From Caenorhabditis remanei (taxonomy: Eukaryota; Nematoda; Chromadorea; Rhabditida; Rhabditidae), in NCBI RefSeq assembly GCF_010183535.1, contig NC_071333.1, positions 18,350,587-18,414,586 of the forward strand: a DNA stretch of 64,000 bases, given 5' to 3'. Below, piece by piece: positions 1 through 64,000 of this stretch; the first letter of the stretch is position 1, and each line of letters begins with the position of its first letter. Under the pieces are notes generated by a model. That model was not told the DNA's origin. It did not search any database and saw only the letters and a program-made list of their open reading frames with translations. The translations under genes were made by a program, and so were the position numbers.

Positions 1-3000
1 TATTTCTCAAGAGAGAAAGAAAACACGATAAGACCGATGTCTTGTAGACAGCGGTCGTGGAAATCTTAGATGGTGTCAAACAGTTTAGTAACACAATCGG
101 GGAGGGGAGGGGTGCCAATCGTCTCTGTGTGTATCGTTCTTCACCCCTCTCGCTGACGTACAAAACTGAGGACTTTATCGGATATTGCATAGCGAGATGG
201 TCCGGGAAAAGAGAAGATGAGACACGTGCGCGACGCAAAAGCTATGAAAGGTTTTGTAGGATAGCATGACAAAATTGAGATGAGATGTTTCTTTTGTGAT
301 TGTATAAAAATTTCGATTGAGTTTCTATCAAAAAGAACCATTAATGAGCGTTGAATCAAAAAATGCTTTAACCAATATATGAGAAGAGAATGAAATAGCG
401 AGCAACCGTTTTAAAGTGAAAAGCTAAATCAGCAGTTCATTTTTTCCAATGAGAAATAGAAAAAATCGTTGTCAACGCTGTCTGATAACAGAAAACGATA
501 GAAAATTATGATAAGCGGAGAAAAACAATTGTTTCACTCTTATAAAGTCAATTTCTCATAAAATATGTACAATGCAACGATTTTCTCATTGTAATGTTTT
601 GGCACTTACTTGTAAACGATTAAGTTGAGTGTAATCAATCAACGGAACGCACTCAGAAAGTCTAGAGAGATTAAATGATGAGAGGTGTTTTTTGGAAGAA
701 AAAGAGAGTAGTCTGCTAAGGAGAAGGCTAGAAAAACGTTCTCTTCTCCTTAGAGAAAAAAGTTACGCAATAGAGGGCGGAGTCTAATGCGTATCCGAAC
801 GCTCGCTTCTGGCTGCTGTTGGGGGGTTGCACAATCGGAATGTGAGCAACTGTATTCAAAAAATAAATACAACTCGAACGGAAACAAAACGTGATTACAT
901 GAAAAAAAAATCCGAAATTTCCGTATTGCACAACTGATTCGCTAGACAGAACACATAATCTGTGAACACCTGATGAAAATTTGGTACATATGAATTCACT
1001 AGACTGAAGTTCTATTCTTATCTCTCCATGATTTTGTATCTTGCAGTTATTGTTTAGATGTAGTACGTGAAGCGTAAATTATGTTTTTTTTAATATTCCA
1101 TTTCAACACTATATTTTGCTGACTGTAGATAAACAATAGTTTCAAAATTTATAAACATCGTATCGGGAGCTCCACACAACGATGTAGGGGTGAATGGTTT
1201 TATATAAGCCGAGTTGGGGAAGAAAGAGCGGTTCGGTTGGACGATATAGGGGTCAAGTAGTTAGATCTTCTATTCGAACCTGAAATCTGTTTCTCAAAAA
1301 ACTATGTATCGATAACTAAATTTTACAATATGCAATTTTTTTGTCCGTTCGTAAAACGTGTGAATATGTAATTTCTTGTAAGCAATGCGCTAAGACACTC
1401 GAAATTATTGTTTCATTTTTCTTTTTGAGAGTATATACTGTGCAAAAAATCCTTCTCTTTCTTTTTTCTCTCTTGTCATTATCATCTTCTTTCATATTTT
1501 ATGAAACGCTGTGAGTTATTATAGTCAAATGGCCAGGCCAGGTCTGGGAGCTAAAAATGGTTAGGAAGAGACGGAGAAACTGAGAGGACGAGAAACTTCA
1601 TAATACCTTTATATGAGAAACGATACGACGGAGACGTATGTAACGCAATGACTACGCAACAGTCTACGCAACGACACCTTCTCTCCAACACACAACCTGA
1701 CAACCAAGGGTGACCCGAAAATGCAACAGAGGTGGTTACTGTTAGAGGAGCAGAGACTATATACAAGTGAGAGGACAGAGAGAATTGTGAGAATAGTAAG
1801 ACCATGGTCACAACAATGTATCTACCTACGTGCAAGAGATGGCAAAGAAAAAGATCCATTAGGCGAAATCGAGAGGTCTCTGGGTTGATATGAAGAACAA
1901 ACGAAAAATTCCTGGAGTATTGAACAGAGTTGAGCGGAATGTGGTTCTTAAAAAACGATTTTTTCTTCCTTTTGTTGTTAAAAACCCTTTAAAATGGTTC
2001 TATTCGTGTTAAATTCAGTTTTGTTGGTAAAAACTGATAGCTCTGTGGCAACAAACCTCAAAAAATCTCTGTAAGGTCAGACAGCTCCCTTTCCTTTTTT
2101 CTGCTCTCTGCAGAAAAAAACTCCTTTTTTCTGTCTTCGAGTAGTAAAAAAGCGGAAATGGAAGTGTATTACTAGAACAAAAACAAAGTTCTAAATTACC
2201 TGATATAACATATATTGAACCACAAGATGATAAAAAATGCGTCAGAGGCACTAGACACCCGTAAAATTGCTGAATAGGAACGCGTTGAAGGCGCGGCAGA
2301 CTCAGTCTTCATCAGAATCGAGCAATTTTCAAAAGGAAAGCCCATTTTTTAGCTTAAAAGTTGACTCATTTTAAGGCAAAAACACGTCTAAGACGCGCCA
2401 GTCACAATTGTGATTGAATTTTATGAATTTTTGTGCATTTTTGTTCAAAAACGGCATAAAACAGTCCGCCAGATCTCGGTTCGGTTTTGGCTCGGCTCGG
2501 AAAAGCTGCGACTCGGATTGTTATCATTTTTCCCTTTTCGGTTTCAATCTTTTTGGCAAAGATTTATTTTCTGTGAATTGTTCTTTTTTTTTCTCAAGTA
2601 TACCCCTCAAAAACCTTTGAAACCTACAAAAAAGCGTTCTTAAAATTTGTTTCAAACATTTTCGGAGAAAAATTTCAATTTTTTCAGTAATGAACTTCCA
2701 GGCTGCAAAAATTTCGATTTCAGCCTGCCTCCTCCATTCCTGCGCGATCCGTTGCAAATTTGAAAGATACCGTATCCCATGTTGCCAAAATTCAACCTTG
2801 ATCTCACAAAGGTCACTCAATTACTAGCTTTTGAATCGTTCTCAAAACCATATGTGTCTAGAAATAGACCCAAATCACGAAAGAGTACAAAGATCAATAC
2901 CAAAGTTTGAAATTTCATATGCATAACCTTGTGAACATGATGAAATAGTGTAATGAATACAAAACAAATAAAGGACGTCTGATTCGCGTTCTTTTTTTTG

Positions 3001-3734
3001 TTCTTTGTGTCCACCGCTTCATTACAAAAAATCAATGATTGTAATCTAAAGTTCAGTTATGAGATATTTGAATAATTATACGATAAACGCAATATTACAG
3101 TATAATATTAAAAAAATGACTCTGTACCTTATCTTATCCAATTTTGCTATGTGTAGACCAAATGTCTTAACCATATGTACAATAGGTCACTTGGTCACGT
3201 GCCTTCCTAATGTGTCGCGAAGATTGTTATCGAGACAGGATATTACACATCACATATGTGTTATTTGTTGGAGATGAGTATCGCTGGAGCGGGGCGGAGT
3301 TTTGAATACTTTATGGCGTCAGATAGGAACTCGGGTTACGGTACATTTCTATCGTTTCGATGAGGGTGAGATGTCGATTCTGAGCTATGATCAATCAGAG
3401 CTCCCACGTTGAGGCCGAGTCCACCTCCTAAGACGCGCTTTATTGATAACTTATCGTATCGGTGAACATTAGAATTTTTTAAGCACAGAAGCGGCGTCCA
3501 ATCATCAAAACGTTTCATTTTGAAGTGAAATATTTGGGAAAAACGCGATTTCTCTAATCATGAGCCCCGGTCATAATAGAAATATCGGTCTTGAGATCCC
3601 ATGAATGTATTACAGATGATTCCCAATCGTCTTGGTAATTTTTCTGTAATTAGCAATAAAGGACTTGAAGATTATTTTGATTTATTGAATAAATGCATCA
3701 GATGATTATACATTTTTTGAAAACAGCTATGGGC
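1..3734. other. Intergenic, no gene supported
   Basis: AT-rich sequence with many homopolymer runs. The open frames are short (at most about 100 codons) and overlap on both strands, and none shows a signal peptide, domain motif or a chain of splice-linked exons. A stretch near 1,190-1,255 contains a TATATAA-like string but no convincing downstream first exon. I see no tRNA or other structured RNA here. An undetected small gene or UTR is possible. Confidence 0.5.
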
Positions 3735-3862
3735 TATTCACGTCCGGCAAAACGTTTTTTCCCTTTTTACCTTTCATATACCGAAAAAACGGGTTTTCCA
3801 GTTTTTCATCGTTTTTCCGGAAAAGGAATCGAGGGAAAATGTTTTTTCTCCGGACGTGAATA
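3735..3862. repeat. Small palindromic MITE-like element
   Basis: A 128-bp segment begins with TATTCACGTCCGG and ends with its exact reverse complement CCGGACGTGAATA. The inner flanks (CAAAACGTTTTTTCCC and a GGGAAAATGTTTTTTCTC-like partner) continue the symmetry imperfectly. This is the layout of a non-autonomous terminal-inverted-repeat element; it has no coding capacity. Confidence 0.7.
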
Positions 3863-4125
3863 CCAGCTTCAGAAAAATAGTACGGAAAACCAACAGCAGT
3901 AGACCATAAAAACAGAAGAACATACAAAAAAGAGGTTTGAGGAGAAAATAAGATTGAGAAAGATTTTTCGGGAAGATGGGAAGAGTTACAAGTATGGGGG
4001 GTGGAAAGAGATTCGGAGAAAATCATGGGGGCAAGTGGGAGAAAAAAGAAAAATTTACAAAGAAATCTAGAAAAAAACAAAAACAAAAACAATTGAATCC
4101 TATAAAATGTTGGGGGGAGAGAAAA

Positions 4126-4263
4126 ATTCGATAGGATTAGATATGTAATTGAAAAAAAAGGAATTCAATAGGATCTGATAAGAAATTAAAAAAGGGGGAA
4201 TTCGATAGGATTAGATAGTAAATAAAAAATGGGGAATTCGATAGGATTAGATATTAAATTTGG
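4126..4263. repeat. Tandem repeat, about 37 bp x 4
   Basis: Four head-to-tail units start at about 4126, 4163, 4200 and 4236. Each begins with ATTCGATAGGATTAGATA or a close variant and continues with an AAATTAAAAAA-type tract and a GGGGA junction. It is followed by an open frame at 4260-4631 that shows no recognisable protein features. Confidence 0.85.
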
Positions 4264-4753
4264 GCTCAGAGAGAATCCGCAACACGGTCTCGCAGCTAGT
4301 TTTTAAAAAAGACATTTCGCAGCCATGGGGACAACAACCTCAAATATCCCGTTTTTTTCAGGGAGAATTTGAACTTTTCAGACAATTAATTGTCTGGGAA
4401 AGTCAAAAAATCATTTTCAGTGAACTTCCTAAACATGAAGTTTTGTCCAGAACGCCGAAAAGAAGCTTTTTGATAAGATTTGAAAACTGTTTTTCTCACA
4501 GAAGTAGCGGTTTTTGTCGTTTTCTGAACCATTCAATTGGCTTTGGCAGCTCACATGAACTACGAAACATGCGAAATGTCTTTTGTTACGGATTTCTTCA
4601 AAGCCGGAATTTCGATGAGCTGATATTATGAGATATTATGAGAACGAAAACAAAAAACGCAACGATTTCAGTATGAAAATTTGAGTTTTTCTCGAAAGTT
4701 TTTCAGTTTTTTGGCAAAAAGTCCAACTTTTGATGGTATTGATGAAGTTGAGC

Positions 4754-7700
4754 TTACACGTATGCTGCGTCGTTTGGAGCTGCGTTCTGTGGAGCTGCGT
4801 CCTGTAGAGCTGTCTCCTGTAGAGCTGCGTCTTGTGGAGCTGCTTCCTGTGGAGCTGCCTCCTGTGGAGCTGAGTCTTGTGGAGCTGCGTCTTGTGGAGC
4901 TGCGTTCTGTGGAGCTGCGTCTTGTGGAGTTGCCTCCTGTGGAGCTTCGTCCTCTCCTGCCTCTTGACGCCATAAGGCATTGAATTGGTCCAGTTTTTCC
5001 ATCCAATACTCCATTTTGTGACGATAGTATGCCGTCATACCAATGAACTTCGGCTGTTTCCTGAAAAATTATATTTTTCCTCTACAAATTTAACTGAGAG
5101 AAACTCACTTATGGGCGCACTCGATGCAGAAGGTCTTGGTGTCGGTGTAGACGAAGAACATGTTGTGCGTGCAGACCTCGCACTTGGAGCATCTTTCCAC
5201 AGGCACCACATTACGACTTTCTGCAGCTGGCCGAGGTTCAACACCGTGCGCCGCAAGATAATCAAACTCCGTTTGAGCTCTGGCCAAAGATCTGAAAATA
5301 GGATTTGATGGTAAGAGTTGTTATGCATATAAAAAATGTGTATTACCTCATACATATCACGGAGATGAGCTGATCGAACTTCAGACTGTGGCGAATCTTC
5401 TTCTCGACGATATTCCAGGCAATCGTTTGAATTGGGAGGAGAGCATGACTGTGGTTGAGCCGATAGTGATCGTTCATGAATGCTGCCAATGCCAATTGAT
5501 CAAAATTCGGCTGGGCAATGTTCCAGCTCACATTCACCGTGTACCCGTTGGACTGAACCCAATGGTAAGTTCCGGCTCCAACATACACGGTGTCTCCAGG
5601 CTTCTGCACGAACTTCTGCAGATGAATTCCTTCCTTGATGAGCTCCTCCTCACTTGGCCAGTTTGCAGTGGCATAGAGACCAACCGACTTGCTTTTGGCA
5701 TTGTGGTGCTTGAGAAGTTGAGTCATTTTCTTGGAGTGTTCCAATGGAACTCCGTACCAAATACAATCCCCGGGTCCGATATTGTGGTTGAACGAAGCAA
5801 GAGCACTGTTCTCCGGATGAATGCTGGTTCGGCTTCCTGGAGCCTTCACGTACAGCTGGGCACTGTTCAATCCGGCAATGATCTCTCCGGCATAATTGAG
5901 AAGGTTGCCTTTTCCGTTTGGTGAAAGCATGAACGGCAACTTTTCAACTTCCTGAAAACAAGAAATTTTGAATTTGAAAGTGAGAAGCACGGAACTCACC
6001 GTTTTCAGTTCTGCGAAAGTGAACTCTTGCGTTTCCAATTCAATGTTGGTGGCAAACCCAATAAGATTGGCATTCGTGTTGTGCTGTTGTCCATTGATTG
6101 GAAGTTGGTTCTCGTGCAGGAATCTTTCTAGCTCCTCTCGGAAGATTTCGAGGTCCGTCATTTGACTTTCTCTCATCTTTCGATAGACTGAAATAAAGTT
6201 TGGTTTAAAAAATTAAGCACCACGGGTTGTCTAGAAATTTAAAGATTCTAATAGACTGACCTTCTTTGGCATAATTGATGCCATTGTCGAGCCAGTCCAC
6301 GAAGGTTTTGAGTGAAAAACCTTTTTCAGTGACGCTGCCGGTGATCGTCCACTTCTTTGAGTTTCCTTTTTTATCGTCACGATTGAAGTTGGAGCTTGTT
6401 GGTTGGGGCAACTGGTGCATGAGTGGATGCACGAAATCGGGCTTCCATTTAACCAGCAACGCTGGGCTGAACTTCTTCTCGTCGAATCCAGTAACTTTGG
6501 CCAAACCAGTTATCACGCACATGCTGGTTTTCATCAGATGTTTGTGCAACTTTTTCCACGTTCCCTCGCTGTTATCAGCGAGATGGAATCTGGCGACTGA
6601 TACGTATCCTGGGGTCCCTTGCATTCCTTGGTTTTGGAAAAAACGCAGCTCTTCCTTGATCACAGCATCGTCTCCTTCGATAAGATTGGCACAAGATGGG
6701 TCAGGTTTCCCGAAAACCAAATTCAATCCACGTTCTTTTGCTTTTTCGGCCAATTTAACTATTTCCAGAGATGTGACTTTTTTGAAATCATAGAAAGGCA
6801 CTCCAGTAAAGTTTACTTCAAACGGTTCCGTCAATTTAGAATTCCCTCTCCTTTTGCGTTTGTTACGTGGCTGATCTTTTTTGCTTTGGAGAACCATTTT
6901 TTCGATGTTGTCCATCACACCTCGGTAGTTTTCCTGCATTGGCATGTCCGTGTCCAGATCAATATCAACGATGTGGCTGTTTTCTTCCTGCAATTATGGA
7001 TTTTTTTTAAATGTATAGAATATATTTAGCAAACTTGTCAAACTTCGATCCGGCCCGGCCCGGGCCAGGCTGACATTTTTCTCACACCTGCGAGGCCAGG
7101 TCGGCCCGGCTTCGAGAACAGGTACCTATTTGGACCACATTTTTTGAATATTTCGAAAATTTTACACTTAAAACAACCAATTTCTTGATGCAGAACGAGA
7201 TTTTGATTGAGTTCTTAAGTATAATCAAAAATTTGGCATTTTCGGAAAAAAAATCATAATATTTCAAAATTTCGTTCAAAATTTAGTTTAAAAGTTTTCG
7301 AATTTTGAACCCCGGGCCGGACCGAAAAAATTCCAATTTCGGCTCAGCCCGGCCCAGCCCGTGACAAAGTTGAGATTTGGAATTACCATATATTTATATC
7401 CCTCGACAGTTAACCGTCCTCACCTCAATTTCTTTGACCATTTTCTCAATTTCGTTTCGACGTTTTTTCGTTTCGACATCTGGAATTATATTCCCTGGTT
7501 CCATTCTCAAAGCCGACAGTATCCAAGCAATCGATAACCACCTAGCTGACATTCTGAACATTCCCTCCTGGGCCTCGGTGGGTTTTTCTTCGGCAGCCTT
7601 CCTTGCTCTGCTTCTGACCGCTGGTCTTCTAGCTGCAGTTTTTCGGGGTTTCTTTTCCTTTTCGTTTTCGGATGTCTTTTGTTTTTTGTCCGTTGGCTCC

Positions 7701-10318
7701 ATGTCCGATTCCGTCGCATCACTTTTCGCAGAGGCAGCAACTCTACCATTCTGTGCAGCGTCCACGGATCTAAGAGTGTAGAAAACTGCTGATGCTGGTT
7801 CTCCGGCGATTTGACAAATTTTTGAACGAGCTGCCTTGGGACCTGAAAAAAAAGCAATCGGTTTTCGAGAATTTGTATGGCCTGGAATTGGTAAAATCAA
7901 CACTTAATCATGTTGTCTCTTATGTTGGAGGAGGTATGATCAAGTTCTCAGATATCAGAACAACCATCCGGAATACCTCAGGCTCAAGCCCCTAGAAATA
8001 AATGACCGGAAGATGTTTCTGTCCGTGGCTCAGTGTGGCTTTAGGTGGCCCTATGATCTACCTCTCAGTACTAGCGAATTGTGATTTTATCTGTTGTCGC
8101 GCCCCTAATATGTTATATTACAAGCGCGACTCCTTCTGCGACTCGTCACCTCGTGATGTTCTACACTAAATACTTGTGCTCGATTCCCGTAGCTTCATCG
8201 ACCCTTTCAATAATTCCTACACCTCGCGGCCGTGGACGAGGCGCAGTGGCCGAGAAACCCCAAAGAGGAAACGCGCCCCGGTGGACCGTGGGTAAAACAT
8301 TTTTCACTTTTCCTTCTGAAACTTTTTATGGTTCAAATAATGTCCCTTTGACCACCACAAATAGCGGCGCAATATAGTGCATCGACAGGGAACTGAACCC
8401 GGGCCTCGTGGCAGGCGAGGATTCTATTACTGAACCACTGATGCTTATTCATTTTTGGCCTTCCCGAAAATGTTTGTTTGGGGATAAAGTAGTTCTTCAC
8501 TACATATGGCGGCGCGGCATCTGTTGAAATCAAGAAAATCAACTTACGAGCTCTCGGAGTCATCGAAGCATTTGAGCTCTCAGCAGCATTGGCAGTATTC
8601 TCAGCTGGGACGTCATCCTGCATCTCCTCTTCACCAGCTCCAGAATTCTCGACCGGAAGATCATCCAATTTTTCATCAGCTCCAGTATTCTCAGCTGAGA
8701 CGTCATCCTGCATCTCATCTTCCTCATTTCCCGTTTTCTCGACCAGAAGAACTTCCTTCTTCTCCTCATTTCCAGAATCCTCATCCGGCGGATTTTCTTT
8801 CTTTTCAACGTCCCAGTCCATATCATTCCCATCATCCTTTATCTCACTTCCCGCGATGGCATCAGCGATGGATGGAGACGAGTCAACAGGTTTCTGATGG
8901 ATACCTATCACTGGATAACCTGAAATTGTTGTGTTGAGAAAGAGAGGTTCCTGACGTAGTGTAGGTACACGCTCCCATCTGATTCAAAGGAGCCTACGTT
9001 CTCAGAGAGTCAGTACATATAAGAAAACATGTAATTTGACTAACACCTACTATGCAGATGCAACCCCTACAAAAATGACCATTGGTGGTCGTGTGGTTCA
9101 ATCGGTTTTTAGGTTTACGTGCCCCTATGATCTTCACCTCACTTATCAGTACTACACTACTCCACAAAAGTATCGTTCCACCCCTTTTTTTCGAAAAACA
9201 GTGATCACGTTAATTTTTATAATAAGGTGTCCACATGAAAAATACTTCATATTCAAATAGAATTCGGGTCCAGGTGTTTTTATTTCTACACCGTAACCCA
9301 GATTTGATAAAATCGAAAAATTCGATTTTGACGATTCCACAAAAGCATCGTTCCACTTCAAAGAAACAGGTTTTGGTTCAACAGCTTACAAATTCATTTT
9401 GAAATTGTTGCGAAAAACGTTGGGTCGACTGTACGTTGAGTGGTTTTCGGCACCCAACGTGTGTACTTAGTTGTGCGTCTTATTAAAATTAAAGAAATCA
9501 AAAAAAGCAACGTACCAGCAACAAGCTCTCCTTCCTTTTGCTCGATTTCTTCGCTTTTCGAGCTCTCATTGTCAGTATCCTCGGCCGAAAGGTCATTCTT
9601 CATCTCCACGTCATCAGGGATGAATGGAGACGAATTCATTGATTGCTGATGATTGGTCATCGTAGGAGACTCTGAAATGATAATTTGGAAAGTTTCCTGA
9701 CGTAGTATAAAAACTAGTTATACCCCTGAGCTACATTCTTACGGTAACTGATATGTAGATCAAGTTTTCTTAGATACGTGACTATTTGGGATTTTTCAGA
9801 GAGTTGGTCAATAAGAGAACATGTAATTTGACTGACAGCTCCTTCAAGCAGACTTTTCAAAAATTGGGCTGGACCGCTCGGTCCGAATTTTCTCTCGGCC
9901 CGGCTCGGATTGGAAAGTGGGTACCTATTTTTACTAAATTTTTTTAAAATTTTTTGAAAAAATAGAGTGTACATACTAAAATTATCATAAATATTCACAC
10001 TTTCATTCAATTTTAAAGTTTTGGCCAAAAACTATACTTTTTTCCAAAAAAAGTTCAAAAAATATCAAAAATTCAAATTTTTTCAAAACATTTTCAAAAC
10101 GGGCCGAGATTTTGTTTGATTGCGGCCCGGCCCGTGACAAGTCTGCCTTCAAGATCCCTATTCCCAGCATCCACTCTCATTAACAAGATGAAAAGCTTAC
10201 CAGAATTGGCTTCAGTATCAGCATGATTGGTTGACGAAGTTCTTCCATTCATTTCAAGCAGCTTAGTCTCGGAGTCCGGCGGAAGCTCGGGAGGAATTCC
10301 ATTCAGCGGATCCTCCAT
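4754..10318 (-). CDS. KDM6/JMJD-3-family JmjC histone demethylase
   Basis: Predicted nuclear Fe(II)/2-oxoglutarate-dependent demethylase of the UTX/JMJD3 (KDM6) family, which removes methyl groups from histone H3 lysine 27. Nine exons (minus strand, 5' to 3'): 10318-10201, 9671-9516, 8919-8548, 7842-7424, 6987-6261, 6187-6000, 5951-5347, 5291-5109, 5060-4754. They total 3,075 nt, giving 1,024 residues, with every splice phase consistent. The first ~350 residues are acidic, low complexity, then Lys/Arg-rich. The JmjC domain (exons 5-7) keeps the metal-binding H-x-E (SIHPENSALAS) and the distal His (GTYHWVQ), so it looks catalytically intact. Exon 8 encodes the family's Cys4 zinc site (CSKCEVC, then FCIEC). 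No TPR repeats precede the catalytic part, so it resembles JMJD3 more than UTX. The last ~65 residues are an Ala-Pro-Gln repeat. The start codon is the first ATG of an open exon; an additional upstream exon is not excluded. Confidence 0.88.
4764..4955 (-). repeat. 15-bp coding minisatellite
   Basis: About a dozen tandem 15-bp units, read on the minus strand as the pentapeptide A-P-Q-D/E/N-A, form the C-terminus of the demethylase. The array has no stop codon in several frames on both strands because unit length is a multiple of three, which creates long shadow open frames. Length variation between individuals is likely. Confidence 0.9.
7037..7372. repeat. GC-rich dispersed repeat in demethylase intron 4
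   Basis: Two GC-rich ends built of CGGCCCGGCCC-type strings (about 7037-7120 and 7310-7372) flank an AT-rich centre with a GGTACCTATTT motif. The intron at 9515-8920 upstream of it does not contain the copy, but intron 1 does (9855-10143), with the same order of motifs ending in CGGCCCGGCCCGTGACAA. A weaker relative lies at about 19,842-19,895. Confidence 0.65.
8378..8444 (-). pseudogene. tRNA-Gly(GCC)-derived pseudogene
   Basis: The minus strand reads GCATCAGTGGTTCAGTAATA at the 5' end, CTGCCAC as anticodon loop (GCC), GGGTTCAGTTCCC as T arm and GATGCA at the 3' end, the framework of eukaryotic tRNA-Gly(GCC). It is about four nucleotides shorter than the normal 71, with losses after the anticodon stem and acceptor mismatches, so it is unlikely to be functional. 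It sits in intron 3 of the demethylase gene. A tRNA-derived SINE head is an alternative reading. Confidence 0.7.
9855..10143. repeat. GC-rich dispersed repeat in demethylase intron 1
   Basis: Second copy of the family seen at 7037-7372: GC-rich CGGCCCGGCTCGG end, GGGTACCTATTTTTAC, an AT-rich core and a terminal CGGCCCGGCCCGTGACAAGT. The ends are roughly inverted relative to each other, suggesting a foldback element. Confidence 0.6.
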
Positions 10319-10735
10319 TTCAAATCGTTCGATTGAAGTTCTTCTTTTTTTAGTTCTGAAAATTATGGCATTGGGATTTTTTTCCAGAGAGAAAAAGAAA
10401 TAGAAGAGGATTATAAAAGAGAAAAATTTTGTTTCCAGTATTAACAACATTTGAATCTTATCAGTAGCAAAGACAAGAACTTTCAATTCAAATTTCTCTG
10501 TGCAAAAAAAGCAGGCTCCGTTTCATCGCGGCAGCCACGTCATCAAGCGTTGCGTTCAAATTTCGAACACTACCGCGAAAAATAGGCGTGACCTCCGAGA
10601 TAGCGAGCAGTGTTGCATGAAAAAAATGCTCATAAAATATGAAAAAAAAAGAGGATTTCAAAAGAGAAAAATTAAAAACTTTCTAGTGTTAAAACATCTC
10701 AACCATATCAGTATCAACCCTATCATAACTACTTA

Positions 10736-11115
10736 TCTTACAAATTGGGCCGATACGGGCCGACACAAGCCGGGTTCCATAGCTCGCTTAAAACGCAATT
10801 TTATAAGCTGAAAAATATACCAAAATGAAGATCTCGACGAGTTCTGTGTCTGTGACCTACTACGGCCTTGATGCCGTAACTTTAATATGCCGCGAGTCGG
10901 GCTAGAATGGCTTTTTAGGTCATTTTCGCGTTTTTTGGACCTTTTCCCCGGTTTGCGGCACATCAAGGATCCGTAATCCGACCTGTAGTAGGTCACAGAC
11001 ATAGAACTCGTCTAAATCTTTATTTTGGTGTATTTATTAGCGCATAAAATTGCGTTTTAAGCGAGCTACGCGCCGGCGCGTGTCGGTCCGTTTTGACCCA
11101 ATTTGCAAGTATGGT
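10736..11115. repeat. Long inverted repeat (foldback element)
   Basis: Arms at about 10,736-10,862 and 10,983-11,115 are near-complete reverse complements. Landmarks are TGTGACCTACTAC versus GTAGTAGGTCACA and TCGCTTAAAACGCAATTTTA versus TAAAATTGCGTTTTAAGCGA. A ~120-bp spacer separates them. It has no coding capacity. Confidence 0.85.
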
Positions 11116-11834
11116 AGTTAGATAGGGTTTATATACTCAGATAACTACAAAAATATAAGTACGAGAAACAAGTAACACGGCTCTGCGAGCATCGTATAAA
11201 AGGATACAATTGAAGCGTCTCATCGTTTCTCAACTAAAAATAGACCCCCACAACACAAAAAAAGTTCGGGAGGCCGTCAGTAACATGTGTGGAAGAGGGG
11301 AAAAGAAAAGCGAGCGCGGAGGAGAGATAGAGAGGCGAGGAAGAGGGTGCCTGTTTTTCTTGAGAGGTACCAGAGATTTTCTCTGCGTATCTATCGTATT
11401 GTGCCGGCCACTATACTCCGCGTAGACTATTGTGTTGTGAATGAAGGTGTTAAGAATGGGAGGAAAGAGAAGGGAGAAGAAGGGGGCCAACTGTTCGCTT
11501 CGGGTGGTCTACATGATTTACGATAACGTTTTGACAGGAGACATTAATCTCAGGATCATATTACAGAATTTGGTTTTTTCTGTTCAGGTTAAAGTACTTC
11601 TAACTCCAATTTTTAAGCTCCACTCCTACCTAATGCACTTGCTCTTAACCCACACCTATCGATAAACAATACTTTGAAGGAAAGCTCAATGATACATTAG
11701 AAAATGACCAGCCATTCGTATAATGGCCACTAGGAACCATTCCCCTTGTCGCGAGCGCTTCGCGTACAGTCTCCGCTCACTCTTTTCTTCTCTTCGTCTC
11801 TTCTAGCTACGCTTTTTCTAATCGAAATACGACG

Positions 11835-12055
11835 GGGGCCAACAGAACCCTCCCTCCTCCTTTCCGACCGCGCGGTGTTGACCTCTCGACACACTATCCG
11901 CTGTATAGCACGTGCTGACCACCCCATCCTTCTCTAATTCTCTTTATTTTATGTTATATTTTGTTCGCGGGCCAATAGAACCACCCCCTTCTTTTCTGGA
12001 AGAGGTCTTGGCCTCTGCTGGTATCTGACACAATATCCATGGTATATCACTGACC
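11835..12055. repeat. Diverged direct repeat
   Basis: GGGCCAACAGAACC...CTGTATAGCACGTGCTGACC (about 11,835-11,921) recurs as GGGCCAATAGAACC...CCATGGTATATCACTGACCC (about 11,970-12,055), both preceded by a TTTATTTT-type tract. Identity is moderate. Confidence 0.55.
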
Positions 12056-13289
12056 CTCCCGTGTTTCTCTACTTATCTTTATTTTGTTTTATCTCCCGTT
12101 TTCGTCGCGTACGCGGTGGACCGTCGACCGAGAAGAAAAAAACGAAGAGGAAAAAAGGGGCCTTGTGGGTCCTTGGTGGGGGAGGGTTAGTGCATCGAAC
12201 GCACCATCTTTCCCCGGCAGATGGCTTCTTCCCCTTTTTCGACGAGATGTGTTTTGCAAAGACGAAATAAGACCTACGAATGGAGAAAGGAGGAAAAGGG
12301 GAACAAGATGGATGAGAAGTCTCCACCATTCTACAAGGAACCAAGACTTGCGAACAACTAGGCAACTATACGGACTGAAAACTATCATGGGGAAGCGCTG
12401 ATAATGATACACACTGACATACTGGAGAGTGTATCAAAAACCTGGCAAAACAAATAGCGACCGTCTTCCTTTTCTTCCATATGTATTGAAAAGACAAAGA
12501 TAGAGAGAAAGTGACGGAGGGCGAAAAAGGAAAAGCGACCACACACGAAGAAAATTTTGCTTCTGACACCGCGGAACCTGTTATTCCGAGTTTCGATTTC
12601 ATTTGAGGAAGACGGATTGTTTTCATGATAGACTGGTACCTGTCTACCAAAAGATTAGATAGGGTATCATTAGTTTGATTTGAAAGATCAGAAACGTAAC
12701 GATTTGGTGAAAACAGCTCGGAAAAAATAGCTTGGAAGATTCGGAAAATAATAATTTTAGTTATTCCAAATTTCGTCTGCTCAAAAAACTGAGACAGAAG
12801 CTCCAATGTTATTATGAATATGCAAACTACCGAGATTTTCAGCTGCCTCGGAGGAAAAAACTATATGATTAATTATGGAAATTAGCAATTAGCACATTCA
12901 TCCACAGAAAAGATTTGGGCGTTATTTTTAATTTCAAATGTCTAAACCCGTTAGCAGGAGCAAATCATAAATTTAATGAGCGTAATTAGCCAGAGAATGG
13001 CAAACCAAAGTTTCATAAAAGTGCATGTTCTTATCAGATAGTGGTGAGTCGATATAGTCATGTAGGCAGAAGTGTTAAAGAGAGAGAGTGGGAAAGTCAA
13101 AATTACTTTTCTGACATACGAAAGTGCTGAATACATAGAATTCATTTGATTCTAAGTGTTGAAAGAAAATCTTCTGGCCCTTATTGGAGTTGCCGATAGT
13201 CGCCCGAAACAACAGTACAAACAAATAGTGCCTCGTCCTTTACATCGTTAAAAACCACTGCCCTTGTGCCGTGAAATGAATAACAGTGC

Positions 13290-13475
13290 GTACCAAGTAC
13301 GACGTAAAGGGCGCCGCGGCTCTGGCGTATGCATGCATCTTTTTAACATGCCATTATGTGTGAGATTCTTGAAAGAGATATATCACAGGTACACACTGGT
13401 ACACACTGGTACACTTGGGAGCCAGTAGAAACGGGGATTGTGATATGATTGTATGTGAATTCTAATCCAGAGTGG
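13290..13475. repeat. Direct repeat copy 1 (with copy 2 at 14,250-14,440)
   Basis: Shared landmarks with the second copy are GTACCnAGTACGA, CATGCCATTATGTGTGA, ATCACAGGTACACACTGGTA followed by short TACACNCTGG units, and GAGCCAGTAGAAAC. The two copies are about 75-80% identical by eye and lie about 960 bp apart in the same orientation. No coding frame is shared. Confidence 0.8.
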
Positions 13476-13679
13476 CAGAGGGAGCTGTGGGTTTCCATAG
13501 AACAGGAATTGGGAAAAAAATGCACAGGTAGAGGTTGGAAGATTCGAAATTTGGCAGCTTGCAGGTGAAAATATTCTACTTTGGGAGTGTGTCGTGGTAA
13601 TTCTGATTACCACAAACAGGTAGTCTTTAATGAACCATGCAGAATAAAAATAGCGCTCTATTTTTGTAATTGACAGCTT

Positions 13680-13975
13680 TTTTGTAATGACACTTCCTAC
13701 AGAGTTATAGTCATTTCAAGACGAGAGCTCAAAATCGCACTATTTTGCACTGAACTGAGACAATTTGAGGGAGAAAACTTTGTCGATACGTAGCTTGCTA
13801 GGGAATGATCGAACAAAAAAGTTGACAACTACAAAACGAAAGCTCTAGTTTTGATTTGTAGGATCCAATAAAAACATAGTTAGTGAGAAAATCAGAACTA
13901 CACATGACATAATCTCAAAGTAGGACAGTTTCAATTGAAAACGGCCGAATCACGATATCTTTTTGGCTGGTACTG
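13680..13975. repeat. Dispersed repeat, copy of the 25.3-25.8 kb element
   Basis: Non-coding sequence sharing an ordered set of motifs with the repeat in receptor A intron 2 (see 25,340-25,755). Confidence 0.6.
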
Positions 13976-14249
13976 TAAATATAATTTTGCTTGAAAACTA
14001 TTATATTTTTCCAAATTGATAAAAAAACTTCATGAACATATTCGAATAGTCATTTATATCTTTACAAATTTTAGGTATTGCTTTTTTTGGTACCGTGATA
14101 AGAAAAACTGAATCGACACCACATCAATGACTGCTGACGTCTTCTGTAGATGCTCAAATTTTCTTTACCATGCTAAGGTGCAATTATATATTGCTTTGTT
14201 CTACGCAACAATAAAAAACAACTATATTTTCGTCATGTGAAGAATAAGA

Positions 14250-14440
14250 GTGCGTACCTAGTACGATAAGGAGAGCGCCCCGACACTGGTGCATTCATAC
14301 ATCTGTTTATTATGCCATTATGTGTGAAATTATTGGGGAAGCGATATCACAGGTACACACTGGTACACCCTGGTACAAATCGGAGCCAGTAGAAACAGGT
14401 GATTGAGATACGATTGTATGGGAATTCCACTCCCGGGTAA
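14250..14440. repeat. Direct repeat copy 2
   Basis: Partner of the repeat at 13,290-13,475; it lies about 230 bp beyond the 3' end of the minus-strand collagen gene. See the first copy for shared motifs. Confidence 0.8.
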
Positions 14441-14666
14441 CCGGGGAGCAGAAGATTATTTGACGATGTACCGTAAGAAACAATAAGAGTGGTGTACATA
14501 CTTGAATAGACATCATTATAATACCATAAAACCAGAAATTGAGGCGCACTCACTAGCAAGAGTTTGAAGAAAGAAATGTTTATTTCTATCACAAAAATGA
14601 ATAATAGATGCGAGTCCAGACTCATGAGTCGACTCCAGCAAAGAAAGCAGCAACAATGCATCGTTA

Positions 14667-15632
14667 TTAACGACGGCGTGTTCCATCCTCGAAGAAGATT
14701 CCTCCATCGATGGCGCAATATTTTGGACAGATTCCCTTCTCTCCTTCACCTCCAGCGTTTCCTGGTGGTCCCGGTGTTCCTGGGTTTCCATCGCTTCCTG
14801 GTTGTCCCGCTGGTCCTGGTGGTCCCTTTGGTCCAGGTGCTCCTGCACCTCCACTTCCACTTTGTCCATCAGGTCCTGGTGGTCCAGCTGGTCCCGGTGG
14901 TCCTGCAGGTCCTGGTCCAGCATCTCCTCCAGTAGTGCTGGCTCCCGGCTCTCCTGGTCCTCCTGGCTGTCCTGGTTGTCCATCGTTACCTGGTGATCCT
15001 GGTGGCCCTGGTGGTCCCGCTGGTCCTGGTCCGGCTGGTCCGGCTGGTGCACCTGCTGGTCCTGGTCCTCCTGGTTGTCCGGGTTGTCCATCTGGTCCTG
15101 GTGGTCCGGGTGGTCCAGCTGGGCACGGTTGACATGGTGGTGGAGTGGAAGGCTCACATGGTGCAGCAGCTCCCTTTCCAGATGCTCCTGGCGATCCTGG
15201 TGCTCCTGGCTTTCCGGGCTTTCCTGGCTTTCCTGGGCGTCCTCCAGATCCTGGGGGTCCTGGATTGCAACATCCTGTGCATCCACCACCTCCACCTCCT
15301 CCGGCTCCGCCTCCACCTCCAGCTCCTCCAGCAGATGCATAAGCTTGTCTGGCAGTTCTGTTGTGTGTGACCTCCATCTCCCTGATATCAGACCACATAT
15401 CGTGAACGGATCCCTGAAACAAAAATTGTATTAAGTTGTCTCATTTTAAAGTCAGACAGTTCACCTTGCAATACAAGGAATCCTTGTTCACTTGGGCCTT
15501 GGTGTGTTGCACATAATTGTACAAAAGTGGCAAAGTGAAGCAGAGAGAAACTGCGGCAATACATGAGAAGGCAACAGCGGAATAGGCGATGCAGCGGTAG
15601 GTACGAAGCTTAAGATCCACGTGAGACTCCAT
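14667..15632 (-). CDS. Cuticle collagen
   Basis: Structural protein of the nematode cuticle. Two exons, 15632-15465 (56 codons) and 15413-14667 (248 residues plus stop), giving 304 residues. The first exon encodes a short cytoplasmic N-terminus and one transmembrane segment ([20 protein letters not shown]), the usual signal anchor of cuticle collagens. Exon 2 has a Gly-rich/Cys region ([14 protein letters not shown]), then interrupted Gly-X-Y blocks, and ends in the conserved tail [20 protein letters not shown]. Such proteins trimerise in the secretory pathway and are cross-linked extracellularly. A TATA box lies ~70 bp upstream and AATAAA (minus strand) at 14,579-14,584. From remembered synteny this or the next collagen corresponds to col-184; I cannot tell which. 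Confidence 0.92.
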
Positions 15633-15698
15633 GGTTGACTGGTTGCTGTTGCTGAATGCAAACCAGTGATGTGATGATATGGCTCCAACGACTCGCCC

Positions 15699-15705
15699 TT
15701 TTATA
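15699..15705 (-). promoter_or_regulatory. TATA box of minus-strand collagen
   Basis: The minus strand reads GATATAAAAGGGCGAG about 70 bp upstream of the collagen ATG. The same TATAAAAGGGC core stands before the plus-strand collagen at 17,409. Confidence 0.75.
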
Positions 15706-17408
15706 TCATCTCTCTCTCTCTGCTTATAGCGAAAACCAGTTACTACCAACTAGCCCTGAGAGGCAGAACACATGTTGCCTCCTATCTGCATATGGTTCCA
15801 CATACTTTATTGTCATTTGTATTCCTTGTGGTTTTTTGTAATTATTACCAGTTGGTTAGCGGTTCTGATTTATTCTTGACCTCATCAGATGCTATCTTAG
15901 TCATGTTTTGTATAATTTTAATGTGTTCTTTGAAGTGGAATTGAAAATTGGAAATTCGCATTTGACTAGTTTTCTGACATTTTAATTTCATTCAATTAAT
16001 GATGCTTGTTTTTCGAAGGAGTAAACCCAAATGAAAAAAATTGTTTTTGAAATTTCTCTCATTCAAACACGTTTGTGAATTCACTTTGTGATCTTTTGAA
16101 AACTTTGGGCACTCTAGAAACTTCTGAAAACCAGAAATATAAAACCCGAATCATGATTTTGCAAGTTTGCTTTACTTGTACCTTCCGGATTCCAAACGTT
16201 TAATACTGACATGCCTGATTAGTAAAATTTACATCTAAAAGTACAGTTTCGTCGAAATGGTTGTGTAATTTTGAAGTTTTGTGAAAAAATCGCAATATTT
16301 GAGACAAGAAACGTTTAGGGTACGTAGATAACACTCTCTTTTTATGCATTCATCAAGTTTTTTTTATAGTGCAATAAAATGTTTAGTCCAAATAAAAATC
16401 ATCTCCAAGATAGTATAATCTATAGAAAACACTTCATAATCAGTGTCTGCCCAGAAAATCGGTTATCGTGTTGAATGCTCCTCCGAAAATCATGTCTGAA
16501 ACAGTCCGAACCCACATAATAATGCAAATTTCAAAAATGTGTGCACTGGATATGATTTTGAATAAGTGTTTTTCGATCATTCATATCCTCCCACAGTATT
16601 CTTGCAAAATCCACTCAATTGTCTTTCTTGATTTTTCACCAGGTTGTATCTTTGTAGTATATTTTTCAAAATCTAGAAAACCTGCCTGTAAATACACACA
16701 AAGAGAATGGAAGTTTTAAAACTAACACTTGTGGAAGACTCGTGCAAGCCTTGGCGATCACAGTCGAGAATCACACAAGTGAACTCTAACTCTTAATCTA
16801 GGCTCCATACTATGTACAAAAGTAAAAATCTAGATGCGATTGAAGTATTTTAAAATTTTTATAGCATGGGACAAGCAGTGGCGTCGTGGCACACCCTAAG
16901 TGAAATTTACGAAATTTCGACTTCAGTGCAAGTTGAGAACTTCCAAGTACCTGGTGTTGACAACAGTTTACTTTTTGAATCCCAATTTTATTATTTGAGC
17001 ACGTCTGTCACTCTATATTTTTAAGTTTTCAGCGATTCAGATCCCTTTCAACACTTTCTAATGTAAACTTCCACCTATTCGAAATCAAGAACATAATCGA
17101 GTTAAAAGAGAAAATGAAGATAGAATTGCGGAGAATTGATACCGCCGCAAACAACAATTACTTGGTTCTATCTGTCCAAAAAAAGAGACAGAAGTTTTTT
17201 CTTCTCTTTTTCTTTTTTTCTGTTGATTGCGTTGCGCCGTTACCAATGACATCTTCTGGAAACAAGGAACTGATTGTGATAAAAGAGAAAAAGAGAAAGA
17301 AATAGAGTAGAACAGAGAAAGTTACAATCTCTCAAAAAAAAATTGTCTCTATCCAGCCTTCTTCTCTCAAATTGATAAGACGAGTGTGACCAAACGTCAA
17401 GGATTTCC
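15706..17408. other. Intergenic between divergent collagens
   Basis: About 1.7 kb of AT-rich sequence between two divergently transcribed collagens, presumably holding moulting-stage control elements for both. I see pyrimidine tracts and TCTCTCTCTC next to the left promoter but no further gene. Confidence 0.5.
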
Positions 17409-17415
17409 TATAAAA
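17409..17415 (+). promoter_or_regulatory. TATA box of plus-strand collagen
   Basis: CCTATAAAAGGGCAG lies about 110 bp before the ATG. A TTTCAG acceptor sits directly against the ATG (17,515-17,520), so a short 5' UTR exon or a trans-spliced leader joins there. Confidence 0.75.
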
Positions 17416-17520
17416 GGGCAGTCATGATACAAGTTTTCTCGTCGACCGTTCGGTTAACTCTTCACAGAAGGTTGGTTTTATTTTTCACTCATTTTTTCTT
17501 ATAAAGATTTTGTCTTTCAG

Positions 17521-18432
17521 ATGTCGTACGCGGTTGCAGTCACTAGTGCTGCATCAATCCTTGCTACTGGCATGTTGCTCATTTCTGTTGGAAACATCAT
17601 CTCCGACTTGAACAACTTGCAATTGGAGATTACAGATGGCATGAATGATTTTAAGGTTTTCCTCCTGGATTACTGGAAAGCTAGTCTTTAAATTTTGAAT
17701 ATTCAGATGAAGTCCGATGAGACATGGTCCCGTATCTTGTCCCTTCACGTCAACCCAACTGGTGAAACTGCTGCTCCACCAAACTTCAAGACACTCTTCG
17801 GACGTCACAAGCGTAGCAACAGCCAATGTCACTGTGGACTCCAATCTCAAGGATGTCCAGACGGACCACCAGGAGCACGTGGACCACCAGGAGCTCCAGG
17901 ACTCAACGGAAATCCAGGAGTCGATGGCAAGCCAGGAGTCAACGGAAAGGCTCTCACCTACGTTCATGCCGCCGAGGCTGATTGCATTCCATGCCCAGGA
18001 GGGCCAGCCGGACCACCAGGACCAGATGGAGAGCCAGGAGTCAAGGGACCAAACGGAGCGCCAGGACCAAACGGACATCCAGGACAACCAGGAACTCCAG
18101 GACCAGCTGGACCAGCCGGACCAGCCGGAAAGGCCGGACCAACAGGACCAACTGGACCACGCGGACCAGCAGGACCACGCGGAACTCGCCACGCTAAGGG
18201 AGTCGATGGAAAGCCAGGAGATGTTGGACCATGCGGACCAGAAGGACCAAAGGGAGCACCTGGAACTCCAGGAAACGACGGAACTCCAGGACCACGTGGA
18301 TACGCTGGACAACCAGGAGTACCAGGAGAGCCAGGAGAGGACGGTTCTGCCGGACAACCAGGAGCCGATGGCGCGCCAGGAGACGACGCCGGATACTGTG
18401 CCTGCCCAGGAAGAACTATGTTCGAGGCTTGA
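17521..18432 (+). CDS. Cuticle collagen
   Basis: Cuticle structural protein of 286 residues in two exons, 17521-17655 and 17707-18432. Exon 1 encodes a hydrophobic signal anchor ([18 protein letters not shown]). Exon 2 starts with a linker carrying a dibasic, furin/BLI-4-like cleavage site (GRHKRS), then a CHC cluster, a first Gly-X-Y block, a non-collagenous CIPC interruption, a long Gly-X-Y block and a YCACPG tail. The pairs of flanking cysteines are typical of inter-chain disulphides in cuticle collagens. Strong CCA-Pro and GGA-Gly codon preference suggests high expression, unlike the other collagen here, which shows less of this bias. AATAAAG lies about 12 nt beyond the stop (18,445-18,451). 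Confidence 0.93.
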
Positions 18433-18451
18433 AATGGTCAACTCTAATAAA

Positions 18452-19278
18452 GATTTTATCATTCATTTCAACTTTTTCATTAACTTTTCTTCACAGAAAC
18501 AGAAAACGAAACTGGTTCTGTTGTGTTGTGTCATCTGACCGCGCTAAACTAAACTAATTAGAAAAGTCTTGATTTGATAAAGTGTAAAGTGGCTGTCTTC
18601 AGGGATCGGCAGAACAGATTGAAAATTTTAGTTACAAATTGTAACTTACAAACAGGGTGATTCATACAAAAGAATGTTCTGGATTGAGTTGGTTTATTCT
18701 GGGATTTGAAAATTCATTCATCACACTGAACGTAATAAAAAAAAGAGAACAACACAACACGAAAACATTTTCCACTCTTCTTCCTATTCAGCCAGAAGTG
18801 GTCATTCATACATACTCAATGAACTTCATTCCTCCATTCAAAATATTTTGGAGTGAAATTAAGCAAATAGACGACAAGGAACAACATGAACTGTTTGTCA
18901 GAGTATTCTGATAGGAGTCGAATTTGATAAGAAGAAATTTGTAAACAGAATGAATACGCTTGCAGAATCCGGCATACAAGTACATTTTCGGTCTTTTTGT
19001 TTTCCAAAAAAATATTGTTTTCAAGAAGAAACGGTGTTTACTACTGCTAAGAGGATAGCCAGATTTAGATACACCGACATTTTCATTTTCGCTCACATAA
19101 TAATTCCTGCCATTCAGCTATGTTTGCCTCTTTTTTTGCCTCGTTACTCTCTTTTTCTCTTTTTTTCCACTCTCCTCCTTCCTCTTATTTACTCAAACTG
19201 TTCTCTTGATTATTGGTCGTCTATACATATGATGTCAAGCCTGAAATTCCAAGTTCTACTGCAACTTTTATATTGAAG
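18452..19278. other. Intergenic, no gene supported
   Basis: About 0.8 kb between the collagen poly(A) signal and the trehalase ATG. Open frames here lack splice partners. The region presumably contains the trehalase promoter. Confidence 0.5.
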
Positions 19279-22200
19279 ATGAGATGGATTGGTTCAATAT
19301 TACTCAGTTTCCTGCTTGCACCACATTTGATTCAATCTCGACTAGACATTAATTATAAAGGTGTTATAAATGTATGGCAATTTTTTTTCGGTGTGTTTCG
19401 CAACTTTCATATTTTTTTTTTTCAGAGTAAAAACACAGTGCTGTGGAATCCACTAGATGTGCCTTGTAATGAAAGTTTATGCACAGGACCATTATCGGAA
19501 ATTTATTGTCATGGTGAAATATTACAAAATGCGTGGCAATTTGGATTGCAGAAATTGTGTCCTGGAGACAAGTTGAGAATTCCGGCTGCGGAGGTGTTAG
19601 AGAAATTTGACAAGTACGAATCGACACAAGGTTGTTATATTTTTATATTCTTCCAGGTTGAAGTACCCAATGCGAATAGATGATTTTCAAACGTTTTGCA
19701 AAGAAAGTTTTGAGCAAGTCAACTATTTAGAAGTTGTAAATCTGACGGATTGGGATATTGAGCCGAAATTTTTGAAAGAAATTACTAACCAGAAACATAA
19801 GTGAGTCTTTCACAAATTTCATAGTCGTAGGTTATACTTGTCAAGTCCCGGGCTGTGTCAGCAAAATTGCGACCCGGCTCAAATATTCGGATAATTGTCA
19901 CCAAGATTCAAAATTCTTTTTTTTCCTGAAATTTTCGACTATGATTCAAAACTGAATGGAGTTTTGAAAAATGATGAAAAATGCGCACATTTTTGATAAA
20001 AAGTGAGAAAAACATTGAAAAAACTGTTTTCGAAAAAATTGATTCGTTTTTTGCGGAGCTTTGGACAGTATAATTTTGACTTTCTTTCAGAAAACTAGCC
20101 GCCGAACTAAACGAAAGGTGGAAACGACTAGCGCGTCAATTTACATCTGACGTCCTCCGCCACCCCGATATGTACCCCCTCCTACCCGTCCAAAAACCAT
20201 TTATTGTTCCTGGTGGTCGATTCGATGTTTATTTCTATTGGGATACTTACTGGATAATCAAGGGGTTGCTGGTCTCCAAAATGTACGAGACAACGAAAGG
20301 AATCATAGAAAACTTCTCGAGTCTAGTTGTAACACTTGGGTTTATTCCGAATTCGGGTAATATTCAGTGAGTTTACTTTTTTTTAAAGGTGTAACATTGT
20401 TAATTAATTTTTATTATTTAAGACTAACACGACGATCTCAACCTCCTTTATTCCCACATATGATTTGGGAGTATACAAAAGCTACGAGTACATTTGACAA
20501 GAAATGGATGGAGAGTATGGAAATGGAAATGAGTTTTTGGGAGAAGAACCGGACGATAGAGGTTGAAGGACAAACGTTATTTGCATACAGAGTAAGTATA
20601 ACTGCTGACAATGGACGTCTTTGGTGACGCCTGTGAGCCAAGTTATAATCTCTTAAATTTATTATTTGGTTAAGCTTTTTCACATGGAATTCCGAATCGG
20701 TCGGATATACGCCACGGCGCGATTCCAAATGTGTTCCCCAGCGAACCGCCGGTGCACGTACGTTAAAAAAACGAGAAAATCTTTGCGTATTTTGTTTGCC
20801 GATTCGGAATTCCATGTGAAAAAGCTTAACCATATGAAAAATTTGAGAGCTTATAAGTTGGGATACTAAGAAATTTTGCTGGTTTGAATGGCAAAAAGTT
20901 GAAAGCACCTATAACCAAATTTATAGATAGTTTGAAAGCCGCGTGTCCAAAGACTTACCTTATGAGATAGTCTCCTCAGTTTTATTTAAAATTTCAGACA
21001 CTATCCAACTGCCCAAGACCAGAAAATTTCCGTGGAGACTACCAAATCGGTATGAACTCATCCGACCCTTCCAGTGTTTGGAGGTCTATTTCATCTGCAT
21101 GCGAGAGTGGGTGGGATTTTAGTTCTCGGTGGATGCAGAGCAATAACACAGGTGTGGTAAATAAAGAAGTTTTAAAATTAAATTTTTGATTTCAGCTGAC
21201 TTATCCAGTATCCACACCGATCAAATAGTTCCTGTAGACTTGAATGTGATTATTGCAAAAAATTATATTATTTTGGCGTCATATTCGGATCATTTTGGGA
21301 ATTTTGAGTGAGTTCTTCTACTTTCTCAATTTCGAAAAAAGTATTTAGAAACTTACGTCAATTAATTACAGTAAGGCTGCTGTATACCGAAGAAAGTTTG
21401 ACCAACTGAGTGATGCGATCCAAAAAATTTTCTGGGATGATAAAAAGGGCGCATGGTTTGATTATGATATACCCACTAAAAAAAAGAAGTGAGTCGTTTC
21501 ATGAAGCAAGTTTTTCTGAAATTCAAAAATTCAGCTTGAACTTCTACCCTTCCAATGTTTATCCACTGATGCTTCCCGGTTTCGAACAGTTTTCCGCCAA
21601 GGTTGAGGGGTACATAAAATCATCAGGAGCACTGAATTATGCTGGTGGTATTCCATCATCTCTACCCGCTAACTCTGTGCAGCAATGGGATTTTCCAAAT
21701 GTCTGGGCACCAAATCAACATTTTGTGATTCAAAGTTTTCTTGCTTCCAATTGCAGTTTTTTGCAACAGGTAACTAAACTTTCTACTTTTTTTTTCTCAA
21801 ATTTTGATTCCAGGAAGCAAAAAAGCAAGCCGCGTCTTTCATAGAAACAGTTTACAATGGGATTTACAACCCTGTTGGTGTAGTTGGTGGTGGAGTATGG
21901 GAGAAATATGACGCAAGAAGTACTGGAGGTGCTCCAGGAGCCGGAGGAGAATATATTGTGAGTCAATAGTTGTCTTATCACCGATAAATATCGATTCCAG
22001 GTCCAAGAAGGTTTTGGATGGACAAATGGAGCTGTGTTAGACCTAATTTGGACATTCCGACAAGATCAACACCAAAGACAAGAGAAATCGGAAGATATTG
22101 AGAATGTGACACTCAATAGGTCCCAACAATCAGCTCTGGTCTATGCAGCTGGTGGATTCTGTGCAATTGTTGCTATTACTGTGCTTGCAAAAGGTCTCAT

Positions 22201-22291
22201 TTCACGAAAAAAACAAAATCGACGGGGAGACGATCTGGAATCAAGTGCATTACTTCTCGGTGATGACGATGACGATCAAGAAGAGTTATAG
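19279..22291 (+). CDS. tre-4: Trehalase, secretory with C-terminal membrane anchor
   Basis: Glycoside hydrolase family 37 enzyme that splits trehalose into two glucoses. Eleven exons: 19279-19362, 19426-19613, 19657-19800, 20091-20366, 20423-20591, 20998-21151, 21196-21307, 21372-21488, 21535-21769, 21814-21957, 22001-22291; 637 residues. The exon 1 donor is the least certain: the stronger AAAG|GTGTTA site breaks the frame, and reading through the short intron also stays open. Signal peptide at residues 1-22. Family signatures in order: PGGRFDVYFYWDTYW (~179), RSQPP, PRPENFRGD, GWDFSSRW with the catalytic Asp, PVDLN, QWDFPNVWAP (~467) and GGEYIVQEGFGWTNG. The N-terminal segment after YCHGEILQ is divergent. 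A hydrophobic stretch near the end followed by an acidic tail predicts a type I membrane protein acting outside the cell. AATAAA at 22,350. Symbol assigned by synteny from memory. Confidence 0.92.
20640..20945. repeat. Foldback repeat copy in trehalase intron 5
   Basis: Contains 33-nt perfectly inverted arms at 20,668-20,700 and 20,799-20,831 (TTCACATGGAATTCCGAATC core). It then runs through AACCATATGAAAA and TATAACCAAATTTATAGATA to GCCGCGTGTCCAAAGACTTA. The same order of motifs occurs at about 53,029-53,310 and 63,238-63,630. Confidence 0.8.
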
Positions 22292-22349
22292 AGGTTTTAA
22301 TTGGAGACGAGTTAATTTATTTGTATTATTTCTGGTTTATTGATTATTG

Positions 22350-22355
22350 AATAAA
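22350..22355 (+). terminator. Trehalase poly(A) signal
   Basis: AATAAA 59 bp beyond the trehalase stop. The reverse complement of another AATAAA lies at 22,336-22,341 and would serve the convergent ephrin gene, so the two 3' UTRs probably overlap. Confidence 0.7.
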
Positions 22356-22522
22356 TATTTAGAATAACATGGCATGATATGAAGGAACAACTGATTAAGA
22401 GAGAAATCTCAGAAAAGATAGATTAAGAATGAATTGAGGATTTTTGAGAAATGAGATGTGGGAGGTAAAACAAAACTGTTGGTGGCACCAAGAGAAACAG
22501 AAAATAAGATCTGCATACAGTT

Positions 22523-23381
22523 CTAAACGTAATAGTAGAGGACGAATGAAGCCAAAAAGAGAAGTGACAGCCAGGAAGAAATTGGAGCGGTGTAACCTGA
22601 AAAATTATAATTTTCAATCAAATTGTATAAGAGATTTACAATTTCACTTACTCAATGACTGATACTCGTGAACTTCGTATCTCATCTGCTGAACAGGAAC
22701 TTGGCCGCCAATAATCTCGATCGCAATTCTCATTTGATGCTCAGTGCAGAGACCTCCAATCACATTATTGATTCCGTAAGCCTCGCCGGTGGAAGTTGCT
22801 GGAAAACCCAAAAATGAGACTAGAATCACGAGAATTTGTAGACTTACAAATGAGATAGTAGGTTTTTCCCACTTCAAACTCCATACCACCAGGGATTGGG
22901 TTTCTGCTACGGAAGTTGAGCTTGATTGTTTCCTGAAACTTTTCGGAGTGCACTTCAGCGTACATAGGGAACTTACTGTTCTATCTTCATCCCCACAGAC
23001 TCCAAATGGCTGGGACCGGTCAGTGTAGCATTGTTCAAATTCTTTCTCAGACACCTGGAAATTTACAATGAAACAATATTCGTAAGATTTAATTGGTTAC
23101 CCAATACAGCTTGGCGTATTCATAACTCATTCCTTGGTGATAAGATTCTGGACAGACAATCGTCAATTGGTCTCCGAGACGGACATGCATTTTGGTGAAT
23201 TTAAAGTTTTCATTGAAGCTGGAAGAATAATTGCTAAAATGAGGTTAAAAACAAGGTTGACCTATAAAAAACTATAAACTTACAACCTAGAATTCCAGAT
23301 GACATCATGGTAAGCGCGGGTTTCAGCAATAGCGATGAAAAGGGAAAGCCAGATAGCACTGTACAGTACACCTGGCTTCAT
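22523..23381 (-). CDS. efn-3: Ephrin, GPI-anchored
   Basis: Cell-surface ligand of Eph receptor tyrosine kinases, used in epidermal morphogenesis and axon guidance. Six exons (minus): 23381-23287, 23218-23101, 23054-22977, 22932-22848, 22798-22652, 22596-22523; 597 nt, 198 residues, all phases consistent. Order of features: signal peptide (LYSAIWLSLFIAIAETRA), the ephrin opening VIWNSS, VRLGDQLTIVCP, then FEQCY, FGVCG, GMEFEVGKTYYLI followed by STSTG, and GGLC. The four cysteines of the ephrin fold are all present. The extreme C-terminus is hydrophobic (WLSLLFLASFVLYYYV), without a cytoplasmic tail, which fits GPI attachment as in other nematode ephrins. It is tail-to-tail with the trehalase. 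Ortholog symbol rests on family plus remembered synteny. Confidence 0.9.
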
Positions 23382-23788
23382 GGTGGTACCTGGAAGAAAT
23401 TACCAAAAAATAACTAGAACTGGAGCCAAAGGAAAGAAAATAATGATCGAGGTGCTCTGAATCAATGTCCCTCGGGAATAATCTATGCGGAAAAGCGAGC
23501 AGTAGGCGGAGACGCAGATCGGGTGATATCGATTACTGTACACCATGCGGCTCCGCCCAGAAAAAGAAGGAGCAGACAGTTTTTCCCGGTGTGGAAGGGC
23601 ATGAAGAGGCGCGGGCGTCAAGCAAAGAAAGCATGTGCGACGCGGAGACGCTGCAAATGAGTAATAGCTGAGTTGGTGTTCCATGTGCCAAAATCACTTA
23701 TTGTTCTATGTTGAATATCTGTGAGATGGGAGAAGAGAAGTTTCCAGAAATACTAAATCAATCGGGGACCGCTAAGTATTAATATCAG

Positions 23789-24079
23789 GTCCAAAAAGGT
23801 TTTGGGTGAACGAACGGAGTTGTGTTAGACCTAATTTGGACATTCCGACACGATCAACACCAAAGACAAGAGATATCTGAAGATATTGAGAATTTGACAC
23901 CGAATATGCCCCAACAATCAACTCTGGTCTATGCAGCTTGTGGATTTTGTGCAGTTGTTGCTATTACTATGCTTGCAAAAAGTATAATTTCACGAAAATA
24001 TTGAAATCGACGGAGAGATTAACTGGAATCGAGTACTTTACTTTTCGGTGACGACGATAACGATCGAGATGAGTTATAA
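23789..24079 (+). pseudogene. Decayed copy of trehalase last exon
   Basis: Colinear with trehalase exon 11 (22001-22291) from the first base after the acceptor to the stop, the same length of 291 nt. The frame is kept but three in-frame stops have arisen: the Trp of FGWTNG is TGA, a second TGA follows SRKY, and a TAA replaces an Asp codon in the acidic tail. None of the earlier trehalase exons is present, so it cannot encode an enzyme. Confidence 0.88.
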
Positions 24080-24115
24080 AGGTTTTAATTGGTATAAAGG
24101 TTTTAATTGGTCAAC

Positions 24116-24176
24116 AGTAGCAAAGAAGTTGGAGAGCCAGAAAACACTATACAGTACACCAGGTTTCATGGTGATA
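24116..24176 (-). pseudogene. Decayed copy of ephrin first exon
   Basis: The minus strand keeps the ACC-ATG context and MKPGVLYS of the ephrin start, then diverges after the signal peptide. It lies directly behind the trehalase exon copy, whereas in the parent locus the whole ephrin body stands between them. The following ~370 bp (24,177-24,545) matches the sequence upstream of the real ephrin gene (23,382-23,770). Confidence 0.8.
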
Positions 24177-24650
24177 CCTGGAAGATATTAGAGAAAAAAT
24201 AATGAGAACGGGAGCTAAAAGAGAAAAATATCGTTGAGGAGCTCTCAATCAATGTCTCTCGGGAATGATCTATGCGAAAAAACGTAGAGTAGGCGGAGAC
24301 ACAGATATGCGATATTGATTACTGTACACCAGTAGAGAAAATCTCCGCCCACAAAAAAATGGTCTCAACAGTCGTTCTCCGAAGCGGAAGGGCACGGAGA
24401 GGCGCGGGCGTCAGGCGGAGAGAGCATGTGCGACTCGGAGACGCTGCAAATGAGTAATAGCTGAGTTGGTGTTCCATGAGACAAAATCACTTATTGTTCT
24501 ATGTTGAATATCTGTGGAAGGGGGAGGAGAGAAGTTTCCAAAAATGCTAAATCAATCGGGGACCGAGAAATAGAGAAATGCGTGTTTTTGCAAAAGTGAT
24601 AAAACAGGCATATATGGAAAATATTTATTACGTCGTTAAGGGTTTTTTTC

Positions 24651-26298
24651 TTAAATTACTCTTCTTGTAGTTTCTGATTGGATAAAAGTAACATTTGAAA
24701 CACTATGTTTTCTGAAAATGGCATTAAAAGTTCTACGATAAGGGAGCACATAATAAATAGTAAGAAGAGGGTCAAAAATAGTGTAAATGAATCCAAACGG
24801 GCTCACAGCGAATTCCGCAACCAAACTGTCAGAATGTGTGTACTGAGCATAAATGTAGTATGTGAAACTTGGAACGTAGCAGAAAAGCGGGAGAAGCGTT
24901 TGGAGAGTTAGCCCCTGAAAAAAGAAACGGTTTTCTGTGTGGGAGGATGAGCAGAAAAAGATTACAACCAACCTGAATCATGCTCTTAGTCTGCTCTATC
25001 TTCTCGGCGTGATATGATTTAGATGTTTTGTTCAGGATTTTCATTATCTTGCTGAAAGAGAAACAAAATAAAAGCGAAGGAGTTTCACAACACACCTTCG
25101 AAATAACAAAGCAATGAAAGGTGTTCCATAGATGCCGAGCATCATTAAAAGTGTTTGGATTGTAGCTATAACACTTTTTACTTCAGAAAAACCAAGGACG
25201 GTATAACTATCAATATCATATGTTGGATGCAATGCCATTAGCTCTGCGGCAACTTTTGATAAATCACTTGGAGAGAGCACTTCGAATATCTGAAAAAGTC
25301 GTGTCAAAATACAATACCGGCCGAAATTATATCACATTTTGCCTCATTCAGTTGTGATTGTCCAACTTTGAGAATGTAACAAAGTAAAACTAATTGTCCC
25401 ACAAAATAACTTTTGAAGGAATCGAACAAACCAAGAGTAGAATTTAATTTTTTAGTTGATAACTTTTTGTGCTCCCTAGCAAGTTACATTACGACAAAGT
25501 AATTTTTTCCTCAAATCATCCCATTTTAGTGTAAAATAGTGCGATTTTTGTGCTGTCCATTTGAAATGACCATAACTCTCTGAGGAGAGTCCGTACAGAA
25601 AAGTTATCAACTACAAAAATAGAGTTCTACTATTGTTCTGTTCGATTCCATAAAAAGTTGTTTTGTGGGACAGTTAGATTTGTTAGGACATACTCTCAAA
25701 GTTGGATATTTGCGATTAAAAAAGGCAGAAATGATATATTTTTGGCCGGTACTGAAGGTTTGGCTAGTAACTCACCAGAAATACAAGTGGGATACCGTAA
25801 CTGATAACTAGTTGTTTGTAATGACGATTTCTGGTGAAGCTATTGGTTGTTAACATCTCATAGCGATAGTAAAACGCAATGATTAATGATGTGGCACATG
25901 CAATCAAAGAGGTTTCAAGAATTTGGAATATGACTTTACAAGGAATCGTTCCAAAGTATTTGCATGGTCCATAGCAGAGTAATGCCATGGTGTCAGAACT
26001 AGGAACCGCCCTACAAAAAACATCTTAACACAAATTTTATGAACATTTATACAAACCTGCACTGCAAAAAATACGCACTTATCGTTGATATGAATTGCAG
26101 AACCAAAGTATTGAATAAATAAATTTTCATATCCTTCAGCGATCTGACTCTGCATTTTATCATTAGAAACAGCAATAGGATCTGGGAAGTAATTGCAAGA
26201 AGAAAGTAGAGGTTATAGAATATAGTTAAGATCAACACCAACCGATTCTCCATGTCCGACATCATGTTTCTCGTGAATGATTGGAGTAGTTTGTTCAA
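24651..26298 (-). CDS. Seven-transmembrane chemoreceptor A, srd-like
   Basis: Predicted nematode G-protein-coupled chemoreceptor, probably in sensory neuron cilia. Five exons (minus): 26298-26057, 26010-25776, 25289-25096, 25051-24973, 24914-24651; 1,014 nt, 337 residues. Hydrophobic segments are spread along the chain. Motifs include SLKDMKIYLFNT after TM1, CYGPCKYFG in the loop before TM3, HPTYD in the long extracellular loop, and DPLLTIYYVLPYRR after TM7. The GPCKYFG plus FxxPYRR pattern is what I associate with the Srd family; a related class is possible. Intron positions and phases match receptor B except that B splits the fourth-exon region a few codons differently, so the two are tandem paralogs. 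AATAAA (minus) lies at 24,624-24,629. Confidence 0.82.
25340..25755. repeat. Dispersed repeat in receptor A intron 2
   Basis: Shares strings such as GTTATCAACTACAAAA, TCCATAAAAAG, CTCTCAAAGTTGGA and TTTTTGGCCGGTACTG with 13,680-13,975 (GTTGACAACTACAAAA, TCCAATAAAAA, CTCAAAGTAGGA, TTTTTGGCTGGTACTG). The order is kept, so it is a dispersed repeat family at moderate identity. Confidence 0.65.
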
Positions 26299-26704
26299 AA
26301 ACTAATAACGGGGTATGGTAGGTGGCTCACGAGATACTGGGCGGAGGAGTGGGAGGGAAGGAGGGACGGAGTGTGTAGTGTGTTCCAGTTGAGTGAATTT
26401 TGACGTCGATATCAATGGAATCACTATGCAGAAGAGATATGTATAGTTGTCTGATAGTAAAAGCTACAAACTATTATACTTGGAACTTTTTTGACAACAG
26501 AGGTAGACGAGAATTCCACAATAACAAAAACGTTCACCTGTTAGAACAGACTCATTCAATTTTCATGGAACTTTTCTAAGTTCCGGTGAATAAGCAATAT
26601 TTGCTGAGTAATATAATCTACCTGAAAAACACAGAATAGAGAAAAGCATTTCATTGAAAAATATATTAAAAAATAAAATTGCATTAAAATATTATTTTTG
26701 TTCG

Positions 26705-27945
26705 TTACAATTTCGTCGAGGCAGTGTTTCTTCGTTGAAAATTTGCATTCGTCGGGAAAGTTGTGATTTCGGTTCCTTCTTCGGATATTGATGGCAGGTA
26801 TTTGAAGACTCTTTTGCAGAGAGCACGACGGTACGGTAGCACAAAGTAGAATGTGAGCAGTGGATTGATGAACGCCGTGAAGGATCCGAATATGTTGAGA
26901 AGATATTCAAAGTAGAGGTTGGATTCGCCTGGAAAATATTTGAGGTTTGAAAATGAGTTTTACGTCTTTTTTAAATTAAGTTACCTGAAATTTGCGAGTA
27001 AAGGAAATACGAGTATGGTGGGATGTACACGCAGAATGGTATTAAGGTTTGTATGAGTAGGCCCTGCAATTAATTAATTATGTTATTTATATTGTAGTCC
27101 TTCCTATGCTCCTCACATTAATTAGTTGCTTGCAATAAGCGACGGGTATCCGTTGAACCGTATTTGTAGATATGATGTTGTTGATTTTTCTGAAAAATGA
27201 TTTTTTGAAAAAAAAAACGTAGTCTCCGTCATATTTGTTTACTTCCAATTAAAAGAATGATGTTAGTGACATTTCGAAAGTTGAAAGTCCAGTGTTTTAC
27301 ATATAATTAAAATTGTCATTTTATAAAAAATCTAATCTTGGTAATAGCAGAGTACGATTTGTACTGATGTTATGTTTTTTTTTGGATACTGAACGCAGTT
27401 GGAATTTGAAAAAGTGGATTGATGAAAAACTACAATAAACAAAAAATAATAATAAATCTTACCGGCGATAATAGAAAGCTATCAATGGAGCAACGTAAAC
27501 CCCCAATGAAATCAGCAATTGAGCAATAATTGCTCCGACTCCTTTCGAATCCGAAAACCCAATCAACGCGTTAGTCGTGTAATCATAATCCGGGTGCATT
27601 TCTCTTGTTTCTGCTTCAACAATTGCATAATCAGAGTCAGTCAAGAGTTGAAAGATCTGCAAGTGCATGACAAGATTATTCATGAACCTATTTTAGAAAC
27701 GTGTACTCACCATCATAGTAGTGGGGAAAGTTAAGAAAATGATAAAGATTTTGGCATGGTTATTAGTGTTCGTCTGGTGTAGTTTTAAAAGACGATACCG
27801 GTAGTAGAAGGATAAGAGGATGGAAAAACTGGCGGCGACCACGGAACATTGTACAACGGCGAAAGTGACAAAACAAGTGTTTTGTCCGAAGTACTTGCAT
27901 GGTCCGTAGCAGAATACGGCAAGTGTTGACTTGTTGGCGACGGGT
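26705..27945 (-). CDS. Chemoreceptor B, srd-like, exons 2-6
   Basis: Second srd-like receptor. Exons 27945-27711, 27656-27463, 27189-27117, 27063-26985 and 26928-26705 join to exon 1 at 52388-52183 to give 1,011 nt and 336 residues. Exon 2 begins in phase 2 and cannot start a protein; the only matching first exon lies beyond the retroelement. Motifs CYGPCKYFG, HPDYDY and NPLLTFYFVLPYRR parallel receptor A. Exon 2 and exon 3 have exactly the same lengths (235 and 194 nt) as in A. The coding exons are undamaged, so the gene is open if the 24.2-kb intron 1 can be spliced. Expression may nevertheless be lost because of the insertion. Confidence 0.85.
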
Positions 27946-28076
27946 CTAAAAAATGTTTCTCTGATTATATACAGAACCGTTCAAAAAGTTATCAACGTTG
28001 GATGTTAACAGTGGAGAATGACTAAGTTAGATAGTGTATTTCGCTTTTACATATTTGTCCGATGCACTTAACTTTG

Positions 28077-28142
28077 TATGGGTTGAACAGTGCAAAAACA
28101 GCACATCATTTTTGTAGTTGACCATTTTTTTATAGGAACACT
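28077..28142. repeat. Left part of a foldback repeat split by the retroelement
   Basis: ATGGGTTGAACAGTGCAAAA...TTTTTGTAGTTGACC...GGAACACT is the reverse complement, with mismatches, of 51,590-51,665 on the far side of the retroelement. The missing inner end of this arm (ATCTTGAAAGTTAC) lies at 51,487-51,500, directly after the right target duplication. Confidence 0.85.
28138..28142. other. Target-site duplication, left (ACACT)
   Basis: ACACT precedes the 5' LTR and recurs at 51,482-51,486 after the 3' LTR. Five bases fits LTR retroelement integration. Confidence 0.85.
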
Positions 28143-28885
28143 TGTTGACAGTCTCCTGGTCCCCGAATCAGGGTCCTGTCCCACTCCAAACTAAAATGTA
28201 ATAATTGTTCTCTAAATTATTCTAATTTAGTTTACATTTATTTCATATTTTACTTTCTGTTATTTTCTCCCTTTTTCCCTGTTTCTTTAACTCCATTGGA
28301 AGCGGAAGTAATTCCCTTTCAATTCAAATCACCGCCATACTCGTTGTCTGCGTCTCCACTATCAAAGGCGCACGCTATTAACAACATCACTGGTCTCGCC
28401 GCGCCGACACACAGGAAACGAGTGCAACCGTAGCTGACCGACAACAACGACTTGGCCTAATCATAATTTATTCAGTCTAACTTTTTAGCTAATCTTTAGA
28501 TTCTTTTGTTGAGATTTTCCCCCGTTTTATTGTAGATTTGTTGGAGAAGTTGTAGTCGAGCACTCGGCGAATCCCTCGGTTCTTCTCCTTTTAGGAGAAT
28601 CACCGCGGGTATTCTTCTAGTCCTCTACGAACCTTTTCCCCTTTAACCCTATTTTCTGTAAAGGAGATAACCGGTATAGGTTTTTAATGCAGTCCCTCGT
28701 TGGACATGCTTTTTATCCTAATAAACCTGTTATCTATAAACACGCGTTATTCCTTACAAATGGGCGCCTTCTAATACCTCTGAACCACCTAAAAAGAAGG
28801 TATAATTGCGAGAACATGTACATCTCACTCGGCTCTTACCGGCGGCCTTCTGTCCCCCTCTCGAGAGATAGAAGAGATGGCCACA
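28143..28885 (+). repeat. 5' LTR
   Basis: Starts TGTTGACAGTCTCC and ends GATGGCCACA. It contains AATAAA at 28,720-28,725, two CCCTCG hexamers and a TTTTCCCC-rich centre. No differences from the 3' LTR were found on reading. Confidence 0.95.
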
Positions 28886-28904
28886 TTTGGTGCATCTGAC
28901 CAGG
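28886..28904 (+). other. Candidate primer-binding site
   Basis: TTTGGTGCATCTGACC follows the LTR directly. TGGTGCATC would pair with a tRNA ending GATGCACCA, which fits tRNA-Gly(GCC) for nine bases; beyond that the match to the Gly tRNA I remember fails, so the true primer is unsettled. Confidence 0.6.
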
Positions 28905-29678
28905 TTTACTGGCTTCCGGAGGAAATTTCGATGAAAATCGATTTTTCCGTCGGCCCAGCGAATCAGTCGGTTTCGCTCACAATTTGCCCAAAAATCGATT
29001 TTTTCGATTGAATTTGTTCGATTATCACGTGTTTCTCCTTGAGAATTTAGTGTTTTAGGCGAAATTTTATTTCGCAAGTCTCAAATTCGGGTATTTCTCA
29101 ACGAATTATCGCGGAAATTATGCTTTATTTTTTAAATTTCGCGCGCCTTTGGCGTCGTCCTTTAAAATTTATAGCAAGCGCGCTCTAGTGAGACGCGGGG
29201 TTTAGGCCTCGTTTTCATTAATTTGCGAATTTCCTCGCGATTTCTCGTCACTTTTTTTGGGTTTTCCGTCGGTTTTTCGCGATTTTTTCGCGATAAAGCG
29301 ACCGAATACCCCGAAAATAGTGCCAGAGTCTTTGAAAACCCCGATTTATCGGCGTTTTCGCGAGGAATTCGGCAGAAATTCCCGAGAAATCGGCGCTGGC
29401 CTAAATTATTTCCTTTTCTTCGGAAAAGTTGAGATTTTTTGGCCCAGAGCTGCATTGCTCGCACAGTTTCTGCCACCTCGGCTCGCATTCTCCACTTCTC
29501 GTCGTCATTTTGGCTCCCTCGTGCACATTTCGTCGATTTTCGCTGGAATTTGGACTCGATTCGCCCGGAGACCCCTCGGATCGACCGTTTGCGCGATGTT
29601 GTCGGGCGTCGCAGCTCGTTAGCTGTCTTCAGGTACCCGTTTCCACCGGTTTTCGCTAGATTTAGCCTTCGCTCGGCA

Positions 29679-29706
29679 TTTCGAAATATTGCGAAATATT
29701 TCGAAA
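29679..29706 (+). other. GCGA-loop hairpin 1
   Basis: Arm TTTCGAAATATT, loop GCGA, arm AATATTTCGAAA: twelve perfect pairs capped by a GNRA-type loop. It is followed by ATCCCGAGAG, as is hairpin 3. Confidence 0.8.
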
Positions 29707-29820
29707 ATCCCGAGAGAAGCGAATCAAAGCGAAAACTAATCGGAAACACTCGGTGTCCTGTTGTATGGCTATCACGTGTCGCGTTCGCTTCGGGAGCAGT
29801 CCGTTCTGGTCTAATTTCCC

Positions 29821-29842
29821 TCGATTTTCGCGAGAAAATCGA
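29821..29842 (+). other. GCGA-loop hairpin 2
   Basis: Arm TCGATTTTC, loop GCGA, arm GAAAATCGA: nine perfect pairs with the same tetraloop as the hairpins on either side. Confidence 0.75.
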
Positions 29843-29956
29843 TCGGAAAGTCCGAGGAAGGCTCCGAATGGGATTCTATTGCTATTTTTGCTGTGGTTTT
29901 CAAGGATTGGATGCAATTTCCCTCGATTCTCCGCCGGATTCCGACGTCGCTCGCGA

Positions 29957-29984
29957 TTTCGAAATGTTGCGAAACATTTCGAAA
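29957..29984 (+). other. GCGA-loop hairpin 3
   Basis: Arm TTTCGAAATGTT, loop GCGA, arm AACATTTCGAAA. Relative to hairpin 1 one A-T pair is replaced by G-C, a two-sided change that keeps pairing. It is followed by ATCCCGAGAG. Confidence 0.8.
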
Positions 29985-32900
29985 ATCCCGAGAGGCATGG
30001 AAATCGACTGGGATTGATGAAATCGCCTCGTGGACGGTCAAATACGATGTCGAGAAGAAGGAATACAGTCGAATTTCCTCGTTTTGACTCAAAATCCCCT
30101 CGTTTTTCGCTGAAAAAAATATTTTTTCGGCTTAATACGGGGTTATTGCGGTTGGTTTTGTTTTCGATGGCTCCCTAGTGAGCGGGGTGTGCTAGTTGCT
30201 CCGGTTCTTGCTGTGTTTTAACACGGAATTATCCGTTTGCGGAACAAAAGAGCTTCTGAGGCACGCCAATCACTCGGAGACTTCCGAATTCAAATGCCCA
30301 ATCTATCGGATATCTGTTGTTTGGATATTCGACGCCTCTTTGCGGATTCGATGTGTCGATTGGAGGAAATTTCGCAAGTTTATCGATTTTTCAATTCTTT
30401 TTGGATTCGCTCGGAATTTCGGGAAACCGAAAATCCTTGAGAGCTGCCGAAGAGACTGGAAGTCGATACAAGCTTGAGAAGGATCCTCATTTATTGACGC
30501 GAAGGATTCAAGACATTTTCTCAAGATTCGAGCTCTAGAGAACTCCGATAGTCACTTCGGTGATTAAAGGACGAGATTTCGAACCCTCGAGTTAAGAGAG
30601 AATGTAAATAAAAACTGGGGGTCCCTGGGTTTGTGTGTTGTGCGGATTGCGGTTATTCTTCTGCCGAATTGCTGAAACTGGCCTAGATCTTCGGATTTCG
30701 GACAGTTTTCAGTAGTTCTTGCCCTGTCGGGGGATCAGCAGCTATTGCTGCAGACGATCTCCCTCGTGGGACGGACGTCTCTCCGAATCGGCACAATGTG
30801 CGGATCCTCGGGTCGGCTGATGTTTTGATTGCGTGGTTCTGGAACAGCAGAAGTATTCTGATGTTTCGAGAGCTACGAGGTCGAGGCAGAGCAGGCGAGC
30901 CCCCTCGTGTGAAGCTAAGGCTGTTCTAGATCTTAGTTTTGAGACTTTAGGAGCTCGTTGAGAGCTGGCGTAAGCGGTGCCAGGCAAGAGACGGGGCGTA
31001 CCTCCAGAGTGGATGATCCTGCTCCTCGCCTCAAGTGCTCCACCACACTGCGTCGGCTGAGTTCGTGTAGCGTGTAGATGCGTCATTGTTCCCCCTAGCG
31101 AATACCTTCCACTTCGAGTGGTCATTTAAGTCGGCAAGGGAACTTCGACGTGTATACAAGCGCTATATGGGCTTCATGATCTAATGCGAGGGCATGTACA
31201 GTGCCCAAGTGTCGTCATCCCCTTGCTGTGATTGTGATTAGCGAGTAACGAAGAGTTTCATTAGACGGCAGACTAACTTCTTTCGCCTTATTGTTTCTAG
31301 GGAGTTTTGGGAGAATTCTGCGAAAGCGGAAGTCTTCTGGGACAAACTAGTAACGATTCGGCAGTCGTTTGAAAGAAGGGAAGCTGACGTGCTTTGCTAA
31401 GGACCAGCCGAAGGCTCAGGACTTCATAAGTCGTAGTAGATAGCGTAGCAGTACGTTCGGTTGAGTCTGTGATTGCTTACGTTCGAGATTGAGGAGGAAT
31501 TGGCGATAGTTCCGCTTCGAACTCGAATATAAAAGTGATCCTAGAAGAACCCGATGGTGATAACGCGAGCCTCGGTCGTCTGATCTCCCTCGATTTATTT
31601 CGAGTCTTTCGGATTCCCGTCACCTCGCCGACTTGCCTCGCTTGTTCTTTTAGTGATTCTTCTGAGTGGACCCTTCGCTTTCAGAATCCCTCGAAAGGAT
31701 TTGGTGGAATCAGTCGGTTGATTGCGTTCCCTTCAATCCGTAACGAGTATCCTGGTAAGGGTTCGGCTGATGCCTAAATTCGAAAACGCGTGATTTAGGT
31801 CACGTGGTTAGTAGAGTGGAAGCGATCGAGCAGTCGAAACCTTCTGTTACTCGAACGGAGAGATCGGAAACGAAATTGGGCGAAGGATTGCTCCAAATCT
31901 CCGGAGAAGGGAATCGCTACTATCGCAGAATACTGAGTAATTTCGCACTTGTCTTCTGCGATTAGATAGATCTCGTGGAGTCAATCTGCCACTCTTATCT
32001 GCTGTTCGACAGTCGCTCGCGGCTGATCAGGGGATACGAGCCGTGAGATTTCCTCCGCGGGGTACGTTTGGTGTCAGCTTCATCGGTTTACGATGACGAG
32101 CATGTTTCAGCTCGGAGCGAAGAGCTCGCCATACATTCGTATGGTTGAGATTTGAGCTTCGGGAAGATACTTGAGCGTATAAGTAAAAGTTGGAGAGCTG
32201 TATACTGAATGGGTGCCAGTTCGTTCTAGTCGGATCGAGCCATTCGAATTTCGTATCGACAGGGTGCCCTCATAGAGGGAGCTCCTCGATACATGCGTTT
32301 AGATTTTCGAATACCTCTATCCGATGACCTCGAAAACTGACCTATTTACCAGAAGACTTAGTTGAGAAGCTGAAGAATATTCGTATATCCTTTATATGAT
32401 CATTTGGATGCATCTTGGCGACCGACATATTCAGTAGCGTGAAAACGTGTGCTGAAACAGTCACCCCGGTTAATTCATGGTTTCTGGAACACTCCGGAGC
32501 GAGCAAACCGCAAGGTTTCCTCTCTTCGCGAGGATTCCGGGAGACCCAGGAATAGTCGGCTGTGTTGGTTTGTGAAGTTATCTTTCATGTACCAGTTTGA
32601 TGTAATATCTGAGGAGGATACTCCCTATGGAGCATCCTCTGGCCCCCCGGAGCGTAAGTAATTACGATCTGGTAAGGGTTTCTAGTGTCGAGTCTGATTC
32701 GTTCGGAGTTGTGTCATTGGGATCGAGTTATTTCGCGATCGGAAGAGATCCCTCGAATTTCTTGAGAGAGCCGCTTCGGATCGAGAAAGGACTCGAACCC
32801 TCTGGCCCCCCGGAGCATGAGTTCTTGAATTCATTGCTCCAGGAGGCAGTTGGTACAAACCGCCGACAGATTTGGTGCTATCAGATTATACAATCGGACT

Positions 32901-34310
32901 AGTAGATGAAGTACGGGTAACGGATTTCGGTTCGAAACCCTAGATAATTGATCAAATATAACATGGAACTCTGAGTATCTGTGAAGGATGTCAGCATTCG
33001 AGTTGTTCGTAGAGTGATACAGGTTTACGATCCTTTTCGAAGGGAAAGTATACAGGTTTCTCTCGAAGGACAGCGGGATTCTTGAAGCACGGTTTCTGTA
33101 TTGAAACTGAGCTTACCCTCGAGTATCTGGTGTATTCTGACCGGACTACGAGCTAGTTTTCTCGTCACGTCGCGTGGCTTTTGAACTCTTTATAGAGTCA
33201 ATAGTGATTGAGAATTCTCCCTCGAAATCTGAAGATTACTTGTAATCGTTGTCAAGAGTATTATCGATCCTGAATCCTACTCGAAAACGCTTGCATCTGG
33301 AATAGAGAAAGAGCATAAACTAGCGGTGTATCTGTTCGAGGTTTAGACAGATATGAGCGATTTGTCGGAGTTATGCTAAGAGGACAGTCGGCTGATCGAA
33401 GCTAAGATCTACTACGATTTCGTAGGAGTTCCCACTTCGGTCTAAATTCTGTGTGATTTATTCTACTCCACCCTCGGGTCGATCTAGATGAATCATTCGG
33501 AATACCGGCTGAAAACACCTATCATTCGCATCCACCGAGCGATCGGTCGAGCAGTCTGAGAAAGTGCGCTCCTCATGTGTAGATGAGTGTCGTCGATTCG
33601 TCAATGACTCGTAATCTACCATTACAGGTATTCACTTCCGTCATATATCTCGTATCTCTCAGTAACCATAAGTAGTCGTTTATGAGCTATGATTTTTCTC
33701 TGTCAGTCGAGTCTTCGTTTCGTTGTAGTATCTCGGTGAGGGGAATCTAGGTGTGTCTTGGAGTTTCGCCAGCGGATCGTTAGATTAACGGGCCGGCCGC
33801 CTGGCAAGCGGAGGGCCTTATTAGGCTAGCGATACCTCGCTACTCCAGGAGGCACAAGAAGTTCCACTCCGCGAGCTCTACTATAACTGATGAGTCTGAC
33901 AGTCGTTTAAGAGAAGATCTAGTTTCAGCTTATGGAAACACTAGACTAAGAACAGATCACATCGCGGAATCCGTTATGATTCCGAAGCCTCTTGGTTACG
34001 CTCTCATAGCAGCGATCTCGCTCGCTGTGAAGTTTGCGTTTAGCTTAGCTTTGAGATGGTTTAGCGTCGGGTTGCGCCGAAGTTATTCGTGAAGAGCTCT
34101 GAGTTGTGGCGTCTGAGAAGGTGACTCCTTCGACTGAGGCCGCTCTTTATCTCTCGACATCCCGAACCTTCGCGTATTGCATTTTCGCAAGGATTTCTTT
34201 GAGAATTCTAACTAATTTTACTCGTTTTGCCTCCGTGAAAGTTTTCTGACTTCGTCTATTCCGAGTCTAATTGATTCATTTTTGTGTTTCAATGAACCTC
34301 GCGATCGACC

Positions 34311-36087
34311 ATGTCAGATAATGGATCGAATCCGCCACCGGGCGCTGACGAACCCTCGGAGCCATCACAGTGTGCGATTTACCAGAATTCAAAAAAGAAA
34401 GTCTTCAGTCCCTCGGACTATAAACTGGCTATGATCTATACGGTTATGAAATACATCGTTGTCGTTGTAATGGGACCTTATAGCTATGTTTCAAATGATT
34501 CGTCGCTGTTTTAGGTCGCATTTCACCCAAGGATGAATTACGAAATCGTGTACAGCATAGTTCGTTACCTCAATGTCATCTCTGAGAAAAACCTTTTCGA
34601 CGTGAACCCTCTGAGAAGCCCAGCAATGGTGCAATTGATTGCTTTACTAACATATTCGTAAGTTTTTAATGCATTAGCTCGGTGGTCTAACTAGAAATTG
34701 TGTTTTTCACTCGAGGAAGTGTGATACGAGTTTGAATTTGCTTCTTTTTGAGAGTTCGAAAAAGACGCGCCTTTTTCGAACGCTTTACGAGCCAGCAGGC
34801 AGCTGACGCACTTCGCGTGTTACTTGCGCACTTCCGGTTTTAACATGAGCAAGCTCATTTATCGGTCGTGTCTCAGGTTCCTCGACTCAAATTTGTGCAA
34901 TTTCGCCCTCGTTCTAATATTCGTTGAGTTTTATTAACCAAAGCTTCCGATTGGACCGGTAGAATTGGTCAAATAATGATAAGATGATGGTAACACCCGT
35001 GATTTCTTTCCGTTACTATGAAAAAATTATTTTTCAGAAATAACGGCCGATGCTATTTAGCGTTTCGTCACCGCCGGAACGGATTCCCTCGGAAATTCGT
35101 TAAAAGAAGTCACAAATCGTTGATAAATTGTCAATTTTTGGAGTAGACGTTCCCTCGAATCGCTCCCTATGTGTTCATTGGTCCCGATTATGTTCTTCGG
35201 CATATTCCGTATCTCTGTTCTGTTCGCTTTACATAGGACAGCTTTTCGCGGTAATATTTATTTCAGAAATTTGCCAATTCGAAACTATCACCTCGAGAAA
35301 ATGGATAAGGTTGCTAACAATCAGGTCAGGAGTCGTCCCTCGAATTGCAGAAATATGGATTCTCGAGAGAGTAATTTTTTATTTTCTTCAGGGCGAGCGA
35401 TAATCTCTTTACTTTTCCAGACCCTCGTTTGTCTGTCCGACAGGACTCTGGTTGCATGAATACGACGACCGTCTGTATCCCTCGCTTTCGAGCCGAAGAG
35501 ATTCCGACCTCAAGTAGAATTGTAGACAGATACCTCGAAGAAAGACCGGTTAGCTAGAATAAGCTGATAATTTATTTAATGATGCCTCTAGTTTTCAGAT
35601 TCAACATTCCCCGCCGAGGATTGAGGTGGTATGTCGAGCATATGAATTCGTATCACACAATCGAGTGTGGTAAACGTGGATATTGATTGAAGTATTGAAG
35701 TCTCGAGAGCGTTCCAATCATGCCTACGAGTTGAATGGAGGATATTCCCTTCAGAAGACTCCGTATGACCTCGGGATTCGTACTCCTTGGAGTATGACCC
35801 CGATGGAGGAATGGGCGGCTTACCACGTGGCAATCTTTGATTTCCTCGAGGTTAGATGCCCACGCCCTCGTTACTCTACTTCAAGATTATCCTCGTTGAG
35901 ATTGATTCGTGAAAACGACTTGATCTGCGGATCCATACCCTCGATATATTCACAGCCGGACTCGCATGGTTATGGAGATATCTGTCATATCCGTCAAGTC
36001 GCTCAAAAAGCGATGCTGAAGTTTCATCATAAGCTACAGTCGAGATTCCTCGATTCTATCTTATCGCTCAAATGGAATCCTTCGTAA
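34311..36087 (+). CDS. Retroelement accessory gene A, multi-exon, unknown function
   Basis: Not recognised. Exon 1 34311-34442 (44 codons, starting MSDNGSNPPPGADEPSEPS) joins in phase to 34515-34657 (VAFHPRMNYEIVYSIVRYLN...). That exon ends in phase 2 at a GTAAGT donor. A TTTTTCAG acceptor at 35,037 opens a compatible third exon (SNNGRCYLAFRHRRNGF...). Internal exons between 35.1 and 35.7 kb are uncertain, with several TTTCAG acceptors at 35.28-35.60 kb. A terminal open frame at 35683-36087 contains TPWSMTPMEEWAAYHVAIFDFL and ends LSLKWNPS. AATAAA follows at 36,126-36,131. No zinc knuckle, enzyme motif or membrane segment was seen. Frame continuity across the first two introns supports a real gene; the overall product is tentative. 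Confidence 0.5.
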
Positions 36088-36125
36088 AGTTGAAATATTG
36101 GGGTTTCATTCATATTCTTTTTGTT

Positions 36126-36131
36126 AATAAA
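36126..36131 (+). terminator. Internal poly(A) signal after accessory gene A
   Basis: AATAAA 39 bp beyond the accessory A stop and about 120 bp before the acceptor in front of accessory gene B. This spacing is typical between genes of a nematode operon. Confidence 0.6.
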
Positions 36132-36254
36132 AATCGAGTTTGTTCGCTTAATGATTGCTTTTGATTCGGTAACCCGGTTTTTACCCGGTTCAATATCTGT
36201 TTCGTTTACGATTCGGTGAATTAATCTTTATAGCTTTATATCGATTTAGCAATT

Positions 36255-38267
36255 ATGAGCAACGAAAACTCACGTATTAACACGGAGAAGATGCTAGAAG
36301 ACTCAATCCTCGACGAGAATCCGGAAGTCGGTAATATCCAGTTGCCTCCGATCCCCATAGAGCTCGAAAGAATTCATTTGGGAGGAGCGCAAGGTAATTA
36401 CACACTTTCATTGAGCGTATGGTGACTCGGTTCTTTTCAGATCCCTCGGTTGACTCATCGGTTCCAAGAACCAATGGTGCAGACGCGGAAGACGGAAATA
36501 TCCTCGAGTTGGATGATCTGGAGTTTGGTTAGTGCTGTCAACTCTAAGAATGGTGATCAGTAGCTTTAAATTTAGGAGATCCGTCGGATCAAGGCAGCAA
36601 TGCAGGAGATTCTGTTCACTCCTCGATTCTTGGAGAGTCAGACTCGCAAGAGCATGAAGTTCCAGCGAACCAGGAGATCCGCGAAGGTCCGTTGGAGTTT
36701 TTCGTCTTCCCAAACGGGAGACCCAATACTCCGAGTGTTGATTCGATTCCTTTTGCAGATGATAACTTGGATGGAAATCCAATGTTGGAGGCTGCGAACG
36801 TAGTCGAGGAAACCGCGAATCTGGCGGAAATTGAAGCCCTCGACATTGTTCAACAATTGAAGCAACTACCAGCCATTCTTCAGGAGTTGAAGAACATCTC
36901 GTCTCAGCTCAAAGCCAACAACACCTCGTCCGGATCCATTGATGATGCCAGCAACTTCATCACGAAGAAAGATTTAGAGAGCTTCGCCACGAAACAAGAC
37001 CTCGAATCCCTCGTCTCGAAAGCTGATTTTGTTGAGCGTCTCCCCTCGGCTGACAAGTGGACTGAGATGGTCGACAGACTCGCGCCACTTGCTTCGCTCG
37101 ACGGTCTGTCAGTCATGATGGGCTCAATCTTGCAGCAACTGCGTGTACTCGCGTTGACTCAGCGACGTCTGACTCGTTGCCAGGGCAAGAGTATTCTCCT
37201 CGGAAAAAAGCTTCTGGCCGACGGAAAAGTTGATCGTGTCAAGTTCTTGAAGACCTCGCACAAGATTACTAATGTCTACAACTCGCTTCGCAGCTACATT
37301 GCGCGAAAAGTCACGTCTTTGGAGAAAGAGTCTGAGATGAGACATCTTGCGAACCAACTTGATGCTATCAAGAAAGAGCAGGCCTCATATTCTCGAGTCT
37401 TAGAACCCAGCGACCATGACGATGAAGCACAGCTAGCTGCCCTCGACGAGATTGCGGCAATTGAGACGACTGTTGACCTCGCTCAACATTCTCAAGTACG
37501 TCAGGACGAAGAGAGAAAGAAGCTTCAGCATCTTGAAACTCGCAGTGCTGTACGTTTTAGTAGTTTTGTAAATCTGTTCTTTAATTCAGTTCTTTGTTCA
37601 GAGCTCTACGCGATGCTTCTTCTGCCAGGAGAATCACGACTCGTTCAGGTGCCAGAAGTACCCAGACTTGCCCTCGAAACTTCAACTCTTCCGTGAAAAG
37701 AACCGTTGCATGATTTGTGGACAAGCTGGCTGCAATGGCTCGGTATCTTCCTGCAAGGCGAAGAACAGAGTGTGCAAGAATTGCGATCCCTCGTTGCCAC
37801 TCGAACAACGTGAACACCATCAGACGCTTTGCCCTCGACGCCGCCAGAAGAAACGCTCTTCGGGCGGAGGAAAGGCCATAGAAGAGAAGGTAGCTCCCTC
37901 GGAAGCCCTAGAGGTTGAAGAGAAGTTCGGGTACAACGTCGATCGCTTCCTCGATCCATCTGCTCAACAGCGTCCAGGCAGATACGTTGTCCTGGCGAAA
38001 CACGTGACTCAAACCTCGGATTCTGACGAGGAACCGACTCCGTCCAAACGCCAGAAGATCAGCACAGATTCCAATGGAATCGGTGAGGACTCCTCGGCCA
38101 AGGAAGTTGGGAAGGTTCCAATTCAGAAGAAGAAGAAGAAGAACGCTGGAGGAAAGAAGCCAAAGAAGGCCAAGAAGCCAATCAAGGAAATCGAGACCGA
38201 GTCCGTTGACTCTGTCAAGGACCAGGAAGCTGCCAATATTGAGAATCCCTCGGGATCGACTAATTAA
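36255..38267 (+). CDS. Retroelement accessory gene B, coiled-coil zinc-knuckle protein
   Basis: Four exons: 36255-36393, 36441-36527, 36576-37549, 37602-38267; 1,866 nt, 621 residues, all phases consistent. The start is the first ATG, five bases after a TCGATTTAG acceptor that could accept a spliced leader. The N-terminal third is acidic, with exons 2 and 3 both beginning with a G-D-P-S join. The middle is Gln/Leu-rich and probably coiled coil (IVQQLKQLPAILQELKNI). The exon 3-4 junction opens a cysteine cluster: CFFC, then CMICGQAGC, CKNC and a final His-Cys (HHQTLC). The C-terminus is strongly Lys-rich (KKKKKNAGGKKPKKAKK). The cysteine block resembles nucleocapsid zinc fingers of the downstream gag, so a nucleic-acid-binding, gag-derived role is my inference. 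AATAAA at 38,310. Confidence 0.75.
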
Positions 38268-38309
38268 TCGTTAACCTTTTTGTTTTAAGTTTTTTTACGG
38301 GTCTTCGTA

Positions 38310-38315
38310 AATAAA
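38310..38315 (+). terminator. Internal poly(A) signal after accessory gene B
   Basis: AATAAA 43 bp beyond the accessory B stop in the sense orientation. It lies about 4.2 kb before gag, so it would cut transcripts short of gag-pol unless bypassed. Confidence 0.6.
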
Positions 38316-41300
38316 ACCGGTTCTTTTGTTGATACTGTTGATCTCAATGATTGGTATATAGCTATGAGTGTAAACTCGTAATTATTTCAATTTCTGCTCT
38401 ATTTCAGATCGGCTTTAGTACCTTCCCGACTTCTCCGTCTGTAGTCCAAACACGAACTGAAAACGATGATTCAAAGGGTAGCGCTGACCAATTCGTCGGG
38501 CTTTCCTACTTCTATAGTTATGAGTAGAAGTGAAACGTCATACTCAACGATTCTTCGGAATCTGCGAGGCTAAAAGGATTTTCATCCGTCTCTATGACCT
38601 CGAGTCTGAGTAAACTGATAACTTGAATGTTAGCCACAGAAGAGAGTGTCTCAGATATATCTGAACACACGATTCCGTGCACTGGGTAGAAGTTAGCAGG
38701 CAGCTAACATTGTACACCGATTTGGACTCGTCCAGCGCCCTCGGGCATGTGGAGCTTAGAGCATATTTTTTCGTTGCATTCTAAACCCACGATCGGTTTA
38801 CAGACGATTGACACCGGATACATGAAATTTTCTTGTAACAAGCTAGTGGAAACGTTCACTCGGCATACGGGGCTCAGATAGTTGATGATTCTGTCATCAA
38901 GTGTATGCTATACACAGGGTTACGATCCTATATTTGTGCTAAATCGTTATAATTCTCCCCGTCTGATCGAGAGTAAAAGTGCTCGATTGGAAAAACCCTA
39001 AACCTGTAATCGGAGCGATGACTCTCGGGTGGCTCCCGAGATTAAGCCGAGATTCAGGGTTATCCGGGTCGGTGATCGCGATGATCTTAAAAACCGGTCC
39101 ATTCCCTCGGGATAAAACAAAAAATATCCGGATCTATGATGCTAACGCTAAGAGAAGGATGAGGATATAGGGATTAAATTGTGTTCTGGTACCGTAACTG
39201 AAGTACTCGCATCACTATCGAGTGAGCAATATTTGATGTAGCTAGGGTGCGTTCGGTGCGTTGAAAGCACATTTGGCACGTATAATATATAGTCTTCAAG
39301 GTCGATTTAGTCGTGATAAATGTTGAAATTCTCTGATAATTCGCACACATTGTATCGTCTAGGCCACATGAATTACTGGGCAAGTCTCCGATCCCTCGAC
39401 GTTGCTAACCTTTCGTTACTTCCCTCCCTCGGAGATCGAGTATCGAATGAGAAGCGGCCCCGAGCAATCTGAAGTCCCCCCAGGAATTCGGCTCTAAGAG
39501 TTGAGACTGCATACGCCCTTCGGGGGTATACAGATATCAGTTCGCGTACGGCTTTGGGTGAGAATTGTCTAAAATCCGATTAACCAGTATTGGTAGAATC
39601 GGAGCGAGTGATACGGACTGTCACAAGCGTACAGTTCGAGATACATCACCTCGTGAATAGATTCATCTAGCAAGATTAATTAGAGCATAAGTGATGTTAG
39701 TCGAAGGACGGCTTCGTCAAAGAAGTCCTCCGTTGATTACGTCACCTCGTTTATACCTATACGTCTTATTGACGACTGCATTTGAGTCAAGCGACTTAAA
39801 ATGTTAGCTCCTTTTGTACCGAGATTTCGATCTCAAATTCGTTCATCAACGTATTTCCTTTGTGCTCGAAAGACGGAAGTTAATCGTTCATGTTCGGCGG
39901 TCTGATTGATTTAGGAAAAGCGTTAGCGAAGTATCTCGATTACTTCAATGGTGTGGATCTTATAGCATGATGATGGCAAAGGTGCCGGTCACCTCCTTGA
40001 CAAGTGACATCAGCTCGTAGTCATCTACAGTTGAAACCTCAGTTCTTTCTAATGCTGCTTGATCGAACTGCAGCGTGTCACGAAAAGCAAGGACCAGTCT
40101 CCAAGAGGAGTTTTCCTTTTGATACATGCTTCGACGCAAGTTCATCGATGAGCGACCCGTCCATGCGTGGTCGTACCCCCCCGAAGATGTTCTCACCGGC
40201 AGAAACGCCACCGAGAGCTATGTACTTTAGGTCTAGTACGACACAACGAGATTATACGTAAATTATTAGTGCGTGTAAACCCTCGTGACGTCTCGAAAGA
40301 ACGTCATACGTCTCGAAAGAACGTATTCTTTTACGTGTGCTAATAAACTTGTCCACGTGGCTACGTGGCTAAAGTGAGCTCGGCGTTTTTGTAGCAGTAG
40401 TGTGCAGTTCGTGCCTGTCGACACCAACCCACCCTACTCCTCTCAATCTTCGTCTCATTTTGGTTAGACGAAACGTTTTTCGGTGCTAATCTGTATGACA
40501 TAACTCGCTACCCACTTTCAGATTGAAAGCTTGGTGCATGAGCTGAGTTTTGCAGCTAGAGTTCGGTCTCATGCAGCTAGAGTTCGGTTTCTAATGGGCG
40601 CTCCAGTCAACGTCGTGATCAGTGATCAGCGAGATTGAAACGGTCTCGCTGCGTACTTAGCACGATACTCTCGGAGTGAAAATTCTGGCAATCCATATTC
40701 CGTGAGGGATTTGGTACACAATGGACTAGATTTGGTGCACGATGCGCCGGATTTGGTGCATAATGTATCGGAGTTTTGAGGCAGGTTGATGCACGTAATG
40801 CATCATTTGGTGTATTTGGTCTTCATCGAATTCCTCGTCAACAGACGATATTTGGTGCAAATGCGCAACATACAGATAGCAACCATTCTAATTCAGAATG
40901 GCCCGATCAAACGCTTCTTCGTTAAACCTCTTTAGATTACAAGTCTGCACGTAAAGGAACCAAGCCCTTCTATGAGCGCGAGGCTCTTGAATGGGGTAAA
41001 ATGTGATGAAATCAACTCTATGCGATGAGTAGAGAGCAGGCTCGATACGATCGTTCGAGCGGACTGGTGCGAGATCGTACTGCTTTTCTAGCGTGTTAAA
41101 ATCGGTAATGTTCACAGATGTGGTAAGAATCCGAGAGCAGGGAGGCACCTAGTGCTCCAGGTTCAACGATTCACTGGGAAGAGTGGTAGTCTATGGAAGA
41201 AAGCGGCATCTTAGCCAGATGGGGAGCTCCGTAGTACTGTAAATCCGCATCGGATTCAAAAATTCGCGATGTTTTCCGCCAGTTGATGAGTGGGTCGAGT

Positions 41301-42519
41301 CCCTCCATCGTTCCACAGAGCCGAGTCTAAGCTATGGTACGAGTTTAGAAACACGTCCAATTTCATCCCATGCCTCTAGTTCAGTCCTCGCGGTGAAGCC
41401 GTGTAGTCGTGAGAGATTGATAAACGGGCAGTTTACTGTCTGGTCAAGGTGGACATATTCGCCACGTCTCTAGGGATCGTGCAATTTACCGTGTTTGAGA
41501 TCCTGTTACCCGCGTGTCCTTGATGCATCAGTGATCATATATAACCGGTAATAGAATGCAACCCGCTAGAGAGGGAGTTGAATAAACCGATACGCCTCGG
41601 ACAACACCTAGTTTCCCTGTCTAGAAACTACTATGACCTTGACCGGGTAATGGAGAATAAGAGCTATCCAATTTACCCCCTACCGAATAGTAGTGCCCCA
41701 CCGAAGGGTTCCGAAGTGCCTATTAGCAGATCCAGTTTAATCTGACGGATTACTTCAGGTAAATTCGTAGTGTTTTGTTGGAAGACCCTCGAGTTGTTAG
41801 GTGAGGAGCCACCAGGCTGCGAGGAACACGCCCTCGAGATACAGCAATCTTGCTGCGTGCTCAGTTGAATAGATGATCCACACTCTACCAGGACCACCGC
41901 GGGCCTGTGTAGATTGCTGTGCATCATTTGGACGTCTGTAGCCTATCCCGATTTGAATAAGTGGAGCTTCGTTTGGTAACCGATACCCCACCCCCGATTC
42001 AGTTCTCTTCACTGAATTGGACCCCTCTCGTATCTCAGAGTTGCGAGGCTCTGAACGTGTCTAGCTGACGGTACAGCGAAAACACACCCCAGCCACTTCA
42101 TTTCTAGGATTCTAGTATTCAGACTGTGTCGACTCTCTGGACGGCGAAGGTTTCTTCTTCTTCTGGAGTGATGGTCGATGAGCTGATGAGCAATGACGAG
42201 ATTAACGTTGTATAACATCCTTTAAGGATGAACTAAGTTAGAGTTATGCGCACAATTGTGACTTGGTATTCGTCCTACCAAGACAACGTCTCGGAGCTCA
42301 TCTGACTCATCGGCCTACTGAACACAGCTGAAGCTACAATCGGAGTTTTGTTGTGTAGCCTGGTTTTCAGCTTCGGATGTGATCAGTTCGTGGATGGACG
42401 TCAGGACTCGCCCGAACAGGAGCGGACTTTTTAGCGTTTTGTTTCTCTGTTTTTTAATCTTTCTTTAGCCCCGCTGTCCGGTCTCAATTCTCTTTAAGAA
42501 TACTTTTTTAATTTCAGCT
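38316..42519 (+). other. Retroelement mid-region; possible antisense exons
   Basis: 4.2 kb without a sense gene. Several minus-strand open frames look protein-like: 41,148-40,888 (ends KRFNEEAFDRAILN), one from about 41,470 to 41,325 (contains HGFTARTELEAWDEIGRV), 40,211-39,960 (ends VKEVTGTFAIIML) and 42,218-41,673. I could not join them convincingly. At 40,708-40,865 five variants of ATTTGGTGCA recur. CCCTCG is sparse here between 39.4 and 42.5 kb. A TTTTTTAATTTCAG acceptor at 42,519 ends the region. Confidence 0.4.
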
Positions 42520-42551
42520 TTCGACTTCAACCCTTTTGTGAACAACCAACC

Positions 42552-45083
42552 ATGTCTGGTACCGGACAACAACCCTCGCGGAACGGACTGCCGACGACCT
42601 CTGGAGATGGCCAAGCGAACAATCAACGTTCGCCCTCGGAAAACTTCAAGACGGCTCAACGCAACGTCAAGACCGCAATCACTCGTGCAAGCACCGCCGG
42701 CCTCAAAACCGCGGAGCAAGCATTCCATTTCATGGACGACCCCTCGGCCGTTTATGATGCTCTCGGGCTCAAGACTATCGACAACTTGCGAAAAAAGTTG
42801 ATGGTCATAGCGGGAATGATCGAAACGGACAAGCATTTCTACGAATTCGTCAAGAATATCGACGAACTCTTGTCCAACAAGGAACGTCAACGCCTACGCG
42901 AAGTGGCTAAGGCTCATCTCGACCTGAAACCACGGACTGACAACCTGCCGGTCATCAAGGACGCCATCACGGCCCTGCAAACAGCCCTCGAGAAGCAGGA
43001 TTACCTCGCTGGAGAGATATCCCCAACGGAAACCGCGGATATTTCGAAGGATGTGGAAAATTCACCCGTGGACGGAGAAGAACCATTCGAAGAAGACCAT
43101 TCGGATGCGGAATCTGTCCACCATAACGAAGACGACTTCAAGGATCGCGATCTTATTCAAAATCCACCGACTGTCGGATTCAACAACTCTGGTGGAACGC
43201 AAGTTCCTCCTGTGGTTACCTCGCACACTCGTTCAAGTGTCGAAAACCACGAAGCCTCTAGACGTTCTTCGATCAGAGCGGACACGAACGCGGCGTCCCA
43301 TGGACATCCGATAGCGTGCCCGGTCTGTGAGGAAGGACATGAGCTCTTCAAATGTAAGAGCTCGGATCTGCCGCGCTATCTAGCACGGAACGGATTGTGC
43401 GTGCATTGCACGTCAAATCTGCATGAGACACACATGTGTCCTCTTCAGAATGCTGGATCATCACCATATTTCGCTGGAGGTTTCGTTGAGAAACGTCCGG
43501 AAAGCGGTGGACGTTTCATGACCCAGAAAACGCAGATAGTAGCATCAACCCCTCGTGAAAAAATTCAGTCGAACTTCTCGTCCCTGTCTGACAGCGACGA
43601 GAAGGAACACATTGTCTCTGCTCGTTCTCCTGCCCCTCGAGCTCGTGAGGAAGAATCTTCTGATGAAGAATCTGACGTCGAGTGTCGTGCGGCAGAGAGC
43701 ACCAGGAAAGGGAAGACGAATGGTAAATGGTTGTCTTATCACGACCTAGACGCCATTCTTCCGAAATTTACTGGCGAAGCGCTCAGGTACAAGAAGTTCA
43801 TGACGATGTTTGAATCACTTGGATTGCATAACCCTCGACTTGACGATGTGATGCGATTGTCTCTCCTGGAAAAGAAGCTTATCGGCGACGCTAAGGGCTA
43901 CTTTTGCGAGCTTACTAAACCTCGTGACTCGCTTGAAGCTACTTTAGCGAATATGCGAGAAACTTTCGAAAAAGATACTTCGGAAGTTACAGAAGCCCTT
44001 CAGCAATTCAGTCGGCTTAGTTTCCATGCGACAGACTACAAACGTGCATCTCGGCAGCTTATGGAGAGCAAAACGCTCATTCGGAGGCTTCGAGATCTTG
44101 GGGAGGATGTAAACACCCCCTCGTTTGTTCGCAGCTTCATGGAAAAGTTACCGGGGAAGATGCTCCGTAACATCAGAAATTTGTTTGAAGACGGCTCGCA
44201 GCCATCGGTTTATGACATCATCAATAGATACGATCAATCCTTGAGAGATCGGGCCTTTGCTGATCGATTCCAATCTGCGAACGTCGCTGATAGGTTGAAA
44301 GAGATACCGGATGAGTCAGTAATGGCTACATCCCAGATCTCGAGTAATCCTACGAAGTCGAATGGAAATTTCGCTCCTGGTGCGGGTACTGGTAGTACCA
44401 AAACACCGGCCTCTCCGCTTCCAAATGCGTCGAAAGTTAGCAATAACTCATCGACAAATTCGAAGAAGAGAAACAAAGGAGGGAAGGGTCCGCAGACTTC
44501 AAACCAGTCGAACAACTCTGTGAATCAGAGTAAAGTAGACAACCAAGGCTCTTCTGGTGGGAATAACCTGGGCTACTTCGGTACCCAGCAGACGTTCCAC
44601 CAGGGAAATCAGGCTCCTCGGAGTCAAGGAAACGCAGCCACGGTCAACTCGGCTTCAGTGCAGCCAAAGCCTCGGATTCCTGGCATGAAAGGGCAGCCCG
44701 GAGAAAAACTCGAACCGTGCTACAAGCACGGGAGAGGTTACGATGCAAGATTCATTCATCATACCTTCCCTCGAGACTCTGAAGCTGCCTCGAAATGTTG
44801 TTTCATCTGTGGCCCCGGACACTCAATTCTTCAATGTGCTCTTCCCTCGTACGACGTTCGTCAGTTCTTCCGTTCTAGCGGTTCCTGTCACAATTGTGCT
44901 CAGCGAAACCACAGAACCGAAGATTGCCAGAGCTTCAGTACTTGTGCTTACTGTCAAGGCAAGCACAATACCGGCGGATGCACTTTGAAAGAGTACTACC
45001 GGGACCCCCGAAACTATCCAACCGACGCCCCAGCTCCAGTGTTGTCAGAATTTTTTCGTGGCCCCTTCGGGGGCTCGCAATAA
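42552..45083 (+). CDS. gag: Gag polyprotein of BEL/Pao element
   Basis: 843 residues; forms the virus-like particle and binds the element's RNA. ATG lies 33 nt after a consensus splice acceptor, so gag is probably expressed from a spliced or trans-spliced message. Features: a helical N-terminus (ERQRLREVAKAHLDL); a Cys/His cluster at ~256-300 (CPVCEEGHELFKC, CVHC, HETHMC); an acidic stretch; a DUF1759-like capsid region from ~402 (LPKFTGEALRYKKFM to FMEKLPGKMLRNI); an Asn/Ser/Gly-rich linker; and a second zinc cluster from ~749 (CCFICGPGHSILQC, CHNCAQRNHRTEDC, CAYCQGKHNTGGC). It ends in SEFFRGPFGGSQ, overlapping pol by 26 nt in a different frame. CCCTCG falls in all three codon phases across it. 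Confidence 0.93.
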   Translation: MSGTGQQPSRNGLPTTSGDGQANNQRSPSENFKTAQRNVKTAITRASTAGLKTAEQAFHFMDDPSAVYDALGLKTIDNLRKKLMVIAGMIETDKHFYEFVKNIDELLSNKERQRLREVAKAHLDLKPRTDNLPVIKDAITALQTALEKQDYLAGEISPTETADISKDVENSPVDGEEPFEEDHSDAESVHHNEDDFKDRDLIQNPPTVGFNNSGGTQVPPVVTSHTRSSVENHEASRRSSIRADTNAASHGHPIACPVCEEGHELFKCKSSDLPRYLARNGLCVHCTSNLHETHMCPLQNAGSSPYFAGGFVEKRPESGGRFMTQKTQIVASTPREKIQSNFSSLSDSDEKEHIVSARSPAPRAREEESSDEESDVECRAAESTRKGKTNGKWLSYHDLDAILPKFTGEALRYKKFMTMFESLGLHNPRLDDVMRLSLLEKKLIGDAKGYFCELTKPRDSLEATLANMRETFEKDTSEVTEALQQFSRLSFHATDYKRASRQLMESKTLIRRLRDLGEDVNTPSFVRSFMEKLPGKMLRNIRNLFEDGSQPSVYDIINRYDQSLRDRAFADRFQSANVADRLKEIPDESVMATSQISSNPTKSNGNFAPGAGTGSTKTPASPLPNASKVSNNSSTNSKKRNKGGKGPQTSNQSNNSVNQSKVDNQGSSGGNNLGYFGTQQTFHQGNQAPRSQGNAATVNSASVQPKPRIPGMKGQPGEKLEPCYKHGRGYDARFIHHTFPRDSEAASKCCFICGPGHSILQCALPSYDVRQFFRSSGSCHNCAQRNHRTEDCQSFSTCAYCQGKHNTGGCTLKEYYRDPRNYPTDAPAPVLSEFFRGPFGGSQ
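45051..45074 (+). promoter_or_regulatory. Candidate +1 frameshift signal with UUCG hairpin
   Basis: In the gag frame the codons are GAA TTT TTT CGT. A +1 slip of the Phe-tRNA from TTT (45,054) to TTC (45,055) enters the pol frame at GTG 45,058. Three bases later GCCCC-TTCG-GGGGC (45,061-45,074) forms a 5-bp GC stem closed by a C(UUCG)G loop, an exceptionally stable tetraloop. Pol is +1 relative to gag and has no ATG at its start. Confidence 0.6.
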
Positions 45084-48009
45084 TTCTCTAGAGTTTGGCT
45101 CTAGGCCGTCCTTGGTCCGCAGTCCAGCTGTTGCCTCGCCAGCAACAGTGTCTCTAGAACGACCTTCGGGTCACGATTCTGGTGGAGATTCGTCTCTCAG
45201 TAGGGGTTTGCCGCTATTTCTCGAACGTCTCACACAGGAATGCCTTTATAACGCATCCCTCGTGGGAGATATAGCCGAGATCTCAAAGTTGCCTTTCGTA
45301 GCATTACGTACTACGGCCGGTCACAAGGTTTTAGCATTGGTTGATTCCGGAGCAACGCTGTCTGTTCTCTCTCACGAGAGCGCAGAGCGCTTTGGCCTGG
45401 ACATCCTAGCGACTAGAACTCTAACAATTGCGGGATATAGCAAAACCACTACTGAAAAGTCGAATATCTACCAGATGTCATTCCATACAGATGGTGAGCC
45501 TTTTTCAATGCTCATCGCTGGTGCCCCTCGTCTTCCGAAGACTAAATTCGTCTGCCCTCGTCTGAGTTCAGCCGACGTTAGTCATCTTCGAGCCCATCAC
45601 GTCGATACTCATGCCTTGTCATTGGATCAAGCCTTTAACGGCCGATTCATTGATATGATTTTGGGTAACGACCTGTTACCTCGATTATTAGGGAGATCGA
45701 AGAGGCTGTTGCTTCCTTCCGAAAGATTCGTGGAGTTAACACCGTTTGCTCCTATCATCTTTCCCCCTCCTCGTTCCTCACTTCCCCCGGACGAGATCAG
45801 CAGCGACCAAGTTGAAGCGTTTCATTGTGAAAGCTTCATCGGGTCTTTGATGACTCAGACGGATTCGAAGGATCCCATTGAGCGTCTCCACTCGGAGATT
45901 TCGCAGTTATGGAATCTTGAGAATTTGGGTATCGAGGAACCTGGGCCGATTGAGGGGAAAAAGACGGAAACAAAGGATCTCATTGCCGAGTTCAAAAAGA
46001 ACATCCGGTACACTGAAGACGGTATCATTATGGTATCCCTTCCGTGGAACGGGAAGCAGAAACGCCTCGCGTCAAACCGCGGAGTTGCTGCTAAACGGCT
46101 AGAGCAGCTTATTCTCTCTCTGAAAAGAAAGAAGAATTTGATGCAAGATTATGATGAGATCCTAAAAAAGCAACTAGCCAGCGGTATTATTGAAATAGTC
46201 ACACCAGAGATGGATAACAATACAGATCCTGTGTATTACATTCCCCATCGCGTCGTAGTGAAGGAATCTTCGCTTACGACAAAGTTGCGGATTGTACTCG
46301 ATGCGAGCAGTAAGAAAGGGGGCGAGCTCAGTCTTAACGACTGCCTCGACCCTGGACCGTCCATGCTTGTTGATCTCTTTGACATTCTCATTCGCTCTCG
46401 TTTACCGGATTACCTGGTGGTGGCTGATATTGAAAAAGCCTTCCACCAGGTACGTCTGGTGCCCGAGGATCGGAACTGTACTCGTTTTATCTGGATAAAA
46501 GATATAACGAAACCGCCTGTGCGTGATAACATTATTGAGTACCGATTCTCTCGGATTCCATTTGGAATGACGTGTTCTCCGTTTCTCCTCGCTGCCACTA
46601 TCGATCATTACTTAAATGGAATGACCGACGGCATCGCTGAGCGGATTCGGCAGAACTTATACGTCGACAATGTAATGATTACCTCGAACAATAAGGCGGA
46701 AATACAGGATCTTCGGATTGCCTCAAGAAATGCATTCACCTCGATGAATATGCGTCTTCGAGAGTACATCACGAATTGCCAAGAAGAGATGTCTAAATTC
46801 CCTCGGGATGAGATCACAAGTGAAACGACGATCAAGTTACTCGGTTATCTCTGGGATTCTGTAAAAGATACATATACGGTGAAACTAGCAACGTTGCTGG
46901 AGTCACACCCGACGAAACGTCAGGTGGCCTCACGCATGGCCGAAACTTTCGATCCCCTCGGCGTCCTAGCTCCATTGCTAGTCTCGTTCAAGTTATTGAT
47001 GCGAGACTTATGGGATGACGGTATCGACTGGAAGACGAAAATCCCTCGTTCCCTTCTTAACCGATGGAAAGCCATTAGGCATCAATTCTCCGAGTCATCG
47101 ATTTCGATTCCTCGCATGTTGAGACCTAGTGGTAAGTTCAAGAAGAGCCATCTTCTTGTCTTCTCGGACGCTTCCAAAGATACCTATGCCTGTGCAGTCT
47201 ACATACTCTATGAGTATGAAGGCCGGGACCCCGTGGTAGGTCTTCTGACCGCAAAATCGAAAATTAAGCCATCGGCTTGTAATACTCTTACCATTCCTCG
47301 TCTCGAATTACTCGCGATTGAGATTGGTGCGAGGATTGCAATGACTGTAGTTAACGCTATGGTTTCGGAGCACCCACGCTCCGTCAGGTTCTTTTCTGAT
47401 TCGATGGTAGCCTTGTATTGGATTCTTCGTAACGAGCAAAAGAAATGTTGGGTCAGTAATCGTGTTAAGGCTATTAATGATAAGAGCGACTCATTGAAAT
47501 CCCTCGAGATTCCGTCAGTCTTTCATCATTGCCCTACTGACCAAAACCCGGCTGATATTGCTACGAGAGGAATGGGAAGCGAAGACTTAAAGAATTGCTC
47601 TTTATGGTTTCGTGGCCCGGACTTCTTAACGAATCATCCAGATACATGGTCCTGTCGCCTCGAAGGCATTATTTCTTGCCCTTCGGACTTCCGTGAACTT
47701 ATTTCCTCGGAAATCATTACGGCAGGAAAGAAATCTGACAAAAATTCTACTGAGAAATCGGTAAAACCTACTGAGCAATCGGTAGACTGTTCTGCTGAGA
47801 AATCGGTAGACACTGTCGAGAAATCGACAGACCAGGCAGAGTTCAAAGCTCTGACTGAAGCCCTTCGGGGTATGTGTCTTACAACTCAGTGTAAGGAACA
47901 GTACGTTTCTTTCGTTCCATTCGAGCGAAGTCACTCCCTTTCCAGAGTCGTGTCGTTTACACACTCGACTTTGAATTGCTTATTAAAGCTGTTCAAACGT
48001 CACGTGTGA
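45058..48009 (+). CDS. pol: Pol part 1: protease, reverse transcriptase, RNase H
   Basis: 983 codons from the frameshift region to a TGA. Aspartic protease of the retropepsin/A17 type with DSG at ~96-98 (ALVDSGATLSVLS). Reverse transcriptase from ~400: YIPHRVVVKES, RIVLDAS, VVADIEKAFHQVRL with a catalytic Asp, FSRIPFGMTCSPF and the box LYVDNVM near 535, where the second Asp of the usual YxDD is Asn. RNase H from ~700: FSDASKD, PRLELLA, FFSDSMVALYW and NPADIATRG, which keep the D-E-D-D set. The tail after RNase H contains repeated E-K-S-V/T-D segments at 47,750-47,840. The open frame starts without ATG, so it must be made as a gag fusion. It stops 12 nt before the integrase ATG, in the same frame. 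Confidence 0.93.
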   Translation: MAPSGARNNSLEFGSRPSLVRSPAVASPATVSLERPSGHDSGGDSSLSRGLPLFLERLTQECLYNASLVGDIAEISKLPFVALRTTAGHKVLALVDSGATLSVLSHESAERFGLDILATRTLTIAGYSKTTTEKSNIYQMSFHTDGEPFSMLIAGAPRLPKTKFVCPRLSSADVSHLRAHHVDTHALSLDQAFNGRFIDMILGNDLLPRLLGRSKRLLLPSERFVELTPFAPIIFPPPRSSLPPDEISSDQVEAFHCESFIGSLMTQTDSKDPIERLHSEISQLWNLENLGIEEPGPIEGKKTETKDLIAEFKKNIRYTEDGIIMVSLPWNGKQKRLASNRGVAAKRLEQLILSLKRKKNLMQDYDEILKKQLASGIIEIVTPEMDNNTDPVYYIPHRVVVKESSLTTKLRIVLDASSKKGGELSLNDCLDPGPSMLVDLFDILIRSRLPDYLVVADIEKAFHQVRLVPEDRNCTRFIWIKDITKPPVRDNIIEYRFSRIPFGMTCSPFLLAATIDHYLNGMTDGIAERIRQNLYVDNVMITSNNKAEIQDLRIASRNAFTSMNMRLREYITNCQEEMSKFPRDEITSETTIKLLGYLWDSVKDTYTVKLATLLESHPTKRQVASRMAETFDPLGVLAPLLVSFKLLMRDLWDDGIDWKTKIPRSLLNRWKAIRHQFSESSISIPRMLRPSGKFKKSHLLVFSDASKDTYACAVYILYEYEGRDPVVGLLTAKSKIKPSACNTLTIPRLELLAIEIGARIAMTVVNAMVSEHPRSVRFFSDSMVALYWILRNEQKKCWVSNRVKAINDKSDSLKSLEIPSVFHHCPTDQNPADIATRGMGSEDLKNCSLWFRGPDFLTNHPDTWSCRLEGIISCPSDFRELISSEIITAGKKSDKNSTEKSVKPTEQSVDCSAEKSVDTVEKSTDQAEFKALTEALRGMCLTTQCKEQYVSFVPFERSHSLSRVVSFTHSTLNCLLKLFKRHV
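48007..48009 (+). other. In-frame TGA between RNase H and integrase
   Basis: The only stop between 45,058 and 50,788 in the pol frame. Coding resumes in the same frame and the next ATG is at 48,022. Linker-type homology to the BEL pre-integrase region seems to run straight across it. Confidence 0.8.
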
Positions 48010-48021
48010 AAGAGTCCGATC

Positions 48022-50790
48022 ATGACGGAATTCATTGAATCCAAAAAATCCCTCGGTACCCCCAATTTGGGCGTACAGAGTAGAGCGATAGCTCGAAGAC
48101 TTGTATTCATTGAACATTATAAGGAAGCGGCTAGCTCTGGGCAGGAATTTTCGTCCAAATTGAGTCCGGTCCTCGGTGTCGATGGCCTCTGGCGAGCCCA
48201 TCGAAGAGTTCCCTCGCCAGTTCTTGCTAGTGACACTAACAAGTTAATTCTGGTTCATAAGAAGCATCGTCTAGCACGATTGGTTGTTATGGAGACGCAC
48301 ATTAAAAATGTGCATCTACCGGCGACATATCTGGTAGCAGCGCTTCGAACGAGATACTGGATCCAAGCGGACAAGCAACTTGCAGATTCTGTAATCCGCA
48401 GTTGTATTCCTTGTCAAAGGGTTAACAACAAGCCATTTGAGTATCCGTTTTCACGGACGCTCCCACGGTTTCGTACAACTCCGTCTACCCCGTTTCAGCA
48501 CGTGGGCCTCGATTATGGTGGTCCACTGAATTATCGCCTAGATGATGGTAGCTGTATCGGCAAGGCTTATGTCTTGGTATACACCTGCCTCGTCACAAGG
48601 GCAACTCACCTCGAGTTAATTCCTGACGGGACGACGGAGATGTATCTGCTAGGATTGCGGAACGCATTCTCCAGACGGGGAGTGCCGGCCTCAATCTACT
48701 CAGATAATGCCCGTACTTTCACCCTCGGTGCAAAGATTATTTCGGATGACGTGAGGAATTATGTACCTAGTACATCCTTCACCACGTTTCTTGCCTATCA
48801 TGAGATCAACTTCCGGTACATCACCCCTCTCGCACCGTGGCAGGGTGGCATTTATGAGAGGGTAGTGGGTATCGTGAAGCATCAATTGAGGAAAGAAATC
48901 GGCAAGCAACTGGAATCATTTTTTGTATTGACTCACGTGATAGTACGAGTTGAATCTATGCTAAACAGTCGACCCTTGACGCCCAATCCTCGTTCACTTG
49001 AAGATTTGCCTGCTCTTCGTCCCATGGATTTCTTACTCCCGACCGTTCTGATCGATCTTCCCTCGGAACGTGACGGATTGAATCCCGGCGATCAATTTGA
49101 TCCATCTCGGAATCCCTCGATAACTGAGCGTCGCACCCTCGATCACCTCGCGGGTCTCGACGAAGTTTTGGAGAGATTATGGGATGTTTGGTCAGGAGCG
49201 TATCTGGCTTATCTGAAGGAGAACACCCATCCGGAGAAACGTACATCCACCTTAAAACCTCGTGTTGGACAGTTGGTGTTCATTTATACTGAGAAGTTCG
49301 CACGCCACAATTGGCCTCTAGGAGTAATTGAGACGTTAAAAAGCAGTCCCTCTGGAGAAATCCGTGCAGCGACTGTTAGATGCAAAGGTAAGATCTATGA
49401 GCGGCCAGTGAATCATCTGATTCCCCTCGAAGTCTCCCCCTCGGAAGACGATCCAGCTTTCGAGCCGGTCGAGAAATCTGTTGATCCTCGGGCCCCTCCG
49501 GATCCCCCTTGCATTGCTACGTTCCCGATTCATTCCAAAAGCCACAAGTCGAAGAACGGAGTAATAGGAAAGAAATCGCAGAAAGTTCCAGTTGAAGGAG
49601 TCAGCGAAGTGTTGGATAAAGCAGGTTCAAAGATTCCGGATGTAGGGCTTGGCCGTTCTGGCACTCCTACAGAAGGAATTGGACTAAAGTCTAATGGGAC
49701 CGAGCCTCTCATCGATCCATTGCTTCCACTAGTTTCTGAATCTCAGCCACTAGGGGTTAGTATGGGGTCAGGAGCGGTTCCCCCATCTGTTAAAGGTCCG
49801 GACTTGGATGTTAGTCGTTCAGGCACCTCCAAAATTGGCAGCTCGGCTGCAGTTCCGTCTTCAGATGTTTGTCGTTCAGGCACATCTGGGGAGGGAGATG
49901 CACGAGAGTCGCTGGAATTGGATACTGGTCGGTCTGGCGCATCCAAAGGAAGGATTGGACTAAAGTCATCTGGTTCCGAGTACTTCCCCGATAGTGGTAT
50001 CCCTCGAAAAGCTAATTCTTTAGCCTTTGATGGTACACCTCGATCCGGTAGTGCTCAGCCAGTCGAATCTGCCACGGACTTGGATGCTAGTCGTTCAGGC
50101 GCACCCAGGAATAGGATTGGACTAAAGTCATCTGGACCCGAGTATTTCTCGGCTACTCCAGTTGATACAGTTTCGGACGTGGATGTTGGTCGTTCAGGCA
50201 CATCCTCTGGAAGGAGAGTATCTCCAGGACCGGTTTCTGATGCTTGTCGTTCAGACACATCAGAAGAAGGTTATACGAGAGAAATCCCGACATTGGTTGC
50301 TAGTCGATCAGGCGCATCCAAAGTTAGGAGAGCTCCTCCAGCACCGGATTCAGATGCTAGTCGTTCAGGCGCATCTGGAGAAGGCGCCACACGGAGAGTT
50401 CCTAGCTTGGATGTTAACCGCAACACATCTGTTAACGATTCTGAAAAGTTCTATTCTAATCCTAGAGCCACTCGACAACGCAAATTCGAGAATATGGATG
50501 ACAGGGCGAAGTCATCAGGTTCCGCGATCTCTCATGGTGATATTGGACCCCAAGACACTGTTAATCAGAGTCCAGGTGTCAGTTATCCTATGATGTCTTC
50601 TCGTCCTGACGGCGTCGATCAAGCGAAAGCTCGTTTACCCAGTCACCGTGTCCGGCCTTACAACCCTCGCAAAGCGAAAGCCAAGCTTGCATGTTATGTG
50701 AACATAACGCAAGCAGCCGGGCCTCAGACCCCCCGGAGTGTTGACAGTCTCCTGGTCCCCGAATCAGGGTCCTGTCCCACTCCAAACTAA
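48022..50790 (+). CDS. Pol part 2: integrase with long repetitive C-terminal extension
   Basis: 922 residues in the same frame as pol part 1. H2C2 zinc-binding domain at ~92-133 (HIKNVH, then CIPC). Integrase core with Asp in VGLDYGGPL, Asp in IYSDNARTF and Glu in GGIYERVVGIVK, the complete DDE triad. A DUF5641-like domain follows at ~414-470 (RVGQLVFIYTEKFARHNWPLG). About 300 extra residues then contain some ten copies of an R-S-G-T/A-S motif, some followed by IGLKSSG. The frame runs through the LTR boundary at 50,739 and ends inside the 3' LTR (stop 50,788-50,790), so the last 17 residues are LTR-encoded. Expression requires stop readthrough or reinitiation at the ATG. Confidence 0.93.
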   Translation: MTEFIESKKSLGTPNLGVQSRAIARRLVFIEHYKEAASSGQEFSSKLSPVLGVDGLWRAHRRVPSPVLASDTNKLILVHKKHRLARLVVMETHIKNVHLPATYLVAALRTRYWIQADKQLADSVIRSCIPCQRVNNKPFEYPFSRTLPRFRTTPSTPFQHVGLDYGGPLNYRLDDGSCIGKAYVLVYTCLVTRATHLELIPDGTTEMYLLGLRNAFSRRGVPASIYSDNARTFTLGAKIISDDVRNYVPSTSFTTFLAYHEINFRYITPLAPWQGGIYERVVGIVKHQLRKEIGKQLESFFVLTHVIVRVESMLNSRPLTPNPRSLEDLPALRPMDFLLPTVLIDLPSERDGLNPGDQFDPSRNPSITERRTLDHLAGLDEVLERLWDVWSGAYLAYLKENTHPEKRTSTLKPRVGQLVFIYTEKFARHNWPLGVIETLKSSPSGEIRAATVRCKGKIYERPVNHLIPLEVSPSEDDPAFEPVEKSVDPRAPPDPPCIATFPIHSKSHKSKNGVIGKKSQKVPVEGVSEVLDKAGSKIPDVGLGRSGTPTEGIGLKSNGTEPLIDPLLPLVSESQPLGVSMGSGAVPPSVKGPDLDVSRSGTSKIGSSAAVPSSDVCRSGTSGEGDARESLELDTGRSGASKGRIGLKSSGSEYFPDSGIPRKANSLAFDGTPRSGSAQPVESATDLDASRSGAPRNRIGLKSSGPEYFSATPVDTVSDVDVGRSGTSSGRRVSPGPVSDACRSDTSEEGYTREIPTLVASRSGASKVRRAPPAPDSDASRSGASGEGATRRVPSLDVNRNTSVNDSEKFYSNPRATRQRKFENMDDRAKSSGSAISHGDIGPQDTVNQSPGVSYPMMSSRPDGVDQAKARLPSHRVRPYNPRKAKAKLACYVNITQAAGPQTPRSVDSLLVPESGSCPTPN
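49645..50420 (+). repeat. Degenerate coding repeat in integrase tail
   Basis: Irregular units of GTCGTTCAGGCRCATCC (R-S-G-T/A-S) recur about ten times at 60-110 bp spacing, with GGATTGGACTAAAGTC also repeated three to four times. It looks like expansion by unequal exchange or template switching. Confidence 0.85.
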
Positions 50791-51481
50791 AATGTAATAA
50801 TTGTTCTCTAAATTATTCTAATTTAGTTTACATTTATTTCATATTTTACTTTCTGTTATTTTCTCCCTTTTTCCCTGTTTCTTTAACTCCATTGGAAGCG
50901 GAAGTAATTCCCTTTCAATTCAAATCACCGCCATACTCGTTGTCTGCGTCTCCACTATCAAAGGCGCACGCTATTAACAACATCACTGGTCTCGCCGCGC
51001 CGACACACAGGAAACGAGTGCAACCGTAGCTGACCGACAACAACGACTTGGCCTAATCATAATTTATTCAGTCTAACTTTTTAGCTAATCTTTAGATTCT
51101 TTTGTTGAGATTTTCCCCCGTTTTATTGTAGATTTGTTGGAGAAGTTGTAGTCGAGCACTCGGCGAATCCCTCGGTTCTTCTCCTTTTAGGAGAATCACC
51201 GCGGGTATTCTTCTAGTCCTCTACGAACCTTTTCCCCTTTAACCCTATTTTCTGTAAAGGAGATAACCGGTATAGGTTTTTAATGCAGTCCCTCGTTGGA
51301 CATGCTTTTTATCCTAATAAACCTGTTATCTATAAACACGCGTTATTCCTTACAAATGGGCGCCTTCTAATACCTCTGAACCACCTAAAAAGAAGGTATA
51401 ATTGCGAGAACATGTACATCTCACTCGGCTCTTACCGGCGGCCTTCTGTCCCCCTCTCGAGAGATAGAAGAGATGGCCACA
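50739..51481 (+). repeat. 3' LTR
   Basis: 743 bp, the same ends and length as the 5' LTR (offset 22,596). The preceding bases ACCCCCCGGAG are not a conventional purine tract because pol coding continues into the LTR. Confidence 0.95.
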
Positions 51482-51665
51482 ACACTATCTTGAAAGTTAC
51501 AGGTTGTCGAAGTGAAAAGTTCCAAAATTTCGCTAATCTGAACTGAAATTACTTGGTGTCAGGGAGAAATGGTGTTCATTACATGTAATTTTCAAGATAG
51601 TGTCCCTCAAAAAATGGTCATTTACAAAAATTATGTACTATTTTTGCTCTGTCCTACCCATTCTA
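51482..51665. repeat. Target-site duplication (right) and remainder of split foldback repeat
   Basis: Begins ACACT (TSD, 51,482-51,486), continues ATCTTGAAAGTTAC, then has the inverted counterpart GTAATTTTCAAGATAGTGTC from 51,584. It runs on through AAAAAATGGTCATTTAC and GCTCTGTCC, reverse complement of 28,077-28,142. Confidence 0.85.
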
Positions 51666-52182
51666 AATATGTTTCTTCTTTTGCCGTAATTTCCTGGCCA
51701 AATTTCTCAACAGACTACTCTTTTCAGTCTCCCAACTGATCTGACTTGTTTTTTTTTAGTTTTTATATTATTTTCTAAGCATAGACTCATGGAATTGTAG
51801 AATTTGCAAAACTAATCAAGATGAGAATTGCTCAAGTACTTTCCATGAATATTCTCAGATAATCTTTGTTCACTTTTGCTCCGATAACCTGATGTTATTT
51901 AATTCCACACTGAATGTATATAAATTCCTTCATAGTTTTTAAATTATCCAAATATCAAATGTCTATAGACCTTTGGGACAATATTTCACTTCTCCTCGTC
52001 ATAGGTTGTTATGATGTACTAAATTCAAGCATATTTATCCGAAAGATTTCTGATTGGTAAGCATCAGACGCTTACATTCTGAACTGATCTTTCAATTTCA
52101 AATACAGACATGATAACAACTAGCATTGTTTACTCAAAAAACACATGTTCCTACTTGTAATTCATTTTACTTGAACACTTAC

Positions 52183-52388
52183 CTGCACTGTGCGAAGAAA
52201 GTTGAGGAGCCTACGATCATCTCGAAAATAGCAGTGTTCAGTAGATAATATTGCATATCCTTCAGTAATGAAGATTTTGTGGTTTTCATGATGAAAAGGA
52301 GTAAGAGATTGGTTAATAAGGCTAGGGTGATGCTAATGGAATAATAAACGCTGATGAATAACTCAAGTTTCTTCTCAACCGCCACCAT
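52183..52388 (-). CDS. Chemoreceptor B, exon 1
   Basis: 206 nt, encoding MVAVEKKLELFISVYYSI and a first transmembrane segment (TLALLTNLLLLFIM), then SLLKDMQYYLLNT, which matches SLKDMKIYLFNT of receptor A. It ends TGC-AG in phase 2 at a GTAAGT donor, the phase required by exon 2 at 27,945. A TTTCAG directly before the ATG suggests trans-splicing. Removing the retroelement would leave an intron of about 890 bp. Confidence 0.88.
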
Positions 52389-54663
52389 CCTGAAAGAAAA
52401 CGTAATGAATGAATATTTTTTTAAAGTTCAGAGATAAAACAGAAGAAGAGAGATGAAAACACAAAACTAACTCAAAAATTTCACTAACAGTGTAATTAAT
52501 AAGCTTCGTTGGGACTAGTTAATCTGAGAACAACATATTGCGTCACTAGATATTTCTGATATTTCAGAAAACGCAGAAAACGAGGATTGCGGAGAATAGA
52601 ATGCAAATCTCATGTGGGAACCTTGCATTCAGAAACATATGAAAAAAGAACTTTTTGATGTCCGAAAATGTTCAGACAGAAAACTTCATTAGACTTGAAA
52701 TGAACATCGAATCAACGTTTCGGGAACTAAATTAAAGTTGTCGAAAAAAAACTTTGAATTCGAATTGAAAAGATGCACAGAGTAAACTAACAGACTACCC
52801 ATATGACACAACGTCATTCAGACTAATGAAAGTGACATCCGATTCAGAGAAAATTGAAATTAACTAGCCTTGTCACGCAAAACGTCTGACTTCAAACATC
52901 ATCTATTTTTTGGATTTCTCTTAGGAAAACGTGGTAAGGTTATTCATTTTTTCATTTTGACTTATTTTCTATTTTCACCTGGAAGTTCCGGCAAACAAGG
53001 AAAGTTTTTGGAGACACGCCATTTGAACGACCTATAGACTTAGTCCTCGGTATTTTTGACTACGTGGAGTCCATTTCTGCAGTTGAAACCGGCTAGTTGT
53101 CTTAACGAGCCGCGTTATGAGCTCTCAAACTTTTCATACGGTTAAGCTTTTTTCTCGTGGAATTCCAAACCGACAAATAGTGGTCACAAAAGTCATAACT
53201 CGGCTTGCAGAGACATTTACACGGTTTTGACGAAATTTACTCTCCGTGGCCAAAGGTACCTATTGCCAAATTTAAAAATTATTTGAAAGCCGCGTCTTAA
53301 AAGACTTCCCTTGGAAGAATTTTTGAGAAAAATATGTGGATAAAACGTTTTTTGAACTTATTGAAAACTTTCTCGGGAAGTGTTTCTATAACTTTCTTGG
53401 TTCTTGCAATTATCTGACTACTCAGAAGCTAGACTTGCTGTAATTAGTTTATATAAACCTCTGGGGAAACTCAAAATATCAAGAACTCGATTTCGAATTC
53501 TTTAATCTTGTTCAGAAAATTAGTTTTAGGAAAAGTGAATTTGGAAATAATTTCTAGCAAGAGCAATTTACCATTAAAAAAGAAATTCTCATGGAAAACC
53601 AAAAAATTTCATATTTGCTACCTAATATCTCAAAATTCTTCCGAAATCCAACTGGGTGTCAGATTACATCGGATGGGAGGCATAGTGGAAAAAAAGCTAC
53701 TACTAACAACTTTCGAGTGCACTCGGGTGTTCTATTGGTTCCAGATTCCGCAACTTTTGTCCCAAATACCAGGAAGTGATTCTCTGGAAGATGAAGACAT
53801 CAAGCGTAAAATTTCTTTTATGTAATCCTAAAGATCAAACGTCTTACTAGAACACAAAATTTAGAGCCTGTCTGACAACTATGGCAGGTGAAAACTAGTG
53901 GCCTTTGTTTTGTGTTTTTTGTGCATAAGTTTTCTTTACATTTCAAATTTTTCAAGCTGAGTCACGGAAAAAATTGCGCACTCTAAAAATTTCCTGATTT
54001 TATCTTGAAAAAATGAGATTCTACCTCAATATTTATTATTTTCAATTAGCACAATGAAATTAAAAAAGTGATCAAAAGGAGACGGGAACATAAGTTGTTA
54101 TGAAGAACCGAGGAAAAACCAGAACAGTCCGTTTAAGAGAAAAAAAGAGAATTAGATAAATAATGATAGGTTGAAAAGTGTTAATTTAAATAAACAAGAA
54201 GTCGAAAACAGTAATTGTAACGACTGACACAGAGATCGTTTTCTTTTGTTTTGACAAGAAATTCGATTGAAGACTAGAAGAAAAAAAAGAGAAAAAACGG
54301 GTGTAAGAAACGGAATGTGAATTGGGAATGGGAGAATGCATGTTTAAATTTTTGGCAATTAGAGTTGGGTGCTGCAAAATATAATTGTCTTCTACAATAC
54401 ACTCAGAAAAACGAAGACAAGTGAATAGAAAGAGTTTTAGAGTGAGTTTCGTAATAATACTGATTGGTTTTTTTGGTTGAAATCTTGTAATCAAGTAATC
54501 AACCATGTACAATTAAAGCTGACACCAAAGCATGGGGGAGAATTGGAGGAAAAACAAAGGAAATGAAAATTACACAGAAACGTTATCAAAACGGAATCAC
54601 CGCTATGTCTATAACACAAAAGTTGGATAGAAGGGATACTAGAGTGGTCAGTAATATGAAAAA
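52389..54663. other. Intergenic, no gene supported
   Basis: Between the chemoreceptor B start and the sad-1 3' end. Contains one foldback repeat copy (53,029-53,310). Open frames such as 53,508-53,825 show no motifs or splice partners. The left part should hold the receptor B promoter and the right part the sad-1 3' UTR. Confidence 0.5.
53029..53310. repeat. Foldback repeat copy 2
   Basis: Diverged copy of the family at 20,640 and 63,238, with ACTACGTGGAGTCCATTTCT, GGTTAAGCTTTTTTCTCGTG, AACTCGGCTTGCAGAGACAT and GAAAGCCGCGTCTTAAAAGA in the same order. The second half is shortened. Confidence 0.75.
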
Positions 54664-57600
54664 TTATACTTTATCGGCCTTGTTGAACATGGAAAACGCA
54701 AAACTACGTTGTGAGCCGGGCGAGTATTGATTCTTCGGAGCACTTGAGCTGTAATAGTTTTTCGTTACTATTGCAGACTTAAGAATAATTTTTAACTTAC
54801 TAGGGCATGGAGTCAGTATGGAGTTATGGGACAAGACCGGTATCACTCGAAAGCTGAGAAAACGCTGATTCCGAAAGTATATTCAATTTTTGCCATCGAG
54901 ACTTGGTATTTGGAAAAATAGGTAAATTCTCTATTTTTTCGAAATTTTGACCTTATGTTTCTCGAATACCAGGCTTGGGAGGCGAAAATTGAGTCTATAT
55001 TTGAAATTAGCTTTTTTCAGCTTTCTAATATTATAAATCACATCTCATAACTCCAAACTGACACCATGACCTTCCTTACTAAATTAAAGTAAAAATAAGG
55101 AGAATAAATTACCCATTGTTTCTCTGAGCATATTCTGGATGATACGAATAGTCGGGAGCATTACTGTAACTGCCAGACGAGCTACTAGTTGGTGCATAAC
55201 GGTTTGAGGCGGTTGACGAGGAAGCGGACACGGCAGTGGTGTTACGGCGATGAGGTGTTGGCGATTTGTATGAGTTAGCTGAATGGTTAGAATGATTTGT
55301 GAGTGGGTAGAGGAGGGATGGTGAAGCTCTAGTACTACAGTTGATTGGGTTCGACATGAAATCACCAATCGTGCCGAACAAACTACTTGTAGAAGTTCAC
55401 AGTGTAAGTATTTTGCTTTAATAGTTATTTTTGCTGGATTTTCGGTTTTCGACCATAACGAGAACATAACAAATAGCAATTTTGAGTTGTTGGCGCAAAT
55501 CAGAAGAAGCACAGTTGTGTTAAACTAACCACTATTTACTACAGAAGGTTAGATGAAAAATGGAAATCGTGTTTGTTACACAAAGAAATGAAAATTATAA
55601 TACAAAAATTAGAAAAAAAGGAAAAAAGCGTGCAAAAAATGGAATTGAACTGGGAGCTACCAACAGCGGATAGAGCGGTGTGAGTTTACCTGTTGTCTCG
55701 TTTTGATTTCACGATGGAATTCCTGAATTGGTTTGGTTGGGATTAATGATTTGGATGAACTGTTATTATTAACACAGGGTTGATGAGAGATAAGCGATAG
55801 GAAAAGAGGAGTAGGTACTATTAAACCAAGAAATCAAAATGAAAAGTTACCTGTGCTACTTCCCACAGATCTCATAGAAGGTGACGGACCATATGCATCC
55901 GATGACGAGGCTGTGCTAGTCTCCGTTTTGTCCTGAAAATATATAATAAATCAATAAAATTGATAATAGTGTGCTTACCGCATGTCTAGCTATCATATTG
56001 ATACTACTGGCGTTGCTCTCACTATCCGAGCACGCACTTCCTACACTTGAGTCGCTTAATCGTCGCGGCCGGACCATCAGGGATGCTTGTTGCTGTCGAT
56101 CCGCTCTGAAAATTTCAAAAATAGATTTTTCACCCTTATTCTCATTTCTCGCATTTGTTACCTCTGCTGTGTGGAGTTTTGCAGAATAGCCGATAAATGC
56201 TCCACGAGTCTCTTGAACCGTCTTACTGGTCCTGCCAACAGTACAAACTGCACGACATACGTTGGTGTCTCTCCAGCAATTACAACTTGTTGAGGGGATG
56301 GGATAATGTCAACCTGCAGGTTCATAAGTTTTGTATCGGATATTATAATTTATGCAACTTACATTCATTTTGATACCACGACTGAAAACACTGCCTCCAA
56401 CTGTTGGACCCCGTTTGTACTCCACTCGGAAGCAGTTCTGACCGACAACTGAGTGACTAAGCTCATGGATTTGTAAGAATGCTCTGATAAGCTCCGCCTT
56501 TATACTGTTCAACGTTTTCCCTTGAACTGGTACACAATGGGTGTCGTCTCGTTCCACACTCATACTGGAAGCCAGAGAGCCAAACCAGGATTTTTTCACG
56601 AGGCTGAAAATAAATTATTTTGATTTTTTGTTGAAATTTTTATCAAAAATAGTCAAAAATCCTTTGTACGCTTGAGTTTTATGATAGTTTAAAGAATAGT
56701 CAAAAATTTGACTCTTTTGCATAATAATCAAACAATTTAAAAACAATTCAAATTTCTATTTCAGATGCGTCTTATTAATTCTGATGTCACTCTTTCGATT
56801 GACAAGTACACATTTCGAAATAAATATCACGCTTTGTTCTATTTTTGTTTTCTCCTTGTACTTACTCTGTCGTGTCAATCATCTGGCTGTCCTCACTGTC
56901 ACTCTCCGCCGTTCCGTTGGACATTTTCCTCCGATGGAATCTCGGAGTTCCCAAGAACGAATTCTTGATCGTGTTGAGTTTAGACCTCCATGGACCGCTA
57001 GTCGATCCGATACTTGTTTGACTGTTTCCTGCTATCAGACTATTTGTGGACGAGTTCGTCGAGTTCATTGTGCTACCAGACACAACAACACTCTCCGACA
57101 TAACAGATGGCGGACTATATTTATGGGGCTGGAAAAAAAACTATTGAGTGGAACTACAAAGAGCTAAAAATATTACCACTGAAGAAGACGCCTCATTTTT
57201 ACTACTGCTGCAACTAGCTTTATCTCCACGATCCTTGCTCTCCTTCCGTGAAGATCCCCGTCCACTGTCTCTACTCTCCCTTCGTTCTTGTTCCCTAGCT
57301 TCCCGAACATGTCGAGCAGCTTCGGCAAGTGTCTGTGGATCAACTGGTTGGGTGTAGTAGTGGTAGCTGTTGGTAGACCTGGAAAAAGAACAAGAAGGTT
57401 AAGTAATTACAGTTTTTCTGATAAAATGAAGCATACCTAGACGCCGATCTCCCTCTCTCCCTGTCCTCTCCAGCTCTCGCCGAGTAAGAACCACTTGAAG
57501 ACGACCCAAATAGATCTCGTGTCGAACTTCTTGGAGATTCAGTCGGCGAGCCTCCGAGACTGGAATGTCTTCCTGATTTACTATTCCTCCCGTATGTTTT

Positions 57601-60600
57601 CCTCGGATTAATTGGACTTCCATCGGCAATACCTCCCATTGGTAGTCTTCCGGTTCTCGCCGTATCTGTTCTTTTCTTGGGAGGGTCATTATTCTGCGCG
57701 GCGCCTCGCAGCACTATTTCAGTATCATCTTCCTGAGCGGGACGACGTCGTTTTCTGTCGAGCAGCAGGAAGTACACCATTTTCTCCGTGTTGTGTCTGC
57801 AATATTATTATTATATATATATATATTTTTTTTTTTTGGTAATTGAAAACGATTTTTTCAACTCACTTCGGTGACAATAACTCGTTTATCAGTTTCTGTT
57901 TATCTTTGAAACACCCCAAACAGTTCATATGGCGAAGTACATCCGGATCAATCGAATCTTCGGCGGGGATAATATGAGTTTGCACTACTTGAGACATTGG
58001 AAGCTCCAATTCAGGATCCGCTTTTGTTGTTCCAGATACCCATGGATGTTTGAACACATCTGCCAGGGAGTACCGTTTCCCTGGGTCCACTTCTATCATA
58101 GCACGCAGTAAACTTTGAACATCAGCCGGCACAAAATGAGGGATATGGAACACTCCGCGTTTCACTTTTTCCAGAAGATTCCGAAGATTGTCGTCGTCAA
58201 ACGGAAGAGCACCGACTAGCAACGCGTAGAGGATAACTCCACAACTCCACACGTCTGCTTTCCGACCGTCGTATTTTTCACCCTGAAAATTACTTCTACA
58301 ATTGTATCTAGAGAAATAACATCTGTATCGGCAAAGAATGGTCCTTAGCTCAAAAAATAGTCCTTTGGTAATTGAATGGATTAGCAAAAGACTACTGAAC
58401 AATCGTTGCTTAGCAAAAGGACCATTTTTTGAAGAAAAGACCATTCAATTCATGAAAGGAGCATTCAATTACCCAAAAGACCATTCTTTGAGGAAACGAC
58501 CATTCTCTGATCTAGCGACCATTCTTTGCCGAAACAGCCGAAATTACCTACCCTAATAACCTCCGGACACGCATAATGCGGAGACCCACAACTTGTCTCC
58601 AGCATCGACCCTTCCACTTGTAAACTAGCCATTCCGAAATCAGCCACTTTGATGTTATTCCGCTCGTCCAGTAATAAGTTCTCAGGTTTTAAGTCTCGAT
58701 GGCAGATGTTATGAGCGTGACAGAAATCGAGAGCCGATATGATTTGTCGGAAGAATTTGCGAGCTTCTTTTGACATCAACCTTCCTTTCCTCACCAGGTA
58801 GTCAAACAGTTCTCCACCACTCACATGTTCGAGAAGGAGGTATCTGAATTAGACAGTGTTCATGATCTCAAAATAGATTTTCTCACAAGTATTTTTTGTT
58901 TTCATAGACGTCATACAGATGGAGTACGTGAGGATGTTCGATCAGCTTCATAATGGCGATTTCTCGTTCAACCTGAAATTTTAGTGTTCCATTTATATTT
59001 TTTCGATCTCAGATTTTCATTTAATGTAAATTTTTATATTTTCTCATTTCTCTTATAATATATCTTCTTCATTTCATTTCCTCATCCACCCTATTTTTCC
59101 ATCTTCCCACTCTTTCATGTCTGTTTATCTCATTCTAAATATTCCTCGTTCTTATTTTCTTCTTCAAGTTCTTAGGAAAAGAAGAGTCGAAGGGAAAAGG
59201 AAAAAAGTCGTGTCTAAAATGAAGAAGACAACTGAGAAGGACAGATGTAAAAACGGGAAAGACGAAGAGGAGGAGAAAGCGATTGGTTGAAAAATGACAG
59301 CATCCGTAAGACACACATTTGAGAACCCTGTGTGTGTTTCGTTCTTTTTTGCTCTTTTTTGTGTCGAGAGGAGCAAAAAAAAAAACGTTGCTTAGGGGTA
59401 TGTGAGTATGTGCTCAGAGAGCCGGAAAGGGATTAGTGAGAGAATGAAAAGTGACAACTGATGATGTGGATGATGACGTGGAATCTTTTTGCAATACATG
59501 ATGAGAACAGGAATTGAAATGGAAAAGAGTGTCATAGAAACGAGAAATAGAAAATTCAAAAGCAAAGATACTGTTTTACGTACAGAATCATTTGAATTTA
59601 GGTCATTGCTAAAAAATTGTGTAGAAAACAATAAAAGTCTCCTCCATTCGACAAAACTTGATTTTATACTAATTTTTGCCATTCGTTAAACAAAAAAATC
59701 TTTTCTAGTTTTTAAAAAAAAATTTCCATTTTCACAAACATTTTTTCATTCCCAAAAAGTCACATACCTTCTGTAGCACCGATTCGCTGAGTTTTTCCTT
59801 GTTGACTATCTTAATTGCAACCTTGCGGCCCGTAATGCAATGCGTTCCCGTTTTTACCAACCCTGAAATAAATTATCTCCTCTTTACTATCTTCATTTCT
59901 CAGTTAAGCTGTATTTACAGAAAAAAGATGCTCGAAAATTGGCACATAAATAAGAGCAAAGAGCTGACGCCTAGGCCCCTGGAGCCATAACAGTCATTTG
60001 CATATTCGAGAGCTCGTCCTTATTTTTCTTGTAGCAAAAGCTGAACCGGGTTAGGCCCCATGGGAGAATTAGAATTTGTGGAATTCGAATTACTGGTCAA
60101 CAATTGACGATTTCGTAATTCTGGTTATTTGTAATTCTGATGACACACGTGTTAATTTCTAGAAAATTCTTTGAAAAAATAAAAACATACCAGTTTGACC
60201 TTTTCCAAGCGTTTTCTCAAGTTTGTATGGACCACAATATTGAGCTTGCGCTACAGGGCGCGTCGATACAATGTTTTCTGACATGATTTTCGAGTTCAGC
60301 TCATTATTCACAGCCGCCAGTTTGCTATTTATCTCTCCGAGCACTTCCTGAAAAATGATGCATTAGAATTTCGGAGTTTATTTGAAATTCGAAACAACTA
60401 CAATCACGTTGTTTTACTCAGACAGTTGTTTTATATACTAGTAAAACGACATTGGTCAAAAATACAAAATAAACCAGAAACAAATTTCGTTACTACTAAT
60501 GAACATTATCTGGTTACTGTATTTTATGAATAAGTGGTTTTTGAAGTTATGGATGTATGAGAAACATCTTGAAAAATTCTAAAAATGGAAAATAAACCTG

Positions 60601-61942
60601 AAACCCTGACAATACAAAAAAAAAATCGAAACATTTTCTGTGTCTCATTTCCAGGTTTTCTAGAAGTCAAGCGCCTATTCAACCGAGTTCGCCCAGAACC
60701 ATGACACATACGGAGTGTCCACAATCGTTCAGATGAACAAAGTGGTCTTAAGCTTTTGATAGAAAAGAGAGCGCAACGCAAAAATGGTGGAAAGCCAAGG
60801 GGTGCTGGTGGCTCTTTGAAAAACAAAAGGCGGGAAAAAGAAAGAGCCTTCAGCAACACGCCCCATCTTCTTCCCCTTTTTTCTTGTTCCCCGCTGGTTT
60901 CCAACACTCTATTCCACTATGACCACCAATTTATTCTGTACTAGTTTTATTGCAACCGAAGCAGATAACTATCTTGATGGTGTCAAGAGAGCTTTTCTTC
61001 GTCTTTTTTTATTCAACCAGCTTCTTATCCCAATTGTTTTCTTGCGCGCTCAATTTAGTTTGAGCAGAGGAAGGGAAAGTTTGCTCCCCCCAGTAGGGGG
61101 TGTTTACAGTATGGGAGACAACAAGAGAAAATAAACTAAGAGTTATAATTATTGTTGATCGCAACATTATAATCATTATAAGATTTAAAGACTCACGAAT
61201 ATGTTAGTTGCAGGCTGAAATACTAAGAAGTGTAAAAAAACGAAAGAAATCAGAGCAGGTGTATTTTTCAGTTTACGAAACAAATGCTTTATTCATAAAT
61301 TATTGGGATAAAAACTAAGTGTGATATTTGGACGGTTTCAGCTACAAGTATTTGAATAACTCGGTAGCCATATTTAAGCTTTTCGGCTTTTCGACTATTA
61401 GCACGAGACGCTTTTTCCAAGCGCGCTCTACCGAAACCAAAAAAAAATAGTGTGCAAACTTAAGAGATTCACAAGGGCATCATTGGAAAGCTGAGAAAGC
61501 GTTGGTTCTAAATACACACTCAGTTTTTGCGCTCGAGGTATAGTACTCGAAAAAAAGCGAGGTCAAAATGACTTGTTAATAGTCCAAACGTTGACCTCGT
61601 TTTTTTCGAATACCAGGCCTCGAGGCAGTCAGTTTTTCAATAATACAGGTCACGTTCCATATCTCCTCGGTCACTTGAAGTCCTTCCGTAGTCAGAGAAA
61701 AATACATTTTTCAGGAGCATTGCAGTGGAGCGCATTTGTAAAAACTGTGACGAGCTAATAGAGAATTAGAGAGTTGAAAACTACAACTGTCATGGCTTAG
61801 AGAACAATTTGAGAACAGATCTACTAGTTTAGATTTTGCCTCCGATTTTCGAACTTCCGACCCAAAAATATTAATTAAATAACGATCTCCCCCATCCCCA
61901 CCGGCTTCCGAAACTCACACTCAAACTTCGAGATTCAGCCAT
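54664..61942 (-). CDS. sad-1: SAD-1/BRSK serine/threonine kinase
   Basis: AMPK-related kinase controlling presynaptic organisation and neuronal polarity. Fifteen exons (minus): 61942-61919 (candidate first exon, MAESRSLS), 60347-60191, 59862-59768, 58972-58887, 58843-58552, 58282-57867, 57796-57437, 57378-57177, 57128-56866, 56603-56363, 56313-56162, 56105-55979, 55932-55851, 55278-55113, 54748-54664; 915 residues, all phases consistent. Kinase domain from ~47: GKGQTG loop, VAIKIV lysine, [16 protein letters not shown], and activation loop [14 protein letters not shown] with the Thr phosphorylated by LKB1-type kinases. A UBA-like region, a Ser/Arg-rich linker and a conserved C-terminal domain follow ([18 protein letters not shown] to [13 protein letters not shown]). 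Tail ends [10 protein letters not shown]. If the last intron is retained the protein ends ~28 residues earlier (QRNNG), a possible isoform. The 8-codon first exon is inferred. Confidence 0.93.
54835..55030. repeat. Dispersed palindromic repeat in sad-1 last intron
   Basis: AAAGCTGAGAAAACGCTGAT, GTATTTGGAAAAATAGGT and TTTCTCGAATACCAGGCTTG match 61,485-61,640 (AAAGCTGAGAAAGCGTTGGT, TTTTCGAATACCAGGCCTCG). Both contain an internal inverted pair around the overlapping TCGAGTACTATAC or CGAATACCAGG strings. Confidence 0.65.
58320..58540. repeat. Inverted and tandem repeat in sad-1 intron 5
   Basis: Within intron 58551-58283 the motif AAGACCATTC or CGACCATTCT occurs about six times in the right half, and its inverse GAATGGTCCTTAG stands at the left. 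TAATTGAATGG and CCATTCAATTA form a clear inverted pair. Confidence 0.7.
61485..61640. repeat. Dispersed palindromic repeat in sad-1 intron 1
   Basis: Contains GCGAGGTCAAAATGACTTG and, inverted, AACGTTGACCTCGTTTTTTT around TCGAA. Related to 54,835-55,030. Confidence 0.7.
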
Positions 61943-63795
61943 ATCAGGTTGTTAAAGTAAAAACCGAGTGTTCATAAAATAAAATCAATGCGCTGAAATC
62001 ATACACCGTGTCCGAGCTATGTCTAACAACAAGGGAGAGAAAGAGAGCCGTCAACAACATAAACGTCTAAATGTCTTCTAATGATATCCTACATATGATA
62101 ATTAGCACTTGGGTAAATGTTAGAAATGCTGCAGACTGCCCAAAAAATATGTCTGAGATTTTAGTTGGGGGATTTAACGGAAAAAGTTAGACCTTAGCTC
62201 TCATCTAACAAAAAAAAACAGAAACTGGTGAAACTAACCGAGCACCGACTCTGTGAGGGCTTTCTCACAAATTTCAGCATTGTCACAAAAGTTTTTGTGG
62301 TTAAGAATATAAATAATAGTGAAATAGTTTTTCGACCTCAAGTCAGGTTCTCCAGCTCACCGCACACAACCAAAAAAATAGACTGGGCAGGTTTTTAGAG
62401 GTTTTTAAAACAAAAGGAGCACGTCTAGGCCGCCCTTTTCGTAGTGCTTTTTCTTGACGACGATAACGGAGCACCTTCGACGGAGGTTGTCTCTCTCGTT
62501 CTCTCTAGTAGCGAATGTATGGAAAATTGCAGGTAGTCAGCACATGAATATATATGGAAACTGCGAATGGCGTGGCGACGGAGGATGACTGAATGAGCCA
62601 CCTCGTCCTATTCATTTCTCTTCTACCAGCAATTATGTGTCGATTCTTCATTTTCTTCATTTTCTTCCTTTTCACACTAATGTATGGTGATGAATTTGTG
62701 TTGGAGTAAAAGAATTTTCATTTTATTGTTGCATTTTGTTTGTTGCCAGTATGTTTTGCGGTCAAAACGACACAAATGTCAATTTTTAATAAAATAAATG
62801 ATTAATGTTTCATAAGACTCGAATGTTGCCAAGCGTACATTGAATTGTTTTAGAATTAGAAGAATGTTTAGCAGTAACTAAGCCTGGTAAGCATCCAAAA
62901 ATTATAAAAAATAAAGGTGCCTAATGACCAATTTTAGAAACATGATACTAGGGATTTACCTTTTCTACATATTGGGTGTTCAGTAAACCTGATTTTTCAA
63001 TTATTAAACAATTTTTGTTAAGTTGCGATATTTGAAGTTTCTGAGTTGATTTTTGTGACTATGTGATTAGAATGTCTAGGACTGATTGAAAAGTTAATCA
63101 TGTCAGTTTTTGTTGAAATAAAACCCGGCAAACTGATGGTTTATGATTAACAAATTCCAAAAAAACTAAACACTTTTTTATAACTCAGAGAATGTCATAG
63201 TACGTTCATGTTCTCATTCACAACAAAAATCTGTTCATAGGTACTTTCGACTACGGGGTGTCCATTTTTGCCATCAAAACCGGCTAAATGTCTCTGTGAG
63301 CCGAGTTATGAGCTCTCAAGCTTTTTATAGGGTTAAGCTTTCTCACATGGAATTCCGAATCGGCGAATGGTAGATATTCTCATTTTTCTAACGTACAAAC
63401 ACAGGTAAACCGCTGGGAAACACGAATGGAACCGCGTGGTGGTGTATATGCGGCCGATTTGTAAATTTGTAAAAAAAAGCGTAACCATATGAAAAGTTTG
63501 AGAACTCATAACTCGGCTCGCAGAGACATTTAGCCAGTTTTGATGGCAGAAATGGACTTCCCGTAGTTGAAAGTACTTATAACCAAATTTATAGATAGTT
63601 TAAAAGCCGCGTTTCCAAATACTTATCTTGTTGGACTGTCAAAACTCAAATTTTGGGGTTATCCGAACGTTTTAGAATGTATTTAACTCAAAATTGGAAA
63701 ATAAACTAACCAAGCAAGGTTCGCTGGGAATCGGAGCCGGAAAACTAGTATAATAAGAGTCCATTCTCAGTTTCCTCCCCCTCTTTCAATTCTCA
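61943..63795. other. sad-1 upstream region, repeat-bearing
   Basis: No supported gene. A 38-codon hydrophobic open frame at 62,593-62,709 is probably incidental. A foldback repeat occupies 63,238-63,630. The first few hundred bases should contain the sad-1 promoter; I see no TATA box. Confidence 0.5.
63238..63630. repeat. Foldback repeat copy 3 (best preserved)
   Basis: Arms of about 100 bp. Left runs GTACTTTCGACTACGGGGTG to TATAGGGTTAAGC; right runs GTAACCATATGAAAAGTTTG to GTAGTTGAAAGTACTTATAA, reverse complement with about 12% mismatch by eye. It shares a ~40-bp unpaired 3' tail ending GCCGCGTTTCCAAATACTTA with the copy in the trehalase intron. Confidence 0.8.
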
Positions 63796-63900
63796 AGGAC
63801 GTCAAAAAGAAAATGGAGAAGTCGAGGAAGAGGACGATGAAAAGGGTGAGAAGCACCGTCAGCTCACCGTGACGGGCACTTTCAATATGCGGGAAGAAGA
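63796..63900 (+). CDS. Candidate internal exon of an unidentified plus-strand gene
   Basis: Between TTCAATTCTCAAG and a GATGTAAGAG donor lies an open segment reading QKENGEVEEEDDEKGEKH then RQLTVTGTFNMREED. Its charged, non-repetitive end looks protein-like. The acceptor is weak (AAG, not CAG) and no linked exon was found in the window, so this is tentative. Confidence 0.3.
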
Positions 63901-64000
63901 TGTAAGAGAAAAGAGAAAAAAGAGAGAAGAACCCTTTTTAATTCTTTCACTGACTTCGTTCGTCTCAATATTGATCCGGTTCGATGTCTGTGCAACACAA

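Follow-up and report, generated by a model that had tools for sequence, protein, structure and literature searches.

Short, oriented, dense words that are read by a protein and differ between lineages as dialects are familiar from bacteria as Chi, KOPS, and DNA-uptake sequences. Here, we describe a short, oriented, dense word that likewise differs between related lineages, in an LTR retroelement of Caenorhabditis remanei. The bacterial words, however, lie on double-stranded chromosomal DNA, whereas the word of this eukaryotic element appears to be recognized on a single strand. Cer1, an LTR element of C. elegans, encodes CERV, an accessory protein that has a Cys-rich loop and is required for gRNA export (PMC10309623). 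CERV is made from a spliced mRNA, colocalizes with gRNA, and lies around fibrils presumed to be gRNA, and binding of CERV to gRNA is described as untested in the available text of that paper (PMC10309623). The element reported here and its relatives resemble Cer1 in being nematode LTR elements with Cys-cluster accessory proteins (accB and Acc1, for which an export role may be proposed by analogy), but they are of the BEL/Pao type, while Cer1 is Ty3/Gypsy related and has no RNA word named for it in that text (PMC10309623). HIV Rev, an element-encoded protein, also multimerizes on unspliced RNA for export but uses one structured region, whereas the sites described here span the whole RNA (PMC10309623). 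In ssRNA viruses and HBV, many dispersed short motifs on the genomic RNA contact a virus-encoded protein, and the HBV motif is presented in the loops of stem-loops, whereas the element's word is linear, near all-or-none, and without a detectable fixed structure (PMC6281560, PMC7612645, PMC5431903). As in packaging-signal-mediated assembly, one motif recurs in many dispersed copies along the genomic RNA. Unlike packaging-signal viruses as described in the available text of those sources, however, sister lineages of the element replace the word by another. A search of open-access PMC text found nothing on such words in retroelements.

The element occupies 23.3 kb of the window, the 64,000-nucleotide stretch of contig NC_071333.1 that was analyzed (Table 1). 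It is a BEL/Pao LTR retrotransposon by its protease and reverse transcriptase, its LTR pair and target duplication, and its integrase domains. The LTRs match at 743/743 bp and have the duplication ACACT outside both. The protease and reverse transcriptase domains are of the Pao type (Peptidase_A17, E 7e-55; RVT_1, 7e-12), and the integrase frame carries DUF5641 (E 2e-13), Integrase_H2C2 (25.5 bits, equal to the cut-off of 25.5), and an rve match that, despite an E of 2e-5, falls below the rve cut-off. The primer-binding site presumably pairs with tRNA-Gly. The protease-RT frame is 1006 aa long in the window element versus 1934 aa in copies L002-L004. No recognized domain was found in the three leader frames scanned, no Pfam family passed the cut-off for accessory frame A, protein searches with accB and gag as queries returned no relatives, and neither IMG/VR scans for relatives nor an Rfam scan at the gathering threshold gave a match. 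The zinc-finger frame Acc1 and the frame Acc2 were not detected in the spacer of the window element; both are carried by the corresponding spacer of L005, a copy of the same clade (clade A, below), and lie upstream of gag in L010, a copy of the sister clade B.

Table 1. Coordinates of the retroelement and its parts, numbered from the first base of the window
Feature	Position	Strand	Details
BEL/Pao LTR retroelement, 23.3 kb	28143..51481	+	CCCTCG sense:antisense 72:1
5' LTR, 743 bp	28143..28885	+	CCCTCG at 28573 and 28694; first 418 bp without CCCTCG
Leader	28886..36556	+	CCCTCG n=25, CCTCG n=48; longest sense frame 194 aa
Probable primer-binding site TGGTGCATC	28888..28896	+	starts two bases 3' of the 5' LTR
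Sole antisense CCCTCG of the element	31187..31192	-	
Accessory frame A (accA), 379 aa	36557..37693	+	L032 relative at 50%
Accessory frame B (accB), 231 aa	37572..38264	+	two Cys/His clusters, Lys-rich tail; candidate word reader
Spacer, accessory frames to gag	38268..42551	+	CCCTCG n=7
Strongly folded RNA segment	40500..40900	+	z -6.6 versus 100 shuffles
gag, 843 aa	42552..45083	+	CCCTCG n=10; zinc cluster N-terminal, zinc knuckles C-terminal
Protease-RT frame (Peptidase_A17, RVT_1)	45058..48009	+	CCCTCG n=7; closes after 1006 aa
Integrase frame	48022..50790	+	CCCTCG n=10; C-terminal tail repetitive
3' LTR	50739..51481	+	CCCTCG x2, at 51169 and 51290

CCCTCG saturates the element on one strand. 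A preliminary description had counted about 70 copies against one, with about six expected by chance, and recounting agrees: 28143-51481 holds 72 CCCTCG and one CGAGGG, the remaining 40.7 kb of the window holds three and one, and with the duplicated LTR counted once there are 70 copies against 6.0 expected from a first-order Markov model (z 26). The word ranks top among hexamers in enrichment and strand asymmetry alike, and other C/T-rich hexamers, the alternative raised at the time, are not equally enriched. A third-order Markov background, which itself already contains much of the word, gave a mean of 30.5 and a maximum of 45 in 200 simulations. When CCCTCG was masked, the best hexamer outside CCTCG variants was TGGTGC (z 5.8). 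The variants are oriented as well (sense:antisense, ACCTCG 26:3, TCCTCG 26:11, and GCCTCG 13:4), and the site is better written as NCCTCG with C preferred at the first position. The flanks show a mild preference, with T preceding 34 and A following 27 of the 70 copies.

Composition, codon usage, or protein repeats could generate such words, and in two of the six host blocks of the window a hexamer reached z 16-19. The first of these two blocks holds a collagen-type frame, and repeat-coding genes can produce such scores. CCCTCG, however, occurs in the LTRs and leader as well as in coding parts and falls in all codon phases (phases 0/1/2: gag 5/1/4, pol 0/3/4, int 4/4/2), as had been claimed for gag on the way to dismissing protein sequence as its source. 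Moreover, gag, pol, int, accA, and accB contain 10, 7, 10, 4, and 5 copies, whereas shuffling synonymous codons (2000 shuffles each) gave means of 1.3, 1.7, 1.5, 0.6, and 1.0 and reached the observed count in 0, 0.05, 0, 0.1, and 0.05% of shuffles, respectively. The copies are spaced in a Poisson-like manner (CV 0.95, against 0.79-1.24 for uniform placement), and no periodicity was found. Together with the Markov controls, these results make a compositional origin hardly credible. The drop in density reported between 39.4 and 42.5 kb is not significant, either in a test of uniformity along the element (KS P 0.83) or for the emptiest 3.1-kb window (P 0.32). We also rejected the possibility that the word imposes amino acids that are unusual in comparison with relatives, as the encoded residues showed no bias over 38 aligned positions (P 0.53). 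Separately, three of five aligned motif arginines were matched in none of the relatives aligned there.

The sense RNA of the element is more structured than the antisense (z -1.70 versus -1.09, P 8e-5), whereas the host flanks are not (-0.31 versus -0.40); sense-biased folding was not significant in 8/9 relatives. The word itself has no detectable fold. Motif sites were marginally more unpaired than words of the same composition (P 0.04 and 0.21 under two settings), and there was no structural preference at the motif against shuffled flanks (mean rank 0.51), on which ground presentation of the word in a stem-loop was rejected. An initial indication that the motif is more paired was withdrawn because that test set single values against the means of skewed distributions, and a rank test was null. 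Words were somewhat commoner in less folded windows (rho 0.27), a correlation of little weight because the windows overlap.

Related elements carry other words. Pol-related copies in the host genome were compared, with word counts summed over loci, near-identical copies included. Clade A, to which the window element belongs (82-99% identical), uses CCCTCG (202:4, sense:antisense, 10 loci), and the word is kept in relatives at 82-85%, contrary to the absence from close relatives that the preliminary description had named as a refutation. The sister clade B (76%) uses ACCGCG instead (103:4, 7 loci). Four clades at ~42-45% use CCCAC (C; 106:3, 4 loci), AYCCGCGG (D; 121 palindromic cores in 8 loci), TCCCGCCG (E; 48:0, 4 loci), and ACCGCT (F; 51:0, 3 loci). 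Clade W has a weak word, ATCCGC, which was spotted only after W had been labelled wordless and was tested by simulation only, and no word was found in one outgroup clade. The words recur in one orientation and independently of frame, at ~1.5-4.5 per kb in the stretches examined, and they are specific to a lineage and replaced between sister clades. All seven share a CCNC core, found in 4.4% of all hexamers and in 26% of those with at least three C. On the Pol tree, six words and "none" require 6 changes, the minimum for seven groups, a fit that near-copies in the tree favor. The words can be strict: in family E, the exact 8-mer occurs 32 times and its 24 one-mismatch variants total 2.

In upstream pieces, fetched separately, the word of the pol region is again among the leading words: 24:0 and 25:0 in A, 16:0 in B, 24 in D, and 20:0 in E. 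In clade C, CCCAC (26:1) comes second to TCTAC (28:5), and in clade F, ACCGCT (15:0) is the second hexamer after the overlapping CCGCTC (20:0). Family C is weak, as a hexamer null reached its level in 6/60 and 14/60 simulations and synonymous shuffles tied or were higher. Composition is accordingly refuted by controls for A, B, D, E, and F, is least certain to be so for C, and is countered for W by simulation only. The palindromic core of family D might suggest double-stranded sites for a DNA-binding protein of the element or host. In A, B, C, E, and F, however, the words lie almost wholly on one strand, and D has one-sided flanks (AY precedes the core at 29/38 sites in pieces L021 and L045), such that recognition of duplex DNA is very unlikely. 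One 4-kb piece at an RT_RNaseH match (PF17917), which we take to be Ty3/Gypsy, had no clear word, its best hexamer being equalled or exceeded in 4/60 simulations; as a single piece, it is a weak control. A peptide-pattern test of 14 relatives from other Caenorhabditis gave no signal (CCCTCG ranks 102-3404 of 4096) and has low power, the same test ranking CCCTCG 8/4096 in the window's own frames when pooled and 25-121 singly. One relative, P0016, had an excess of Pro-Arg (12 versus 6.2) and no overall signal.

Individual sites are not strictly conserved. Between clades A and B, CCCTCG sites in pol of L001 were kept at 0/7 in L010 and 1/7 in L009, and those of L008 were kept at 0/10 in L010, although 0/7 and 0/10 are not significant alone (P 0.21 and P 0.14). 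ACCGCG of clade B occupies other positions than CCCTCG of clade A, partly synonymous ones. Against its own relatives, L008 kept 6/10 and 7/10 pol sites (P ~0.05 each) and, upstream of pol, 3/10 versus L033 and 7/10 versus L032 (background ~33%). Random spacing and the turnover of sites suggest that density matters rather than position.

What reads the word may be encoded by the element. The interpretation first given of CCCTCG is borne out in part: an oriented, frame-independent word, read on one strand along the whole transcript, has good support, in relatives too, but lineage specificity and sister-clade replacement were unforeseen. Gag and accB had been offered as readers. Of these, accB remains a good candidate, as its relatives lie upstream of 8/8 clade A copies read and occur also with clade B; against it, they were found only with A and B. 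The C-terminal knuckles of Gag, by contrast, are disfavored as sole reader because they barely change across the A-B switch (window versus B, 99/117 alike; window versus L005, 102/117). Matches to Acc1 and/or accB, which both carry Cys/His clusters and are encoded upstream of gag, were found upstream in A 8/8, D 7/7, E 3/3, W 4/4, C 1/3, F 1/2, and B 2/5 copies, the other three B copies having <5 kb of upstream contig. Neither was found upstream of wordless outgroup copies (0/6), where distant relatives may be missed, as the Acc1, Acc2, and accB queries came from word-bearing families. Acc1 was missing in 2/3 clade C and 1/2 clade F copies and was undetected in the window and L008 subfamilies, which nonetheless keep the word; thus, Acc1 cannot read it there unless supplied in trans. 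Accessory proteins diverge quickly (40-50%) even between copies sharing one word, so their divergence singles out no reader, and AlphaFold models (mean pLDDT, accB 43.5, Acc1 45.8) were too poor for structural comparison. The zinc-finger accessory proteins accB and Acc1 are the leading candidates, and Gag outside its C-terminal knuckles is a further candidate.

Other readers deserve consideration. A host RNA-binding protein might read the words, for instance to keep a very long transcript from being spliced or prematurely polyadenylated, and words in the leader and LTR make the full-length RNA a likely target. One host, however, contains sister clades with different words, and its flanking sequence is not enriched (3:1 in 40.7 kb), such that a host protein is unlikely. 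Alternatively, the words could pair with host small RNAs as Argonaute seed matches, each lineage sponging or recruiting a different one. The words are strict 6-8-mers, the mild T-before and A-after preference at CCCTCG resembles an 8-mer seed site, and dense arrays of ~70 seed sites exist, as in CDR1as and miR-7. Sites with an altered first base (65 NCCTCG) are enriched too, however, which would break a seed, and a common CCNC is more natural with one homologous protein than with seven unrelated small RNAs; we regard pairing as rather unlikely. Finally, the word might act on minus-strand cDNA, where nucleocapsid or integrase would bind it as the G-rich CGAGGG in the course of reverse transcription. 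Strand bias by itself does not separate RNA from minus-strand DNA, and zinc knuckles often favor unpaired G. Nevertheless, the Gag knuckles are about equally similar within and across the word switch, and the extra sense-strand folding is a sign of selection on RNA, albeit not of selection on the word, leaving a role in cDNA improbable.

We favor recognition by an element-encoded protein that reads a lineage-specific single-strand word many times and so marks its own RNA for export and/or packaging, and we put the probability of this reading at roughly 0.55. CCCTCG would be the form that a recognition word, generally NCCNCN, takes in clade A; it would be read on a single-stranded nucleic acid, for which the unspliced genomic RNA is the likeliest candidate. 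The reader would occupy many sites together, coating or marking the RNA, with density rather than position seeming to matter, and the step served would be nuclear export and/or packaging. Because each lineage has a different word, marking may label RNA as self and exclude relatives that exploit the element's proteins. Word and reader would then drift together. Perhaps each lineage has a private RNA word, repeated several times per kb over the stretches examined, and a homologous reader of matching specificity, with CCNC-derived words largely rewritten when specificity shifts, a self/non-self dialect among sibling elements to which we give even odds.

The proposal bears on the open question of how an LTR element picks out its own RNA among the transcripts of close relatives and host mRNA. 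The signal proposed here acts in cis, can be read straight from sequence, is strict, and exists in seven natural variants in one genome, and sister clades A and B provide a ready-made specificity-swap comparison. If the proposal is true, the elements would offer a set of RNA-protein recognition pairs. Self-recognition might also be a driver of the fast turnover of accessory genes. The word would also constrain coding sequence, leaving less latitude for synonymous codons and perhaps for the choice of some amino acids.

The preliminary description had CCCTCG saturating the sense strand of the BEL/Pao element, and indeed the element carries 72 sense copies and 1 antisense copy. When the duplicated LTR was taken once, 70 copies were observed against a first-order expectation of 6.0. 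The core of this word, that is, of the short sequence repeated along the sense strand, is CCTCG (135 copies versus 27.4 expected; 19 antisense), preceded by C in 70 cases, A in 26, T in 26, and G in 13. All 15 variants of CCCTCG at positions 2 to 6 stay at or below 12 copies. Flanking bases are near random, with a slight surplus of T before and a deficit of C after, spacing is Poisson-like, and density is even along the element. Moreover, CCCTCG stood 4- to 8-fold over the synonymous-codon shuffle mean in five coding frames, and no fixed structural context of its sites was found, one of the tests being marginal. The preliminary description is confirmed, with its meaning extended from a single motif to a set of lineage-specific words.

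Relatives were sought in the same assembly with the window Pol, and 40 of the 49 matches were read with 1- to 1.5-kb flanks, together with eight upstream and six downstream pieces. Left out as pieces of their own were C144, C166:73800, C170, C152, C172, C4:18096165, C5:5146856, C5:16323803 (partly within L028), and C15:5538 (within L013). CCCTCG is carried by copies 82 to 99% identical to the window Pol (clade A). Among copies about 76% identical (clade B), it is mostly gone (0 to 2 per locus), and the word is ACCGCG. In families more distant than clade B, the words are CCCAC (C), CCGCGG preceded by AY (D), TCCCGCCG (E), and ACCGCT (F). Family W (L014 to L017) was initially scored as wordless; a weaker ATCCGC, recognized later, occurs 19:1 (sense:antisense) when a pol locus and an upstream piece are taken together: 13 copies upstream, where simulations reached at most 8, and 6 at pol, where the simulated maximum is also 6. 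The 4-kb downstream piece of this family has none. No word was found in the family of L037 and L039 to L043. In L044 and L018, both of family C, CCCAC is joined by another sense-biased word, TCTAC (50:9). Family D words in L051 run well beyond the 179-nt stretch common with the upstream piece, which suggests that a neighboring or tandem element adjoins that copy.

Enrichment by itself is weak proof, as hexamer z values of 16 to 19 also arise in two of the six blocks of host sequence taken from the window, one of them containing a collagen-type frame. The argument for the words rests on phase, noncoding spread, and orientation, not on enrichment alone. Ten pol loci were put through the synonymous shuffles (1,000 each) and the codon-phase analysis as well, and the word exceeded every shuffle in eight; the two others belong to family C, L018 tying the maximum (11 versus 11) and L020 falling below it (9 versus 11). 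In order-2 simulations, the observed best hexamer was reached in 0 of 60 at nine loci from A, B, D, E, and F and in 6 and 14 of 60 at two family C loci. The words of A to F, each detected at pol, were all recovered in separately fetched upstream pieces, CCCAC ranking second to TCTAC and ACCGCT second to the overlapping CCGCTC. The per-clade totals include copies that are nearly identical to one another, and the counts in them are not independent. Every word lies near background outside its own clade, except that CCCAC is mildly sense biased in several other clades and the complement of ACCGCG is partly contained within the family D motif.

How the words change follows the Pol phylogeny. On a tree of 35 rows, with five partial loci left out and W entered as wordless, seven classes (six words and "none") take 6 changes, the minimum, a clustering that near-copies ease. 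Within clade A, CCCTCG was retained in the pol codon alignment at 5/7 sites from L001 to L005 (P = 0.08), 6/7 from L001 to L008 (P = 0.005), and 7/7 from L005 to L008 (P = 0.002), against a background of 31 to 40% for any 6-mer; starting from L008, 6/10 and 7/10 were retained (P of about 0.05). From clade A to the clade B copy L010, retention was 0/7 and 0/10, which is not significant alone given a background of 18 to 20%, and the B copy L009 retains one of the seven sites that L010 is without. At PLG and SLE, L001 and L010 have the same amino acids and L010 has lost the word. Upstream of pol, 3/10 window sites are retained in L033 and 7/10 in L032 (background of about 33%), word density being upheld as single sites turn over.

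One-strandedness of the word argues against ordinary double-stranded DNA sites; it does not argue against minus-strand cDNA. In 116 windows of 200 nt, the sense RNA of the element was more structured than the antisense (z of -1.70 versus -1.09; P = 8e-5), and host flanks showed no sense excess (-0.31 versus -0.40; 100 windows), which indicates that selection acts on the full-length RNA of the window copy. Unusual sense-strand folding extends along the whole element except for the accessory frames (z of +0.27), and the lowest single windows are at 44301, 32701, and 40601. Among nine relatives, sense-biased folding was nominal in L036 only. AATAAA occurs 7 times in sense, about half the 15 in antisense, in raw counts that do not account for composition.

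The LTRs are 743 bp each and identical, and frames of the element encode Peptidase_A17, RVT_1, and integrase-type domains. In the window copy, the pol frame ends after 1,006 amino acids, compared with 1,934 in L002 to L004. A Caenorhabditis brenneri relative, P0016, has a comparable post-integrase tail with the peptide LMSSGR instead.

Features of the element and its surroundings
Feature	Position in window	Strand	Observation
BEL/Pao LTR retroelement	28143-51481	+	LTR pair; ACACT adjoining either end; Pol domains
Repeats in the leader	29654-29994		Diverged 63-nt direct repeats with palindromic ATTTCGAAAT-type units
Folded segment in the spacer upstream of gag	40500-40900		RNA folds 6.6 SD below shuffles; tandem GGATTTGGTGCA-type repeats, their TTTGGTGCA resembling the stretch after the 5' LTR
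Integrase C-terminal tail	49638-50593		Repetitive, RSG-T/A-S peptides
JmjC domain	5343-6173	-	
Collagen repeat	14667-15422	-	
Protein kinase	57863-58444	-	BRSK UBA domain; presumably SAD-1-like; about 6.4 kb from element

Accessory proteins encoded upstream of gag are the main candidates for reading the word. Accessory frame B (accB) lies upstream of gag in A and B copies (mostly 209 to 231 amino acids; 276 in two), and each of two accB proteins examined has two Cys/His clusters. All word-bearing families yielded a further accessory protein with zinc clusters, Acc1. Acc2, complete or partial, accompanied A, B, D, E, F, and W and was found only weakly with C. By genome position, Acc1 and/or accB lies upstream in 8/8 clade A copies (accB only in L001 to L004 and L008), 7/7 of D, 3/3 of E (two partial), 4/4 of W, 1/3 of C, 1/2 of F, and 0/6 wordless copies. 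Clade B copies L010 and L012 have both; for L009, L011, and L013 the contig reaches less than 5 kb upstream, and the matches that the L009 and L013 contigs contain sit downstream. Acc1 was undetected in the window and L008 subfamilies, though the word is retained there. Intact Acc1 and Acc2 frames occur in the upstream piece of L005 and were undetected in the window copy (38268-42551); in the upstream piece of L008, only an Acc2 remnant survives. Turnover of accessory genes is fast, as that window region, L032, and L033 show. The C-terminal knuckles of Gag (residues 727 to 843) match between the window and clade B at 99/117 positions versus 102/117 for L005, and a reader there would need to change specificity with very few substitutions. 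We therefore favor two candidate readers, accB where the element belongs to clade A or B and Acc1 in the other families. In Cer1, an accessory protein gathers on gRNA and exports it, a precedent for the action on gRNA proposed here (PMC10309623).

The word is strictest in family E, with 32 exact 8-mers versus 2 across all 24 single-mismatch variants. CCNC, held by 4.4% of hexamers and 26% of C-rich hexamers, is common to all seven words, which suggests a single homologous reader whose specificity drifts between lineages.
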